From Bacteroidaceae bacterium (GTDB lineage Bacteria > Bacteroidota > Bacteroidia > Bacteroidales > Bacteroidaceae): a DNA stretch of 55,128 bases. The stretch lies in contig JAFXZK010000120.1 in NCBI GenBank assembly GCA_017541265.1, forward strand, positions 1 to 55,128. Direction: 5' to 3'. A program made the position numbers and the translations under genes. Below the pieces are notes generated by a model that saw only the letters and a program-made list of their open reading frames with translations, did no database searches and had not been told where the DNA came from. Below, piece after piece: positions 1 through 55,128 of the stretch; position 1 is the first letter of the stretch; each line of letters starts with the position of its first letter.

Positions 1-66
1 GTGTGCAGAAAGTGATGAAACTGCGTGTTTCTCATCCTGAAAGGGCAAAAGAGTCGCCCGCTAAAG

Positions 67-639
67 TTAGGGGGTGAGGTAATCCTCCAAAGGATGCTTT
101 TGTAGTGCCGCCTTGAGCTTCCGGAGGGCTTGGTGATGGATGGTTGATGCACGCATCTTGCTGAAGCCGAGGGACGAGGCGATTTCCGTGAGGTTGAGCG
201 GTTCGCAGCCGAATCCGTAGAATTGTGTGACAACCTGGCGCTCCTGCTGCGTGAGGCACTGCAGGGCGTCGTCGATACGTTGCTGTTGCCCCGTGCGGAG
301 CAGGTCTTCGTCGTCCTCTTGTTCCTGCTTCCTGAGTGTTTCCTCCTGCAGGCTGTCGGTGGTCCGGTTGCTGTGAATGGCTTGGAGCATCATCTTGCGG
401 CACCAGTGGGCTGCATAGGTGGCGAAGCGGCATCCGCTCTCCTCGTCGTAGCGCATGGCGGCTTCGCACAGACCGAGGCATCCCTCTTGCTGCAGGTCTT
501 CGAGGCTGACGCCGCAGTCCTTCATCCGCCAGGCCATCGCGTAGGCCAGAGGCATGTGGCTGATGACGAGCAGGCGGCCTGCGTCGGTGAGTTCCGCTAC
601 TTGGTTTTCTTGAACATCTTGTCTCATTTTCTTTTTCAT
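67..639 (-). CDS. Sigma-70 family RNA polymerase sigma factor, short (190 aa)
   Basis: This protein directs RNA polymerase to a promoter subset. Residues about 20-95 resemble sigma region 2 (LEDLQQEGCLGLCEAA, then RFATYAAHWCRK), and residues about 125-180 resemble region 4 (LTQQERQVV, then LTEIASSLGFSKMRASTIHHQALRKLK). Regions 1.1 and 3 appear to be absent, so it is smaller than a housekeeping RpoD and is probably an alternative factor. An upstream in-frame ATG at 708 is unlikely because it would place the promoter element at 695-702 inside the gene; the MKKKM start at 639 fits better. The gene downstream on this strand is outside the window, and an inverted repeat lies upstream at 745-769. 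The family is clear; its regulon cannot be told from sequence. Confidence 0.85.
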   Translation of the reverse strand: MKKKMRQDVQENQVAELTDAGRLLVISHMPLAYAMAWRMKDCGVSLEDLQQEGCLGLCEAAMRYDEESGCRFATYAAHWCRKMMLQAIHSNRTTDSLQEETLRKQEQEDDEDLLRTGQQQRIDDALQCLTQQERQVVTQFYGFGCEPLNLTEIASSLGFSKMRASTIHHQALRKLKAALQKHPLEDYLTP

Positions 640-694
640 TTTGAAGTGTTGGGAAATGAGACAGCCGGCTGTCCTTTGTCTTTGAATTCGCAGG

Positions 695-702
695 CAAAGG
701 TA
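695..702 (-). promoter_or_regulatory. -7 promoter element of the sigma-factor gene
   Basis: TACCTTTG on the minus strand matches the Bacteroidetes -7 consensus TAnnTTTG and lies about 55 bases upstream of the chosen start codon. No clear TTTG -33 element is seen at the usual spacing. Confidence 0.55.
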
Positions 703-744
703 CGGCAAAGGTGTTAGTGTCGAAAACGGTTACAAGTTATGCAA

Positions 745-769
745 GTGCTTGTGCAAGTTGCGCAAGCAC
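745..769. promoter_or_regulatory. Inverted repeat upstream of the sigma-factor promoter
   Basis: GTGCTTG (745-751) and CAAGCAC (763-769) are perfect inverted 7-mers separated by 11 bases, and further CAAG/CTTG words lie within and beside them. The repeat is about 45 bases upstream of the -7 element of the sigma gene, where an operator could lie. It could also be an RNA hairpin. Function is not known. Confidence 0.35.
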
Positions 770-808
770 GGCGAAAGGATAATACAAGATTGGCACGGGC
801 TTGTTGCA

Positions 809-896
809 ATAAGTCCCCGTACTTATCCCGATAAGTCCCTGTACTTATCTCAATAAGTCCCTGTACTTATCCCGATAAGTCCCTGTACTTTTTTCA
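809..896. repeat. 22-bp dyad array, family A, locus A1 (4 units)
   Basis: Four head-to-tail 22-base units start at 809, 831, 853 and 875. Each has the core AAGNNC-NN-GNNCTT, mostly as AAGTCC-CT-GTACTT, inside an 18-base imperfect dyad (ATAAG...CTTAT) followed by a 4-base spacer. The last unit ends in a T-run. It overlaps the stop codon of the U32 gene (894-896), so the array begins exactly at the end of that gene on the minus strand. Related arrays lie at 10709, 48746 and 54727. Confidence 0.9.
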
Positions 897-2162
897 GCAG
901 GACCGAGTGTCGGTTGAAGGCTTGATAATGAAGAGCTTGTCGTTATGGCGCACTTTCGTCTGCAAGGGGATGCTGATGTGCTGGCCTTGCTGGGCGACTT
1001 GCACGGGTTTGAGGTCGTAGCGAATCTCGCTGACGGTGGCGCGGAGAGCACCGGTGGTGGGGCCTGTCACCATGATGTCGTCGCCCACGCTGAGTTCGCA
1101 GGCTTCTATCTTGAACTCTGCCACCTGCAGCTTCGAGTAGTAGCGCACGGCGCGTCCGCAATAGACCTTGCGCTCCGTCGCCTTCGAACCGTGGCAGTCG
1201 TTCCACTCCATGATGGTCTTGCCCTGATAGTAGCCGTCCCAGAAGCCTCGGTTGAAAACCTTCGCCAGGCGCTCGTCCCATTCGTCGAGCCTTTTCAGAA
1301 AAGCTTCCTTACCCTCGTCGGGGTTGCAGAGCGTATCGATGGCCTCGCGGTAGCAGCGCACGACGGTATCGACGTATTCCGGCCCTCTTGCCCTGCCCTC
1401 TATCTTGAACACGCGCACGCCCGCATCAATCATTTTGTCGATGAAACGGATGGTTTTGAGGTCGCGGGGCGACATGATGTACTTGTTCTCGATGTCGAGT
1501 TCCGTGCCCGTTTCTACGTCCTGCACCGTGTAGCGGCGACGGCAAAGCTGCATGCACTCGCCCCGGTTGGCGGAGCGTCCCCAGTTGCTCTGGCTCAGGT
1601 AGCACTTGCCGCTGATGGCCATGCAGAGCGCACCGTGGCAGAACATCTCGATGCGGACGGGCTTTCCGCTCGGCCCGCAGATGCCATATTTCTCGATGGA
1701 ATGGGCGATTTCTGCAACCTGCTCCATGTTCAACTCACGGGCAAGCACCACCACGTCGGCGAACTGCGCATAGAACTTCAGCGCCTCCACGTTGCTGATG
1801 TTGAGCTACGTGCTCAGGTGAACTTCCTGCCCTATCTCGCGACAATAGAGCATCACCGCCACGTCACTCGCAATGACTGCCGTGATGCCTGCGGCTTTGG
1901 CAGCGTCGAGGATGGTGCGCATCAGTTCGAGGTCCTCGCCGTAGATAATCGTGTTGACGGTCAGGTAGCTTTTGATGCCGAAACGCCTTGTCTCCTCGGC
2001 AATGCGTTTGAGGTCATCGATGGTGAATGTGCTGGCAGAATGTGCCCGCATGTTCAGGTTCTCGATACCGAAGTAGATGCTGTCCGCACCGGCTCTTATG
2101 GCAGCCGCCAAGCACTCGGGCGAACCCACCGGAGCCATGATTTCTATGTCTTGTTTCCTCAT
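894..2162 (-). pseudogene. U32-family protein (TrhP/RlhA-like), interrupted by one in-frame amber codon
   Basis: Members of this family are Fe-S proteins acting in tRNA or rRNA hydroxylation, though they were first named peptidases. The N-terminal part (2162-1809) has IMAPVGSPECLAAAIRAGAD. The rest has the HGALCMAISGKC and RGECMQLCRRRY cysteine motifs expected to hold the cluster, then RGPEYVDTVVRCYREAID. The reading frame is continuous except for TAG at 1806-1808, where the family has a conserved Gln in the STQ motif (VHLST-stop-LNISNVEALKF). One C-to-T change (CAG to TAG) accounts for it. Without the stop the protein would be about 422 residues, a normal length. No other damage is visible, which suggests a recent mutation, readthrough or a sequencing error. 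MRKQDIEIMAP at 2162 is chosen as the start. Confidence 0.85.
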
Positions 2163-2170
2163 TTCGTCTG

Positions 2171-2178
2171 CAAATTTA
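2171..2178 (-). promoter_or_regulatory. Candidate -7 element of the U32 gene
   Basis: TAAATTTG on the minus strand matches TAnnTTTG. It lies only about 9 bases upstream of the chosen start, which would give a very short leader. Confidence 0.35.
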
Positions 2179-2228
2179 CGACTTTTTCCAGCATTCCGCA
2201 AAAATTATGAATTATGAATTAATTGTCG

Positions 2229-2236
2229 TACCTTTG
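2229..2236 (+). promoter_or_regulatory. -7 promoter element of metK
   Basis: TACCTTTG lies just upstream of the riboswitch candidate, so the transcript would begin near 2243 and carry the whole aptamer in a leader of about 145 bases. Confidence 0.6.
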
Positions 2237-2251
2237 CAGCCGCAAAAACAA

Positions 2252-2306
2252 CATGTGGACAGATTTGGGCTGCTTGCAACCACAGTAAAAAATGCTAAAA
2301 CGAGGA
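2252..2306 (+). ncRNA. Probable SAM-II riboswitch in the metK leader
   Basis: The leader has the order of conserved elements of the SAM-II (metA) aptamer. P1 pairs TGTGG (2254-2258) with CCACA (2280-2284). The loop holds GATTT (2262-2266) and ends in TTGCAA (2274-2279). After P1 comes an A-rich stretch and GCTAAAA (2294-2300), then CGAGG. TTGC can pair across the loop with GCTAA to make the pseudoknot; the T at 2296 is then where the SAM-contacting uridine of known SAM-II structures lies. Its place upstream of SAM synthetase fits feedback control by SAM. The switch could act by masking downstream sequence, because GAGGAA (2302-2307) can also pair with TTCCTC (2318-2323). Confidence 0.72.
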
Positions 2307-2389
2307 AAGCCGAAGGGTTCCTCACGCATTTGTGCCTGACTTCTTTCCCCATACATTATTAATATTAATTATATAAAATTAATTCTATT

Positions 2390-3652
2390 ATGGGCTATTT
2401 GTTTACATCGGAGTCAGTCTCCGAAGGCCATCCCGACAAGGTGGCCGACCAAATCAGCGATGCAGTGCTGGACAAACTTCTTGCCTTCGACCCCGACTCG
2501 AAGGTGGCTTGCGAAACACTCGTTACGACGGGACAGGTGGTGCTGGCAGGCGAAATCAAGACAAAGGCTTACGTCGATCTGCAACGCATCGCTCGCGAAG
2601 TCATCAACCGCATCGGCTACACGAAGAGCGAGTACATGTTCGAGGGCAACAGCTGCGGTGTGCTCTCTGCCATTCACGAGCAGAGCGCCGACATCAACCG
2701 AGGCGTTGACCGCACAGACCGCGCGCAGCAGGGTGCCGGCGACCAGGGCATGATGTTCGGCTACGCTACCAACGAGACCGACAACTACATGCCGCTCTCC
2801 CTCGACCTGGCGCACCGTCTGCTCCAGACCCTTGCCGACATCCGCCGCGAAGGCCAGGTGATGACCTACCTGCGCCCCGACGCCAAGAGTCAGGTCACCA
2901 TCGAATACAACGAACAAGGCGTGCCTCAGCGCATCGACACCATCGTGGTATCGACCCAGCACGATGAGTTCGACACCGACGAGGCCATGCAGCAGCGCAT
3001 CGCCCACGACGTCAAGGAGATACTCGTGCCCCGCATGCTCGAGGGCATCCGCTCGGAGCGCGTCCGCAGCCTCTTTGCCGATGCCGCCTCCATCACCTAT
3101 TACGTCAACCCGACCGGCAAGTTCGTCATCGGCGGCCCCCACGGCGATACGGGTCTCACGGGCCGCAAGATTATCGTCGATACCTATGGCGGCAAGGGCG
3201 CACATGGCGGTGGTGCCTTCAGCGGCAAAGACCCCTCGAAGGTCGATCGCTCGGCAGGCTACGCCGCACGCCACATCGCAAAGAACATGGTGGCAGCTGG
3301 CGTGGCAGACGAAATGCTCGTTCAGCTCAGCTATGCCATCGGTGTGGCAGAACCCGTCAGCATCTTTGTCGATACCTATGGCAAGAGCCACGTCGGCCTT
3401 TCCGACGGCGAGATAGCCGAGAAGATAAAGAGCCTCTTCACCCTCACCCCATACGCCATCGAGCAGCGCCTCAAGCTGCGCAACCCCATCTACGAGGAGA
3501 CGGCAGCCTACGGCCACATGGGCCGCGAGCCGCGCACCGTCACGAAGCGGTTCGAGTCGCTCTATCACGAGACGAAGGAGGTGACGGTCGAACTCTTCAC
3601 TTGGGAGAAGCTCGACTATGTAGAGAAGATAAAGGAAGCTTTCTCCCTATAA
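2390..3652 (+). CDS. metK: S-adenosylmethionine synthetase
   Basis: This cytosolic enzyme makes SAM from methionine and ATP, releasing phosphate and diphosphate. The 420-residue protein spans the family's three domains. GHPDK (residues 13-17) is the ATP/metal motif, [12 protein letters not shown] begins at residue 115, and the glycine-rich GGGAFSGKD motif near 272-280 is intact. The start at 2390 follows an A/T-rich leader without a strong Shine-Dalgarno site, as is usual in this phylum. The leader carries a probable SAM-II riboswitch. The next gene follows after 9 bases, so metK is likely the first gene of the run to about 6421. Confidence 0.97.
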
Positions 3653-3661
3653 CTATGAACT

Positions 3662-4258
3662 ATGGACAATTTTGAATTAAATAAGCGGGTTGCCGTCTAT
3701 TGTGCCAGCAGCACGCAGATAGACGAAAGGTACTTTCAGGATGCACGAAAGCTTGGCCAGTTGATGGCAGAGCAAAACATAACATTGGTGAATGGCGCGG
3801 GCAACATGGGGCTTATGGCAGAGAGTGCCAACGGCTGCCTTGAGGCTGGCGGCAAAGCCATTGGCGTCATCCCCACCTTTATGATAAAGGAGGGCTGGTG
3901 CCACGACGGCATGACCGAAATCATCGAGACTGCCGACATGCATGAGCGGCAAGCCAAGATAGCTGAGATAACCGATGCAGGCATCTTCCTGCCGGGCGGC
4001 ATCGGCACCTTCGCAGAGATGACGGAGCTCATCGTGTGGAAACAGCTTGGGCTTTACTTGAAGCCCATCATACTGCTTAACACAGGCGGCTATTTCGATG
4101 CCCTGCTCAATACCTTGCACCAAGCCATCAAGGAGAATTTCATGCGCCCAGTGCATGCTGATATCTGGCAGGTTGCTGCCAAACCGGAGGACGCATTGAG
4201 GCTGGCACTCGAGACACCTCTTTGGGACACGAGCATCCGCCGTTTCGCCAAGATATGA
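3662..4258 (+). CDS. LOG-family Rossmann protein (TIGR00730)
   Basis: This is a 198-residue member of the LOG family, whose characterised members are cytokinin riboside 5'-monophosphate phosphoribohydrolases; the bacterial ones release a base from a nucleotide 5'-phosphate. GAGNMGLMA (from about residue 45) is the nucleotide-binding loop and PGGIGTFAEMTE (from about 111) is the PGGxGTxxE signature with its active-site Glu. The gene starts 9 bases after metK and its stop overlaps the start of the next gene (ATGA), so it is translated from the same transcript. The natural substrate in this organism is not known. Confidence 0.85.
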   Translation: MDNFELNKRVAVYCASSTQIDERYFQDARKLGQLMAEQNITLVNGAGNMGLMAESANGCLEAGGKAIGVIPTFMIKEGWCHDGMTEIIETADMHERQAKIAEITDAGIFLPGGIGTFAEMTELIVWKQLGLYLKPIILLNTGGYFDALLNTLHQAIKENFMRPVHADIWQVAAKPEDALRLALETPLWDTSIRRFAKI

Positions 4259-5034
4259 TTGCCCCTTACGACACGTGCAGCTTCTTTCGGGACGACACTC
4301 TGCTTCATGCGGAAGTGTCGTATCATCCCTTTGGCTTCGCAGCAACCGACACGCCCTTCCGCCTGCGCAACGATGCGTGGAGTGGTGTGCTGTTGCTTGT
4401 CTGCCTGCTGCTTGCGGCAAGTCTCGTGCTGAGGCTAAGCAAGAAGTTCAAGGAGCTGTTGCGAGGTGTGTTCTTCCCCATACCTGGCAAGATGGACGAG
4501 CCAGTTGTGGACGATCCGCTCCGCTACTCAACGCGCCTCGTGGCTGTCTGCCTCCTTTCGCTTACAGCCGCGATAGTGACCTTTATCTACACACAGCACG
4601 ATGTCGGCTTCTACCTGTTCCCCGAGACACCCTACATCATGTTCGGTGCCTTCTTCCTGCTTTGGATTGTCTATTTCCTGGTGAAGAGGGTGACGAACAG
4701 CTTCGTTAATTGGATATTCTTTCGCAAGGAAAAAATCTTTACATGGCAACGGGCTTACACGTTTCTTCTTGTGTCGGAATCCGTGCTTTTCCTCATCTTT
4801 GCCGTTGTCGTGGCATATCTGCCCGTCTCTGCTGAAATGTTGTCCCTTTTGGCACTTCTGCTTATCGTTTTGGTCAAGATAGTACTTCTTTTTAAGACAT
4901 ATCAGATATTTTTTCCAAAAATGTATGGCACTTTGCATTTAATTGTGTACTTTTGCACACTCGAATTGATGCCGCTGCTTGTGCTACAGCAAATGCTGGC
5001 CTATGCAGAGTGCCTTTCGGTGATAAAACTATAG
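4255..5034 (+). CDS. DUF4271 integral membrane protein
   Basis: This is a 259-residue protein of unknown function with about six hydrophobic segments, including VLLLVCLLLAASLVL near 40-55, LVAVCLLSLTAAIVTFIY, MFGAFFLLWIVYFLV, and two near the C-terminus. It resembles the DUF4271 family, which is common in Bacteroidetes next to hemD. The ATG at 4255 overlaps the preceding stop (ATGA) and is preferred to an earlier in-frame ATG at 4222 inside the LOG gene. It ends with TAG, 20 bases before hemD. Confidence 0.8.
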   Translation: MIAPYDTCSFFRDDTLLHAEVSYHPFGFAATDTPFRLRNDAWSGVLLLVCLLLAASLVLRLSKKFKELLRGVFFPIPGKMDEPVVDDPLRYSTRLVAVCLLSLTAAIVTFIYTQHDVGFYLFPETPYIMFGAFFLLWIVYFLVKRVTNSFVNWIFFRKEKIFTWQRAYTFLLVSESVLFLIFAVVVAYLPVSAEMLSLLALLLIVLVKIVLLFKTYQIFFPKMYGTLHLIVYFCTLELMPLLVLQQMLAYAECLSVIKL

Positions 5035-5054
5035 CAGAAAAACTACGACAGACG

Positions 5055-5798
5055 ATGATAAAGAAGATACTCATCTCGCAGCCGGAGCCTATCTCGGCTA
5101 ATTCTCCTTACTATGACATTGCAAAGCGTCATAATGTGGAGATTGTGTTCCGCCCCTTCATTAAGGTGGAGCCGTTGACACCGAAGGAGTTCCGCGCACA
5201 GAAGATTTCCATATTGGAGCACACCGCCATCGTGTTCACGTCGCGCCTCTCGATTGACAATTTCTTCCTTCTCGCCAAGGAGATGCGCATTCCTATACCA
5301 GAGGACATGAAGTACTTCTGCATCACCGAGACTGTGGCACAGTACATCCAGAAGTATGTGCAGTACCGCAAACGCAAGGTCTTCTTCGGCACAACCGGCA
5401 AGATAGACGACTTGCTGCCCACGATGATAAAGCACAAGTCGGAGCGCTACTTCATCCCCTTGAGCGACGTACACAATCCTGTTTTCAGCGATTTGCTTGA
5501 CAGCAAGGGCATCAAGCACTCGGACGCCATCATGTACCGTACCGTCAGCAACGATTTCAAGGAGGGTGAGCCATTCGACTACGACATGCTCATCTTCTTC
5601 AGCCCCAGCGGTGTGCAGTCGTTGAAGAAGAACTTCCCCAAGTTCAAGCAAGGCGACATCGTCATCGGTACGCTCGGTCCCGCAACGGCCAAGGCAGTCC
5701 GCGATGCTGGTCTGCGCCTTGACATCGAAGCTCCCTCTCCCCAGTACCCCAGTATTTCCGCAGCCATCGACGACCATCTGCGCAAGGCAAATGGATAG
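5055..5798 (+). CDS. hemD: Uroporphyrinogen-III synthase
   Basis: This enzyme closes hydroxymethylbilane to uroporphyrinogen III in tetrapyrrole synthesis. The 247-residue protein has the weakly conserved two-domain form: VFTSRLSIDNFF near residues 60-70 and FFSPSGVQSLKKNF near 185, followed by GTLGPATAKAVRDAGL. Start 5055 (MIKKILISQPEP) is chosen over the upstream ATG at 4953, which lies in DUF4271. It overlaps rnpA by 8 bases. The other haem genes are not in the window. Confidence 0.88.
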   Translation: MIKKILISQPEPISANSPYYDIAKRHNVEIVFRPFIKVEPLTPKEFRAQKISILEHTAIVFTSRLSIDNFFLLAKEMRIPIPEDMKYFCITETVAQYIQKYVQYRKRKVFFGTTGKIDDLLPTMIKHKSERYFIPLSDVHNPVFSDLLDSKGIKHSDAIMYRTVSNDFKEGEPFDYDMLIFFSPSGVQSLKKNFPKFKQGDIVIGTLGPATAKAVRDAGLRLDIEAPSPQYPSISAAIDDHLRKANG

Positions 5799-6180
5799 CG
5801 TCGGCTCACACACCTTTCGTAAAGCAGAGCGTCTATGCAGCCGCAAGGTGCTCGAAGAATTGTTCGGCGGCGGGCATCAGTCCGTGTCTGCCTACCCCAT
5901 TCGTGCCGTCTTCATGCCCAATGAGGAGGGGATGGTGCGCATCATGGTGTCTGTCTCGAAGCGTTATTTCAAGCGAGCCGTCAAGCGTAACCGCATCAAG
6001 CGGCAGCTTCGGGAGGCATACAGGTTGCAGAAGGAGACGCTTCTGCCACAGCTGCAAGGCGGGCTGGACATTGCCTTCCTCTGGACTTCCAACGAGGAGT
6101 TGCCCACCGAGAAGGTGTTCCAGAAGATGCAAAACATCTTGCAACGCATACAGGAGAGCGTAGTTAAAATTGAAAATTGA
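5791..6180 (+). CDS. rnpA: Ribonuclease P protein component
   Basis: This basic 129-residue protein assists the RNase P ribozyme in tRNA 5' maturation. The RNR signature is present as RAVKRNRIKRQLREAYR (from about residue 60), preceded by MVSVSKRYFK and followed by DIAFLWTS. Translation is probably coupled to hemD, whose stop lies inside this gene. The order hemD-rnpA-yidD-tatD is typical of Bacteroidales. The C-terminal VVKIEN is encoded by an A/T-rich ATTGAAA-type repeat at 6168-6196 that runs on into the yidD start region. Confidence 0.95.
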   Translation: MDSVGSHTFRKAERLCSRKVLEELFGGGHQSVSAYPIRAVFMPNEEGMVRIMVSVSKRYFKRAVKRNRIKRQLREAYRLQKETLLPQLQGGLDIAFLWTSNEELPTEKVFQKMQNILQRIQESVVKIEN

Positions 6181-6190
6181 TAGTTGAAAA

Positions 6191-6421
6191 TTGAAGGACG
6201 TAAGTCGTTTGATAGCGTGGCTGCTCATCCTGCCCATCCGTTTCTACCAGCGGTTCATCTCTCCGCTGACACCTCCGTCGTGCCGCTTCACGCCCACTTG
6301 CAGCCAATATGCTGTTGAGGCGTTGCAGAAGTACGGAGCGCTGAAAGGCTCGTGGCTTGCTGTGAAGCGCCTGCTTCGCTGCCACCCCTGGGGCGGCAGC
6401 GGTTATGACCCTGTGCCATAG
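6191..6421 (+). CDS. yidD: Membrane protein insertion efficiency factor YidD
   Basis: This small protein of 76 residues is thought to help YidC insert membrane proteins. It has the full family pattern: an N-terminal amphipathic helix ([20 protein letters not shown]), then the cysteine-rich [11 protein letters not shown], and [17 protein letters not shown] at the end. An in-frame stop at 6185-6187 and the lack of any ATG force the start to TTG at 6191. The stop TAG (6419-6421) lies within the first unit of repeat array B1. Confidence 0.93.
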
Positions 6422-6549
6422 GCACGTCTAAATGTCCAATTAGGCACACCTAAATGTCCAATTAGGCACACCTAAATGCCCAATTAGGCACGTCTAAATG
6501 TCCAATTAGGCACGTCTAATTTGCCAATTAGGTTAAGCTAATCAGAAAA
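6418..6549. repeat. 22-bp dyad array, family B, locus B1 (5 units plus a degenerate sixth)
   Basis: Units of 22 bases start at 6418, 6440, 6462, 6484 and 6506. Each has TTAGGCAC(G/A)(T/C)CTAA followed by ATGTCCAA or a close variant. The first begins ATAG and contains the yidD stop. A sixth, decayed unit (6528-6549) keeps TTAG and CTAA. The core reads AGNC-NN-GNCT, a dyad with C-NN-G at its centre except for the two GGCACACC units. The array fills nearly all the space between yidD and the next gene. Confidence 0.9.
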
Positions 6550-6553
6550 GACA

Positions 6554-7165
6554 ATGCTATATATCGACTTCCATACCCATCATATTCCTGCGGGACGGGA
6601 CGTTGTCGCCGTCGTTGACGGTCGCGACACCTGGGGCATACACCCGTGGCGGGCGGCAGAGGCTTTCGTCGTGCCAGACCTTTCGACGGTGTTTGCCATC
6701 GGTGAGTGCGGGCTGGACGGGGTACGAGGCCCTTCGATGGATGTGCAGGAGCGCGTGTTCCTGGAGCAGGTCAGGCTGGGCGAGCAGACGGGTAAGCCGC
6801 TCGTTATCCATTGCGTCAAAGCTCTCGACCGCCTCTTGAGCCTGCACAAAGCCCTGAAACCCCAGCAGCCCTGGATGTTTCACGGCTTTCGGGGCAAGCC
6901 CCAGCAGCTGCGTTCGCTCCTCGATTCGGGCTTTTATGTCAGCTTCGGCTTCCTGCACAACGAGGAGAGCCTGCGTATTTGTCCGGCAGACAGGCTGTTG
7001 CTCGAAACCGATGATGACAGCGAGCACCCGATAGCTGAATTGTATAATAATGTGGCACGCGAAAGGGGTATCGATGTGTCGACTTTGTGCGATGAAATGG
7101 CCGAAAACTATCGCGCTTTCTTCCGAAGGGAGCCTCTCGAAAGAGGTGAAAAGGTGAAAAATTGA
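6554..7165 (+). CDS. TatD-family metal-dependent hydrolase (short)
   Basis: This is a probable metallo-beta-barrel nuclease of the TatD family. Metal ligands appear in order: FHTHH (residues 6-10), GIHPW, IGECGLD near 50, VIHC near 86, MFHGFRG near 113 and LLETDDD near 155. At 203 residues it is clearly shorter than the usual 260, as are many Bacteroidetes members, but no motif is lost. It stands alone after array B1. Substrate (DNA 3' ends or other) cannot be told. Confidence 0.85.
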   Translation: MLYIDFHTHHIPAGRDVVAVVDGRDTWGIHPWRAAEAFVVPDLSTVFAIGECGLDGVRGPSMDVQERVFLEQVRLGEQTGKPLVIHCVKALDRLLSLHKALKPQQPWMFHGFRGKPQQLRSLLDSGFYVSFGFLHNEESLRICPADRLLLETDDDSEHPIAELYNNVARERGIDVSTLCDEMAENYRAFFRREPLERGEKVKN

Positions 7166-7230
7166 AAAGCTAAAAAGTGCTCGTCGGTACAAATACCGCT
7201 ATGGTGTGTTAAAAAGGCTTATAAAAAGGT

Positions 7231-7268
7231 ACTTTTCACCTTTTCATCTTTTCACCTTTTCATTTTTT
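7231..7268. repeat. 9-bp-period tandem repeat (TTTTCACCT type)
   Basis: A T/C-rich stretch repeats about every 9 bases (TTTTCACCT, TTTCATCTT and so on). It lies directly upstream of the -7 element at 7273, where a -33 box would normally be, so it may influence that promoter. It belongs to the 9-bp class described in the findings. Confidence 0.55.
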
Positions 7269-7272
7269 TTCG

Positions 7273-7280
7273 TATCTTTG
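7273..7280 (+). promoter_or_regulatory. -7 promoter element of the CoA-transferase gene
   Basis: TATCTTTG is a full match to the Bacteroidetes -7 consensus, 26 bases upstream of the start codon. No TTTG box is seen at -33. Confidence 0.7.
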
Positions 7281-7305
7281 TGCGCAAAATTTAACTAAAC
7301 ACATC

Positions 7306-8817
7306 ATGGACTTCAATAGAATTACCGCTGCCGAAGCTGCAGCCCTCGTCCAGAACGGACAAACCATCGGCCTGAGTGGTTTCACACCAGCAGGCGTCGC
7401 AAAGTGCACACCAGCAGAGATTGCAAAGAAAGCCCTCGCAGAACATGCTGCAGGCCGCCCCTTCAAGATTAGCATCTTCACAGGTGCCAGCACGGGCCAG
7501 AGCTGCGATGGAGACCTCTCCAACGCAATGGCAATCGACTTCCGCGCACCCTACACCACCAATCCCGACTTCCGCAAGAACGTCAACAACAACACCCTGA
7601 ACTACTCCGACCTGAACCTCTCGAACATGGCAACCCAGATTCGTCAGGGCTACCTCGGCCCCGTACACTGGGCCATCATTGAGGCTTGTGCCATAGAGAA
7701 GGTAGGCAACAAGGCACACATCTACCTGACGGCAGCCGGCGGCATCAGCCCCACCGTGTGCCGCCTCGCTACTGAGGGCATCATCGTGGAGCTTAACGCC
7801 TTCCACAGCCCCAACAGCAAGGGTATCCACGACGTGTATGAGATAGAGGACCACCCCTTCCGCACGCCCATCATGATTACGAAGGCAAGCGACCGCATCG
7901 GCAAGCCTTACGTGGAGGTGGATGCCGACCGCATCAAGGGCGTTGTGGAGTGTAACGTCCCCGACGAGGCCCGCAGCTTCAAAGACCCTGACCCCATCAC
8001 CACTCAGATTGGCCAGAATGTCGCCGACTTCCTGCTGCTCAACCTCAAGAAGGGTCTCATCCCGAAGTCCTTCCTCAATCTGCAGAGCGGCGTGGGCAGC
8101 GGTGCCAATGCTGTACTCGGCGCCCTCGGCCAGTGCCCCGAGGTGCCCAACTTCAACATCTACACAGAAGTGCTTCAGGACGCTCCCGTAGGTCTGATGA
8201 AGCAAGGTCGCGTGCTCTCCGCTTCGGCCTGCTCCCTGACCGTCACCAACGAGTGCCTGCTTGACATCTACGACAATATCGACTTCTTCAGGGACAAGCT
8301 TGTGCTGCGTCCCTCAGAGATAAGCAACTGCCCCGAGGTTATTGCCCGTCTCGGCGTCTGCGCCCTCAATACAGCCATCGAGTGCGACCTCTACGGCCAC
8401 GTGAACAGCACCAAGATTTGCGGCACGAAGATGATGAACGGCATCGGCGGCTCGGCGGACTTCGCCTCCAGCGCTTACCTGACCATCTTCACTTGCGGCT
8501 CCGTCACCAAGGGCGGCGCTATCTCCAGCATCGTGCCCTTCGCCAGCCACATCGACCACACGAACCATTACATCGACGCAGTCATTACGGAGTACGGCGT
8601 GGCCGACCTTCGCCATAAGAGCGACATGCAGAAGGCACAGGAACTCATCAAGGTGGCACATCCCGACTACCGTCCCATGCTGCAGGACTACCTGAAGTTC
8701 GCAGAGAAGCGCGGCGGCCATACCCACCACGAGCTGGCAGCAGCCTTCGCCATGCACGACACCTTCCTCCGCAAGGGCGACATGCATCTGACCGATTTTG
8801 CAGAGTACATAAAATAA
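7306..8817 (+). CDS. Acetyl-CoA hydrolase/transferase family protein (probable succinyl-CoA:acetate CoA-transferase)
   Basis: This 503-residue class I CoA-transferase probably moves CoA between acyl-CoA and a carboxylate such as acetate or succinate in fermentative acid metabolism. It has the Ach1/Cat1-type layout: RITAAEAAALVQNGQTIGLSG at the N-terminus, GSGANAV as the CoA-binding glycine loop (about residues 266-272), and Glu288 in YTEVLQD as the likely catalytic glutamate. GGSADFASSAYL and EYGVADLR in the C-terminal half are also typical. It is transcribed alone from the promoter at 7273. The exact acyl substrate is inferred from family only. Confidence 0.88.
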   Translation: MDFNRITAAEAAALVQNGQTIGLSGFTPAGVAKCTPAEIAKKALAEHAAGRPFKISIFTGASTGQSCDGDLSNAMAIDFRAPYTTNPDFRKNVNNNTLNYSDLNLSNMATQIRQGYLGPVHWAIIEACAIEKVGNKAHIYLTAAGGISPTVCRLATEGIIVELNAFHSPNSKGIHDVYEIEDHPFRTPIMITKASDRIGKPYVEVDADRIKGVVECNVPDEARSFKDPDPITTQIGQNVADFLLLNLKKGLIPKSFLNLQSGVGSGANAVLGALGQCPEVPNFNIYTEVLQDAPVGLMKQGRVLSASACSLTVTNECLLDIYDNIDFFRDKLVLRPSEISNCPEVIARLGVCALNTAIECDLYGHVNSTKICGTKMMNGIGGSADFASSAYLTIFTCGSVTKGGAISSIVPFASHIDHTNHYIDAVITEYGVADLRHKSDMQKAQELIKVAHPDYRPMLQDYLKFAEKRGGHTHHELAAAFAMHDTFLRKGDMHLTDFAEYIK

Positions 8818-8929
8818 GGTTATGAGTTTCTGAGGTTGTGAGGTTATGAGGCTTTAAGGTTGTGAGGTGTATTCACCTTAAAACCTGAAAGCGAAGCGAC
8901 CTTAAAACCTGAAACCCTCAAGAAAAGTT

Positions 8930-10651
8930 ATGAACTACGAGTGGAGCTATAATCCGCCAACCGAAGCACAGCTGAAGCTTGCAGGGGAGATGGCAGAGGA
9001 GCTGAGAATCAGCCCCGTGCTTACCCGTGTGCTGATCAGTCGCGGCATAGACAACGTGCAGGACGCACGCAAGTTCTTCCGCCCCCAGCTCACCGACCTG
9101 CACGACCCCTTCCTGTTCCAGGACATGCAGAAGGCTGTGAACCGCCTCAACGAAGCCCTCGGACGCAAGGAGCGCATCCTCGTCTATGGCGACTACGATG
9201 TGGACGGTTGCACCGCCGTGGCGCTCGTCTATCGCTTCCTCCAGCAGTTCTACAGCAACATCGACTACTACATCCCTGACCGCAACGAGGACGGCTACGG
9301 CGTCTCGCGCAAAGGTGTGGACTATGCCTGCGAGACGGGCGTAGGGCTTATCATCGTGCTCGACTGCGGCATCAAGGCTATTGATGAGGTCGCCTACGCC
9401 AAGGAGAAAGGTATCGACTTCATCATCTGCGACCATCATGTGCCCGACGAGGAGCTGCCGCCTGCTGTGGCTGTGCTCAACGCCAAGCGTCTGGACAACA
9501 CCTATCCCTACGAGCACCTCTGCGGCTGTGGCGTGGGCTTCAAGCTGATACAGGCCTTTGCCATCAGCAACGGCATAGAGTTCTCCCAACTGATTCCCTT
9601 GCTCGACCTCTGCGCCATCAGTATCGCAGCCGACCTCGTGCCCATCATGGGCGAGAACCGCATCCTTGCCTATCACGGCCTGCGCCAGCTCAACAGCGCG
9701 CCGAGTATTGGCGTCAAGGCGCTCATGGAGGTCTGCGGATTGAAGGACAAGGAGATTTCTCTGGGTGATATCATCTTCAAGATAGGGCCGCGCATCAACG
9801 CATCCGGACGTATGCAGACAGGCAACGAGGCTGTGGCGCTGCTCATCGAAAAGGACCGGCAAGCCGCCAAGGAGCAGGCAGAACTTATCAACGAATACAA
9901 CGAGCAGCGCAAGGATCTGGACAAGACGATGACCGAAGAGGCCAACCGCATCGTCAAGACCCTGGAGCACCGCCATGAGCACAAGTCCATCGTCCTCTAT
10001 AACGAGGAATGGCATCGCGGCATCATCGGCATCGTGGCCTCCCGTCTGACGGAAGTCTTCTACAAGCCCAGCGTGGTGCTCACTTGCAACGACGACGGCA
10101 TGGCGACCGGCTCGGCACGCAGCGTGCCGGGATTCGATGTCTATAAGGCCATCGAGAGCTGCGCCGACCTGCTCGTGAATTTCGGTGGTCACACATACGC
10201 CGCAGGCTTGAGCATGCCGGCCCAGAACATCCCGGCCTTCCGCCACCGCTTCGAGGAGTATGTCAAGGAGCACATACAGCCGGAGCAGACCAGCGCCATC
10301 CTGAATATCGACGCCGTCGTTGACTTCCACGACATCAACCGCCGTGTCGCATCCGACCTCAAACGCTTTGCCCCCTATGGCCCCGACAACCCCAAGCCCC
10401 TTTTCTGCACGCCACAGGTCTATGACTACGGCACCAGCAAGGTCGTAGGGCGCGACCAGGAACACATCAAGCTGGAACTTGTGGACTCCAAGAGCAGCAC
10501 CGTGATGAACGGCATCGCCTTCGGCCAGAGTTCGCAGGCACGCTACATCAAGACCAAGCGAGCCTTCGACATCGTCTATCACATCGAGGAGAACACGCAC
10601 AAGCACGGCGAGGTGCAGCTGCAAATAGAGGACATCAAGCCAAGGGAGTAA
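8930..10651 (+). CDS. recJ: Single-stranded-DNA-specific exonuclease RecJ
   Basis: RecJ degrades single-stranded DNA 5' to 3' in recombination and repair, working with RecQ. The 573-residue protein has the DHH-superfamily motifs: VYGDYDVDGCTAVAL (from about residue 83), DCGIKA, and DHHVPDEELPPAVAVLNAK (DHH near 167). The DHHA1 part follows with GPRINASGRM and FGGHTYAAG, then a C-terminal OB-like region. The gene sits just before recQ, which fits the joint role. The 110 bases upstream hold repeated AGGTTGTGAGG words and their complements rather than a clear promoter. Confidence 0.95.
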   Translation: MNYEWSYNPPTEAQLKLAGEMAEELRISPVLTRVLISRGIDNVQDARKFFRPQLTDLHDPFLFQDMQKAVNRLNEALGRKERILVYGDYDVDGCTAVALVYRFLQQFYSNIDYYIPDRNEDGYGVSRKGVDYACETGVGLIIVLDCGIKAIDEVAYAKEKGIDFIICDHHVPDEELPPAVAVLNAKRLDNTYPYEHLCGCGVGFKLIQAFAISNGIEFSQLIPLLDLCAISIAADLVPIMGENRILAYHGLRQLNSAPSIGVKALMEVCGLKDKEISLGDIIFKIGPRINASGRMQTGNEAVALLIEKDRQAAKEQAELINEYNEQRKDLDKTMTEEANRIVKTLEHRHEHKSIVLYNEEWHRGIIGIVASRLTEVFYKPSVVLTCNDDGMATGSARSVPGFDVYKAIESCADLLVNFGGHTYAAGLSMPAQNIPAFRHRFEEYVKEHIQPEQTSAILNIDAVVDFHDINRRVASDLKRFAPYGPDNPKPLFCTPQVYDYGTSKVVGRDQEHIKLELVDSKSSTVMNGIAFGQSSQARYIKTKRAFDIVYHIEENTHKHGEVQLQIEDIKPRE

Positions 10652-10708
10652 TGTCTCTTCACCCCCAAAAGAAACAGGTTGAAAGACAAGCACATGCATT
10701 ACTGAAAA

Positions 10709-10796
10709 AAAAGAGCGTGTACTTGTGGCAATAAGTCCACGTTCTTCCGGCAATAAGAACGTGTACTTATGGGGATAAGAACGTGGACTTATGACA
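10709..10796. repeat. 22-bp dyad array, family A, locus A2 (4 units, inverted polarity)
   Basis: Units start at 10709, 10731, 10753 and 10775, each exactly 22 bases with the AAGNNC-NN-GNNCTT core. The A-run preceding the first unit corresponds to the T-run that ends the other family A arrays, so this one is in the opposite orientation. The core of unit 2 (AAGTCCACGTTCTT) is the exact reverse complement of that of unit 4 (AAGAACGTGGACTT). It lies between recJ and recQ. Confidence 0.9.
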
Positions 10797-10831
10797 ATAG
10801 GCACATGGGGTTCCCAGAAAGAGAAAAAGAG

Positions 10832-12727
10832 ATGCAGTATCTTTCCATCCTTCAAAAGTACTGGGGCTACAACGACTTTCGCGGCATCCAGCGACAGGTC
10901 ATTGAAAGCATCGGCTCGGGGCGTGACACCCTTTGCCTCATGCCCACAGGCGGTGGCAAGAGCATCACCTTCCAAGTGCCGGCTCTCGCCATGAAGGGCG
11001 TCTGCATTGTATTTACGCCGCTCATCTCGCTCATGAAGGACCAGGTGGAGGCTTTGCGCAAACGCGGCATCAAGGCAGCCTACATCAACAGTCACATGTC
11101 GCACGAGGAGGTCCTGACCGTCCTGGACAACAGCATCTTCGGTGCCTATAAATTCCTCTACATCTCTCCCGAACGTCTCTCCAGCGAATTGTTTGTCAAC
11201 AAGCTGCGCCGTATGAAGGTCTGCTTCATTACGGTCGACGAGGCGCACTGCATCTGTCAGTGGGGCTACGACTTCCGCCCCTCCTACCTGCACGTTGCCG
11301 ACATCCGCGACCACTTCCCGAAGTGTCCTGTCCTTGCGCTTACCGCTACGGCGACACCCGAAGTGGTGCACGACATACAGCAGAAGCTGCGGTTCCGCGA
11401 GGAGAACGTGCTTCGGATGAGCTTCGAAAGGAAGAACCTCGCGTACATCGTGCGTCGGGAGGACAGCATTCGGGACGGCATTCTGCACGCTCTGGAAGCG
11501 ATACAAGGCAGCTGCATCATCTACACGCGCAGCCGGCGGAATTGCCGCGAACTGGCGGAGAATCTCAATGCCCTGGGGTATTCCGCCACCTTCTACCATG
11601 CTGGTCTGGCTGGAGTCCAGAAGAGCGAACGACAGGAGCGCTGGCGTCGCGGCGAGGTGCGCATCATGGTGGCAACCAACGCTTTCGGCATGGGTATCGA
11701 CAAACCCGACGTCCGCCTTGTGCTTCATGCTGACATACCTGATTCCATCGAGGCATACTTCCAGGAAGCGGGGCGTGCTGGGCGCGACGGTGAGAAGGCA
11801 TACGCCATTCTCCTGACCGACGGCAGCGAACGCCGCCGTGCAGCAAGCCGTCTGTCGCAGCAATTCCCGGAGCTTGACTATGTGCGGGATGTCTATGAGC
11901 TGCTGGGCTGCTTCTTCGGCATTGCTGTTGGCGACGGTATGCTTGTCACGCGCGAGTTCAGCATCGAGCAGTTCTGCCGCACCTATAGCCATTTCCCGAC
12001 AACGCTCCTCGGTGCACTCGACCTTCTGGACAAGGCTGGCTACATCGAGTATCAGGACGAGGACGACGCCCGCAGCCGCCTGCGCATCAATGTCACGCGC
12101 ACCGAGCTGTTCCGTGCCCTCGACGTCGATGGCGAACGGCTCATGCTCTCCGTGCTACGTCATTATGGCGGCATCTTTGTTGATCATGTCTTTATAGACG
12201 AGGACCTGTTGAGCCATGACACAGGTCTGTCTGCCGACGACATATATCAGATACTCTTGCGGCTCTCGCAGCTTCACCTCATCTCCTTCATTCCGCGTAA
12301 GCACTTGCCGCGCATCACCTTCCTTCGCCGCCGCATAGACAAGGAGGAACTGTCGCTTCCGCCCCAGGTCTATGAGGAGCGCCGCAAGTGCTATGAGCAG
12401 CGTATCGAGGCCATGTTGCAGTATGCCAGCGCGGATGCCGAGTGCTGTCGCAGCCGTATGCTGCTGCGTTATTTCGGGGAGGAAGCGGAAGCGGATTGCG
12501 GCATCTGCGACGTTTGCTCCGGGAGGGAGAGCCAACGACCGTCGGAAGACGAATGTGCCGCGTTGCGTTCGCACATACTTGCCCAACTGCAGCAAGGGCC
12601 TCTCAATTCCTATAACCTTGACCTTGGCGGCTTCAACCCCGCTTGTCTCGAAACCGTCATAGACCGTATGCGTGCCAATGGCGAAATCGTCTTCGACGGT
12701 TCGCTCTTGAGGGCGGCTCAGCCTTAG
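10832..12727 (+). CDS. recQ: RecQ-family ATP-dependent DNA helicase
   Basis: This is a 3'-5' superfamily 2 helicase for repair and fork maintenance. The 631-residue protein has PTGGGKS (motif I, near residue 37), PLISLMKDQV, DEAHCICQWGYDFRPSY (motif II with the RecQ aromatic loop, near 135), TATATPEV, and GRAGRDG (motif VI). The RQC zinc site is CRSRMLLRYFGEE...CGICDVC near 530-565. A short winged-helix-like C-terminal part follows; a classical HRDC domain is not evident. The start MQYLSILQKYWG at 10832 follows a purine-rich site (GAGAAAAAGAG). An earlier ATG (10769) would put array A2 in the coding region and is rejected. The TAG stop overlaps the stop of the convergent gene. Confidence 0.93.
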   Translation: MQYLSILQKYWGYNDFRGIQRQVIESIGSGRDTLCLMPTGGGKSITFQVPALAMKGVCIVFTPLISLMKDQVEALRKRGIKAAYINSHMSHEEVLTVLDNSIFGAYKFLYISPERLSSELFVNKLRRMKVCFITVDEAHCICQWGYDFRPSYLHVADIRDHFPKCPVLALTATATPEVVHDIQQKLRFREENVLRMSFERKNLAYIVRREDSIRDGILHALEAIQGSCIIYTRSRRNCRELAENLNALGYSATFYHAGLAGVQKSERQERWRRGEVRIMVATNAFGMGIDKPDVRLVLHADIPDSIEAYFQEAGRAGRDGEKAYAILLTDGSERRRAASRLSQQFPELDYVRDVYELLGCFFGIAVGDGMLVTREFSIEQFCRTYSHFPTTLLGALDLLDKAGYIEYQDEDDARSRLRINVTRTELFRALDVDGERLMLSVLRHYGGIFVDHVFIDEDLLSHDTGLSADDIYQILLRLSQLHLISFIPRKHLPRITFLRRRIDKEELSLPPQVYEERRKCYEQRIEAMLQYASADAECCRSRMLLRYFGEEAEADCGICDVCSGRESQRPSEDECAALRSHILAQLQQGPLNSYNLDLGGFNPACLETVIDRMRANGEIVFDGSLLRAAQP

Positions 12728-13968
12728 CGCCATGAGTTTCGGATGTCTAACTGCATGTTCCAGTTGGACTCTGTCGGCTTGTAGATGCCTGCCTGGTGGA
12801 GAATCGTCCAAAGCGGACGGCGGCAATGGGTGGAGAAAAGACGCTTCTCCCGAACCCAAAGGCTGACAAGGCGTGTGATGTCTGTGGATTTACGGTTTCT
12901 TGTGAGCAGAAGGAATTCTCGTGCATAGTCGGTGTTGCCGCAGAAGATGGGCGTCAGTTGCAGAATGAGCTGGCGTTCGCTGTCGTCGGTATTGCCTGTT
13001 TCCTCTTCCTCCGACATCCCGATTTGTCTGCGTAACTGTTGTCTCAGCACGAGTGCCGAGAGCAGCATAATCAGTTTGCGGCGTGGCACATTGAGGTAGA
13101 GCAGCCGGTGCATGAGCGCTCCAAACTGATCCTTTTGGTAGCAGAGGTCTGCGGGCAGCTGCATCAGAGAGGCTTCGATGGCATCTATCTGCCTGGTGAT
13201 GGTCGGTTGCCATTGCTGTATATCGCTCAGCTCTGCCTTGTGCATGGCACACCATTGCCGGTGCATCCGTTCTGCCTCCGTGCTTTGGCAAAGCTGTGGA
13301 AAATAGATGTCCTGAAACTGTCTGGTGCGCTCCTTGCTGCCCATTGCCGTGAGAGTGTGGCGCAGCTGTGGAGCCAGGGCGTGTATGTCGCTGTCAGCAT
13401 GGCGGCATACCAGTCGGCGTATTTGGCTGAGCTGTTGCTGTGTCTCTCTGCTGACATCCCAATGGGAGAGTTGCAGGATGAGGGCGAGGTGCTCCAGCAG
13501 GGTCTGCTTGTTCATGCATTTGCCGCGTCGCAGTTCAGCCAAGGCGACCTTGAGGCTGATGTCAAGGCGTTTGTCGTCGGGGCAGGTGTCCATGAGCGGT
13601 GCGCCGGTCCATTGCCATTCCGTCCAAAGGTCTGATGTGTGGTCGGCGGTGCCGTCCAGGGTAGGGTAGTCCCCGCTGATGCTGATGTTGTAGCAGCGTC
13701 CTTCGCTGTCGGTGTCCGTCACCTTGCCCACGAGCACCGCAGTGTTGTCGTGCTGCATCATGCGCAGCACATGTTCCAGGTCGAAGCGGCTCACAACACC
13801 CCGATACGCCGTTCCAATCAAGGCACGGACAATGATGCCGAAGTCGTGCGTCTGTTCCGTGAGAAGCAACACCTCGGGCTTCTGCTGCTCCAATTCTGCC
13901 ATCACGGCAGGCACGTCGGCTTCCCCGCAGTCGTATTGTATGCCCGTAATCAGTATAAGTGTTTCCAT
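12724..13968 (-). CDS. Protein of unknown function paired with an S24 regulator (414 aa)
   Basis: I do not recognise this protein. It has no signal peptide or membrane segment. The N-terminal 100 residues look like a globular alpha/beta domain (METLILITGIQYDCGEADV, then PEVLLLTEQTHDFGIIVRAL). The middle (about 150-330) is mostly helical with many Gln, Leu and Arg. The last 60 residues (VREKRLFSTHCRRPLWTIL, then HQAGIYKPTESNW) resemble a C-terminal module seen in other Bacteroidales hypothetical proteins. It lies 3 bases after the S24 regulator gene on the same strand, so the two are surely cotranscribed. Its stop interlocks with that of recQ. Confidence 0.75.
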   Translation of the reverse strand: METLILITGIQYDCGEADVPAVMAELEQQKPEVLLLTEQTHDFGIIVRALIGTAYRGVVSRFDLEHVLRMMQHDNTAVLVGKVTDTDSEGRCYNISISGDYPTLDGTADHTSDLWTEWQWTGAPLMDTCPDDKRLDISLKVALAELRRGKCMNKQTLLEHLALILQLSHWDVSRETQQQLSQIRRLVCRHADSDIHALAPQLRHTLTAMGSKERTRQFQDIYFPQLCQSTEAERMHRQWCAMHKAELSDIQQWQPTITRQIDAIEASLMQLPADLCYQKDQFGALMHRLLYLNVPRRKLIMLLSALVLRQQLRRQIGMSEEEETGNTDDSERQLILQLTPIFCGNTDYAREFLLLTRNRKSTDITRLVSLWVREKRLFSTHCRRPLWTILHQAGIYKPTESNWNMQLDIRNSWR

Positions 13969-13971
13969 GGT

Positions 13972-14661
13972 TTATAGATCTCTCATCACCATGATGACGC
14001 GATAGGCGGCGCGGAAGTCGCTCTTGGCAAGCCTGCCGCCGTCGGCCAGCTGGTAGTTGGGGTTTTCTGTGCTGAGCCGCAGGAAGGGCGATGTTGGTCC
14101 AGGGTCCTCCACCATTTTCACCATGAGGCGTCCATCGGTGGTCTGCACCAGATAAGGGTCGCCTTTCCGAAATTCTTCATAGCGGCCAAGCGCCTCACTT
14201 ACGCCGACATAGTCGCCGTCCTGAATGCGCGGCAACATGCTGTCGCCGTGGCATTGGAAGACGTACTTGATGTCGCGTCGTGGCATCTGCACAGGCACAA
14301 GCCCCTCTCTGTTCTCCGATTGCGGGGCATCGCCAAGCGAAGGCTGCAAGCCGGTCACAAAGAGTGCGGATGCCTTGCTTTGCGGCTTGCTGTCCATTCG
14401 ATATGCCTCTTCGTCTTCCTCTTCTTCCTCGTCAGGCAGCGGCAATGGTCCGGAGGACAATGGTGCGCTGCCTCCGCGCAGCCATTCGCGGTCCACTTGA
14501 GGGAAACGTGCTACGATAGCATCTATGCCTCGGTTGGGAATGTGGTCGCGATAGACCCAGTTATTGACTGCCTGTGGCGATATGCCTATCATGTCGGCAA
14601 GGTGTGAACGGTTGCGGCAGTAACGCTCCACCAGAATGGTAATCTTTTCTTCTACTGTCAT
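13972..14661 (-). CDS. LexA/CI-like transcriptional regulator with S24 peptidase domain
   Basis: This is a 229-residue repressor-type protein. Residues 1-60 form a helix-turn-helix (SHLADMIGISPQAVNNWVYR). An acidic Pro/Glu-rich linker follows (LPDEEEEEDEE, about 75-86). The C-terminal half is an S24 (LexA/UmuD) domain with the nucleophile Ser141 in GDSM and the general base Lys182 in LMVKMVE, so self-cleavage is possible; no certain Ala-Gly cleavage site is seen. It is the first gene of a two-gene unit with an unknown protein. The divergent spacer carries repeated boxes that could be its operators, so it may control both itself and the sugar kinase. Confidence 0.85.
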   Translation of the reverse strand: MTVEEKITILVERYCRNRSHLADMIGISPQAVNNWVYRDHIPNRGIDAIVARFPQVDREWLRGGSAPLSSGPLPLPDEEEEEDEEAYRMDSKPQSKASALFVTGLQPSLGDAPQSENREGLVPVQMPRRDIKYVFQCHGDSMLPRIQDGDYVGVSEALGRYEEFRKGDPYLVQTTDGRLMVKMVEDPGPTSPFLRLSTENPNYQLADGGRLAKSDFRAAYRVIMVMRDL

Positions 14662-14688
14662 TGTCTTCTTTTTTTTTGTTTATGTGTG

Positions 14689-14696
14689 CAAAGTTA
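14689..14696 (-). promoter_or_regulatory. -7 promoter element of the S24 regulator unit
   Basis: TAACTTTG on the minus strand matches TAnnTTTG and lies 27 bases upstream of the start codon. Confidence 0.6.
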
Positions 14697-14735
14697 AAAC
14701 AAAAACACAGATAATGCAAGAAAAAGGCTTAATAT

Positions 14736-14808
14736 TTTACACAAAAGGTGCGAAGACGCATTGTTTAACACAAAACAAATCAGAAAAGTGCGAAGACATT
14801 TGTGTAAG
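14736..14808. promoter_or_regulatory. Candidate operator region between the S24 regulator and the sugar kinase
   Basis: GTGCGAAGAC occurs at 14748-14757 and again at 14788-14797, exactly 40 bases apart. Beside these are TTACACAAAA (14737-14746), TTAACACAAAA (14765-14775) and the inverted TTTGTGTAA (14799-14807). The inverted box covers the TTTG that would be the -33 element of the kinase promoter. Repeated and inverted half-sites in a divergent spacer next to a CI-like gene suggest operators. Confidence 0.5.
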
Positions 14809-14822
14809 AAAGTGTTTTTTCG

Positions 14823-14830
14823 TATCTTTG
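14823..14830 (+). promoter_or_regulatory. -7 promoter element of the PfkB kinase gene
   Basis: TATCTTTG, with TTTG at 14799-14802 (20 bases between), is a complete Bacteroidetes promoter 22 bases upstream of the start codon. Confidence 0.75.
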
Positions 14831-14851
14831 TGCTCTGTAAGTGACAACCAA

Positions 14852-15835
14852 ATGGAAAACGCAAGGAAAGTTATCGGCGTAGGCGAAGCCATCCTGGACA
14901 TCCTCTTTAGGGAGGGACAGCCAGTGGCGGCAGTGCATGGTGGCAGCAGTTTCAACAGTATCATCAGCGTGGGACGTGCGGGTGTGCCCTGTACGTTTGT
15001 CGGCTATACAGGCGCAGACATTGTGGGGCGGCAGACGGTCGACTTCCTGCACGCCAATGGTGTCGGCACCGACCACTTCCAGCTGCGGCAGGGTGAGAAG
15101 AGTGCCGTCAGCCTCGCCTTCCTTGGTGAGAACAAGGATGCCAGCTACCTCTTCTACAGGGAGCCATCGCATGTCTCTTCCTCCTGGACGTTGCCCACAA
15201 TGGAGCGCGGCGATGTTCTGCTCTATGGCTCCTACTATGCGGTGTGTACGGGCATGAGACCTTTGATAGAGCAACTACTCGACCGTGCAGCTCAGGCAGG
15301 TGCCATCGTCTATTACGACATCAACTTCCGCCGCAACCACAAGGACGAGCTGGAGTCTCTCATGCCAGTCTTCCTTGAGAACTTCCGGCAGAGCACAGTC
15401 ATCAGAAGCAGTGCCGATGACATTGAAGTGATGTTTGCCTCGCGCGACGCGCGCGATATATATAATATGTATATAAGCCGCTATTGTCCGTTCTTCATTT
15501 GCACGGCGGGCGCGGGGCAGATTATCGTTTGCACCCCTGGCGGCTGCTACGACTTCCAGGCACCGCCCATAGAAGATGTGGTGAGCACAGTCGGTGCCGG
15601 CGACAGCTTCAATGCCGGCTTTGCCTGTGCCCTCATCTGGGAAGGCATCATGCCCGAAGACCTGCCCCTCATTGGCCGAGATGTCTGGCAGCGCCTCATC
15701 GCCACCGCCTGCCGTTTCGCAGGAGAGACTTGCTGCAGCACAGAGAACTATATAAATGATAGGCATGATAGGCTTAATGGGTTTAATGGGGCTAATGAAC
15801 CCAGCATGTCCCATCAAGCCCATCAAGCCTATTAA
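14852..15835 (+). CDS. PfkB-family carbohydrate kinase
   Basis: This is a ribokinase-fold sugar kinase of 327 residues, probably acting on fructose or a related sugar. The first PfkB motif region is GGSSFNSIISVGRAGVP (from about residue 30), and the catalytic signature VGAGDSFNAGFA lies near residue 250 with its Asp base. The natural end should be near residue 300; the last 22 or so residues (from NDRHDRLNG) are encoded by a long inverted repeat at 15768-15832 and look like a repeat-derived tail. The start at 14852 follows the promoter at 14823; an upstream in-frame ATG (14636) lies before the promoter. The next gene is a beta-galactosidase, a natural partner for sugar use. Confidence 0.88.
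   Translation: MENARKVIGVGEAILDILFREGQPVAAVHGGSSFNSIISVGRAGVPCTFVGYTGADIVGRQTVDFLHANGVGTDHFQLRQGEKSAVSLAFLGENKDASYLFYREPSHVSSSWTLPTMERGDVLLYGSYYAVCTGMRPLIEQLLDRAAQAGAIVYYDINFRRNHKDELESLMPVFLENFRQSTVIRSSADDIEVMFASRDARDIYNMYISRYCPFFICTAGAGQIIVCTPGGCYDFQAPPIEDVVSTVGAGDSFNAGFACALIWEGIMPEDLPLIGRDVWQRLIATACRFAGETCCSTENYINDRHDRLNGFNGANEPSMSHQAHQAY
15768..15832 (+). terminator. Long inverted repeat inside the 3' end of the kinase gene
   Basis: The arms 15768-15789 and 15811-15832 are each 22 bases. They pair at 19 Watson-Crick positions plus one G-U, with a 21-base loop. Each arm is itself a 9-bp-period repeat (GGCTTAATG type), and CCCAT repeats continue to 15865. The hairpin ends one base before the stop codon TAA. 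There is no T-run, so a classical intrinsic terminator is doubtful; an RNA-stability or attenuation role is as likely. Confidence 0.5.
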
Positions 15836-15867
15836 TCCCATAACTCCCATCAATCCCATAAACATCC

Positions 15868-18800
15868 ATGAAAACCTTCCTAACAACTATTCTCCTTTTT
15901 TCACTTGCCTTCTGTGCCAGTGCTGACGATGCCCTCGATGGCTTCCTCTACAGTCAGTCCTCTGCACCAGACGGTACTGAGTGGCAAAGTCCCGAAAAGC
16001 TGTCGCTGAACAAGCTACAGCCGCGTGCCCATATCTTCCCCTTTGCCGATGCAGAGGCTGCGCTTCGTGTGTTGCCAGAGGGCAGCAAGTATTACCAAAG
16101 CCTCGACGGCATTTGGAAGTTCCATTGGACAGCCAATCCCGACCAAAGGCCCAAGGGCTTTGCTGAGACGTCCTATGATGTCTCTGGTTGGGACGATATC
16201 AAAGTGCCTGGCTGTTGGAACGTGCAGGGGCTTGGCAAGCACGGCGAGATGAAGTACGGCGTGCCTATCTACGTCAACCAGCCCGTCATCTTCTATCACG
16301 AGGTGAAGAAGGACGATTGGCGAGGTGGTGTGATGCGTGAGCCGAAGGACCAGCGCTGGACGACCTACAAGTATCGCAACGAGGTTGGTTCCTATCGTCG
16401 CTCCTTCACGGTTCCTGCCGATTGGCAAGGCCGACAGGTTATCCTTAATTTCGACGGTGTTGACAGTTTCTTCTATCTTTGGGTCAATGGGCGTTACGTC
16501 GGCTTCAGCAAGAACAGCCGCAACACGGCACGATTCGACATTACAGGTTATTTGAAGGAAGGCGAAAACACAGTTGCTGTAGAAGTCTATCGCAGCAGCG
16601 ACGGCTCGTTCCTTGAAGCGCAGGACATGTTCCGTTTGCCCGGAATCTTCCGCAGCACATACTTGACAGCCTTCCCGAAGGTGCAAGTGGGCGACCTCAC
16701 CGTGCGGACGCTGGAGCCGGGGGGTGAGAGCGGAGCCATCATCCGCATTGACCGCAAGCTCTGCAACCTGACGGAGAAGGTGCAGAAGGGCTTGAAGATG
16801 ACCTACACCGTCTATCCCGTTGAGCTTTATGCCGACGCGACGGGCGACTCCGTGCGCAGCGTATCGGTCAATGTCGTGCCGATAGAAAAGGGTTCAAACG
16901 CTTTGGCACAGACAATTGTGAACATCAAGGAGCCGATCCTCTGGAGTGCCGAAGCGCCCTATCGCTATGTCCTTGTGGCAGAGCTGAAGGACAAGAAGGG
17001 CAATCTCCTTGACTGCACTTCCACCTATTTCGGCATCCGCTCCGTCGAGATACGCGACACGGAGGCCGGCGACGATGAGTTTGGCTTGGCAGGCCGCTAC
17101 TTCTATGTCAACGGACAGCCCGTCAAGCTGAAGGGCGTGAACCGTCACGAGACGAACCTCACCACAGGCCACGCCATTACGCGCGAGCAGATGACGGAGG
17201 AAGTGATGCTGATGAAGCGCGGCAACATCAACCATGTCCGCCTCTCGCACTACAGCAACGACCCTTACTTCTACTATCTTGCCGACAAGTACGGCCTTTA
17301 CCTCGAGGACGAAGCCAACATCGAGAGCCACGAGTATTACTACGGCGAGGCAAGCCTCTCGCATCCTGCCGAGTGGCGAGCCGCGCATGTGGCAAGGAAC
17401 ATGGAAATGGTTCACGGTCACTTCAACCATCCTTCCATTGTCATCTGGAGCCTCGGTAACGAGGCCGGGCCTGGTGACAACTTCAAGGCAGCCTACAATG
17501 CCATCAAGGCATTCGACACGACTCGCCCCGTTCAGTACGAGCGTAACAACGACATAGTCGATATGGGCAGCAACCAATACCCAAGCGTCGATTGGGTTCG
17601 CTATGCCGTCAAAGGTGAGGGCAAAGGCATCAAGTACCCTTATCACATCTCCGAATATGCCCATTCGATGGGCAATTCCTTGGGCAACCTCGTGGATTAT
17701 TGGGAGGCAATCGAGAGCACGAACTTCTTCATGGGCGGTGCCATTTGGGATTGGGTTGACCAAGCCATCGATACATACACAGCAGACGGCACCAAGTACA
17801 TGGGCTATGGCGGCGACCACGGCGACTGGCCCAACGACGGTATGTTCTGCATGAACGGCATCTTGCTGCCCGACTTCACGCCCAAGCCGCAGTACTTCGA
17901 GGTGAAGAAGGTCTATCAGAATGTCGGCGTGACGTTGAACGGAATCCGGGAAGACCACGGAAAGACGTTGGCGGATTTCACCATCTTCAACAAGAACTAC
18001 TTCGAGCCTCTCACATCAAGGGATTATGACATTGTGGCGAGCCTCGTCTGGTATGGCGAGAAGAAAGCAGAAGCCCCCATTACTTTGCACGAGGACATCC
18101 TGCCGCGCATGGATGCACGTTGCTACTGCCCTGTCGATATGGCGTCTCCAGGCGAGTACTTCCTCAACGTAGAGTTCCGCCAGAAGAAGGATATGCCGTG
18201 GGCAAAGAAGGGCTATGTGCAGATGGCAGAGCAGCTGTTCCTTGCTGACACATCGGCAGAGACGTGGAGCGAAAGTTATCAAAAAGGCACTCAGCAGGTG
18301 ACGGAAAAGGGCGGAAAGACCATCGTCGAAGGCAAGAACCACCGTCTCACCTTTGATAACAAGACCGGCAGCCTTTGTGGGATGCAATACGACGGCAAGA
18401 CCTACTTCGAGGACTCACCGCTGCAGCTGTCGGCGTTCCGTGCTCCCGTCGATAATGACAACTGGGCTCGCGACCAATGGTTCCAGCAGGGACTGTACGC
18501 CTTGCAGCACGAAGCACAGGGCAAGCCCAGCATCATCAAGCAAGCCGACGGACGGGTGCTCATCACCTATACTGTCGTGAGCCAGGCTCCAGGCAGAGGC
18601 GGAGCGAAGCATCGTGCCGGCAAAGCCGGTCAGCCCTACGAGAGCTTGGCCGAAGCGACTGGCGACGGCGAGACCGTTTCCTTTACGACGACGCAGACCT
18701 ACGAAGTCTATCCCGACGGAATCGTTGTGCTTGCAAGCAGCATCATCACGAGCGATCCCGACTTGCCACTGCCCCGATTGGGCTACGAGCTGAAGCTTCC

Positions 18801-19920
18801 CACCCGGTTCAACCATTATTCATATTATGGAAGAGGACCTTTGAACAACTACAACGACCGCAAGACCGGCTCCTTTGTCGGTTTCTATGAGAGCAGCGTG
18901 GCAGAGCAGTTCGTGCCTTTCCCAAAGCCCCAGAGCATGGGCAACCGCGAAGATGTGCGCTGGTGCGGGTTGAGCGACGGCGAAGGCAACCTGCTGGCAT
19001 TCGTCAGCGAACTTGGCACGATGAGCACCTCGGCACTTCCCTGGAGCGCCCTCCAAATGACAGAGGCACAGCATCCGCACGAGCTTCCGCAGAGCGACGG
19101 CACATATCTTCACCTCGACTGCAAGGTGAACGGCCTCGGCGGCAACAGCTGCGGACAAGGCGGACCGTTGAAGCCAGACCGCGTCCTCGGGTCGCTCCAC
19201 CAGATGAAGCTCATGATTCTGCACGGCAAGAAAGAGGACTGCACCAACGGATGCGTCGTAAACAGAAGGACTTCGCTCTGTCCTGTAGCCATCTTGCGCG
19301 ACAAAGCGGGCAAAGTCACCATTGTTGGCGACCCCGACAGCATCCTCAACATCCCCTCAATCAGCTATAAGATAGGCAAGGGCAAGCCGGTGAAGTACAC
19401 CGAACCCTTCGACTTGAAGCAAGGCGGAACAGTCTATGCTTGGTACGATGGCGGCGAGGAAATCAAGACTTCCGCAACCTTCGAGAAGATCGAGAAAGTA
19501 CCTGTCGAGGTGGTTTACGTTAGTAGCGAGGAAGGCCCGGACGGCGGCTACGCCAAGAACCTTGTGGACGGCGACCCGAGCACCATTTGGCACACCATGT
19601 ACAGCATCACCGTACCGAAGTACCCGCATTGGGTTGACTTCGACTGCGGCGAGGAGAAACTCATCAAGGGCTTCAGCTATCTGCCCCGTCAGGACGGCAG
19701 TCCCAACGGCAACATCAAGGCGTACAAGGTTCAGCTTAGTGCCGACGGCCAGAACTGGACGGAGCCTGTCAGCGAAGGCGAATTTGAGAACACGATGAAG
19801 GAAAAGAAGGTCCTTTTCAAAGAGCCGCAGCGTGCCCGCTACCTCCGCTTTACTGCTTTGTCGAGCCAGAATGGCGCGGACTGGGCTTCGGGAGCCGAGT
19901 TCAATGTCCTCGCCGAGTGA
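15868..19920 (+). CDS. GH2 beta-galactosidase with C-terminal F5/8C (discoidin) domain
   Basis: This secreted or periplasmic enzyme of 1350 residues cleaves terminal beta-galactosides. It has a signal peptide (residues 1-19, MKTFLTTILLFSLAFCASA), the GH2 sugar-binding domain (about 60-260), Ig-like domains, and a TIM barrel (about 390-680). Glu532 in WSLGNEAGPG is the acid/base and Glu596 in ISEYAHSMGNS the nucleophile. A LacZ small-chain-like domain lies at about 820-1090. A carbohydrate-binding F5/8C module (about 1215-1346, AKNLVDGDPSTIWHT...ARYLRFTAL) ends the protein. LacZ of E. coli is about 1024 residues; the extra length is the added modules. It follows the PfkB kinase after 32 bases, suggesting joint galactoside or host-glycan use. 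Confidence 0.93.
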   Translation: MKTFLTTILLFSLAFCASADDALDGFLYSQSSAPDGTEWQSPEKLSLNKLQPRAHIFPFADAEAALRVLPEGSKYYQSLDGIWKFHWTANPDQRPKGFAETSYDVSGWDDIKVPGCWNVQGLGKHGEMKYGVPIYVNQPVIFYHEVKKDDWRGGVMREPKDQRWTTYKYRNEVGSYRRSFTVPADWQGRQVILNFDGVDSFFYLWVNGRYVGFSKNSRNTARFDITGYLKEGENTVAVEVYRSSDGSFLEAQDMFRLPGIFRSTYLTAFPKVQVGDLTVRTLEPGGESGAIIRIDRKLCNLTEKVQKGLKMTYTVYPVELYADATGDSVRSVSVNVVPIEKGSNALAQTIVNIKEPILWSAEAPYRYVLVAELKDKKGNLLDCTSTYFGIRSVEIRDTEAGDDEFGLAGRYFYVNGQPVKLKGVNRHETNLTTGHAITREQMTEEVMLMKRGNINHVRLSHYSNDPYFYYLADKYGLYLEDEANIESHEYYYGEASLSHPAEWRAAHVARNMEMVHGHFNHPSIVIWSLGNEAGPGDNFKAAYNAIKAFDTTRPVQYERNNDIVDMGSNQYPSVDWVRYAVKGEGKGIKYPYHISEYAHSMGNSLGNLVDYWEAIESTNFFMGGAIWDWVDQAIDTYTADGTKYMGYGGDHGDWPNDGMFCMNGILLPDFTPKPQYFEVKKVYQNVGVTLNGIREDHGKTLADFTIFNKNYFEPLTSRDYDIVASLVWYGEKKAEAPITLHEDILPRMDARCYCPVDMASPGEYFLNVEFRQKKDMPWAKKGYVQMAEQLFLADTSAETWSESYQKGTQQVTEKGGKTIVEGKNHRLTFDNKTGSLCGMQYDGKTYFEDSPLQLSAFRAPVDNDNWARDQWFQQGLYALQHEAQGKPSIIKQADGRVLITYTVVSQAPGRGGAKHRAGKAGQPYESLAEATGDGETVSFTTTQTYEVYPDGIVVLASSIITSDPDLPLPRLGYELKLPTRFNHYSYYGRGPLNNYNDRKTGSFVGFYESSVAEQFVPFPKPQSMGNREDVRWCGLSDGEGNLLAFVSELGTMSTSALPWSALQMTEAQHPHELPQSDGTYLHLDCKVNGLGGNSCGQGGPLKPDRVLGSLHQMKLMILHGKKEDCTNGCVVNRRTSLCPVAILRDKAGKVTIVGDPDSILNIPSISYKIGKGKPVKYTEPFDLKQGGTVYAWYDGGEEIKTSATFEKIEKVPVEVVYVSSEEGPDGGYAKNLVDGDPSTIWHTMYSITVPKYPHWVDFDCGEEKLIKGFSYLPRQDGSPNGNIKAYKVQLSADGQNWTEPVSEGEFENTMKEKKVLFKEPQRARYLRFTALSSQNGADWASGAEFNVLAE

Positions 19921-19928
19921 CGATAGGA

Positions 19929-20016
19929 AATTAGGCACGCCTAATTGGCCAATTAGACGTGCCTAGTTTGCACACGAGACGTGCCTAGTTTGTCAATGAG
20001 GCACGCCTCGTTTTTT
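19929..20016. repeat. 22-bp dyad array, family B, locus B2 (4 units)
   Basis: Units start at 19929, 19951, 19973 and 19995, exactly 22 bases each. Their cores are AGGC-AC-GCCT (units 1 and 4) and AGAC-GT-GCCT (units 2 and 3). The outer arms change from AATT in unit 1 to CGTT in unit 4. The last unit runs into a T-run (20011-20017), the same polarity as the family A arrays. The array starts 9 bases after the beta-galactosidase stop, so the final GAGG...CCTC plus T-run could also act as a weak terminator. Confidence 0.88.
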
Positions 20017-20027
20017 TGCGAGGGACA

Positions 20028-20063
20028 TTAAGGTCCTTAAGGTCGTTAAGGTCCCTAAAGATT
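20028..20063. repeat. 9-bp tandem repeat (TTAAGGTCC)
   Basis: TTAAGGTCC, TTAAGGTCG, TTAAGGTCC and the degenerate CTAAAGATT follow each other at exactly 9-base steps, just after array B2. Confidence 0.7.
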
Positions 20064-20125
20064 AAAAAATGTTGTTTTTTGCAGATATTTAGGCTTCGAA
20101 GGGCAAGTATCTCAATAAAAAATAC

Positions 20126-20133
20126 TATCTTTG
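20126..20133 (+). promoter_or_regulatory. -7 promoter element of the acetyltransferase-like gene
   Basis: TATCTTTG lies 38 bases upstream of the start codon. Confidence 0.65.
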
Positions 20134-20170
20134 TGCGATAATTATGCAATAAAGACAAGCAGAAGCAAAC

Positions 20171-21337
20171 ATGAGCACAGTAACCGTCAGCCAGGTGAGC
20201 ACAGCCAAAGAGATGCGGGCATTTGTCCGCTTCAACTACGAGCTGTATAAGGATTGCACATATGCTGTGCCCGATATGCTTGAAGACACGCTCGAGACGC
20301 TCGATGCACGCAGTAATCCCGCCTTCCGCTTCTGCGAAGCCGCCTATTTCCTGGCACGCAGGGACGGTCGCATCGTGGGGCGTGTGGCAGCCATTATCAA
20401 CACGCGTGCCAATGAGCATTGGGGCAGACAGGAGGTGCGCTTCGGCTGGATTGATTTCATCGACGACCTCGAAGTGAGCCGTGCATTGCTCGAAACTGTC
20501 GGGCAATGGGGCAGGGAGAGAGGAATGACGCAGATGGTGGGACCGCTCGGCTTCACCGATCTCGACCCCGAAGGAATGCTCACCGACGGCTACGACCAGC
20601 TCTCCACGCTTAACACCATTTACAACTATCCCTACTATCCCCAGCACATGGCTCAACTCGGCTTCGTGAAGGATACTGGTTGGGTGGAGCGTAAGGTGTT
20701 CATCCCCAAGGAGGGGCACGAAGCAAACAACGCCAAGTATTTCCGTGTGGCACAGATAGCACAGCAGCGCTACGGCTTCCGTGTCCGCCATTTCCGCAGC
20801 AAAAGCGAGATACGCAAAGGTGGATATATCCAGAAGATGCTTGGTGTCATCAATCGTGCATACGCCGACCTTTACGGTTACAGTGAGCTCGACGATATGC
20901 AGATGCAGTGGTATGCCAAACGATTCCTGATGATGCTCGACCGCCACTTCCTGACTGTCGTGGAGAACGCCGAGGGAGAAATCATCGGAGTGGGTGTCTG
21001 TATGCCCAGCTTGAGCCTTGCCGTGCAGAAGGCAAAGGCGAAGCTCTTCCCCTTCGGCTGGTGGCACATCGCCCGCGAACTGTGGCTCAAGCGTAAGCAT
21101 CAGATACTCGATATGCTTCTGGTGGGCGTTTTGCCCGAGTATCAGGACAAGGGAGCCAACGCCCTCTTCTTTGCCGACCTCATACCGCAAGGCATCAGTT
21201 GCGGCTACGAGTGGGCAGAGACGCACCCGCAGCTCGAGGACAATATGGCAAGCCAGATGCAGTGGAAGAACCTCGACTGCAGTGTCCACAAGCGCAGAGC
21301 TGTCTTTGCAAAACCCCTAAACCCGCAGAAAGTCTAG
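20171..21337 (+). CDS. GNAT-like acyltransferase domain protein
   Basis: This 388-residue cytosolic protein looks like a double or extended GNAT-fold enzyme. The N-terminal part has AYFLARRDGRIVGRVAAIIN (about 60-78), a typical GNAT beta-strand pair, and the C-terminal part has LLVGVLPEYQDKGANALFF (about 318-336), where QDKGA is like the acetyl-CoA loop Q/RxxGxG/A. Similar proteins are widespread in Bacteroidetes without a known substrate. It has its own promoter and is followed 31 bases later by parE. Confidence 0.7.
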   Translation: MSTVTVSQVSTAKEMRAFVRFNYELYKDCTYAVPDMLEDTLETLDARSNPAFRFCEAAYFLARRDGRIVGRVAAIINTRANEHWGRQEVRFGWIDFIDDLEVSRALLETVGQWGRERGMTQMVGPLGFTDLDPEGMLTDGYDQLSTLNTIYNYPYYPQHMAQLGFVKDTGWVERKVFIPKEGHEANNAKYFRVAQIAQQRYGFRVRHFRSKSEIRKGGYIQKMLGVINRAYADLYGYSELDDMQMQWYAKRFLMMLDRHFLTVVENAEGEIIGVGVCMPSLSLAVQKAKAKLFPFGWWHIARELWLKRKHQILDMLLVGVLPEYQDKGANALFFADLIPQGISCGYEWAETHPQLEDNMASQMQWKNLDCSVHKRRAVFAKPLNPQKV

Positions 21338-21368
21338 ATAATCTAGCCCATCCAGGAAAAAAGCCACT

Positions 21369-23351
21369 ATGAATTCCCCGCAATACGACGAAGGTAATAT
21401 CCGCCACCTCTCTGATATGGAGCACATCCGCACGCGCCCCGGTATGTACATCGGACGCCTTAGCGACGGCTCGCAGGCAGAGGACGGCATCTATGTGCTC
21501 CTCAAGGAGGTCATCGACAACAGCATTGATGAGTTCAAGATGGGAGCCGGCAAGCGCATTGAGGTTGACATAGAGGACAATCTGCGCGTCAGCGTTCGCG
21601 ACTATGGGCGTGGCATTCCCCTCGGCAAGCTTGTTGAGGCTGTTTCTATGCTCAATACTGGCGGCAAGTACGACAGCAAGGCTTTCCAGAAGAGTGTTGG
21701 CCTCAATGGCGTCGGCCTCAAGGCTGTCAACGCCCTGAGCACGCGCTTCGAGGTACAGAGCTTCCGCGATGGACAGACACGAAAGGCTGTCTTCAGCAGG
21801 GGCATCCTCGAAAGTGACACAACCGAGGCTACGCAGGACGAGAACGGCACCGCCGTCTTCTTCGAGCCGGACGCTTCGCTCTTCAAGCACTACGCCTTCC
21901 GTGGCGAGTTCGTCGAGGTGATGCTTCGCAACTACACCTACCTCAACACAGGTCTCACCGTCATGTTCAACGGACGGCGCATCATCTCGCGCGACGGACT
22001 GAGCGACCTCCTCTCCGACCGCATGGACTACGAGCCGCTCTATCCCATCGTACACCTCCGGGGCGAGGACATCGAGATAGCCTTCACCCATACGAAGCAG
22101 AACGGCGAGGAATACTATTCTTTCGTCAACGGACAGAACACGACGCTTGGCGGCACGCATCAGGCCGCTTTCAAGAAGTACATTGCCGAAGTCATCAAGG
22201 ACTACAGCGGCAAGAACTACGAATATGCCGACATCCGCAACGGCATGGTGGCTGCCATCAGCATCAACATACAGGAGCCGCTCTTCGAGAGCCAGACGAA
22301 AGTGAAGCTCGGCAGCACCACGACAGAGCCGGAGGGCGGCATCTCCATCGACAAGTTCATAGGCGACTTCGTCAAGGAACAGGTCGATAACTATCTGCAC
22401 AAGAACACCGATGTGGCAGACATCATCCTGCAGAAGGTCTCGGAGAGCGAGAAGCTCCGCAAGGAGATGGCAGGCGTGGCGAAGAAAGCCCGCGAGATGT
22501 CGAAGAAGGCAAGCCTGCACAACCGCAAGCTACGCGACTGTCGCGTACACCTCACCGATACCAAGGGCGAGCTACAGGAAGAGAGCAGCATCTTCATCAC
22601 CGAGGGTGATTCTGCCAGCGGCAGCATCACGAAGAGCCGCGACGTCAACACACAGGCGGTCTTCTCCCTGCGAGGCAAGCCCCTCAACTGCTACAAGCTC
22701 ACCAAGAAGGTCGTGTATGAGAACGAGGAGTTCAACCTCCTGCAGGCAGCCCTCAACATCGAGGACGGACTGGACGGCTTGCGCTACAACAAGGTTATCG
22801 TGGCGACCGATGCCGACGACGACGGTATGCATATCCGCCTCCTCATGCTTACCTTCTTCCTGAAGTTCTTCCCGGAGCTTGTCAAGAAAGGGCACGTTTT
22901 CATCCTACAGACGCCGCTCTTCCGTGTTCGCGGCAGGAAGACGAAGATTGGAAAAGCCAAGCTCAGCGCCATCGAGGCAGAGCTTGCCGCCCGCGACAAT
23001 GCCGAGGACGGTGCCGCCTACAGCGACGGCAAGCGTCCACGCCACCTCAGCCTTTCGAAGGACTTCGTGACGCAGTATTGCTATTCGGACGACGAGCGCC
23101 AACAGGCCATCGACGACCTCGGCCCGGAGCCTGAGATAACGCGCTTCAAAGGCTTGGGCGAGATCAGCCCAGAGGAGTTCCGCAACTTCATCGGCCCCGA
23201 CATCCGCCTCGACCAGGTGACGCTCCACAAGTCCGACCAAGTGGCAGAGCTGCTCGACTTCTACATGGGCGACAACACCATGGACCGCCAGAACTTCATC
23301 ATCGACAACCTTGTCATCGAAGAAGACCTGGCGAACGAAGAAACGGAATAA
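21369..23351 (+). CDS. parE: DNA topoisomerase IV subunit B
   Basis: This is the ATPase subunit of topoisomerase IV, which unlinks daughter chromosomes. The 660-residue protein has the GHKL ATPase motifs RTRPGMYIG (near residue 20), EVIDNSIDE and [13 protein letters not shown]. The TOPRIM motifs are EGDSASG (near 412) and DADDDGMHI (near 481). The ending [15 protein letters not shown] is the usual end of ParE/GyrB proteins. The lack of the GyrB-specific insert and the position before coaD favour ParE over GyrB. The ParC gene is not in the window. Confidence 0.9.
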
Positions 23352-23369
23352 CAATAAAAGAGCAACAAT

Positions 23370-23585
23370 ATGACGAACACTTTGACAATCCAGATAGAGA
23401 ACCCTGCCATCATGAGCAGCATTCGGAAGGTTCTGAATGCTTTGGATGGTGTGAGGATTCTGCCGCAACGTAAGAGTGTTGCCAAGAAAAGAGGCATTGA
23501 CGAGGCATTAGAGGATGTCCGTTTAGGACGCGTGAGTGATACATTCTCCACGCCGGAGGAAGTGTTTGAACACTTGGGCATTTAA
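23370..23585 (+). CDS. RelB/DinJ-like antitoxin of a YafQ-type module
   Basis: This 71-residue protein lies directly upstream of a YafQ-like toxin gene, with 2 bases between, the normal order for type II modules. The N-terminal TLTIQIENPAIMSSIRKVLNAL looks like a short ribbon-helix or RelB-type dimerisation region. The acidic C-terminal tail (STPEEVFEHLGI) is where the toxin would be bound. It starts 18 bases after the parE stop, so the module may be carried on the parE transcript. Confidence 0.75.
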   Translation: MTNTLTIQIENPAIMSSIRKVLNALDGVRILPQRKSVAKKRGIDEALEDVRLGRVSDTFSTPEEVFEHLGI

Positions 23586-23587
23586 TC

Positions 23588-23863
23588 ATGAGCTATTCTG
23601 TCCGTACGACCAAACGCTTCGACAAGAGCGTGGAGAGGATGAAGAAACGAGGTCTTCCAATGGACGACTTGCGTATTGTCATTTCCTTGCTCATGCAGTC
23701 TGGTTCGCTGCCCTCGCAATATCGTCCTCATAAGTTGTCCGGCATCTACAAAGGCAAGTGGGAATGTCATATAAAAGGCGACTGGCTGCTCGTTTGGGAA
23801 CAACACGATGCAGAGTTGCTGCTTGTTATGATTGACACGGGTACTCATTCTGATCTGTTCTGA
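23588..23863 (+). CDS. YafQ-family mRNA interferase toxin
   Basis: This 91-residue RelE-superfamily RNase is predicted to cut ribosome-bound mRNA. The active-site set known from E. coli YafQ is present at near-identical places: His48, His61, Asp65-Trp66, His87 and Phe91, with the C-terminal GTHSDLF signature. It should therefore be active. Its stop is separated by one base from the coaD start (TGA-T-ATG). Confidence 0.88.
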   Translation: MSYSVRTTKRFDKSVERMKKRGLPMDDLRIVISLLMQSGSLPSQYRPHKLSGIYKGKWECHIKGDWLLVWEQHDAELLLVMIDTGTHSDLF

Positions 23864-23864
23864 T

Positions 23865-24302
23865 ATGCAGAAAGTTTTGTATCCAGGGTCTTTCGACCCG
23901 TTTACGTTGGGGCACGCGGATATTGTGAAGCGGGCGCTGGGGCTGTTCGACGAGGTTGTTATCGCCGTTGGCTATAACGAGCAGAAGACGGGCTGGAAGT
24001 CTGTCGAGGAGCGTGTTGAAGCCATTCGGAAACTGTACAAGGACGAGCCGCGCGTCAGGGTGGAGAGCTACACAGGGCTAACCGTCGATTTTGCCAAGAA
24101 ACTTGGCGCAGCAGCCATCATACGCGGCGTCCGCACCGCTGCCGACTTCGAGTACGAGGTGCAGATGGCGGACGTCAACCGCCAGCTCACAGGCATCGAG
24201 ACCATCCTGCTGCCTGCTTCTCCACAATTGGCCAGCCTCAGTAGTTCCATTGTCCGCGAGCTTGCCCACTTCGGGCACGACATCTCGGCCTTCCTTCCGT
24301 AG
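23865..24302 (+). CDS. coaD: Phosphopantetheine adenylyltransferase
   Basis: This enzyme joins ATP and 4'-phosphopantetheine to dephospho-CoA in coenzyme A synthesis. The 145-residue protein has GSFDPFTLGHADIV (residues about 7-20, with the T/HxGH nucleotidyltransferase motif), IIRGVRTAADFEYE, and the closing SSSIVRELAHFGHDIS. Start MQKVLYPG at 23865 is chosen over 23832, which lies in the toxin gene. Through its position it depends on transcription across the toxin-antitoxin pair. Confidence 0.95.
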   Translation: MQKVLYPGSFDPFTLGHADIVKRALGLFDEVVIAVGYNEQKTGWKSVEERVEAIRKLYKDEPRVRVESYTGLTVDFAKKLGAAAIIRGVRTAADFEYEVQMADVNRQLTGIETILLPASPQLASLSSSIVRELAHFGHDISAFLP

Positions 24303-24592
24303 TGCATTCCTTTGTTCTGTCGGATTTGTAATCCGACAGTATAGAGTATAAGCATTTTTAATGCGATTATTTCTTTGTTGCGGGATTGAAAATCCCTATA
24401 CTCGATACGTGCGGATTGCAAATCCGCACGAACATACGACCCAATCCGCCTGAATGTTGCAGCCAATCCGCCCGTATGTTTTTGCTTTGCTTTTCTTTGT
24501 AAATCGTGACCACAGATTTCGTACAATTTTGCAGGATGCCTTTTTAAGCGAAGAAATGTGTAAATAAATTTGGCGCGAATGCCGAAATCTGC
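24303..24592. other. Intergenic region with REP-like palindromes (no gene)
   Basis: This stretch between coaD and the surface-gene relic has no credible open frame. It holds two perfect 10-bp-stem palindromes and related half-sites built on GGATT/AATCC (24317-24480, listed separately), then A/T-rich sequence leading to the promoter at 24569-24600. Confidence 0.6.
24317..24480. repeat. REP-like palindromes (CGGATT...AATCCG)
   Basis: Hairpin 1 (24317-24339) and hairpin 3 (24408-24430) each have a perfect 10-bp stem with a 3-base loop; both stems contain CGGATT/AATCCG. A shorter one, GGGATT-GAA-AATCCC, lies at 24382-24396. Two unpaired half-sites, CAATCCGCC, follow near 24442 and 24465, flanked by ACATACG (24432-24438) and CGTATGT (24473-24479) in inverted order. 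Such GGATT palindromes resemble REP elements mobilised by REP-associated tyrosine transposases; no such transposase is in the window. Confidence 0.65.
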
Positions 24593-24600
24593 TAACTTTG
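24569..24600 (+). promoter_or_regulatory. Promoter of the truncated surface-protein relic
   Basis: TTTG (24569-24572) and TAACTTTG (24593-24600) are 20 bases apart, a complete Bacteroidetes promoter, so the relic is probably still transcribed. Confidence 0.65.
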
Positions 24601-24671
24601 TACGGCATTTATTAAATAAAGAGAAAACCAGCATAAACAAACTTAATTTTTAACCTATAATCAATCCTTTT

Positions 24672-25182
24672 ATGAGTAGAAAACTACTGAATCTGTGCCT
24701 GGCAATGCTGCTGAGTGTTGTCAGCACTGCAGCGTGGGCGCTGTCCGAAGAGAACGGCTTCTACCGGATTGGTTCGGCTGAGGACTATGCAGAGTTCGCA
24801 GCACTCGTGAATGGTGGCCAGAGGAGTGCCAATGCCATCCTGACGGCAGACATCGACTTGGCCACCGACATCGACACCTACAAGATTTACAATGGTGAAT
24901 ACGTCGGAGTCTTCGACGGCGCAGGCCACACCATCACCCTCAATTGGGCGGACGGCACGAAGGACAACCAAGGTCCCGCACTGTTCCGCTCCCTTAACCG
25001 CCTTGCCGTCGTTAAGAGGCTGAAAGTGCAAGGCACGCTCACGACCGAGCGGCAGCACTCGGCGGCCATAGCCAACTACAGCAGCGGCACCGGAATACGA
25101 TGCATCTGTCGATGTCAACGGCGACGGCAATATCAATGTCGCCGATGCACAGCAAGTCCTGATTATCATGGCCGATCAGTAA
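24672..25182 (+). pseudogene. Relic of a giant dockerin surface protein (internal deletion with frameshift)
   Basis: The first 140 codons match the start of the two giant genes downstream: the signal peptide LLNLCLAMLLSVVSTAAWA, then YRIGSAEDYAEFAALVNGG, TADIDLATDID and FDGAGHTITLNW. The match stops after SSGT near 25091. From 25093, in the +1 frame, the DNA encodes EYDASVDVNGDGNINVADAQ, then QVLIIMADQ and TAA at 25182, which is the dockerin-like tail of the same family. So the middle, roughly 2000 codons in the siblings, has been lost and the join is out of frame. The original frame runs on to 25232 as nonsense. The same terminator as in the siblings follows. Confidence 0.85.
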
Positions 25183-25238
25183 GCAAAGCCTCTCTCAATC
25201 CCTTTCCCTGTCTAAGGAAAGGGGATGCATAAGCAAGC

Positions 25239-25276
25239 AAGCCCCCTGCGGACCTTCCGCAGGGGGCTTCTTGTAC
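25239..25276 (+). terminator. Intrinsic terminator after the relic
   Basis: GCCCCCTGCGG and CCGCAGGGGGC form an 11-bp GC-rich stem with a short loop, followed by TTCTTGT. The same hairpin core recurs at 32570 and 39896. Confidence 0.8.
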
Positions 25277-25367
25277 CCATAGGCTTTTCTGTTCGTTGCT
25301 TTGTCATGATTTATTCATTATTTTTATTCTTTGACGATTACTATGGGAAATAAAAATGTTAAAAAGT

Positions 25368-25398
25368 TTTGAGGCAAAAGAAAAAAAACGTATCTTTG
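25368..25398 (+). promoter_or_regulatory. Promoter of the first giant surface-protein gene
   Basis: TTTG (25368-25371), 19 bases, TATCTTTG (25391-25398). The upstream GTTAAAAAGTTTTGA is shared with the promoter at 32835, so both genes may answer to the same upstream signal. A leader of about 95 bases ends in a conserved ATCATTTTATGAGA at the start codon. Confidence 0.75.
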
Positions 25399-25501
25399 TC
25401 AGACGTTATGTGCATTTTCACGAAGAAAATCAACATATAACATATATTAACTAAACTAACTAACTAATTAACCCATTTTATTAACCTTAAATTATCATTT
25501 T

Positions 25502-28500
25502 ATGAGAAACAAACTACTAAATCTGTGTATGGCTTCGCTTTTGAGCGTTGTCAGCACAGCTGCATGGGCGCTCTCTGAAGTGGACGGCGTCTATCAGATT
25601 GGTACGGCCGCAGACTTGGAAGAGTTTGCAGTGCTCGTGAATGAGGGTAATGTCTATGCCAATGCCGTGCTGACTGCCGACATTGACCGCGGCATTGACG
25701 GTACCATGATTGGCACATCGACCAATCCCTATCAGGGTACCTTCGAGGGCGCAGGACACGCCATCAAGATCAACATGTTCCCGGAAGATTTGAATGCTGC
25801 TCTCTTCCAGTACACCGGCTTCGGTGCTGTCATCCAGAACCTGAAGGTCGAGGGAACAATCACCACAAGCAGCAAGTTTGCTGCTGGTCTCGTTGCACGA
25901 AACTACGGTATCATCCGTGGTTGCTATGTTGACGTGACTATCAACAGCTCTGTGCCAGGTGATGCCACTCATGGCGGTATCGCTGCCGTAGGCTACGGCG
26001 GTTGCACCGTAGAGAACTGTCTGGCAAAGATTGTCATTAATGGTGAAACCACCACGAACTGCGGCGGTGTCGTTGGTTGGGCAGAGAAGCGCACCAACAT
26101 TGCGAACTGCTTGGTTGTCAGCAATGGCAGTACCTTCGCCTACAGCGACGCTTCCAACGGCCACAGCAGCAACCTTGCACGTAACGAGGGCAACCTGAAG
26201 GCCATTGATGTTGAGACGTACAATGCTGATCCGTATGCCAACCGTCCCCAAGGCGCTTGCTACAACAACTATGTCACCGTCCAGTGGGGTGACAACATAG
26301 CCTGCACCGTTGTGCCATACGATGACTTGGCAGACGGTCGCATCTGCTATCAGCTGAACAACGACCAGAGCCGCATCGCATGGGTTCAGACGATTGGCAC
26401 AGACCTGTTCCCTGTTCCTGCAGCATTCGGTCAGGGTCAGGTCTATGCTTCTGGCGCTACCGATTGTGACGGCAAGAGCGAGGAAGAACTGATCTTTAGC
26501 AACACTCCAAGCAATGCTATAGCAACAGCACATAGCTTCGACAAGTATGGCGTCTGCACCACTTGCGGTTGCTTCAATTTCCACATGTTTGAGTTCGACG
26601 ATGCCACAAAGTTCGACCAAAAGGACAGAGCTGTCCTCTTGGGTACAAAGGAGGACATCGACAAGGTTGAGGGTTGGAACCGTATCGCTAATGGTTTCAA
26701 ACTCAACATGAAGATGACGAACGACATCGAGTACATTGCTGAAGAGGGTAAGTATATTTTTAACCCCGGCGACTGGATCGACGGTAACTTCAACGGTCAG
26801 GGTCACATCCTTACCATCGGTATGACCAATCCTGGCGGCAATGCAGCCCTGTTCCCCGAGATGGACGGTAACATTGAGAACCTCATCCTGCACGGCTCGA
26901 TTCAGACAGCTAACGGGCGTGCAGGCTCTCTTTGCGGTAACGCCCGCAATGCTTTGATTCGCAATGTCTATTCCGATGTTGACATCACCTCTACTGTTGT
27001 AGGCGACAACACCTCCGGCGGCTTCTTCGGCTGGATGGGTGATAAGGAAAAGACCGTGGAGAACTGTATCTATGCAGGTACCTTCACGCTGCCGGGTTCG
27101 GAAGGTGGCGCACATTGTGCACGTATTGGCGGCTTCAGCGGCTGGACAGCAGCAAAGACCTACTTCAAAAATTGTGCAATTCTTGGTAACATCATCGGTG
27201 CTGGCGACCAAACTTTTGACGACGATACGGAGAACTCCCAGAACATCGCCCGTAACCCGGGTAATGTGGTCTGCGAGAATGTATATGTCGTTAATCCTAT
27301 CTTTGGTAACGCCGTATCAGACCATGACAAGTACACTCATTACGAGAACGAGGCTGGCATTGCCAATGGTGAGCTTGCTTTCTTCCTGAATGGCAAGCAG
27401 AACGGCCTGGAGCGCTTCTATCAGCTGATTGGCACAGACGAGGAGCCTATGCCTATTAAGAAGGAAGGTGCCCTTGTATATACTTCTGCAGGACAATTCA
27501 ATTGCGACGGCACACCAATAGGCGACGGCTTCTCCTATACCAACAGTCCTTCTGGCGAAGCTGTCATACCTCCTCATCAGTTTGAGGATGGCTGGTGTAA
27601 AAACTGCGGCAAGATGGACGAGAACTACATCACTCCTGTTGATGGTTGGTTTGAAGTCAGCGACGGCGCACAGCTCGCATGGTGGAGCAACTATGCTAAC
27701 TTACATAAGGATGTATGCGTGCGCTTGACAGACGACATCGACATGAGCAACTACATGGAACACTACCTTCCTGTAGAAATGTTCATTGGCGAGTTCGACG
27801 GTCAGGGACACACTATCAGAAACTTTATTCTTGAAGCTGGTGACTATGCTGGCCTTATTAGCAAGATTGCCGATGGTGCCAACATCCATGACTTCATTTT
27901 CGATGAAACCTGCTCTATCTCGGGTGGTGCCTTTGTTGGCATTATCGGTGGTACCAGTGGTGCTGGCAACATTTATATTACCAATGTTGGTAATGAAGGT
28001 TATGTTTATGGTACTGCCCAGAACGTATGCGGTATCCTCGGTGTTGACGATGGCGGCTCAATGACTCTGCACATCCGCAACTGCTGGGTAACCGGTGAAA
28101 TCGTTGCTGGTCGCGAGTCTGCTGCTATCTGCGGCTATTCAAGTGGCGACTCTGAGGTTATCGATTGCTGGGCTGTGTTCACAATCAATGAGTCTGGTAT
28201 TTATGATTGTGACTCCTTCACTCGCGGCGGTGCTAAGGTTACCAACTGCTACGAAGCAGATATTGAAGGCGTTGATACCAACAAGCAGCAGCACTACAGA
28301 GCCATGGCAGAAAACCGCAAGTGTAATGCTCTCGCTGTCGAAGACGTTGCCAGCGGCGCTCTCTGCTACAACCTGAACGGCAGGCAGTTCCGCAATCCCT
28401 CTTGGTATCAGACACTCGAGGAAGACGCACATCCTTATCCGTTCAACAACCACGGCGTTATCATCGGTGCTGGAGACCAGTACTTCTCTGTCCTTTCAGA

Positions 28501-31500
28501 GGATGACCTCAACGAAGTCGCTTCCGCTATTCAGGCTTCCGAGAAGAGTGCCATTGACGACATCGTTGCTACACAGGCACTGATTGATGACTGGAGCGCT
28601 AAATTAGATGCTCTGGACGAGGTTGAGACAATCACAGCTCTCGCCGATGCTATCGATGCCATCGAAGCAGCCAAGGCTGCAGTTCAAGAGAGTGCAAAGG
28701 CATACGAGGCTTACATTGCCAAGTGCAATGAGGTCAAGGCTTATCTTGCAGCTAACACAGACTTTGAAGGTACGGTACGTACAGCTCTCGAATACTACCT
28801 TTCAGAAGACAATTTCGACGAGCCAAGCGAGGACAATCCTCTCGGCACATACGAGTACATCGTTGAGAAGCACATTGCCACTATCGAAGAAATCCAGGCA
28901 GAGACAGAGCGCGTCACAAACTGGCTCGCAGAGGCTATCGCTACAGGAGAATATTCTGCAGGTGCTGATGTCAGCGGTATGTTTGTCAACAACGACTTCA
29001 GCAAGCAGAACGAAGGTTGGACAGGCGGTTTCGGCAAGTACTTCGAAGAGGTTGCCGACAGCCAGACACAGGACGGCAAGATTTTCGGCGTTGAGGCTGC
29101 TGTAGGCGGAGAAGGCGACATGTATCAGACAAGAGAAGGCATGAAGCCCGGTTATTATCTCATCAGCACTCATGCAACATTCCGTCCCGGCAACAACGCC
29201 TACAGCACCAACTATGCTGCAGGTATCTATGCCAACGGCATCTTCAACTACTTCCCCGCAGCTATCGAGGGTATGGTTTCTGTTGCTGATGCAGAAGACG
29301 GTGTGAACTGCAACCTGACCATCAAGCCTGCATACGATATTGCCATCTACGATGATCCTAACATCACAGAAGGAGAAGATGGTTTACTTGGTTATGTTGT
29401 TCAAGGTGCGGCCGGCATGGCTATTGCCGCTAATGCGGACCGCTATCCTGTTTACACCATTGCAAAGGTGGGCGAGGACGGCAAGCTTACCGTCGGCATC
29501 AAGAGCCCCGGCACAAAGTGCGGCAACGACTGGACAGGCTGGAGCTCTCTGAAGGTGATGTTCTGTGGCGATGCCGAGAGCGAGAAGGCAGGCGCGGCTC
29601 TCGACAAGGTGCTCGAGAACATGGTTGCCCGTGCCAACACCATCATCGCGTATGATATTAATGATACGGAGAAGAGCTTTTTAGAAAATACTTCCTATGG
29701 TCCCAACTTCCCCGAAGCTCTGAAGGTAGAGCTTCAAGAGACAGTCGGTGCCGTTGAGGCTGCAGAAACCGTTGAGGCAAAGGCTGAACTTGTAGCCAAG
29801 ATCTCCGACATCTTCCAGAGAATTTACGAAGGCAAGCAGGCTTATTTAGAGCTTTGGGACTATGCCAACTGGGATACTTTTGCCGGCCAATGCAATCTGA
29901 ATTTGATTGAAAAGGATGAAGAGTCCGGCACTTGGTTCGAAACAGGTGAGCAATTGTTTGGTGAGGTTGACTATGATGCACTTGATGAGTTGATGAATGC
30001 ATTCATGGATGGTTCTTACAGCACGGAAGAGGCTTTGAACGCAAAGAACAATCCTGCGCTGGCAGACTACGTTGTTCCTCAGGACGAGGATGGCTACTAT
30101 CTCATCGGCACTACTAAGCATTTCGCCGTTTTCCGTGCAATTGCCAGTGAAATGGACAAGTACGCCAAGGGCAAGCTCACGGCTGATATTGATATGAATG
30201 GCATTGCCATGCTGCCCATCGGTCACAACAAGGGCGAGGGTGGCGTTCACATCTTTGCAGGCGAATTCGACGGTCAGGGTCACACTCTTGCCAATGTCAT
30301 CATCGACGACAGCTGGTTCGTTGACAAGCAGGAAGGCGATCCCGCTACCCTGTTCTATGAATTGCAGAATGCTACCGCTAAGAACTTCAAGCTGACGGGT
30401 GAAATGTTCACCAGCCATCAGTTCTCTGGTCCTGTTACACGTTGGATGTCTAGCAGCAGTACCATTGACAATGTTGAGATTGCTGTCGCATTCCACCTTG
30501 CTCCCAACCTTCATGGTGACACTTCCTCTGGTGGTGTGATTGGTCGCTGTGGTAGTGGAACCAACACAGTCAGCAACTGTCTTGTCAGGACTCATATGAT
30601 TGGCGACGAAGCCGACCCAGAGAATCCCGAAGGACCCTTCTGGTATGTCGGTGGCGTTGCTGGTTGGTCTGATACTTCTCTGCAACTCAAGAACACACTC
30701 ATCCAGTCCGAGTACACCAATGTAGGTGCAGAGGGAGACAACTCCCGCACGACCTGCCGTGGTTCAAAGGCAACTTTGACGAACGTCTTCGTTACTCAGT
30801 ACTTCCGTGAGGCAGAAGGCACACTCGTAACTGACGAGCAGCTGGCAAGCGGTGAGATTACTTACAAGCTCAATGGCAGCCAGAGCGAGGACGTCGCTTG
30901 GTTCCAGACCATCGGCACCGACGCTACACCGTGTCTGTTCGACGGTCCTACCGTTTACTACTATGCAGGCAAGTACATCAACGAGAAACCCAACATCCAG
31001 CTCAATGCGTTTGCATACAACCTGGATGCCAAGAAGGTTGGCGACAATGTTATCGTGGACTTCGACCTCAATGCCGAGGCAGAAGGTGTTGAAGTTAACT
31101 TCTACGATGGCGAAACCAAGGTTTACACTGCAGTATCCAACGATGTCTTCACAGCTGGTGCCCACAGTGTAGTTGTTCCTGTTAGTGATCTTGGAGTAGA
31201 GGACGCAATGACGCTCAACTACGAGGTTGCTGTTACAGGCAAGGGTACTCTTGAAGTTACCAAGATGGGCAGCTACAAGGTATGGGGCCCCTACGGCATG
31301 GCTATCAACAACAATCCTGCCAGCAAGAACTTCGGTCAGGCGCTCCTGGCTGAGTCTTGGGTACAGGATTACGTCAATGGCAACAATGTTTACCACACTG
31401 GCGACAAGGTTGGCGCTCTCTATGCATTCGATCCCGACTTCCAGCCCATCAACGCAGCCGACGGCACTCCCGGCTTCTATGGCGGTCTTGACATCGCAAG

Positions 31501-32515
31501 CGAGAAGCCTCTGGAAATTGTCAACAGCTATTGCCTCGACCTGATGGACCTCCGCTTCTCTGAGGACGGTCGTCTCTTCGTGGCTCGTTCCGGTGCTGCC
31601 AGCAACAGCTCTGTATGGGAAATCAACCCCGAAGACCTCAACGAGGCTTGGAAGCCTGTCTTCACAGGTGGCGAGCTTGACGAGCAGACAGGTATCACCT
31701 ACGTTGGCGACGAGGAACAGAACCGCATGGCTATCAGCCTGGCACTCGAAGGCAAGGGCGACGACCTGAAGATGTACATTCTGGGCGGACAGCGCAGCAA
31801 CGGTGAGCTTAAATCCACCGACTTCAACTGCGCATTCTACAACCTCGGTACAGCTACCGAATGGACTGCAGCTCCTTCTGGCTTTGTTGCAGCTCTCGAC
31901 GGTGTATATACCAATACTCCGTATCAGGCTGGCATCTATGCCGACGGTCAGGGCGGTCTCTGGTTCATCCAGCGCACCTCTGCATCTACCGAGACACCTT
32001 CCATCAAGCACTTCGATGCAGCAGGCAACGAGGACTACAGCAACACCAGTGCTCAATATGGCGGCGGCAGGATGACTGTCACAGCCGACGGTAACTATCT
32101 CGCTATCCCCACAGCCACCAACACCGTTGTTCTCTACGAGACCAACTATGTTCCTATGGAGAATGGCAAGATCTTCCTCAACCCGAAGCAGACCATCAAG
32201 GTGGGCGAGAACAGCATCGCAAGCTTGGCATTCGACTATGCCGGCAACCTTTATGTAGCTTCCGGCGGCACAGAGACCTTCAGCCGCTACACCATCCCGT
32301 ACGAGAACAAGCTTGTTGTTACTCCCGGCTTTGGCATTGGCAACGGTGTCTTGGGTGACATCAACGGCGACGGCGAGGTTAATGTCGCCGATGCACAGAA
32401 AGTCCTGATTCTCATGGCAGACGGTGAGTATAATGCTCTTGCTGATGTCAACGGCGATGGTCAGCTTAATGTTGCTGATGCACAGAAAGTCCTGATTATC
32501 ATGGCCGATCAGTAA
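25502..32515 (+). CDS. Giant secreted beta-helix/propeller-like protein with C-terminal dockerin (2337 aa)
   Basis: A signal peptide (1-23, ending STAAWA) is followed by GLUG-like beta-helix blocks (about 24-340, 363-685, 705-985 and again 1530-1825), each opening with a line such as VYQIGTAADLEEFA and TADID. Between blocks lie small H-x(6)-C-x2-C knuckles (about 343 and 691). Residues about 995-1155 are helical. A galactose-binding-like domain follows (about 1157-1357, NNDFSKQNEGW...YNKP-type aromatic strands), then more helix. An Ig-like segment (about 1828-1920) leads to a propeller-like domain (about 1926-2275). The end (from about 2285) is a two-segment type I dockerin-like module, DINGDGEVNVADAQKVL and DVNGDGQLNVADAQKVL. 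It is likely exported and attached to a partner by its dockerin. Enzymatic function is not evident; adhesion or glycan binding is inferred. Confidence 0.8.
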   Translation: MRNKLLNLCMASLLSVVSTAAWALSEVDGVYQIGTAADLEEFAVLVNEGNVYANAVLTADIDRGIDGTMIGTSTNPYQGTFEGAGHAIKINMFPEDLNAALFQYTGFGAVIQNLKVEGTITTSSKFAAGLVARNYGIIRGCYVDVTINSSVPGDATHGGIAAVGYGGCTVENCLAKIVINGETTTNCGGVVGWAEKRTNIANCLVVSNGSTFAYSDASNGHSSNLARNEGNLKAIDVETYNADPYANRPQGACYNNYVTVQWGDNIACTVVPYDDLADGRICYQLNNDQSRIAWVQTIGTDLFPVPAAFGQGQVYASGATDCDGKSEEELIFSNTPSNAIATAHSFDKYGVCTTCGCFNFHMFEFDDATKFDQKDRAVLLGTKEDIDKVEGWNRIANGFKLNMKMTNDIEYIAEEGKYIFNPGDWIDGNFNGQGHILTIGMTNPGGNAALFPEMDGNIENLILHGSIQTANGRAGSLCGNARNALIRNVYSDVDITSTVVGDNTSGGFFGWMGDKEKTVENCIYAGTFTLPGSEGGAHCARIGGFSGWTAAKTYFKNCAILGNIIGAGDQTFDDDTENSQNIARNPGNVVCENVYVVNPIFGNAVSDHDKYTHYENEAGIANGELAFFLNGKQNGLERFYQLIGTDEEPMPIKKEGALVYTSAGQFNCDGTPIGDGFSYTNSPSGEAVIPPHQFEDGWCKNCGKMDENYITPVDGWFEVSDGAQLAWWSNYANLHKDVCVRLTDDIDMSNYMEHYLPVEMFIGEFDGQGHTIRNFILEAGDYAGLISKIADGANIHDFIFDETCSISGGAFVGIIGGTSGAGNIYITNVGNEGYVYGTAQNVCGILGVDDGGSMTLHIRNCWVTGEIVAGRESAAICGYSSGDSEVIDCWAVFTINESGIYDCDSFTRGGAKVTNCYEADIEGVDTNKQQHYRAMAENRKCNALAVEDVASGALCYNLNGRQFRNPSWYQTLEEDAHPYPFNNHGVIIGAGDQYFSVLSEDDLNEVASAIQASEKSAIDDIVATQALIDDWSAKLDALDEVETITALADAIDAIEAAKAAVQESAKAYEAYIAKCNEVKAYLAANTDFEGTVRTALEYYLSEDNFDEPSEDNPLGTYEYIVEKHIATIEEIQAETERVTNWLAEAIATGEYSAGADVSGMFVNNDFSKQNEGWTGGFGKYFEEVADSQTQDGKIFGVEAAVGGEGDMYQTREGMKPGYYLISTHATFRPGNNAYSTNYAAGIYANGIFNYFPAAIEGMVSVADAEDGVNCNLTIKPAYDIAIYDDPNITEGEDGLLGYVVQGAAGMAIAANADRYPVYTIAKVGEDGKLTVGIKSPGTKCGNDWTGWSSLKVMFCGDAESEKAGAALDKVLENMVARANTIIAYDINDTEKSFLENTSYGPNFPEALKVELQETVGAVEAAETVEAKAELVAKISDIFQRIYEGKQAYLELWDYANWDTFAGQCNLNLIEKDEESGTWFETGEQLFGEVDYDALDELMNAFMDGSYSTEEALNAKNNPALADYVVPQDEDGYYLIGTTKHFAVFRAIASEMDKYAKGKLTADIDMNGIAMLPIGHNKGEGGVHIFAGEFDGQGHTLANVIIDDSWFVDKQEGDPATLFYELQNATAKNFKLTGEMFTSHQFSGPVTRWMSSSSTIDNVEIAVAFHLAPNLHGDTSSGGVIGRCGSGTNTVSNCLVRTHMIGDEADPENPEGPFWYVGGVAGWSDTSLQLKNTLIQSEYTNVGAEGDNSRTTCRGSKATLTNVFVTQYFREAEGTLVTDEQLASGEITYKLNGSQSEDVAWFQTIGTDATPCLFDGPTVYYYAGKYINEKPNIQLNAFAYNLDAKKVGDNVIVDFDLNAEAEGVEVNFYDGETKVYTAVSNDVFTAGAHSVVVPVSDLGVEDAMTLNYEVAVTGKGTLEVTKMGSYKVWGPYGMAINNNPASKNFGQALLAESWVQDYVNGNNVYHTGDKVGALYAFDPDFQPINAADGTPGFYGGLDIASEKPLEIVNSYCLDLMDLRFSEDGRLFVARSGAASNSSVWEINPEDLNEAWKPVFTGGELDEQTGITYVGDEEQNRMAISLALEGKGDDLKMYILGGQRSNGELKSTDFNCAFYNLGTATEWTAAPSGFVAALDGVYTNTPYQAGIYADGQGGLWFIQRTSASTETPSIKHFDAAGNEDYSNTSAQYGGGRMTVTADGNYLAIPTATNTVVLYETNYVPMENGKIFLNPKQTIKVGENSIASLAFDYAGNLYVASGGTETFSRYTIPYENKLVVTPGFGIGNGVLGDINGDGEVNVADAQKVLILMADGEYNALADVNGDGQLNVADAQKVLIIMADQ

Positions 32516-32568
32516 GCAAAGCCTCTCTCAATTCCTTTCCCAGTCTAAGGAAAAGGGATGAATAAGCA

Positions 32569-32602
32569 AGCCCCCTGCGGACCCTCCGCAGGGGGCTTCT
32601 TG
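32569..32602 (+). terminator. Intrinsic terminator after the first giant gene
   Basis: The GCCCCCTGCGG / CCGCAGGGGGC stem followed by TTCTTGT is almost the same as the one after the relic. Confidence 0.8.
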
Positions 32603-32623
32603 TATCATAGGCTGTTCTGTTCA

Positions 32624-32689
32624 TTGCTTCATCATGACAAAGCAATTGCTTGGTCATGATGAAGCAATTGCTTTGTCATGATGAAGCAA
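32624..32689. repeat. 22-bp dyad array, family C, locus C1 (3 units)
   Basis: Three 22-base units start at 32624, 32646 and 32668. Each is TTGCTT, ten bases centred on CATG, then AAGCAA. Unit 1 is the exact reverse complement of unit 3, and unit 2 differs from unit 3 by one or two bases, so the array is nearly its own reverse complement. The 66-base array recurs without change at 43456-43521. Confidence 0.92.
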
Positions 32690-32834
32690 TGGTAACTCCA
32701 CGCTGTGTTTTGGGGGAGGCCCTTTTTATGTTTATCTGCAACCCTTTCTTCCTTTCTTCCCTTCGGTCTGGCGCAGGTGGATGGTACATTTTATTCTTTG
32801 ACGATTACCAAGAGAAATAAAAGTGTTAAAAAGT

Positions 32835-32865
32835 TTTGATTTAATTTAAGAAATGAGTATCTTTG
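32835..32865 (+). promoter_or_regulatory. Promoter of the second giant surface-protein gene
   Basis: TTTG (32835-32838), 19 bases, TATCTTTG (32858-32865). GTTAAAAAGTTTTGA and TTATTCTTTGACGATTAC upstream are shared with the first giant gene. Confidence 0.75.
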
Positions 32866-32937
32866 CAATCCATAATGCAATAAAAAAGCAACACAAACAT
32901 TATTTTAACCTATTTTATTAACCCAAAAAATCATTTT

Positions 32938-35900
32938 ATGAGAAAAAGACTACTAAATCTGTGTCTGGCATCGCTGCTGAGCGTTGTCTCCACAGCTGCG
33001 TGGGCGCTTTCCGAAGTGAACGGCGTCTACCAGATTGGTACTGCTGAAGACCTGAAGGCTTTCGCAGAACTCGTGAATGGTGGTGAAGGTATGCCTTATC
33101 TTAATGCTGTCCTGACGGCAGACATTAACAAGGGAGCCGACTTAACCATGATAGGTCGTGACGGTCTCGACTATCAGGGTTGCTTCGACGGTGCAGGCTA
33201 TACCATTACCATCGATGTTATTAACCAGGATGCCGATGGTACGGCAATCTTCCGCAATGTCGGCGACAACGCCCTCATCAAGAACCTGAAGGTGCAGGGA
33301 ACCATCACGACCAACAAGAAGTATGCATCTGGTATCGCTGCTTGGAGTGCCGGTACCATCCGCGGCTGCTACATTGACGTCAATGTGGTCAGCGCTATGG
33401 CTGGTGATGCTACTCACGGCGGTGTCGTAGGCGTAGCCTATCAGGGTGCTATGATTGAGAACTGTCTGGCAAAGTTCACCATCAAAGGCGCAACCACCCA
33501 GAACAGCGGTGGTGTCGTTGGCTGGTGCGACGGACGTACCAACGTCATTAACTGTCTTGTCATCAATGACGGCAGTACTTTGGATCTCACCAATGGCGGT
33601 AGCGGAACTATCGGGCGTAACGATGGCAATTTGCAGACCGTGAACTTGAGTGAGTACATTGGCAACGAGTATGACAAGCGTCCCGGTGGTGCCAGCACAA
33701 ACAACTATGCTACCAATGCATGGGGTAACACCAAGTGCGTGACCATCGTCAACTATGATGACCTTGCCGACGGTCGTATCTGCTATCAGCTGAACACCGA
33801 CCAAAGCCATATTGCATGGGTTCAGCAGATTGGCACAGATCCCTTCCCCGTTCCCGCAGCATTCGGCAGCGCTCAGGTTTATGCCAGTGGTCCCACCGAG
33901 TGCGACGGCAAGAGCGAAGGCGAGCTGACCTTCTCGAATGAAGGAACTGCTCAGGCAACAGCCCACGCATACGACAAGTTTGGTATCTGCCAGAAATGCG
34001 GCTGCTACAACTTCTACGCTCTCGAGCGTGACGCTACGGACGGCTACTACCTCATCAAGACTCCAAAGGACATTGACATGGCCGAGGGTTGGAACCGTAT
34101 CACGAATGGTGCGCGTTTCAGCATCAAGTTGGCTAACGATGTAAAGTACACTGCTGAGGAAGGACGCTACATCTTCAATCCCAGCAACTGGTTCGACGGC
34201 TGCTTCAACGGCGACGGACACACACTTACCATCGAGATGAGCGAGATGGACAACAATGCCGCACTCTTCCCCAAGTTTGCAGGCAGAAGGTTCGAGAACG
34301 TCATCATGCACGGTACGATAAGCACCAACGGACAGTATGCAGGCTCCGTTGCCGGTCAGACTTACCGCGACCGCGTGAACATCATCAACACATATTCCGA
34401 CATTACCATCAATGCCAACCACGCTGGCGACAACACCACCGGCGGCTTCATCGGCATTTGCGAGAGCAAGACACAGATAGAGAACTGTATCTATGCAGGT
34501 AACATCAACGGCTTGGAGACCTCAGAGTGTCTCGCTGGCTTCTGTGGCTGGTCAAATGGCCAGAGCTACTGGACCAACTGTGCCTTCCTTGGTAATATCG
34601 TCAATGGCTTGGGCGACTCCAAGACCATTTCCCGTAATCCGAGCAACATTACGACGTCCAACGTCTATAGCCTTAATGACTATGGCTACGACGATGGTGA
34701 GAAGTACATCCTGTTCGAGGATGGCGAAGCAGGTGTCAAGAGCGGCGAACTTGCCTACTTCCTGAACGGCAAGGCTCAAGGCGTAGAGCGCTTCTACCAG
34801 CTGATTGGCACAGACCCGGAGCCTATGCCTATCAAGAAGGAAGGCGCGCTGGTCTATGCCACTGCATCAAGCTATCGTTGCGACGGCTCACCAGAAGGCG
34901 AAACTGTTTACAGCAACACCCCTGCCAGTTCCACTATACCTCCTCACCAGTTCGAGGATGGCTTCTGCTCTGTTTGCGGTGCTTTGCAGGAAGACTTCCT
35001 GACACCTGTTGACGGATGGTTCGAAATCAGCAACGGTGCCGAGCTTGCATGGTGGAGCAACTACGCAGCCAAGAAGGACCTTGGCGCAAGCGCACGCCTG
35101 ACCGACGACATCGACATGGACGGCTATTGCGACCGCTGGGCCAATGTGGGTACCGAGGGCGCTCCCTTCTATGGCAACTTTGATGGTCAGTTCCATACCA
35201 TTAGCAACCTTGTCATCGATCATCCTGCAGACAATGGTGTCGGCCTTATCGCTGTCATGAACAGCCTGCCCACCAATGGCTATGGCGGCATCAGCGATGC
35301 CGACGCACGCGCAGCCGAGGGTGTATATATTAAGAATGTAGTGCTCGACGAGACTTGCGAACTCATCGGTCGCGGCTACATCGGCCTGGTTGGTATGACT
35401 GCTCCTTGGGCAGGTCACGTCAACATCAAGGGCGTGATGATGTGCGGCGACGTGAGGGCTAACGGCGGCCCCAACGCTTCCGGTGTGTTCGGTTGCGTGA
35501 TGAGCAGCACCTGCCATGTCACCATCGACAACTGCGGCATGGTCGGCAATGTCTATGGCACGAAGGAGAACGGTTCGTTCTCTGGCTGGCTGGGTAGCTA
35601 TGCCGAGGTAACCAACTGCTTCGCTGTCGGCTCTGTAGAGGGCATCCAGGATGATGACCACTACTTTGCACGCTACAGCAGCGCCACCTTCACCAACTGC
35701 TACTCTCTCTACGGTACTCAGGTTCCCACCGTTTCCGAAGAAGACTTCGCCAGCGGTGCCCTCGCCTGGAAGGCCAACGGCGAACAGTTCCGCACAGGTT
35801 ACTGGTATCAGGACATCGGTGATGACCTGTATCCTTTCCCCGACCCATCTCATGGTACCGTAATCTATGCAGCTGAGCAATACTTCTCTGTAGCCAACGA

Positions 35901-38900
35901 AGAGGAGCTGGCAGATGTGGCGACGCAGATTCAGACCTTCGAGGAAGAGGCTGTCGAGGAAACCATCGCCACCCAGTCCGTGCTTGACGAGTATAAGGAT
36001 TTGCTCGACGCTCTGCCAGAAGCCAAGACACTCCTTGAGTTCGCCGACGCTATCGACGCTGTCAACGCCAAGAAGAAAGAGGTTGCAGAGAACGCAGCCA
36101 TCTATCAGGCTTACTTCGACAAGTGCGAAGAGACTAAGGCTTATCTTGAAGCGCACGATGACTTCGGAGGCGAAATTCGCGACGCACTCGAATACTATCT
36201 CACAGAAGCTGACGAACCCAGCGATGAGAATCCGCTTGGCACATACGAGTACATTAAGGAGGTGCATACTGCCTCAGCCGAGGACATCAAGGCCGAGACA
36301 GAGCGCGTTGAGCTGTGGCTTGCAAGTGCCATCGCCGGCGATGTCGTTCCCGGTACTGACATCAGCAGCTTGATTCCCAACTACGACTTCAGCAAGCAGA
36401 AGGAGAGCTGGACCAATGCTTTCAGCACTGGCTACGGCCAGATTAAGGACGAGAACGGCAAGACCGTTCGTGGCGTTGAGGCTTGGAACGTAAGTGGCGA
36501 CCAGTACCAGACCGTCGAAGGCATGAAGCCCGGCTACTATCTGGTGGGTATCAACGGTGCCTTCCGTCCCAGCAACAACCGTTACAGCACCAACTATGCC
36601 GCCGGTATCTATGCAAACGGCATATTCAACTACTTCCCCACTGTAATCGAAGATTATGTTCCTGTAGATGAGGCAGAAGACGGTGTGAACTGTAACCTGA
36701 CAATCAAGAGTGCTTACGACCTCGCTATTTATGATGACTTCACATCCACTTCCGAAGATGATGGCGCCGAGCTTCTCGGTTATGCTGTTCACGGCGAGAC
36801 AGGTATGGCTATTGCTGCTATGGCAAACCGCTATCAGGTTTACACCATCGCACTCGTAGGCGAGGACGGCAAGCTCACCATCGGCATCAAGAATCCCGGC
36901 ACAAAGTACGGCAACGACTGGACTGGCTGGGGCGCTCTCAAGGTGACTTACTGCGGCGATGCAGAAGACGACAAGGCAGGCGAAGCTCTTGACAAGGTGC
37001 TCGAGAATATGGTGGCTCGTGCAGATACCATTCTTGCTTACAAGTATGATACTGATTATAGTGCCATAGCTCCCAACTTCCCCGCAGCACTGAAGGAAGA
37101 ACTTGAAGGTATTGTAGATCAGGTTGATGCTGCAGAAACCGTCGAGGCAAAGGCTGAACTTGCTGCCAAGTTCTCCGACATCTTCCAGCGCATCTACGAA
37201 GGCAAGCAGGCTTACGTCAAACTCGTGAAAGTTGCCGCCAGCATCGAGCTTATTGAACAAGAAAATCTGCCTTTGGTTGAATACATTGAGGGTGACGAAG
37301 AAACACCTGGTGAATGGGTTGAGACAGACGATTTGGTATTCACAGAGGACGAGACGGAATTGTGTTATGATTTAGCCATGGCATTATACGATGCATACGA
37401 CACTGGCTCCTACAGCACAGAGGAAGCTCAGGAAGCTGGTGCATTGAACATTCCCGAGCTTGAAGGCATCGTTCCTGCCAAGGACGCCGAAGACTTCTAC
37501 CTCATTGGAACTCCCAAGCAGTTCGTAGCCTTCCGTGCTATTGCTATTGGTGACAACACCGCTAAGGGTAAGCTCATCGATGACATTGATATGACTGGTA
37601 TTGGTATGCAGCCCATCAATGACCTGGATAACAGATTCCATGGTACGCTCGACGGTCAGGGCTATGCCCTCAACAATGTCTATATCGGCCACTATGCAGA
37701 GAACACAGCTCTGTTCGGCGGTATGGACGGCGCTACCGTCAAGAACCTGAAGCTGACCGGCGAGTACTACAGCGACTCCAAGTTCATCGCCGGTATCGTT
37801 GGCAAGACCTACGGCAACAGCGTTATCGACAACTGCGACGTGGCAGTGAAGATGTACTCTACTGTTGAGGGTGACGGCACACATGGTGGTATCATCGGCG
37901 TGAACGAAGACTCTGGCACAGTTGTCAGCAACTGTCTCGTTAACTGCCCGATGTTCGGTGAATTGACAACCTCTTGCGGCGGTGTTATCGGTTGGTCAAC
38001 CAACGCTTCTACCGTCAAGAACACCCTGATTCTTTCTCAGGGCAGCACCGTAAGCTCAAGCAGCACTAACACAGTCAGCCGTAACCCGGATAACTGCACG
38101 GTAAGCAATGTCTTCTATGTAGAGCAGTTCGGTGACGCAAACGGCACAAAGGTTACAGTCGAGCAGCTGGCAAGCGGCGAAGTCGCTTACAAGCTCAATG
38201 GCAGCCAGAGCGAGAACGTCGCTTGGTTCCAGACCATCGGTACCGACGCAACACCTCGTCTGTTCGAGGGTGCTACTGTTTACTACTATGGTGGCAAGTA
38301 CATCAACGAAAAGCCGAATCCTCAGCTTAATGCATTTGCTTTCAACCTTGAGGCCAAGAAGATTGGCGACAATGTTGTCGTAAGCTTCAACCTCAATGCT
38401 GAGGCAGAAGGTGTTGAAGTCAACTTCTACGACGGCGAAGACAAGATCCACACCGCTGTATCCAATGAAGTCTTCACTGCAGGTGCCCATAGCGTAGCTG
38501 TTCCTGTTAGCGATCTTGGAGTAGAGGATGCAATGACTCTCAACTTCGATGTTGCCGTTACAGGCAAGGGTTCTCTCGACGTCCTCAAGATGGGCGAGAG
38601 CTACAAGGTATGGGGCCCCTACGGCATGGCCATCAACAACAATCCTGCAAGCAAGGGCTTCGGTCAGGTGCTCCTGGCAGAGTCTTATCCCCAAGAGATT
38701 GCCGATACCTATATCTCCTACGATAAGCCCGGTGCTATCTATGCGTTCGATCCTGACTTCCAGCAGATCAACGCTGCCGACGGCACTCCTGGCTTCTATG
38801 GCGGACTCCCAATCAAGGAAGAGATTGGCGACAATGCTCCTCTCGCTATTGCAGGCACCTACAAGTTCGACCTCAAGGACCTCCGCTTCACAGCCGACAA

Positions 38901-39849
38901 TCGTCTCTTCGTGGCTCGTGCTTCCGGCAAGAGCAATAGCTCTGTCTATGAGATTAACCCCGATGACCTCGACGAGGCTTGGAAGCCCCTCTTCACAGGT
39001 GGCGAGCTTGACGAGCAGACAGGTATCACCTACGTTGGCGACGAGGAACAGAACCGCATGGCTCTGAGCCTGGCATTCGAAGGCAAGGGCGAAGACCTGA
39101 AGATGTACGTTCTGGGCGCACAGCGCAGCAACGGCGAGTACAACTTCACCGACTACAACTGCTCTATCTACAACCTCGGCACGGCTACCGAATGGACGAC
39201 AGCTCCATCTGCCAACTTCGAGCCTCTCGACGGTGTATACACCAAGTCGCCCGTCGATGTGGGCATTCATGAGGACGGTCAGGGCGGTCTTTGGTACATC
39301 CAGCGCCGCAGCGACGCTTCTGCCGAGATTCCCGCCATCAAGCACTTCGACGCAGAAGGCAAGGAAGACTACAGCAACACCAGCTCCACCGCCGTTGGCG
39401 ACAGGATAGCTGTCACCACCGACGGCGTTTATCTCGCCATCCCCACAGAAAACGGCAAGATTGTTCTCTACGAGACCAACTATGTGCCTATGCAGAATGG
39501 CAAGATCTGGCTTGAACCGAAGCTGACCATCGGTGTTGGAGAGAGCCGCATCACAGCCATGGCATTCGACTATGCAGGCAACTTGTACGTCGCCTCCGCT
39601 AGCACAGAAACCTTCAGCCGCTACACCATCCCGTACGAGAACAAGCTTGTTGTTACTCCCGGCAATGGTATCGGCAACGGTGTCCAGGGTGACATCAACG
39701 GCGATGGCCAGGTTAATGTTGCTGATGCACAGAAAGTCCTGATTCTCATGGCAGACGGTGAGTATAATGCTGTTGCTGATGTCAATGGCGATGGTAAGCT
39801 TAATGTTGCTGATGCACAGAAAGTCCTGATTATCATGGCCGACCAGTAA
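32938..39849 (+). CDS. Giant secreted beta-helix/propeller-like protein with C-terminal dockerin (2303 aa), paralogue
   Basis: It has the same domain order as the preceding gene: signal peptide (1-23), beta-helix blocks with cysteine knuckles near residues 343 and 670, a helical part (about 981-1137), a galactose-binding-like domain (about 1138-1350, NYDFSKQKESW), helix, a fourth beta-helix block (from about 1518), an Ig-like segment (about 1793), a propeller-like domain (about 1890-2240) and a dockerin-like end (from about 2251). Similarity is patchy: the third beta-helix block has diverged and has its own insert near 770-800, while the signal region, parts of the propeller and the dockerin DNA are almost or fully the same. 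That points to tandem duplication with gene conversion. Role as above: surface binding or scaffold assembly is inferred. Confidence 0.8.
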   Translation: MRKRLLNLCLASLLSVVSTAAWALSEVNGVYQIGTAEDLKAFAELVNGGEGMPYLNAVLTADINKGADLTMIGRDGLDYQGCFDGAGYTITIDVINQDADGTAIFRNVGDNALIKNLKVQGTITTNKKYASGIAAWSAGTIRGCYIDVNVVSAMAGDATHGGVVGVAYQGAMIENCLAKFTIKGATTQNSGGVVGWCDGRTNVINCLVINDGSTLDLTNGGSGTIGRNDGNLQTVNLSEYIGNEYDKRPGGASTNNYATNAWGNTKCVTIVNYDDLADGRICYQLNTDQSHIAWVQQIGTDPFPVPAAFGSAQVYASGPTECDGKSEGELTFSNEGTAQATAHAYDKFGICQKCGCYNFYALERDATDGYYLIKTPKDIDMAEGWNRITNGARFSIKLANDVKYTAEEGRYIFNPSNWFDGCFNGDGHTLTIEMSEMDNNAALFPKFAGRRFENVIMHGTISTNGQYAGSVAGQTYRDRVNIINTYSDITINANHAGDNTTGGFIGICESKTQIENCIYAGNINGLETSECLAGFCGWSNGQSYWTNCAFLGNIVNGLGDSKTISRNPSNITTSNVYSLNDYGYDDGEKYILFEDGEAGVKSGELAYFLNGKAQGVERFYQLIGTDPEPMPIKKEGALVYATASSYRCDGSPEGETVYSNTPASSTIPPHQFEDGFCSVCGALQEDFLTPVDGWFEISNGAELAWWSNYAAKKDLGASARLTDDIDMDGYCDRWANVGTEGAPFYGNFDGQFHTISNLVIDHPADNGVGLIAVMNSLPTNGYGGISDADARAAEGVYIKNVVLDETCELIGRGYIGLVGMTAPWAGHVNIKGVMMCGDVRANGGPNASGVFGCVMSSTCHVTIDNCGMVGNVYGTKENGSFSGWLGSYAEVTNCFAVGSVEGIQDDDHYFARYSSATFTNCYSLYGTQVPTVSEEDFASGALAWKANGEQFRTGYWYQDIGDDLYPFPDPSHGTVIYAAEQYFSVANEEELADVATQIQTFEEEAVEETIATQSVLDEYKDLLDALPEAKTLLEFADAIDAVNAKKKEVAENAAIYQAYFDKCEETKAYLEAHDDFGGEIRDALEYYLTEADEPSDENPLGTYEYIKEVHTASAEDIKAETERVELWLASAIAGDVVPGTDISSLIPNYDFSKQKESWTNAFSTGYGQIKDENGKTVRGVEAWNVSGDQYQTVEGMKPGYYLVGINGAFRPSNNRYSTNYAAGIYANGIFNYFPTVIEDYVPVDEAEDGVNCNLTIKSAYDLAIYDDFTSTSEDDGAELLGYAVHGETGMAIAAMANRYQVYTIALVGEDGKLTIGIKNPGTKYGNDWTGWGALKVTYCGDAEDDKAGEALDKVLENMVARADTILAYKYDTDYSAIAPNFPAALKEELEGIVDQVDAAETVEAKAELAAKFSDIFQRIYEGKQAYVKLVKVAASIELIEQENLPLVEYIEGDEETPGEWVETDDLVFTEDETELCYDLAMALYDAYDTGSYSTEEAQEAGALNIPELEGIVPAKDAEDFYLIGTPKQFVAFRAIAIGDNTAKGKLIDDIDMTGIGMQPINDLDNRFHGTLDGQGYALNNVYIGHYAENTALFGGMDGATVKNLKLTGEYYSDSKFIAGIVGKTYGNSVIDNCDVAVKMYSTVEGDGTHGGIIGVNEDSGTVVSNCLVNCPMFGELTTSCGGVIGWSTNASTVKNTLILSQGSTVSSSSTNTVSRNPDNCTVSNVFYVEQFGDANGTKVTVEQLASGEVAYKLNGSQSENVAWFQTIGTDATPRLFEGATVYYYGGKYINEKPNPQLNAFAFNLEAKKIGDNVVVSFNLNAEAEGVEVNFYDGEDKIHTAVSNEVFTAGAHSVAVPVSDLGVEDAMTLNFDVAVTGKGSLDVLKMGESYKVWGPYGMAINNNPASKGFGQVLLAESYPQEIADTYISYDKPGAIYAFDPDFQQINAADGTPGFYGGLPIKEEIGDNAPLAIAGTYKFDLKDLRFTADNRLFVARASGKSNSSVYEINPDDLDEAWKPLFTGGELDEQTGITYVGDEEQNRMALSLAFEGKGEDLKMYVLGAQRSNGEYNFTDYNCSIYNLGTATEWTTAPSANFEPLDGVYTKSPVDVGIHEDGQGGLWYIQRRSDASAEIPAIKHFDAEGKEDYSNTSSTAVGDRIAVTTDGVYLAIPTENGKIVLYETNYVPMQNGKIWLEPKLTIGVGESRITAMAFDYAGNLYVASASTETFSRYTIPYENKLVVTPGNGIGNGVQGDINGDGQVNVADAQKVLILMADGEYNAVADVNGDGKLNVADAQKVLIIMADQ

Positions 39850-39895
39850 TGAAGAGTCCCATCCTTGCCTTCCTTTGAAGGGAAGGAATAAAAGA

Positions 39896-39929
39896 CAGCC
39901 CCCTGCGGAATTCCGCAGGGGGCTGTTTG
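39896..39929 (+). terminator. Intrinsic terminator after the second giant gene
   Basis: CAGCCCCCTGCGGAA and TTCCGCAGGGGGCTG form a perfect long stem ending in TTTG. It may also serve the convergent AraC-type gene. Confidence 0.8.
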
Positions 39930-39938
39930 CATATAGTT

Positions 39939-39983
39939 CACATAAATCCCATAGCTCCCACAGTTCCCCAAGGCCCTATAAGC
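39939..39983. repeat. 9-bp-period repeat at the 3' end of the AraC-type gene
   Basis: Words such as CACATAAAT, CCCATAGCT, CCCACAGTT, CCCCAAGGC and CCTATAAGC follow at 9-base steps. The repeat runs across the stop codon of the AraC-type gene (39976-39978). Confidence 0.55.
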
Positions 39984-41070
39984 CCTCCAGGTATTCGTCC
40001 AATGTTATTCCCTCGACCTTGAGGAAGCAGGCGCGGACGGTCTGGGTGGTGCCGAAGCCGGCGGCAAGTGTGTCGTTGAGAGCCTTTACCTCGCCCCGGG
40101 CTATCATGCGCTTCAGCTCCGCCACGCGGAAGCTGCCGATGTAGTCATGCACATTGTTGAAGCCCTGGCTGCGCACGCTCTGGAGAACCAGGTGGCGGTT
40201 GTAGCCCACCTCCTGGCAGAGACGGTCGCGCCCGAAGGTACTGTCCTTCCACTCCTCCTTGTGGTTCTGCATCCAGAAGTTGATACGCTGGAAGCGGCGC
40301 AGGTTCGCCTCATTGAAGTCTTCCCGTTCCTTCTCTTCCTTGTCATCCTCGGCAGGCTCTTCTGCCACCTCGCTGATGACGGGGCGCGGCATCTGCATCG
40401 CCAGTGTCTCAAGTGTGCGGAGCATGAGGTAGAGGTTGAGCACGGTGAAGAGGACGATGTAGATGGCAAGCAGCGTCAGGTTGTAGTAGATGGCGACAAA
40501 GGTGTAGAAGACCACCGAGAGACCCATAGCTATGCAGTAGCCCAGCAGGTAACCCGGCACGCCTGTGTGGTGAGCCATGCGGCGCGGCAGCAGGAAGATG
40601 TTCCCGATGTAGTAGATGCTCAGCCCCAGAGCACAGAGGCGCATCAGGATGTCACTGCTCAGGATGTTCCCGACCAGTTCGCTTGCCGTGTAGATATACA
40701 CTATGCGGCTGCCCATCAGCATCGCCCCGATGTAGATGGCAAGCAGGAAGAGGATGGGGCGTGCGTAGCGCCACATGCGTTCCCATTGCAGGAAGCCCGG
40801 CATGGGAATGCTGAGCGGGTAGATGCTTTGCAGATAGCAGGCACAGAGCAATGCCAAAAGCATGAAGGGATGCAGAATGCCTGGTTCGCCCGTTGCGATG
40901 GCATGGTTGAAGAATGAGGCGACGAGCATCGTGCAGAAGAAGATGCCGTTCACCCACGGCAGACAAAGGTACTGCACACGGTGCCGTGCAAAGACTGCCG
41001 TTGTGCAAGTTATGACAAAGTGGACGATAGCAGACCCGATAAGGGTCATAAAAAGTATGTTTTCACTCAT
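39976..41070 (-). CDS. Membrane-anchored AraC-type transcriptional regulator
   Basis: This 364-residue protein joins about seven N-terminal membrane segments (residues about 5-235) to a cytosolic AraC helix-turn-helix domain. The linker is strongly acidic (EEPAEDDKEEKEREDF). The DNA-binding part (about 265-364) has DRLCQEVGYNRHLVLQSVRSQGFNNVHDYI and a second HTH ending FLKVEGITLDEYLEGL. Such proteins in Bacteroidetes sense signals in the membrane. It is divergent from the chitobiase-domain gene and convergent with the second giant gene, so either could be a target. Promoter-like TAACTTTG lies at 41137-41144 on this strand. Confidence 0.85.
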   Translation of the reverse strand: MSENILFMTLIGSAIVHFVITCTTAVFARHRVQYLCLPWVNGIFFCTMLVASFFNHAIATGEPGILHPFMLLALLCACYLQSIYPLSIPMPGFLQWERMWRYARPILFLLAIYIGAMLMGSRIVYIYTASELVGNILSSDILMRLCALGLSIYYIGNIFLLPRRMAHHTGVPGYLLGYCIAMGLSVVFYTFVAIYYNLTLLAIYIVLFTVLNLYLMLRTLETLAMQMPRPVISEVAEEPAEDDKEEKEREDFNEANLRRFQRINFWMQNHKEEWKDSTFGRDRLCQEVGYNRHLVLQSVRSQGFNNVHDYIGSFRVAELKRMIARGEVKALNDTLAAGFGTTQTVRACFLKVEGITLDEYLEGL

Positions 41071-41136
41071 CTTGTTCGCTGGGATAACCTTTCAACTTTT
41101 CAACCTTTTAACCTTTTAACTTTTACAAGTTGCCTG

Positions 41137-41144
41137 CAAAGTTA
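41137..41144 (-). promoter_or_regulatory. -7 promoter element of the AraC-type gene
   Basis: TAACTTTG on the minus strand, 66 bases upstream of the start. The leader contains a TTTTAACC-type short repeat. Confidence 0.5.
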
Positions 41145-41218
41145 ACCCTTTTAGTTCAAACATCCATCCATTTGCACATTTTTATTTGGAAACACGCGCG
41201 CGTTAATATAAATAATTG

Positions 41219-41226
41219 TATATTTG
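41219..41226 (+). promoter_or_regulatory. -7 promoter element of the chitobiase-domain gene
   Basis: TATATTTG matches TAnnTTTG and lies 43 bases upstream of the start codon, preceded by a CGCGCGCG stretch. Confidence 0.6.
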
Positions 41227-41269
41227 CATACATATAAAACATATTAACAAACAATAAACACAATTCTCT

Positions 41270-43429
41270 ATGAAAAAAACTACTCTTTTTTCCTTGCTCA
41301 CCATGCTCTTCCTTTTTGTGGGAAGTAATGTTTGGGCAGACGAGATTTGGGTGAAAACAGCACCCACAGATTTGCAGACTGGCGATGTCGTTGCTATTGT
41401 TGACCTGACAAGACAGCTGGTTATGCCTAATAATAATGGTACGAGTGCGCCTCCTACTGCTACAGTTATCACATTCAACGACGACATGACTGAGATTGAA
41501 GCGGAAGTCGATGAGACATGGCAATGGATTGTGACCGTCAATGACAATTCTTACATGTTTGGTGTTGATGGCACGGAAAACTATCTCTATTGTACAAATA
41601 CCAATAATGGCGTACGTGTTGGCACAAACACCAACAACGAGTTCATCATGAAGGACGACTTCCTGTTCAACACAGCAACCAGCCGTTACATTGGCCCTTA
41701 CAATACACAGGATTGGCGTTGCTACACCTCCATTAACGCTAACATCACTGGCACCGTGATTGCTTTCTTCAAGAAAACAGATGGTGGCGGTGGCTACACT
41801 GTTGCCAAGCCAGTTATCACTCCTCGCGGCGGCACTTTCTATGACCCACAGGAAGTGACGATTACCTCTGATGGTAACACCATCTACTATACCCTCGATG
41901 GTAGCGACCCTACCGATGAGAGCACGCAGTATACGGCTTCTTTCATCCTCAGCGAGAGTTGCATGGTGAAGGCTATTGCATACGACGATGACGACAATGC
42001 CAGCAATATCGCTTCGGCAGAATTTGTCTTTAAGACTCTTGAAACCTATAGCACTATCGGTGCGCTTTGTGCTGCTGCTACAGATACGGAAGAGACTGTT
42101 CTGATCGAGTTCAACGGCTGGTTCTGCACTGGTGTGAAGAACAGCAACGCCTACTTCACCGACGGCGAAAAAGGCATCCTGGTCTATCAGAGCGGACATG
42201 GCTTCGAGGTTGGCGATGTGCTGAAAGGAACGGCATTGGTTAAATTGGTGCTCTATAATGAATGTGCAGAAGTGAAGGGCCTTACCGCCACCACAGAAGG
42301 CTTGATTGTCGAAAAGGGCGCAGTCCTCACGCCTCAGACGGTCGCTATTGCCGACCTTGAGAAGGACATGCAGGGCTGTCTCATCACCTTGGAGGGTGTC
42401 ACCTATAGTAAAGAGGGTAATGTCTTCATCGACGACGACGACAACGAAATCATTCCCTACAACAACTTCACCGCACTACCCGAACTCTTCGACGGCAAGA
42501 CATACAATGCGACCGGTGTTGCCATCTGGTTCAAGAGTAAGCAGAAGTGGGAGATTGCTCCCCGCACTGCCGACGAATTCGTGCTGATCACTTCGCTGAT
42601 TGCACCCGAGTCTTCATGGAGCGTCGAGAGCGAGGCCGTTGACATCAACGGCACACCCACCGCAACCTTCACCACCAACTCCGATGGCGTTGTGACCTAC
42701 GAAAGTTCCGATGTGGAAGTTGCCACCATCGACGAAAATGGCGTCATCACCCCCGTTGGCCGAGGCATTGCCACCATCACAGCCTTCGTGGCTGAGAGCG
42801 AAATCTACTTGGCAGACAGCAAGAGCTTCACGCTCACCGTGACGGAGAACGGCTACGCAGATGCTGTCTTCGCTTACAATGACGCAGATATCGTAGGCCA
42901 GGGCGCACCAGACACAGGCGCAGAGCTTTCTGCAGGCCGCAACGAAGTGCTCACGCTCTTTGCAAACAAGGCATACGACAATTCCACCGGCGACCATATC
43001 AAGATTTATGGCAGCAAGTACGAGACTGTGGGAGAAGGTGATGAGGCAGAAAAGGTGCTCTCAGAGCCAAGCTACATCCAGCTTTCTGTCGTCGAGGGTT
43101 ATTCCATCATCAAGATTGTCCTCACCGCTACTAACGAAAGCTATCTTAAGGAATGGAAGGACCAGTTCGGCACCGATGCAGTCCTCGAAGGCGCTACCGC
43201 TACATGGGAAGGCGACATGGCCGAAGTCATCCTGACCAATCAAGCCACTTCCCAGGCACGCATCAAGACCATCGAAGTCACCTACATCGACACCAGCATT
43301 GTCGATGCAATCAGCGCTCCGACCATTGTCGTCGGCGGAGAAGAAGCCATCTACAACCTTGCAGGCCAGCGCTTGAGCAGGATGCAGAAGGGCATCAACA
43401 TTGTGGGCGGCAAGAAGATTCTCAAGTAA
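41270..43429 (+). CDS. Secreted multidomain protein (chitobiase C-terminal-type, DUF5689-like and BIG2-like domains)
   Basis: This is a 719-residue exported protein. A signal peptide (1-24, ending NVWA) precedes an N-terminal beta domain. Residues about 177-255 match the chitobiase/hexosaminidase C-terminal type (GGTFYDPQEVTITSDGNTIY, YTLDGSDPT). Residues about 256-440 look like an OB-like DUF5689 domain (NAYFTDGEKGILVYQSG). Residues about 450-525 are a bacterial Ig-like fold (VEVATIDENGVITPVGRG). The C-terminus, AIYNLAGQRLSRMQKGINIV, is the short tail common in Prevotella secreted proteins and is probably a sorting or anchoring signal. No catalytic domain is seen; a binding role is inferred. 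Array C2 follows. Confidence 0.75.
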   Translation: MKKTTLFSLLTMLFLFVGSNVWADEIWVKTAPTDLQTGDVVAIVDLTRQLVMPNNNGTSAPPTATVITFNDDMTEIEAEVDETWQWIVTVNDNSYMFGVDGTENYLYCTNTNNGVRVGTNTNNEFIMKDDFLFNTATSRYIGPYNTQDWRCYTSINANITGTVIAFFKKTDGGGGYTVAKPVITPRGGTFYDPQEVTITSDGNTIYYTLDGSDPTDESTQYTASFILSESCMVKAIAYDDDDNASNIASAEFVFKTLETYSTIGALCAAATDTEETVLIEFNGWFCTGVKNSNAYFTDGEKGILVYQSGHGFEVGDVLKGTALVKLVLYNECAEVKGLTATTEGLIVEKGAVLTPQTVAIADLEKDMQGCLITLEGVTYSKEGNVFIDDDDNEIIPYNNFTALPELFDGKTYNATGVAIWFKSKQKWEIAPRTADEFVLITSLIAPESSWSVESEAVDINGTPTATFTTNSDGVVTYESSDVEVATIDENGVITPVGRGIATITAFVAESEIYLADSKSFTLTVTENGYADAVFAYNDADIVGQGAPDTGAELSAGRNEVLTLFANKAYDNSTGDHIKIYGSKYETVGEGDEAEKVLSEPSYIQLSVVEGYSIIKIVLTATNESYLKEWKDQFGTDAVLEGATATWEGDMAEVILTNQATSQARIKTIEVTYIDTSIVDAISAPTIVVGGEEAIYNLAGQRLSRMQKGINIVGGKKILK

Positions 43430-43455
43430 GCAGCCAACACAGCACGCTCTTGTTA

Positions 43456-43521
43456 TTGCTTCATCATGACAAAGCAATTGCTTGGTCATGATGAAGCAAT
43501 TGCTTTGTCATGATGAAGCAA
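43456..43521. repeat. 22-bp dyad array, family C, locus C2 (3 units)
   Basis: Units start at 43456, 43478 and 43500. All 66 bases are the same as array C1 at 32624, although flanking sequence differs. The array lies 26 bases after the stop of the chitobiase-domain gene. Confidence 0.92.
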
Positions 43522-43576
43522 CGGAAGCTGCATGGACTTGTTGTTTATATGATTGGTCGCAGCTTATGCAACCAAG

Positions 43577-43615
43577 CAAAGCGCCCCGAGCAACTGCCCG
43601 GAGCGCTTTGGTTTT
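43577..43615. terminator. Intrinsic terminator between convergent genes
   Basis: CAAAGCGC (43577-43584) and GCGCTTTG (43603-43610) form the stem, with inner C/G-rich pairing, followed on the plus strand by GTTTT. It would end the chitobiase-domain transcript; read on the other strand it is close to the end of the Sel1 gene. Confidence 0.7.
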
Positions 43616-43622
43616 AGAAGTT

Positions 43623-43658
43623 ACAGGTCTTATAGGACTTATAGGACTTATAGGTTAT
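43623..43658. repeat. 9-bp tandem repeat (ATAGGACTT)
   Basis: ACAGGTCTT, ATAGGACTT, ATAGGACTT and ATAGGTTAT at exactly 9-base steps. The last unit covers the stop codon of the Sel1 gene. Confidence 0.7.
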
Positions 43659-44626
43659 TCGTCGTAGTCGGTGATGCCTTTGGCCTTCAGGTTCTGGATG
43701 GCGCCTTCGTCGCCTTGCTTGGCGCTCTTCTTGTACCACTTGATAGCTTCCTCTTCCGACTTCTCCACGCCACTGCCTGTTTCATAGCAGTAGCCGAGGT
43801 TGTTCTGTGCGGTGGCATTGCCCTGCTCGGCAGAGAGGCGATACCAGTTGACGGCTTCGCTCAGGGACTGCTCCACGCCGATGCCTTCGTCGAAGCAATA
43901 GCCGAGGTTGCATTGTGCGTCGGCATTGCCCTGTTCGGCAGAGAGGCGGTACCATTTGACGGCTTCCGTGACAGACTTTGTCACGCCTCTGCCCTCCTCG
44001 AAACAGGTGCCAAGTGCACACTGTGCTTCGGCATTGTTCTGGTCGGCGGCCTGACGATACCACTTGACGGCCTCCTCGTGTGAGCGTGCCACACCCTTGC
44101 CTTCTTCATAGCATGCGCCCAGGGTGTACTGCGCTGTGGCGTCGCCCTGTTCGGCTGCTTCGCGATACCACTTCACGGCAGAGGACTGGTCTTTCGTGAC
44201 ATACTTGCCCTGTGAGTACATCTTGCCAAGGTAGAGCATCGCGTTCTTGTCGCCCTTCTCGGCACGCGCCTTAAATTCCAGGAAGCTCTGCTTGTAGTAC
44301 TCCATGGCTTTGGTCAGGCTGGCTTCCAGACCACGTCCCTCATCGTGGCAGAGTCCCATGTAGTACTGTGCGTAGGGATTGCCCTGCTCCGCCAGGAGCT
44401 TGAACCATTTGATGGCTTCTGTGTAGTCCTGTATCACGCCGTCGCCATTGTAGTACATGTATGCCATTTGCAGACCGGCTTCCTCGTCGCCCTGCAAAGC
44501 TTTCTTGACAAGTTCCTTGTCGCTGGGGCAGTTGTTGTCGGGTATGGTTATGCTGACGGACTTGCCTCCGCAAGCAGAAATCATTAGACTTAACACAGAA
44601 AAGGTGATTGCTTTGAACTTCTTCAT
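43655..44626 (-). CDS. Sel1-like repeat lipoprotein
   Basis: This 323-residue protein has a lipoprotein signal (MKKFKAITFSVLSLMISAC, Cys about 19) and then about seven Sel1-like repeats of 36 residues (for example AQYTLGACYEEGKGV and EAVKWYRQAADQ). Such solenoids bind partner proteins. It is likely anchored in a membrane facing the periplasm or surface. It is monocistronic, with its own -7 element at 44652-44659. Partner unknown. Confidence 0.85.
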   Translation of the reverse strand: MKKFKAITFSVLSLMISACGGKSVSITIPDNNCPSDKELVKKALQGDEEAGLQMAYMYYNGDGVIQDYTEAIKWFKLLAEQGNPYAQYYMGLCHDEGRGLEASLTKAMEYYKQSFLEFKARAEKGDKNAMLYLGKMYSQGKYVTKDQSSAVKWYREAAEQGDATAQYTLGACYEEGKGVARSHEEAVKWYRQAADQNNAEAQCALGTCFEEGRGVTKSVTEAVKWYRLSAEQGNADAQCNLGYCFDEGIGVEQSLSEAVNWYRLSAEQGNATAQNNLGYCYETGSGVEKSEEEAIKWYKKSAKQGDEGAIQNLKAKGITDYDE

Positions 44627-44651
44627 GATGGTTTTGGTTAGGTTTGCGGGG

Positions 44652-44659
44652 CAAAGGTA
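44652..44659 (-). promoter_or_regulatory. -7 promoter element of the Sel1-repeat gene
   Basis: TACCTTTG on the minus strand, 25 bases upstream of the start codon. Confidence 0.6.
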
Positions 44660-44729
44660 TGAAATAAATTCATAATTTACAATTCATTGTTCATATTTTT
44701 GCGGAAAAGCCGGCAAGGCGGTTTCCGGT

Positions 44730-45266
44730 TCAGAACCTCCATCCGACCTTTGCATAGTGGGCGATGCCATACCTTCCCTTGTCAATCTCTGCGGTGCTGT
44801 ACTCCAAGTCATAACCCACGAAAAGGCGTTCCAGACATTGGATGCCGACGCCCCAGGACACGGCGAAACCATGTCCGGCTCTCGCTGTGATTGGCAGGAT
44901 AGCGGTGGTGATGATGCCGCAGTCATAGCCCATTGCCAGACTGGTGAACGCACGCATTTTGCCGTCCATCCAGCGCGGGGAGAAGCCTCGGAAGCCTGTC
45001 TTGACACCCACGGAAACGATGTCGATGTTGAAGGGGCCGCCGAAGTCGATGCTCAGGATGTCCCATGCAAAGTACTCATGCATTTCCTTTTCCAAGACGA
45101 GGTTCATGCCGAAGCCGCCTCTGGAATAGTGATACTTGCCCAACTTGGTCTCGAGCATCACGTGAAAACGAGGGTCGTAGTTCTTCGCTGCAGCCTCGGT
45201 TTGGGCATTAGCACCGAGGCAGACCATTGCTGCACATGCGGAAAGGAGTAACTTGACGAAATTCAT
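44730..45266 (-). CDS. Small outer-membrane beta-barrel-like protein, downstream paralogue (178 aa)
   Basis: The protein has a signal peptide (about 1-21, CLGANA-QTE), alternating beta strands with Gly and aromatic residues, and ends in the aromatic GWRF, as outer-membrane barrels do. It aligns along its length with the next protein upstream: YDPRFHVMLETK / YDPACHFMAETK, YFAWDILSIDF / YLAWDILSFDF, FVGYDLEYSTA / FIGYDLEYCTQ, HYAKVGWRF / HYAKIAWRF. It lacks that protein's Thr-rich linker. A terminator lies only about 8 bases upstream of its start, so it is probably expressed by readthrough at a lower level. Function unknown. Confidence 0.75.
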   Translation of the reverse strand: MNFVKLLLSACAAMVCLGANAQTEAAAKNYDPRFHVMLETKLGKYHYSRGGFGMNLVLEKEMHEYFAWDILSIDFGGPFNIDIVSVGVKTGFRGFSPRWMDGKMRAFTSLAMGYDCGIITTAILPITARAGHGFAVSWGVGIQCLERLFVGYDLEYSTAEIDKGRYGIAHYAKVGWRF

Positions 45267-45273
45267 AGGCTAA

Positions 45274-45302
45274 TAAAAAGGGCACTCCAAGACGAAGTGC
45301 CC
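45274..45302 (-). terminator. Intrinsic terminator (attenuator) between the two barrel paralogues
   Basis: On the minus strand GGGCACT and AGTGCCC form a stem followed by TTTTTATT. It closes the upstream gene and sits immediately before the start of the downstream gene. Confidence 0.8.
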
Positions 45303-45323
45303 TTATAGGATATAGGTGAACTT

Positions 45324-46052
45324 TTAGAATCTCCAGGCGATTTTGGCATAGTGGGAAGTGCTCTTGAACTGTGTGCAGTACTCCAGGTCGTAGCCAATGA
45401 AAGCATTCTCAAAGGCCTGAATGCCGATGCCCCATGTCAGACCGAAGCCGTGCTTCTTGAATGTTTCTTTTCCCAAGGGTCCCATATCAACTTTGACGAG
45501 GGCAAAGTCCCAGCCCATGGCCATGCTCATGTAGGCGCGAAGCTTGTCGTTGGCGAAGCGGGGAGAGAAAGCGCGAACGCCAGTCTTCAAGCCGAGAGTC
45601 AGGGCATTCTCGCTGAAGGCGTGGGCGAAGTCGAAGCTGAGGATGTCCCACGCCAGATACTGGTGGAATTCCTTTTCAGCAAGGAGGTTTGCGCCGAAGC
45701 CACCGGTTCCGTAGAAGCCGCCAATCTTGGTCTCTGCCATGAAGTGGCAAGCGGGGTCGTAGTCACCGCTACCGCCGAAGAGGTTTGAGCTGGAAGATGT
45801 CTTGGCGGGCTTGCTGCTGCTGGCTGTCGTGGTAGTGGTCGCCCTTGTCGATGTGGTAGTTGTAGTGGCAGGCTTTGCTGTCGTGGTTGTTGTGGTTGTC
45901 TTCTTTGCGGGAGCAGATGTTGTGGTTGTGGTCTTTGCGGGAGCAGATGTTGTGGTTGTTGTCTTGGACTTTGCTGTCGTCTTAGACTGGGCACTTGCGT
46001 TCATGGCAACTGCCATTGCGCAAACAGTAAGGAACAATTTGAAATACTTCAT
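45324..46052 (-). CDS. Outer-membrane beta-barrel-like protein with Thr/Ala/Pro/Lys-rich linker (242 aa)
   Basis: A signal peptide (1-21, AMNASA-QSK) is followed by about 65 residues rich in Thr, Ser, Ala, Pro and Lys, including TTTTTSAPAK repeats. A barrel-like domain of about 150 residues follows, ending in AKIAWRF. The linker has two exact copies of a 30-base unit (about 45902-45961 on the plus strand), so its length may vary among strains. Thr-rich stretches in this phylum often carry O-glycans; that is an inference here. It has its own -7 element at 46087-46094. Confidence 0.78.
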   Translation of the reverse strand: MKYFKLFLTVCAMAVAMNASAQSKTTAKSKTTTTTSAPAKTTTTTSAPAKKTTTTTTTAKPATTTTTSTRATTTTTASSSKPAKTSSSSNLFGGSGDYDPACHFMAETKIGGFYGTGGFGANLLAEKEFHQYLAWDILSFDFAHAFSENALTLGLKTGVRAFSPRFANDKLRAYMSMAMGWDFALVKVDMGPLGKETFKKHGFGLTWGIGIQAFENAFIGYDLEYCTQFKSTSHYAKIAWRF

Positions 46053-46086
46053 AACAATAATTAATTAAATTAGGTTAATGATGGAA

Positions 46087-46094
46087 CAAAGGTA
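46087..46094 (-). promoter_or_regulatory. -7 promoter element of the Thr-linker barrel gene
   Basis: TACCTTTG on the minus strand, 34 bases upstream of the start. Confidence 0.6.
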
Positions 46095-46196
46095 AGAGTT
46101 TTTAACAAATCGTGCAAGGAAATAGGGTAAAATATGCAAGAATACCGCAATTATTCTTGATTTGTTGATTTGTTAGTTTGTAAGTTCATTAATTTG

Positions 46197-47717
46197 TTAG
46201 TTCATCGGTGCCTGTTTGCGCCGGTACAGACGATAGGTGACGGACTCCTGTTCCGGTGTGTAGAAGCTCTCAATGAACGTCCTTGTATATCCCAGCGTCC
46301 AAAGGAACTGCAACGGGTGCAGGAGGAATTCGACGCGTCGCGGGTTCACCGTCTCGCACACGAGGTCGTAGCCGTGCTTCAGGTCTGGGTGGAACGTGCC
46401 GTAGCATATCGGCTCTTCCGTCTTCATTACGAGGTACTTTGCCTGGCGCGACTCCAGGTAGGCCGTCTGCTCTGTGACAAGCTCTTCAACGTATGCGTTG
46501 GGCGTGACGAAGTACTTGATGGGTGGCAGGCAGTCGGTGAGGGTGTAGATGCCTGTGTCGTACGACCTGATTGTCAGCACCTGCTTCTCCGGGTCTTTGT
46601 CGGCGTTCACGATTTCTGCCAGAGGGAGGACAGCCTTTGGGAAGCAGTTGGAGAGAAGCGTCATGAGGTTGTAGTTTGTGCAGACGGCAAATGCTGTTAG
46701 CACGGTGGCGCATGCGGCGATGGCTGACCGCGACCGGACGCGCCGGACGAAGTATATCACAAGCGGCAAGAAGACATAGAGGATGAGAAAGTAGTAAATG
46801 AAGACACGGAAGAGGACGAACGTCAACAGCTGCGCACCCCAGCAGGCCGCCACCGCCAGCTTCACGTCGCGCGACATGCGCCAGGGCAGCACGGCACCCG
46901 TCAGCAAAGCCCAGCCAGCCCACTTCAGCGGTGCGAACCACCAGGTGGCATACACACCCGTGTTCCCCGCATCGACGTACCTGAAGAGGTTGAAGTGGAA
47001 ATAGGAATAGTAAAGGTCCTGCATGTTGCCATGTACGACAAAATACATCAGCACGCAGGCTGTGACACCTGCTACACCAGCTACAACCCATGCCAGGCAG
47101 CGCAGCAGAAGAGTTGTCTCTTTGCGACGCCAAGCCAGGATGAGCAGGGCGGTCAGCGCTCCCACGCACAGGGCAAGTAGCGTGAACTTCGTCCAGAAGA
47201 CGGCTCCCATGCCCGCGCCAAGGAGGGCGGCTTCCCATGCCTTGGGCAGCTCACCAAGCTTCGCATATCGCAGCGTCTTGTAAAGGACGAAAAGCAGAAC
47301 GGGCAGTGTCAGCTCCTCGGCGGTGTCTCCAAAGAACATGAAGTCGCATGTGTAGGTCAACACGCCCGCCATGCAAGTCGCAAGCAGGCTGATGCCATGC
47401 CCCGCAAACAGGCGCATTAGCCTGTAGGAGGCAGAGAGGAACCCGAAGCAGCAGAGTATCTCAAGTAGATAAATGCCGAAGAACGTCCTTGAAGACAATG
47501 CCGCGGCCCATTCATGCAGAAAGAAGATGACGGGACCTTTCTGGTCGTGGATTTCCGTGTAAAGCAGCTTGCCGGAGAGCATGCTCTTGCCGATTGCCAT
47601 AAACCAGTTGGCGTCGTCGTGCGGCTGCAACGGATAAATCCACGAGCAGCAGCTGAACAGTGTGATGAGCAGGGCTGCCAGCAGGAGCAGCGGCAGTGTC
47701 GTCTTACAGCCTTTCAT
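46197..47717 (-). CDS. GT-C-like polytopic membrane protein (probable glycosyltransferase)
   Basis: This 506-residue protein has about 11 membrane segments and, after the first, the extracytoplasmic QPHDDANWFMAIGKSMLSGK with an Asp-Asp pair, typical of GT-C enzymes that use polyprenyl-phosphate sugars. HDQKGPVIFFLHEWAA next resembles GT39-like proteins. A soluble C-terminal domain (about 370-500) follows. Its start overlaps the end of a GT2 gene by 14 bases, so the two are translationally coupled. The GT2 would make the lipid-linked sugar and this protein would transfer it. Acceptor unknown. Confidence 0.75.
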   Translation of the reverse strand: MKGCKTTLPLLLLAALLITLFSCCSWIYPLQPHDDANWFMAIGKSMLSGKLLYTEIHDQKGPVIFFLHEWAAALSSRTFFGIYLLEILCCFGFLSASYRLMRLFAGHGISLLATCMAGVLTYTCDFMFFGDTAEELTLPVLLFVLYKTLRYAKLGELPKAWEAALLGAGMGAVFWTKFTLLALCVGALTALLILAWRRKETTLLLRCLAWVVAGVAGVTACVLMYFVVHGNMQDLYYSYFHFNLFRYVDAGNTGVYATWWFAPLKWAGWALLTGAVLPWRMSRDVKLAVAACWGAQLLTFVLFRVFIYYFLILYVFLPLVIYFVRRVRSRSAIAACATVLTAFAVCTNYNLMTLLSNCFPKAVLPLAEIVNADKDPEKQVLTIRSYDTGIYTLTDCLPPIKYFVTPNAYVEELVTEQTAYLESRQAKYLVMKTEEPICYGTFHPDLKHGYDLVCETVNPRRVEFLLHPLQFLWTLGYTRTFIESFYTPEQESVTYRLYRRKQAPMN

Positions 47718-48654
47718 CTTTTATATTATAGCGCGGACGGCGCTTGACCTCCATGTATATCTTGCCGATATACTCGCCTACGGTGCCCAGGCCGATGAGC
47801 ACACAGCCACTGCAGAACCAGATGGACAGGATGAGCGACGACCAACCCGTGATGGCTTTCTGCTGGATGATGCAGACGATAACCCACACCAGGATGCCGA
47901 GGGCAATCAGTAGGAACAGGATGCCCAGCCAGAACACCATGTGGACGAGGCTCATGGAGAAACTCGTGATGCCGTCGAAGGCAAAGCTCAGCATCTTGGT
48001 CAGCGGGTATTTGCTCTCGCCTGCCTGACGCTCCTTACGGGCATACTCCACCTTTGCCGTGTTGTATCCCAGCAAGGGAACCAGTCCGCGCAGGAAGAGG
48101 TTCCGCTCTTCGTAGCAAAGCAAAGCCTCCACGGCGCGGCGCGACATGAGCCGGTAGTCGGCGTGGTTATAGACGGTCTTCACGCCCAATCGCGACATCA
48201 GGCGGTAGAAGGTCTGCGCTGTGGTGCGCTTGAACCATGTGTCGGTAGCGCGAGAACTGCGCACGCCATACACGATGTCGTTGCCCTCGCCTGCCAGACG
48301 CACCATGTCCGCGATGACCGTCTCGTCGTCCTGTAAGTCCGCGTCGATGGTCACGGTGAGGTCGGCAAAGCGGATGGCTGTCGAGAGGCCTGCTATCAAG
48401 GCATTCTGGTGACCGCTGTTGTGTGCAAGGTTGACGCCTGCTATGCGCCTGTCCCCGGCGTGCAGCCGTTCTATGATGTCCCATGTGGCATCGGCGCTTC
48501 CGTCGTTGACATAGAGAATCCTGCTGTCAGGGCTGACAGCCTCCTGCAAGTTTTCAAGTACGGCAAGCAGGTGCCGTGTGGTCTGTTCCAGTACCGCAGC
48601 TTCGTTGTAGCATGGCACGACGATAGCCAGACAAGGCTTTTTTCCGGTTTCCAT
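47704..48654 (-). CDS. GT2 glycosyltransferase, GtrB/DPM1-like
   Basis: This 316-residue protein probably makes a polyprenyl-phosphate-linked sugar on the cytosolic face. It has LAIVVPCYNEA (residues about 8-18), YVNDGSADAT, NSGHQNALIAGL and the DXD-type TIDADLQDDE near residue 97. Two C-terminal membrane segments (about 230-290) match GtrB-type enzymes. Start METGKK at 48654 is chosen; a longer frame from 48747 would include the promoter at 48682-48689. It is followed by the GT-C-like gene with overlap. Confidence 0.9.
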   Translation of the reverse strand: METGKKPCLAIVVPCYNEAAVLEQTTRHLLAVLENLQEAVSPDSRILYVNDGSADATWDIIERLHAGDRRIAGVNLAHNSGHQNALIAGLSTAIRFADLTVTIDADLQDDETVIADMVRLAGEGNDIVYGVRSSRATDTWFKRTTAQTFYRLMSRLGVKTVYNHADYRLMSRRAVEALLCYEERNLFLRGLVPLLGYNTAKVEYARKERQAGESKYPLTKMLSFAFDGITSFSMSLVHMVFWLGILFLLIALGILVWVIVCIIQQKAITGWSSLILSIWFCSGCVLIGLGTVGEYIGKIYMEVKRRPRYNIKDERL

Positions 48655-48681
48655 ATCTTTTCCTGTTCTGTCTCTTGTGTG

Positions 48682-48689
48682 CAAAAGTA
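48682..48689 (-). promoter_or_regulatory. Candidate -7 element of the glycosyltransferase pair
   Basis: TACTTTTG on the minus strand matches TAnnTTTG, 27 bases upstream of the start codon. Confidence 0.5.
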
Positions 48690-48745
48690 GAACAAAAAAA
48701 CCGAACTGCCAAGCATTTTGATGAAAAATGTGTTTACATGGTCTC

Positions 48746-48833
48746 AAAAGTCCCTGTACTTATCGTCAAAAGTCCCTGCACTTTTTGTCATAAGTCCGTG
48801 TACTTATTGCCATAAGTCCACGCACTTTTTGCA
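48746..48833. repeat. 22-bp dyad array, family A, locus A3 (4 units)
   Basis: Units start at 48746, 48768, 48790 and 48812, exactly 22 bases each with the AAGNNC-NN-GNNCTT core (AAGTCC-CT-GTACTT, AAGTCC-CT-GCACTT, AAGTCC-GT-GTACTT, AAGTCC-AC-GCACTT). The last ends in a T-run. It is the only family A array in a divergent spacer, between the glycosyltransferase and efflux operons. Confidence 0.9.
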
Positions 48834-48883
48834 GAATGACAAAAAAAAGCTGCTTTCCGGTGCTTTAATTCATGAAAAATGTT

Positions 48884-48891
48884 TATCTTTG
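48884..48891 (+). promoter_or_regulatory. -7 promoter element of the efflux operon
   Basis: TATCTTTG, 27 bases upstream of the adaptor start and about 50 bases after array A3. Confidence 0.7.
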
Positions 48892-48917
48892 CAAGTCGAA
48901 AAACAACAATTTACAAC

Positions 48918-50018
48918 ATGAAAAGCAATACTATGACCAGATGTCTGGTGCTCGGCGCGGTGCTCGGTTTGACATCGTGCGGGATAGACATGCCCGAGGA
49001 AGTGAAGACATCGTATGAGACGATGACAGTGAAGAAACAGGACATCACAGTGCCGATTAAATTCAGCGCCAAGCTGAAGGGACAGACCGACGTGACCATC
49101 ACGCCGCAGGTGAGCGGTCAGTTGATGCAGATCTGTGTGACCGAAGGCCAACAGGTGAAGAAGGGGCAAACGCTGTTTGTCATCGACTCGCGTAATGCTC
49201 AACTCGACCTTGAAGCAGCACAGGCGAACTTGGAGGCTGCGATTGCCTCAGAAAGCAGCGCCAAGCTGGAGTATGAGTCGAACAAGAACTTGTACGAAAA
49301 GAAGATTGTGAGCAAGTACATGCTCGACAATTCGGAGAACTCCTACAAACAGGCTCAGGCATCGGTGACACAGGCCAGAGCATCGGTGAACCGTGCCAAG
49401 GTGAACCTCGGCTTCTGCACCATCACGGCACCGGTGGCGGGCAGTATTGGCGAGATTCCCGTGCGCACAGGCGACCAAGTGTCTCCCTCTTCGTACTTGA
49501 CCATCGTCAGTGGCAACCAACAGATGAACGCAGAGTTCTCGATTGCGGAATCCATCTTGGAAGAAGCCATTGCCCAAGGCGTCAGCCCGAAGGCCGAGGA
49601 AGCCATGAAGCTATTCCCCGACGTGACTTTTGTAATGAAGAATGGTACGGAGTATCAGCACAAAGGCCGCATCACGAGCTTTACTGGCGTGGTGAACGCC
49701 ACGACGGGTACTATCGCCTGCAAAGCCACATTCCCCAATCCCGACGGTCAGCTCTATTCGGGCATTCAGGGTACGGTGGTGATTCCTGTCGATGAGGAGG
49801 ACGTAATCGTCATTCCTCAGGTGGCTGTGGTGAAGCTGCAGAGCAGGCAGCAGGTATATAAGGTGCAGCCTGACAGCACGGCAACGGCCATCGAAGTAAC
49901 AACGGAGGACGCTGGCAACGGTCAGGACTTCATCGTGAGAAGCGGCTTGAATGTTGGCGACAAGATTGTAACCGTGGGCGCCAACAATGTGCAGGAGGGA
50001 GAACAGGTTCTGTTCTGA
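48918..50018 (+). CDS. RND efflux periplasmic adaptor (HlyD/AcrA family) lipoprotein
   Basis: This membrane-fusion protein of 366 residues links the RND pump to the outer-membrane factor. It has a lipoprotein signal with a lipobox (LGLTSC), a lipoyl-like half (VSGQLMQICVTEGQQVKKGQ, with the partner NLGFCTITAPVAGSIGEIPV), a coiled-coil hairpin between them (about 95-155), and beta-barrel and proximal domains after. Start MKSNTMTRC at 48918 follows the promoter; the upstream ATG at 48879 precedes it. It is first in the three-gene operon. Substrate cannot be told. Confidence 0.93.
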   Translation: MKSNTMTRCLVLGAVLGLTSCGIDMPEEVKTSYETMTVKKQDITVPIKFSAKLKGQTDVTITPQVSGQLMQICVTEGQQVKKGQTLFVIDSRNAQLDLEAAQANLEAAIASESSAKLEYESNKNLYEKKIVSKYMLDNSENSYKQAQASVTQARASVNRAKVNLGFCTITAPVAGSIGEIPVRTGDQVSPSSYLTIVSGNQQMNAEFSIAESILEEAIAQGVSPKAEEAMKLFPDVTFVMKNGTEYQHKGRITSFTGVVNATTGTIACKATFPNPDGQLYSGIQGTVVIPVDEEDVIVIPQVAVVKLQSRQQVYKVQPDSTATAIEVTTEDAGNGQDFIVRSGLNVGDKIVTVGANNVQEGEQVLF

Positions 50019-50021
50019 TTT

Positions 50022-50066
50022 TCGGAATGACGTTATGACGTACAACGTAATAACGGGATAACGACT
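50022..50066. repeat. ACGTTAT-type repeat upstream of the RND pump gene
   Basis: Short words GACGTTATGACG, AACGTAATAACG and GGATAACGAC repeat with near 9-base spacing between adaptor stop and pump start. The sequence is largely the reverse complement of the repeat after the pump gene (53251-53293). Confidence 0.55.
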
Positions 50067-50079
50067 GAAAGAAAGGATT

Positions 50080-53000
50080 ATGAAAGGAAACATTTTCATT
50101 GATAAATATGTGATGGCGTGTGCCATCTCAATCGTGATTACTCTGGTGGGCTTCATCTGCATGAGCACACTGCCCATCGAACAGTATCCGAACATTGCAC
50201 CGCCGCAGGTGAGCGTCACGACCACTTACACCGGTGCCGACCCATCCACGATTATGAAGTCGGTCATCCAGCCTTTGGAAGAGAGCATCAACGGCGTGGA
50301 CGGCATGATGTACATGAGCTCGAAAGCCACATCAACGGGCAACGTGAGCATCGAAGTCTTTTTCAAGCAGGGCACAGACCCTGATATGGCGACGGTGAAC
50401 GTGCAGAACCGCGTGGCGAAAGCCCAATCGCAGTTGCCATCCGACGTGACGAAAGTGGGCATCTCGGTGTCTAAGCAGCAGAACAATATCCTGCGCATCC
50501 TCGCTGTGAGGAGCGTTGACGGCAAGTACGACGACGACTTTATCTCGAACTACATCAACATCAACATCAAGCCCCGTGTGCAGCGTATCAACGGCGTGGG
50601 CGAAGTGATGGCACTGGGCAACACCTACGCCCTGCGCGTCTGGATGAAACCCGACGTGATGGCGCAGTACGGCTTGGAGCCGGATGACGTGGCCAACGCC
50701 ATCAGCGGCCAGAGTTTCGTCTCTGCCACAGGTTCCTTCGGTGAGCAGTCGAAGAACAAGTACCAGTACTCGATGGAGTATAAGGGCACGCTGAAGAGTG
50801 TCGAGGAGTTCAAGGACATTGTCCTCAAGACGAGCGACGGCGGCCACTTGCTCTACCTGCGCGACGTGGCCGATGTGGAGATTGGTGCCCAGAGCTACAG
50901 TTTCATTTCAAACATCAACGGTTGCCCAGGCGCACTGATGATGGTATTCCAGGCACCAGGTGCCAACGCTACGGAGGTGAACGCCCGCATCACCAAGATG
51001 TGTGAAGAGGTAGAGCCGACTTTGCCTGCTGGATTGGAGTTCGTCACCATGATGACCAGCGACGACTTCCTCTTCGCGGCCATCCACAACGTGGTCGAGA
51101 CGCTTATCATCGCCATCATCCTTGTGGTTTTGGTTGTGTTCTTCTTCCTCCAGAACTTCAAGGCGACCGTCATACCTTCCATTTCGATTGTCGTGTCGTT
51201 GATGGGAACATTTGCCGTTGTCACGCTGTCAGGCTTCTCGCTAAACATCCTGACACTCTTCGCCCTCGTGCTGGCTATTGGTACGGTCGTCGATGATGCC
51301 ATTGTGGTGGTCGAGGCTGTTATGGCGAAGCTGGAGAACGGTGTCAGCGACCCACGCCAAGCCACCCGTGAGGCGATGAGCGAGGTGTCGGTAGCCGTCG
51401 TCTCATGTACTTTAGTGTTTATGGCTGTGTTCATCCCCGTGACCTTCATGGGCGGCACGTCGGGCACGTTCTTCACACAGTTCGGTGTCACGATTGCCTC
51501 CAGTGTCGGTCTGTCCTGCGTGTCAGCCCTGACGCTCTGCCCGGCGCTTTGTGCCATCATGCTGAAGATGGAGGAAGGTGGGGAGAGCAAGTCGCTGACC
51601 TACTACACGAAGAAAGCCTACGATGCAAGCTACAACGCAATCCTCAGCAAATATGCAAAGTCCGTTCAGAAGTTCATCAAGCGCCCCGTGCTGTCATGGG
51701 GCTTGTTGGCTGCCGCTGCCGTCCTGCTGGTGTTCTTTATGAAGAACCTGCCTTCTGGCCTTGTGCCGCAAGAGGACCAGGGATGCTTCCTTGTTGAAGT
51801 CTGTGCGCCGGAGGGCTTCACGCTGCAACAGACCAACGAGTTAGTAAAACAAGTGGAGGAGAAGGTGAAGGAGATTCCTGAGTTGGAGAGCTACGCTTCG
51901 TGTAGCGGCTATGGCTTGATTTCGGGCTATGGCTCCAGCTATGCTATGCTTGTTGTCCGCCTGAAGAACTGGGACGACCGTTCTGGCATGTACCACTATG
52001 TCGATTTGGTCATGGGCCGCTTCTACATGGCATGTAAGAGCATCAAGAATGCAACGGTGTTCCCTTTCCAGATGCCTCAGATACCTGGCTATGGCACGAG
52101 CAACGACGTGAGCCTTGTTGTCCAGGACCCCACCGACGGCAATCTGTCGGAGTTTGCCCAGCAGACGGATCATTTCTTGGCCAAGCTGACAGAGCGTCCG
52201 GAAATCAGTTCGGCGATGTCCACTTATTCGGAGCGTTTCCCGAAGTATCAGGTTGATGTCGATGCTGCCCAATGCGACCGTGCCGGCGTTTCGCCCAGAG
52301 CTGTGCTCAGCACACTTGGCGCTTATTGCAGCGGTAGCTACATCGGAAACTTCAACCAGTTCGGCAAAGTCTATTATATTATGATTGCCGGCACGCCCGA
52401 AAGCCGCCTCGACCCCTCGTCGCTGCAGAACATCTTTGTGAAGGTGGCTGGCGGCAAGATGGCGCCTCTCTCCGAGTTCGTCACGCTGAAGGAGATTGTG
52501 GGTCCGTCGAACATCCAGCACTTCAACCTGTACCAGAGTATCACCTGTAGCGTCACGGCTGCCAGCGGCTGCAGCGAAGGCGAAGCTCAGCAGGCTATTG
52601 CCGAGGTGTTCAAACAGGAGATGCCCGCCTCTGCCACTTACGAGTACAGCGGCATGTCGCGAGAGGTCGCTGAGGCAGCAGGTTCCAACACCACCTCTAT
52701 TATATATATAATATGTGTCATCCTCATCTACCTCATACTTGGCTCGCTCTACAACTCATGGTTCACACCGTTTGCCGTGCTGCTGAGCGTACCGTTCGGG
52801 CTGATGGGTGCTTTCATCATGGCCTACGTCTGCTCGAAGTATGGCCTGCCCGGTTCGGACAACAACATCTACTTGCAGACGGGTGTCATCATGCTGATTG
52901 GCCTCTTGGCAAAGACAGCCATCCTCATCACAGAGTTTGCTTCTGAGCGTCGCGCCCAGGGCATGAGTATCGTTGATGCCGCCTTCGAGGCTTGCAAGGA

Positions 53001-53232
53001 GCGTCTGCGTCCCATCCTGATGACAGTCGTGACGATGATAGCAGGTATGATACCTCTGATTATCGAGGGCGGTGCTGGAGCCAATGGCAACCGTGCCCTT
53101 GCAATGGGTGTGGTAGGCGGTATGACCGTCGGCACTATTGCCCTGCTCTTCGTCGTGCCAGCCTTCTTCATCGTCTTCCAGAAGTTGCACGAAAAGTTCC
53201 AAGGGACTGCAAAGGCAGAGATTAAGGATTAG
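50080..53232 (+). CDS. RND multidrug efflux permease (HAE1 / AcrB-like)
   Basis: This inner-membrane, proton-driven pump of 1050 residues matches the usual AcrB length. It starts with the typical MKGNIFIDKYVMACAISIVI, then PIEQYPNIAPPQVSV. Transmembrane segment 4 carries the proton-relay pair in GTVVDDAIVVVEAV (about residues 403-416). Residues about 870-1040 contain the last five membrane segments (LLAKTAILITEFASERRAQG). It forms a trimer and connects with the adaptor before and the outer-membrane factor after. No regulator gene is adjacent. Confidence 0.96.
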   Translation: MKGNIFIDKYVMACAISIVITLVGFICMSTLPIEQYPNIAPPQVSVTTTYTGADPSTIMKSVIQPLEESINGVDGMMYMSSKATSTGNVSIEVFFKQGTDPDMATVNVQNRVAKAQSQLPSDVTKVGISVSKQQNNILRILAVRSVDGKYDDDFISNYININIKPRVQRINGVGEVMALGNTYALRVWMKPDVMAQYGLEPDDVANAISGQSFVSATGSFGEQSKNKYQYSMEYKGTLKSVEEFKDIVLKTSDGGHLLYLRDVADVEIGAQSYSFISNINGCPGALMMVFQAPGANATEVNARITKMCEEVEPTLPAGLEFVTMMTSDDFLFAAIHNVVETLIIAIILVVLVVFFFLQNFKATVIPSISIVVSLMGTFAVVTLSGFSLNILTLFALVLAIGTVVDDAIVVVEAVMAKLENGVSDPRQATREAMSEVSVAVVSCTLVFMAVFIPVTFMGGTSGTFFTQFGVTIASSVGLSCVSALTLCPALCAIMLKMEEGGESKSLTYYTKKAYDASYNAILSKYAKSVQKFIKRPVLSWGLLAAAAVLLVFFMKNLPSGLVPQEDQGCFLVEVCAPEGFTLQQTNELVKQVEEKVKEIPELESYASCSGYGLISGYGSSYAMLVVRLKNWDDRSGMYHYVDLVMGRFYMACKSIKNATVFPFQMPQIPGYGTSNDVSLVVQDPTDGNLSEFAQQTDHFLAKLTERPEISSAMSTYSERFPKYQVDVDAAQCDRAGVSPRAVLSTLGAYCSGSYIGNFNQFGKVYYIMIAGTPESRLDPSSLQNIFVKVAGGKMAPLSEFVTLKEIVGPSNIQHFNLYQSITCSVTAASGCSEGEAQQAIAEVFKQEMPASATYEYSGMSREVAEAAGSNTTSIIYIICVILIYLILGSLYNSWFTPFAVLLSVPFGLMGAFIMAYVCSKYGLPGSDNNIYLQTGVIMLIGLLAKTAILITEFASERRAQGMSIVDAAFEACKERLRPILMTVVTMIAGMIPLIIEGGAGANGNRALAMGVVGGMTVGTIALLFVVPAFFIVFQKLHEKFQGTAKAEIKD

Positions 53233-53250
53233 AGATTAACGAATAAAGTT

Positions 53251-53300
53251 CGTTATCACATCATCTCGTTATTACGTTATCACGTCATTACGACATCAAT
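53251..53300. repeat. 9-bp-period ACGTTAT-type repeat downstream of the RND pump gene
   Basis: CGTTATCAC, ATCATCTCG, TTATTACGT, TATCACGTC and ATTACGACA follow at 9-base steps. CGTTATTACGTT is the exact complement of AACGTAATAACG before the pump gene. Confidence 0.6.
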
Positions 53301-53306
53301 AAATAA

Positions 53307-54677
53307 ATGACCATGAATTATAAAAATATATTCTTAGTTGCAACTGCGGGCCTTTTGCTTGCGAGTTGTGGCTTATACAAGAAGTACGAGCAGAAAACAG
53401 AAATCCCTGCCGACGTTATCGGTGTCACCGACCAGGCTGTTGCCCGCGAAGGGAGTACCGTCATGAGCTGGCGGGAGTTCTTTACCGACCCCTTGCTGCA
53501 AAAGCTCATCGAGCAGGCTTTGGCAAACAACACCGACCTCAACTCGGCGCGTATTGCCGTCGAGCAGAGCGAGGCATCGCTGAAAGCTGCCAAGCTGGCC
53601 TATCTGCCTTCGTTCAACCTTGCGCCGCAGGGCACAATATCAAGCTTTGACTACAGCAGGGCATCCAAGGCCTACAGCCTGCCTCTGCAAATGAGCTGGG
53701 ACGTCGATGTCTTCGGCACCATCACCAACAAGAAGCGTGCAGCGAAGGCCGTACTCCTGCAAGCCCAATGTTACGAGGAAGCCGTGCGCTCGAACCTCGT
53801 TAGCTCCGTCGCACAGCAGTACTTCATGCTGCAAGTGCTCGACCGGCAGCTGGAGATACTCATTTCCACCGACAGCCTCTGGAGTGCCTCGCTCGAGACA
53901 CAGAAGTCGCTTTGGGAGAACGGTAAGTCATATTCGACAGCCGTCAACCAGCTGGAGTCGTCGTGGTTGAGCGTGAAGACACAGATTGTCGATACGCGCC
54001 GAAGCATCCGAGCTACCGAGAATGCCATCTGCAGTTTGCTTGCCATCTCGCCGCAGCACATCGAGCGCACCCGCGGCGGCAACCAATCGTTGTTGCAGAG
54101 GGAGTTGAGCGTGTCGGCTGGGATGCTGGAGCATCGCCCAGACATCCGCATGGCAAACCATGCCATCGAGGAAGCCTTCTATGACACACAGACTGCCCGT
54201 GCCGCCTTCTTCCCGAACATCACCCTGTCCGGGACGCTCGGCTGGACAAACAGCGGCGGGGGAGCTGTCGTCAACCCCGGAAGCCTCCTGCTCAATGCCA
54301 TGGGGCAGCTTACGCAACCAATTTTCAATCGCGGCAGCCTGAGGGCAAACCTGAAAATTGCCAAACTGAACGAGGAGGACTTGAAGCGCTGGTATGTGCA
54401 GACCGTCATCGACGCTGGCAACGAAGTGAACGAAGCCCTTGCCGACTGCCAGTCCGCAGCCGAAAAACATGAATACTATCAGCGCCAGGTGGCTGTGCTT
54501 CACGATGCTTATATCGGCACCCACCAGTTGATGGACAACGGCAAGGCCATCTACCTTGAGGTGCTTACTGCCCAGGAGTCGCTGCTCTCTGCCCAGCTAA
54601 ACGAAGCCATGAACATGTACTCCGCCGCCAAAGCCGTAATTGCCCTCTACATTGCCCTCGGTGGCGGCTCCAAGTAA
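53307..54677 (+). CDS. TolC/NodT-family outer-membrane efflux lipoprotein
   Basis: This 456-residue outer-membrane channel completes the tripartite pump. It has a lipoprotein signal with a lipobox (LLLASC), then the repeated OMF structure: NNTDLNSARIAVEQSEASLKAA (about 73-95) and the second half HRPDIRMANHAIEEAFYDTQ (about 275-295), both heptad-rich helices, with LQMSWDVDVFGT and FPNITLSGTLGW as barrel strands. ATG at 53313 is an equally possible start. It is last in the operon. Confidence 0.93.
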   Translation: MTMNYKNIFLVATAGLLLASCGLYKKYEQKTEIPADVIGVTDQAVAREGSTVMSWREFFTDPLLQKLIEQALANNTDLNSARIAVEQSEASLKAAKLAYLPSFNLAPQGTISSFDYSRASKAYSLPLQMSWDVDVFGTITNKKRAAKAVLLQAQCYEEAVRSNLVSSVAQQYFMLQVLDRQLEILISTDSLWSASLETQKSLWENGKSYSTAVNQLESSWLSVKTQIVDTRRSIRATENAICSLLAISPQHIERTRGGNQSLLQRELSVSAGMLEHRPDIRMANHAIEEAFYDTQTARAAFFPNITLSGTLGWTNSGGGAVVNPGSLLLNAMGQLTQPIFNRGSLRANLKIAKLNEEDLKRWYVQTVIDAGNEVNEALADCQSAAEKHEYYQRQVAVLHDAYIGTHQLMDNGKAIYLEVLTAQESLLSAQLNEAMNMYSAAKAVIALYIALGGGSK

Positions 54678-54726
54678 AGGACTTGCCTTCAACGGTTTGT
54701 ATATTAAATGGTTAGCTGATGCCCCC

Positions 54727-54836
54727 ATAAGTTCGTGTATTTGTCGCCATAAGTCCGTGTTCTTATCGTCATAAGAGCGTGTTCTTATCTCCATAAGAAC
54801 GTGTTCTTATGGCTATAAGTACGGGGACTTTTTTGG
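54727..54836. repeat. 22-bp dyad array, family A, locus A4 (5 units)
   Basis: Units start at 54727, 54749, 54771, 54793 and 54815, exactly 22 bases each. Inner arm bases vary (AAGTTC, AAGTCC, AAGAGC, AAGAAC, AAGTAC) while AAG...C-NN-G...CTT is kept, with one deviation in unit 1. CCCCC (54722-54726) and GGGGG (54835-54839) enclose the array in inverted order, and the last unit has a T-run. It lies between convergent genes. Confidence 0.9.
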
Positions 54837-54851
54837 GGGTGTCCTTTGTCT

Positions 54852-55128
54852 TTATGTTCCCCTTTCAGCCCAGTCGCTGCGGTCGAGGCTGCGGTAGCCG
54901 ATGGCTTCGGCGATGTGCTGGGTCAGGATATTCTCGCTGCCAGCGAGGTCGGCAATGGTGCGGGCGACCTTCAGGATGCGGCTGTATGCGCGTGCGGAAA
55001 GCTTTAGGCGCTCCATTGCCATGCGGAGCATGTCGAGGCCGGCGGCATCGGGTTCTGCAAACTTGTGGAGCATCTTCTCGCTCATCTGGGCATTGCAGTG
55101 CGTCCGGCCTCTCCCTCCGCTCTCTCCA
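54852..55128 (-). CDS. YifB/ComM-like magnesium-chelatase-type ATPase, C-terminal part (partial)
   Basis: Only the last 91 or so codons are in the window; the gene continues beyond 55128. HCNAQMSEKMLHKFAEPD, then MLRMAMERLKLSARAYSRIL and ADLAGSENILTQHIAEAIGY are the conserved end of the YifB/ComM AAA+ family, which acts in processing DNA during recombination. Nothing can be said about its promoter or ATPase domain. Confidence 0.88.
   Translation of the reverse strand, partial: GESGGRGRTHCNAQMSEKMLHKFAEPDAAGLDMLRMAMERLKLSARAYSRILKVARTIADLAGSENILTQHIAEAIGYRSLDRSDWAERGT

Follow-up and report, generated by a model that had tools for sequence, protein, structure and literature searches.

Porphyromonas gingivalis belongs to the Bacteroidales. 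Its BrickBuilt elements (Klein et al. 2015) consist of a 23-nt tandem repeat lying in a MITE with inverted ends; the available passages of that paper describe them as strictly intergenic, with long stem-loops predicted by the authors, and as occupying 19 loci with 1 to 22.8 repeats, 16 of the 19 being kept between strains (PMC4596501). The same passages mention 22-nt tandem repeats in strain W83. As far as these passages go, BrickBuilt is the nearest prior description in the literature of the arrays reported below, and arm replacement at kept positions and mixing of families in register, both found here, are absent from them (PMC4596501). The likeness lies in the intergenic position and the tandem short repeats and, for arrays of the genome RUG837, a probable congener of the source genome, in a MITE with inverted ends, although the RUG837 ends differ from the BrickBuilt ends printed in PMC4596501. 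According to the published passages the two also differ in unit length (22 bp here, 23 in BrickBuilt), in the number of loci (~190 here, 19 there) and in the number of units (mostly 4-5 here, 1 to 22.8 there). By unit length and ends, the arrays fall outside BrickBuilt.

Tandem operator or iteron arrays are cooperatively bound by dimers. The present arrays have the dyads in fixed register that characterise tandem dimer operators, stacked contiguously, and are unlike them in occupying hundreds of loci per genome, with arms that vary within and between species. Eukaryotic satellite DNA evolves concertedly; here too one dominant sequence per species is replaced between species while the architecture is kept, but the arrays are many, tiny and dispersed among bacterial genes. 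BIMEs are grouped with REPs here. REPs with RAYT are palindromes tagged GTAG or CGTC (PMC3733652) and, going by the portion of that source available, share with our arrays the high copy number, the intergenic position, the species-specific families and the clusters. The arrays differ from them in their contiguous, exact 22-bp step and in having no general tag, GTAG and CGTC being found in 7 and 20 of 251 units. A CRISPR array was rejected, as the 22-bp units are contiguous with no unique spacers between repeats.

The window, that is the whole stretch of DNA analysed, is a contig of 55,128 nucleotides from a Bacteroidaceae bacterium. A first-pass annotation had reported eight intergenic arrays of 22-bp dyads in it, and all eight lie where it had placed them, with 33 units (4+6+4+4+3+3+4+5) at a step of exactly 22:

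807..896, family A array of 4 units, with a further, degenerate one at 785-806; touches the stop codon of a minus-strand ORF (894-1790)
6414..6549, family B array of 6 units, between a short ORF and a tatD-like gene (6554-7165)
10707..10816, family A array of 4-5 units, between a recJ-like gene (8930-10651) and a recQ-like gene
19927..20016, family B array of 4 units, 6 bp past a beta-galactosidase gene (15868-19920), with a T run at its end
32624..32711, family C cassette of three 22-bp units, after which comes a D-type unit in register (32690-32711)
43434..43521, family C cassette, an in-register D-type unit (43434-43455) followed by three 22-bp units
48744..48833, family A array of 4 units, between the divergent genes 47704-48747 (minus strand) and 48879-50018 (plus strand)
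54725..54836, family A array of 5 units, 47 bp past an outer-membrane efflux gene (53307-54677), with a T run at its end

The three family C units at 32624-32689, the middle one of GG..TG type, are identical to those of the 43434..43521 cassette. Genes beside the window arrays have no evident common function, and the sole Rfam match in the window was a riboswitch that lies outside them. A detector that takes no account of arm sequence, asking for at least 3 consecutive dyads at a fixed step with a mean of at least 5.5 of 8 pairs, returned precisely the eight arrays over the whole window and nothing else. With the same detector, 40 dinucleotide-preserving shuffles of the window gave a mean of 0.15 arrays and a maximum of 1. 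At steps of 18, 19, 20, 21, 23, 24, 25 and 26, the window gave 0, 0, 0, 1, 0, 2, 0 and 0 arrays. Without the 5.5 threshold, a ninth chain appeared at 37164, within a gene (mean 5.25), which is probably due to chance.

The 22-bp period is a property of the genome and not of the window only. Neither of the outcomes named in the first-pass annotation as refuting it, a lack of enrichment at period 22 and confinement of the arrays to the window, was obtained. In 706 kb of this genome (G000), period 22 gave 57 matches against 0 to 9 at the other periods from 16 to 32; period 33, on which half-unit centres fall, gave 43 matches. Over 506 kb of same-genus genomes, 19 matches were found at period 22 and 10 at period 33, versus 0 to 4 elsewhere. 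Genome-wide, 117 strict family-A pairs and 105 family-C units (counted with at most 1 mismatch) were detected, and there are ~190 arrays per genome. The cassettes are made of 3-9 contiguous imperfect palindromes of 22 bp (4 or 5 units in 39 of 55), each unit consisting of two 11-bp half-sites placed face to face. More arm families exist than the three first recognised, and are named D, E, F and H here. The C-NN-G centre attributed to all families holds for 210 of 251 units here, but the count drops to 38 of 142 units in G012 and to 6 of 23 in G005 (G005, G008 and G012 are the close species compared): it is common, not universal. Likewise, the placement of all dyads on one face of the helix is only approximate. 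With 10.5 bp per turn, 22 bp make ~2.1 turns, a drift of ~34 degrees per unit.

Where different arm families adjoin, they keep the 22-bp register: 49 of 60 centre distances, which are partly non-independent, equal 0 modulo 22. Such in-register adjoining is seen in other MAGs as well (loci L072, L080, L108 and L119). It gives strong support to the central proposal of the first-pass annotation, one architecture under differing arms. That annotation had not foreseen the mobility of some arrays, their clustering at 3′ ends or the exceptions to the C-NN-G centre.

Composition differs from family to family. Family A comprises 27 arrays (4 units in 17, 5 in 9 and 3 in 1), and a common downstream tail lies within 60 bp of 10 of them, its motif occurring 11 times in total in 706 kb. 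Among the family-C matches listed, the 16 complete groups are all threes, 15 of them with an identical middle unit; on the assumption that all 105 units are grouped in this way, family-C cassettes number ~35 copies. Three of the four family F arrays lie in divergent gaps. Family-A units of this genome seldom carry the same variable dinucleotide twice (3 of 116, versus 31.2 expected), and over all units of the genome identical half-sites number 11 of 251 against 27.9±4.3. This avoidance is not a general rule, because it is absent in G012 (7 vs 6.4) and weak in RUG837 (44 vs 52.7±4.7). Self-complementary centres are not generally avoided either: in this genome they make up 45 of 251, AT accounting for 28, and in G012 70 of 142.

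The arrays are intergenic and clustered just beyond gene 3′ ends, at a median distance of 23 bp. None of the 54 placed arrays of G000 is inside a gene, some overlapping a predicted gene end by at most 62 bp; 4 arrays in G012 and 1 in G008 were called inside predicted genes. T runs of at least 4 were found at 39 of 106 array ends, versus 16% in array-free intergenic DNA.

What is new here is the comparison across species. At three positions of the window, a 22-bp array stands beside the same gene in 4 of 4 close species, both neighbour genes being verified in 10 of the 12 cases and one neighbour in 2. The counterparts of 807..896 follow the orthologue of the same gene in G005, G008 and G012 and have other arms, the second neighbour being confirmed in two of these species, G005 and G012. 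Other-armed arrays also occupy the 6414..6549 gap in these three species, with both neighbours verified, and the 19927..20016 gap in G005 and G008; in G012, an array lies ahead of the same downstream gene as 19927..20016, the other neighbour not being found there. Sharing of 8-mers averaged 0.007 for the same site in different species (18 pairs) and 0.006 for different sites in different species (36 pairs), against 0.280 for different sites of the same species (12 pairs, of which two, families A and B of G000, gave 0). In 10 of 12 between-species comparisons, z of array against array lay between −1.0 and 3.1; in all 12, the better flank, coding sequence included, reached 10.9 to 42.9. The 2 remaining array comparisons, B versus E-like arms, rose above background (z of 6.3 and 8.4).

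Dominant arms differ species by species, each of the four having its own. Per 100 kb, core A is found 25.4 times in G000 and at most 1.3 times elsewhere, TAAC..GTTA 21.7 times in G008 and at most 0.5 elsewhere, GGTTAACC 17.2 times in G012 and at most 1.3 elsewhere, and CCCTATAGGG 17.2 times in G005 and at most 0.3 elsewhere. Arms are nevertheless shared to some extent between species: for 13 of the 55 G000 arrays, G012 holds a partner with at least 20% shared 8-mers, the six best partnerships all involving one B-like array, and at the same threshold 8 of 35 G012 arrays have partners in G005 and 6 of 35 in G008. The mutual sharing among the 5 detector-found G005 arrays is low (0.014), probably because the detector misses the dominant arms of that species.

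More broadly, both species had an array in 12 orthologous gaps versus 2.3 expected (126 gap comparisons over 5 species pairs, with sites shared among pairs), gap length being confounded with array presence. The sixth pair, G005-G008, offered 2 gaps and no array. Other gaps were occupied in one species only. The recJ-recQ gap that holds 10707..10816 measures 22 and 51 bp in G008 and G012, with no array, and reading the other same-genus recJ loci by eye revealed none either (the G007 locus ends early, and the G005 neighbour differs); most simply, this array is a recent gain. Several further gaps were one-sided, among which G012 C12:19102, AT-rich and probably false, was kept in the counts, as was G012 C1:53793 as scored, where the other side seems to be a missed array. 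For 48744..48833, neither G005 nor G002 shows a clear array upstream of its best match, and for 54725..54836 an other-armed 22-bp array follows the best match in G005 and none follows it in G002.

A covariance model of the array architecture, R1, was run over 149 genomes of the order and matched in 3 of them, the source genome, G041 and G156. This low count says little, because R1 recovers just 2 of the 8 window arrays, one of them in its training set. In G041, one array (L196) is cleanly of 22 bp and another (L193) was read as period 21; the match in G156 is made up of GC-rich palindromes that may be terminators. A match in an Anaerobiospirillum MAG (L109) was discarded, as it shows no array and looks like chance.

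Some arrays are mobile, as indicated by MITE-like ends in RUG837 and by the array-free recJ-recQ gap of G008 and G012. In RUG837, the 10-base end GATARTCCGC, with at most 1 mismatch allowed, is present on both sides of 13 of 46 arrays, on one side of 10 and on neither side of 23, compared with 1.4% of random 120-mers. The elements with inverted ends surround part of the family-A arrays and measure 150-181 bp, and direct repeats of 7-11 bp (at most 1 mismatch) lie outside the ends of 6 of 13 elements versus 5% of re-paired controls. In the source genome, the RUG837-type end (at most 1 mismatch) was found at 7 of 110 flanks where ~0.6 were expected, each time beside a family-A array; besides these no recurrent inverted end was detected, and perfect 10-bp flank inverted repeats occur at 4 of 54 arrays. 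The arrays are short non-coding elements in intergenic gaps, as MITEs are, with terminal inverted repeats for part of those in RUG837 and not in this genome. RAYT-driven REPs were set aside. The one strong Y1_Tnp (RAYT-like) gene of this genome has GC-rich repeats of its own, with only a family-B pair and no array of at least 3 units nearby, and a Y1_Tnp search of G001, G002, G005, G008 and G012 gave no match, though all five have arrays.

Our tentative preference is for MITE/REP-like dyad cassettes of which position and geometry persist while the arms are replaced, perhaps through a putative dimeric DNA-binding protein. The cassettes would spread as non-autonomous elements and be kept at gene ends through side-by-side binding of the phased dyads by one or more such proteins. 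A lineage-specific change in protein preference, or in the active cassette family, would then replace the arms at many loci and leave position and 22-bp geometry in place. Plausibly, the arrays would block or delimit transcription from both directions where transcripts end, or package DNA locally. The enrichment of period 22 alone, the mixing of families in register, the species-dominant cores and the shared orthologous gaps all count in favour. The species-specific arms and their replacement at kept positions also fit the earlier suggestion of maintenance by a common process. The trans-acting step is inferred, since no binding protein or transposase for the arrays was identified in this analysis. 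On the other side of the balance, most arrays of this genome have no recognisable ends, the four-species tracking covers three sites, G012 and G005 do not conserve C-NN-G, some gaps, including recJ-recQ, hold an array in a single species, and for 48744 neither G005 nor G002 offers a clear counterpart.

The main rival is that of insertion hotspots without host function: the shared positions could be hotspots rather than retained function. Purely selfish MITE/REP-like repeats, with no dedicated protein, would land in successive families in permissive post-gene gaps or in older arrays, a possibility that we take seriously without thinking it probable. It accounts for the RUG837 ends and putative target duplications on part of the arrays, the common tail beside family A, the ~35 family-C cassettes (if all are threes), and the recJ-recQ array, which G008 and G012 lack and which reading of other recJ loci did not reveal. 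No array was placed within a gene here, a pattern that purging of coding insertions would produce, and BrickBuilt, as its passages describe it, provides a precedent in P. gingivalis (PMC4596501). It leaves unexplained the exact 22 bp common to the families and their in-register mixing within one array, does not easily explain arrays beside the same three genes in 4 of 4 close species, and would have to do, in this genome, with no recurrent inverted end beyond the 7 family-A flanks.

A bolder reading, which we consider rather unlikely, is that of ancestral gene-end arrays read by fast-changing dimeric proteins needing only the 22-bp geometry, the arms being rewritten in each species, as in the co-evolution of satellites with centromere proteins or of PRDM9 with its sites.

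It appears improbable that the arrays are RNA-level elements, i.e. hairpins transcribed at 3′ ends that act as terminators or shield the end of the mRNA, structure alone mattering and sequences drifting. The position after gene ends and the excess of T runs agree with it, as do the enriched matches of the outermost family-A half-sites (given below) and the strong predicted RNA folding of whole arrays (mean z of −6.6), which any dyad array must show and which would still be compatible with an RNA role. T runs show nearly no dependence on transcription direction (23 of 58 versus 16 of 48 ends), so that directional terminators were rejected, and the hairpin followed by a directional T run of an intrinsic terminator is not the pattern observed. 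Between positions 1 and 20000, terminator-like matches number 18 versus 17.8 in shuffles, one of them falling on an array (19932-19965). Among mismatched pairs on the sense strand, G-T does not clearly outnumber A-C (58/46, 26/24 and 4/4 in three species), which is evidence against RNA pairing as the constraint. Selection for a whole-array hairpin was rejected too: across family-A arrays, matches between mirror half-sites number 28 of 89 versus 23.8±4.2 in shuffles, and the outermost pair alone is enriched (14 of 27 versus 7.4±2.3), the outermost halves being of GA type in 35 of 54. The avoidance of identical variable dinucleotides in family A also speaks against RNA-level elements, and drift locus by locus would not yield one dominant core per species.

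Ordinary operators, in which at least three unrelated regulators would have tandem sites at their own genes and the 22-bp step would be a coincidence, are already disfavoured and very improbable: the 8-9 bp arms resemble dimer operators and family F favours divergent gaps, but ~190 arrays per genome, window genes with no evident common function, a location at 3′ ends rather than promoters and mixed families in register all argue against them.

In these gut-type bacteria, then, intergenic position and geometry persist at several places while sequence is replaced; similarity searches would therefore miss the homology, which a test of period and dyads finds. If the process is driven by a protein, as our preferred reading would have it, the arrays offer a direct route to that protein, and co-evolution of DNA and protein would be visible across many loci of one genus. 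If it is not, successive repeat families reuse sites with a 22-bp build, which itself needs an explanation.

All eight 22-bp dyad arrays described for the window by the first-pass annotation were present where it had placed them, and a sequence-free detector, using step and dyad symmetry only, returned exactly these eight at its working threshold. Shuffled windows gave a mean of 0.15 arrays (n = 40 shuffles), and with the threshold off one extra chain appeared, at 37164, within a gene. In a 706-kb sample of the window's own genome (G000), period 22 was enriched as expected from that annotation, with 57 matches versus 0-9 at neighbouring periods (16-32); period 33, where half-unit centres fall, gave 43. 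Same-genus genomes yielded 19 matches at period 22, versus 0-4 at other periods and 10 at 33. In other families of the order, 8 genomes sampled over 139 kb showed no excess (0 versus 0-4). A clean array of five 22-bp units with CACGTG-like centres was seen in a genome from another family of the order (G041:C14:76472-76557, L196).

The arrays are not restricted to the window (contig 43 in a 143-contig assembly, total 3.24 Mb), as the genome holds 117 strict family-A pairs and 105 family-C units. About 190 arrays per genome are estimated from 16 arrays in 276 kb (20 stretches picked by contig number alone); density was taken from these stretches only, because part of the 706-kb sample consists of contigs with matches already known. 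That whole sample contains 55 arrays, or 251 units, at 3-9 units per array (4 units in 21 arrays, 5 in 18). In a pattern scan of named genomes, from which the nearest genomes may be missing, most matches listed came from Bacteroidales MAGs, among them 'uncultured Prevotellaceae bacterium RUG837' and one with sheep rumen in its title; names of the RUG type denote rumen genomes. Since RUG837 loci have a median amino-acid identity of 79.6% to G000 proteins (61 matches), RUG837 is probably a congener, judging from sequence.

Not one of 54 placed G000 arrays lies within a predicted gene, while 4 in G012 and 1 in G008, both close species, were called within genes. Some G000 arrays run into the end of a predicted gene, by at most 62 bp; gene prediction relied on a simple script, which leaves some boundaries uncertain. 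Arrays occupy 30 tandem (of 375 gene pairs), 14 convergent (of 62) and 9-10 divergent gaps (of 62), at a median of 23 bp from a gene 3′ end and 134 bp from a start codon. Other features of the window are as follows.

2249-2308, + strand: SAM-II riboswitch (RF01726 at 54.4 bits), preceding gene 2390-3652, which encodes S-adenosylmethionine synthetase
25502-32515 and 32938-39849: a pair of large neighbouring ORFs (2337 and 2303 aa); in each, dockerin type I at the C terminus is the sole Pfam match at a cut-off of E 0.001
43655-44626, − strand: Sel1-repeat protein gene with 108-bp tandem repeats
8817-8868, 7139-7177, 7232-7268 and 20028-20058: short tandem runs of 8-9 bp, e.g. AGGTTATG, GAAAAGGT, TTAAGGTCC; a TTAAGGTCC-like run past the array at 19927 is visible in G008 too

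A unit combines an imperfect dyad (~18 bp) with a linker (~4 bp). Dyads also recur between units at steps of 11, and an array is therefore a row of 11-bp half-sites, alternately facing. Three arm families had been proposed; A, B and C were confirmed, but four further types are present.

Type D: AACAC..GTGTT
Type E: TAAC..GTTA
Type F: CAGT.C..CC..GG
Type H: CTTC.C..G.GAAG

Mixed arrays are in exact register: 49 of 60 centre distances between different families were 0 modulo 22, in a count where one array can contribute several pairs and many pairs are C-D. The MAGs RUG12512 and SRR8387719_bin.79 likewise combine two or three arm types in one register (L072, L080, L108, L119). The supposedly universal C-NN-G centre holds in G000 (210/251 units), RUG837 (241/271), G008 (38/47) and RUG12512 plus SRR8387719_bin.79 together (29/35), but not in G012 (38/142) or G005 (6/23), a third close species; chains at periods other than 22 have it in 7 of 66. 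Family-A unit halves with an identical variable dinucleotide are rare in G000 (3/116 versus 31.2±4.5 shuffled), an avoidance that is not a general rule across genomes. All complete family-C groups listed (at least 16) are threes, and 15 of 16 have an identical middle unit, C19:67569 being the deviating one among the matches listed.

Between species, several positions are kept and their arms replaced. Stretches of G005, G008 and G012 are collinear with the first 25 kb of the window, with interrupted coverage. Orthologous gaps held an array in both species 12 times versus 2.3 expected (126 comparisons, which have sites in common, array presence being confounded with gap length); among gaps of non-negative length, both had one in 12, one in 9 and neither in 78. 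In all 12 shared gaps the better flank was clearly conserved (z 10.9 to 42.9), in part owing to the coding sequence in it; two of the array pairs themselves (B against E-like) also exceed background. At three followed positions, after the − strand gene 894-1790, ahead of tatD and ahead of gene 20171, all four species have a 22-bp array, with both neighbours verified in 3/4 (not G008), 4/4 and 3/4 (not G012). Same-site arrays of different species have a mean of only 0.7% of 8-mers in common (18 pairs), the level of different-site arrays (0.6%, 36 pairs), versus 28% for different-site arrays within species (12 pairs, two of them at 0 because G000 carries family A at one site and family B at the others). 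The dominant core differs from species to species, and each is found at no more than 1.3 per 100 kb in the other three: family A in G000 (25.4 per 100 kb), TAAC..GTTA in G008 (21.7), GGTTAACC in G012 (17.2) and CCCTATAGGG in G005 (17.2). Minor families are shared between species: of 55 G000 arrays, 13 have ≥20% of 8-mers in common with an array of G012, the six best matches all being with one B-like array, and 8/35 and 6/35 G012 arrays have such partners in G005 and G008. After the − strand gene 894-1790 and at tatD, no clear array was seen in more distant same-genus genomes, G001 being borderline at the former (G002 was left out at the former, and G004 and G010 at tatD for weak TatD matches). 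For the array at 54725, G005 has a counterpart with other arms and G002 none; for the one at 48744, neither has a clear counterpart. At 24290-24720 G000 has several other small palindromes of the CGGATT...AATCCG kind; in an apparently equivalent gap, G008 (L152) and G012 carry 22-bp arrays instead.

Some arrays look mobile. In RUG837, inverted GATAATCCGCAAAA-like ends enclose 13 of 46 arrays to give elements 150-181 bp long; a single such end is present at 10 and none at 23. Direct repeats of 7-11 bp (≤1 mismatch) lie just outside 6 of the 13, versus 5% in re-paired flanks. In G000 such an end occurs in 7 of 110 flanks, every one at family A, and 10 of 27 family-A arrays are followed by a common tail; the 706-kb sample contains the tail motif 11 times in total. 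The recJ-recQ gap, with an array at 10707 in the window, has none in G008 (gap 22 bp) or G012 (51 bp), and none was seen by eye at recJ of other same-genus genomes (the G007 locus stops early and the G005 neighbour gene differs); on the simplest reading this array was gained recently.

REP/BIME membership was ruled out on tag and RAYT. A RAYT-like Y1 transposase ringed by its own GC-rich palindromic repeats (G000:C49:17875-18213, L125) is a second repeat system of the genome. Searches of open-licence full texts found no account of 22-bp dyad arrays whose arms are replaced while position is kept.

The main rival explanation is that newly active cassettes replace arms at the same sites, without need for a host function. 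An RNA-only function fits poorly, because T runs at array ends have no preferred direction, mismatches in the sense strand are not clearly biased towards G-U, and locus-by-locus drift would not yield a single dominant core per species. A constraint on geometry acting at the DNA level fits best. Most simply, a putative dimeric protein, or a family of such proteins, would stack every 22 bp, and arm takeover at many loci may come about either by newly active cassettes reusing the same sites or by site-by-site adaptation to a changed protein.
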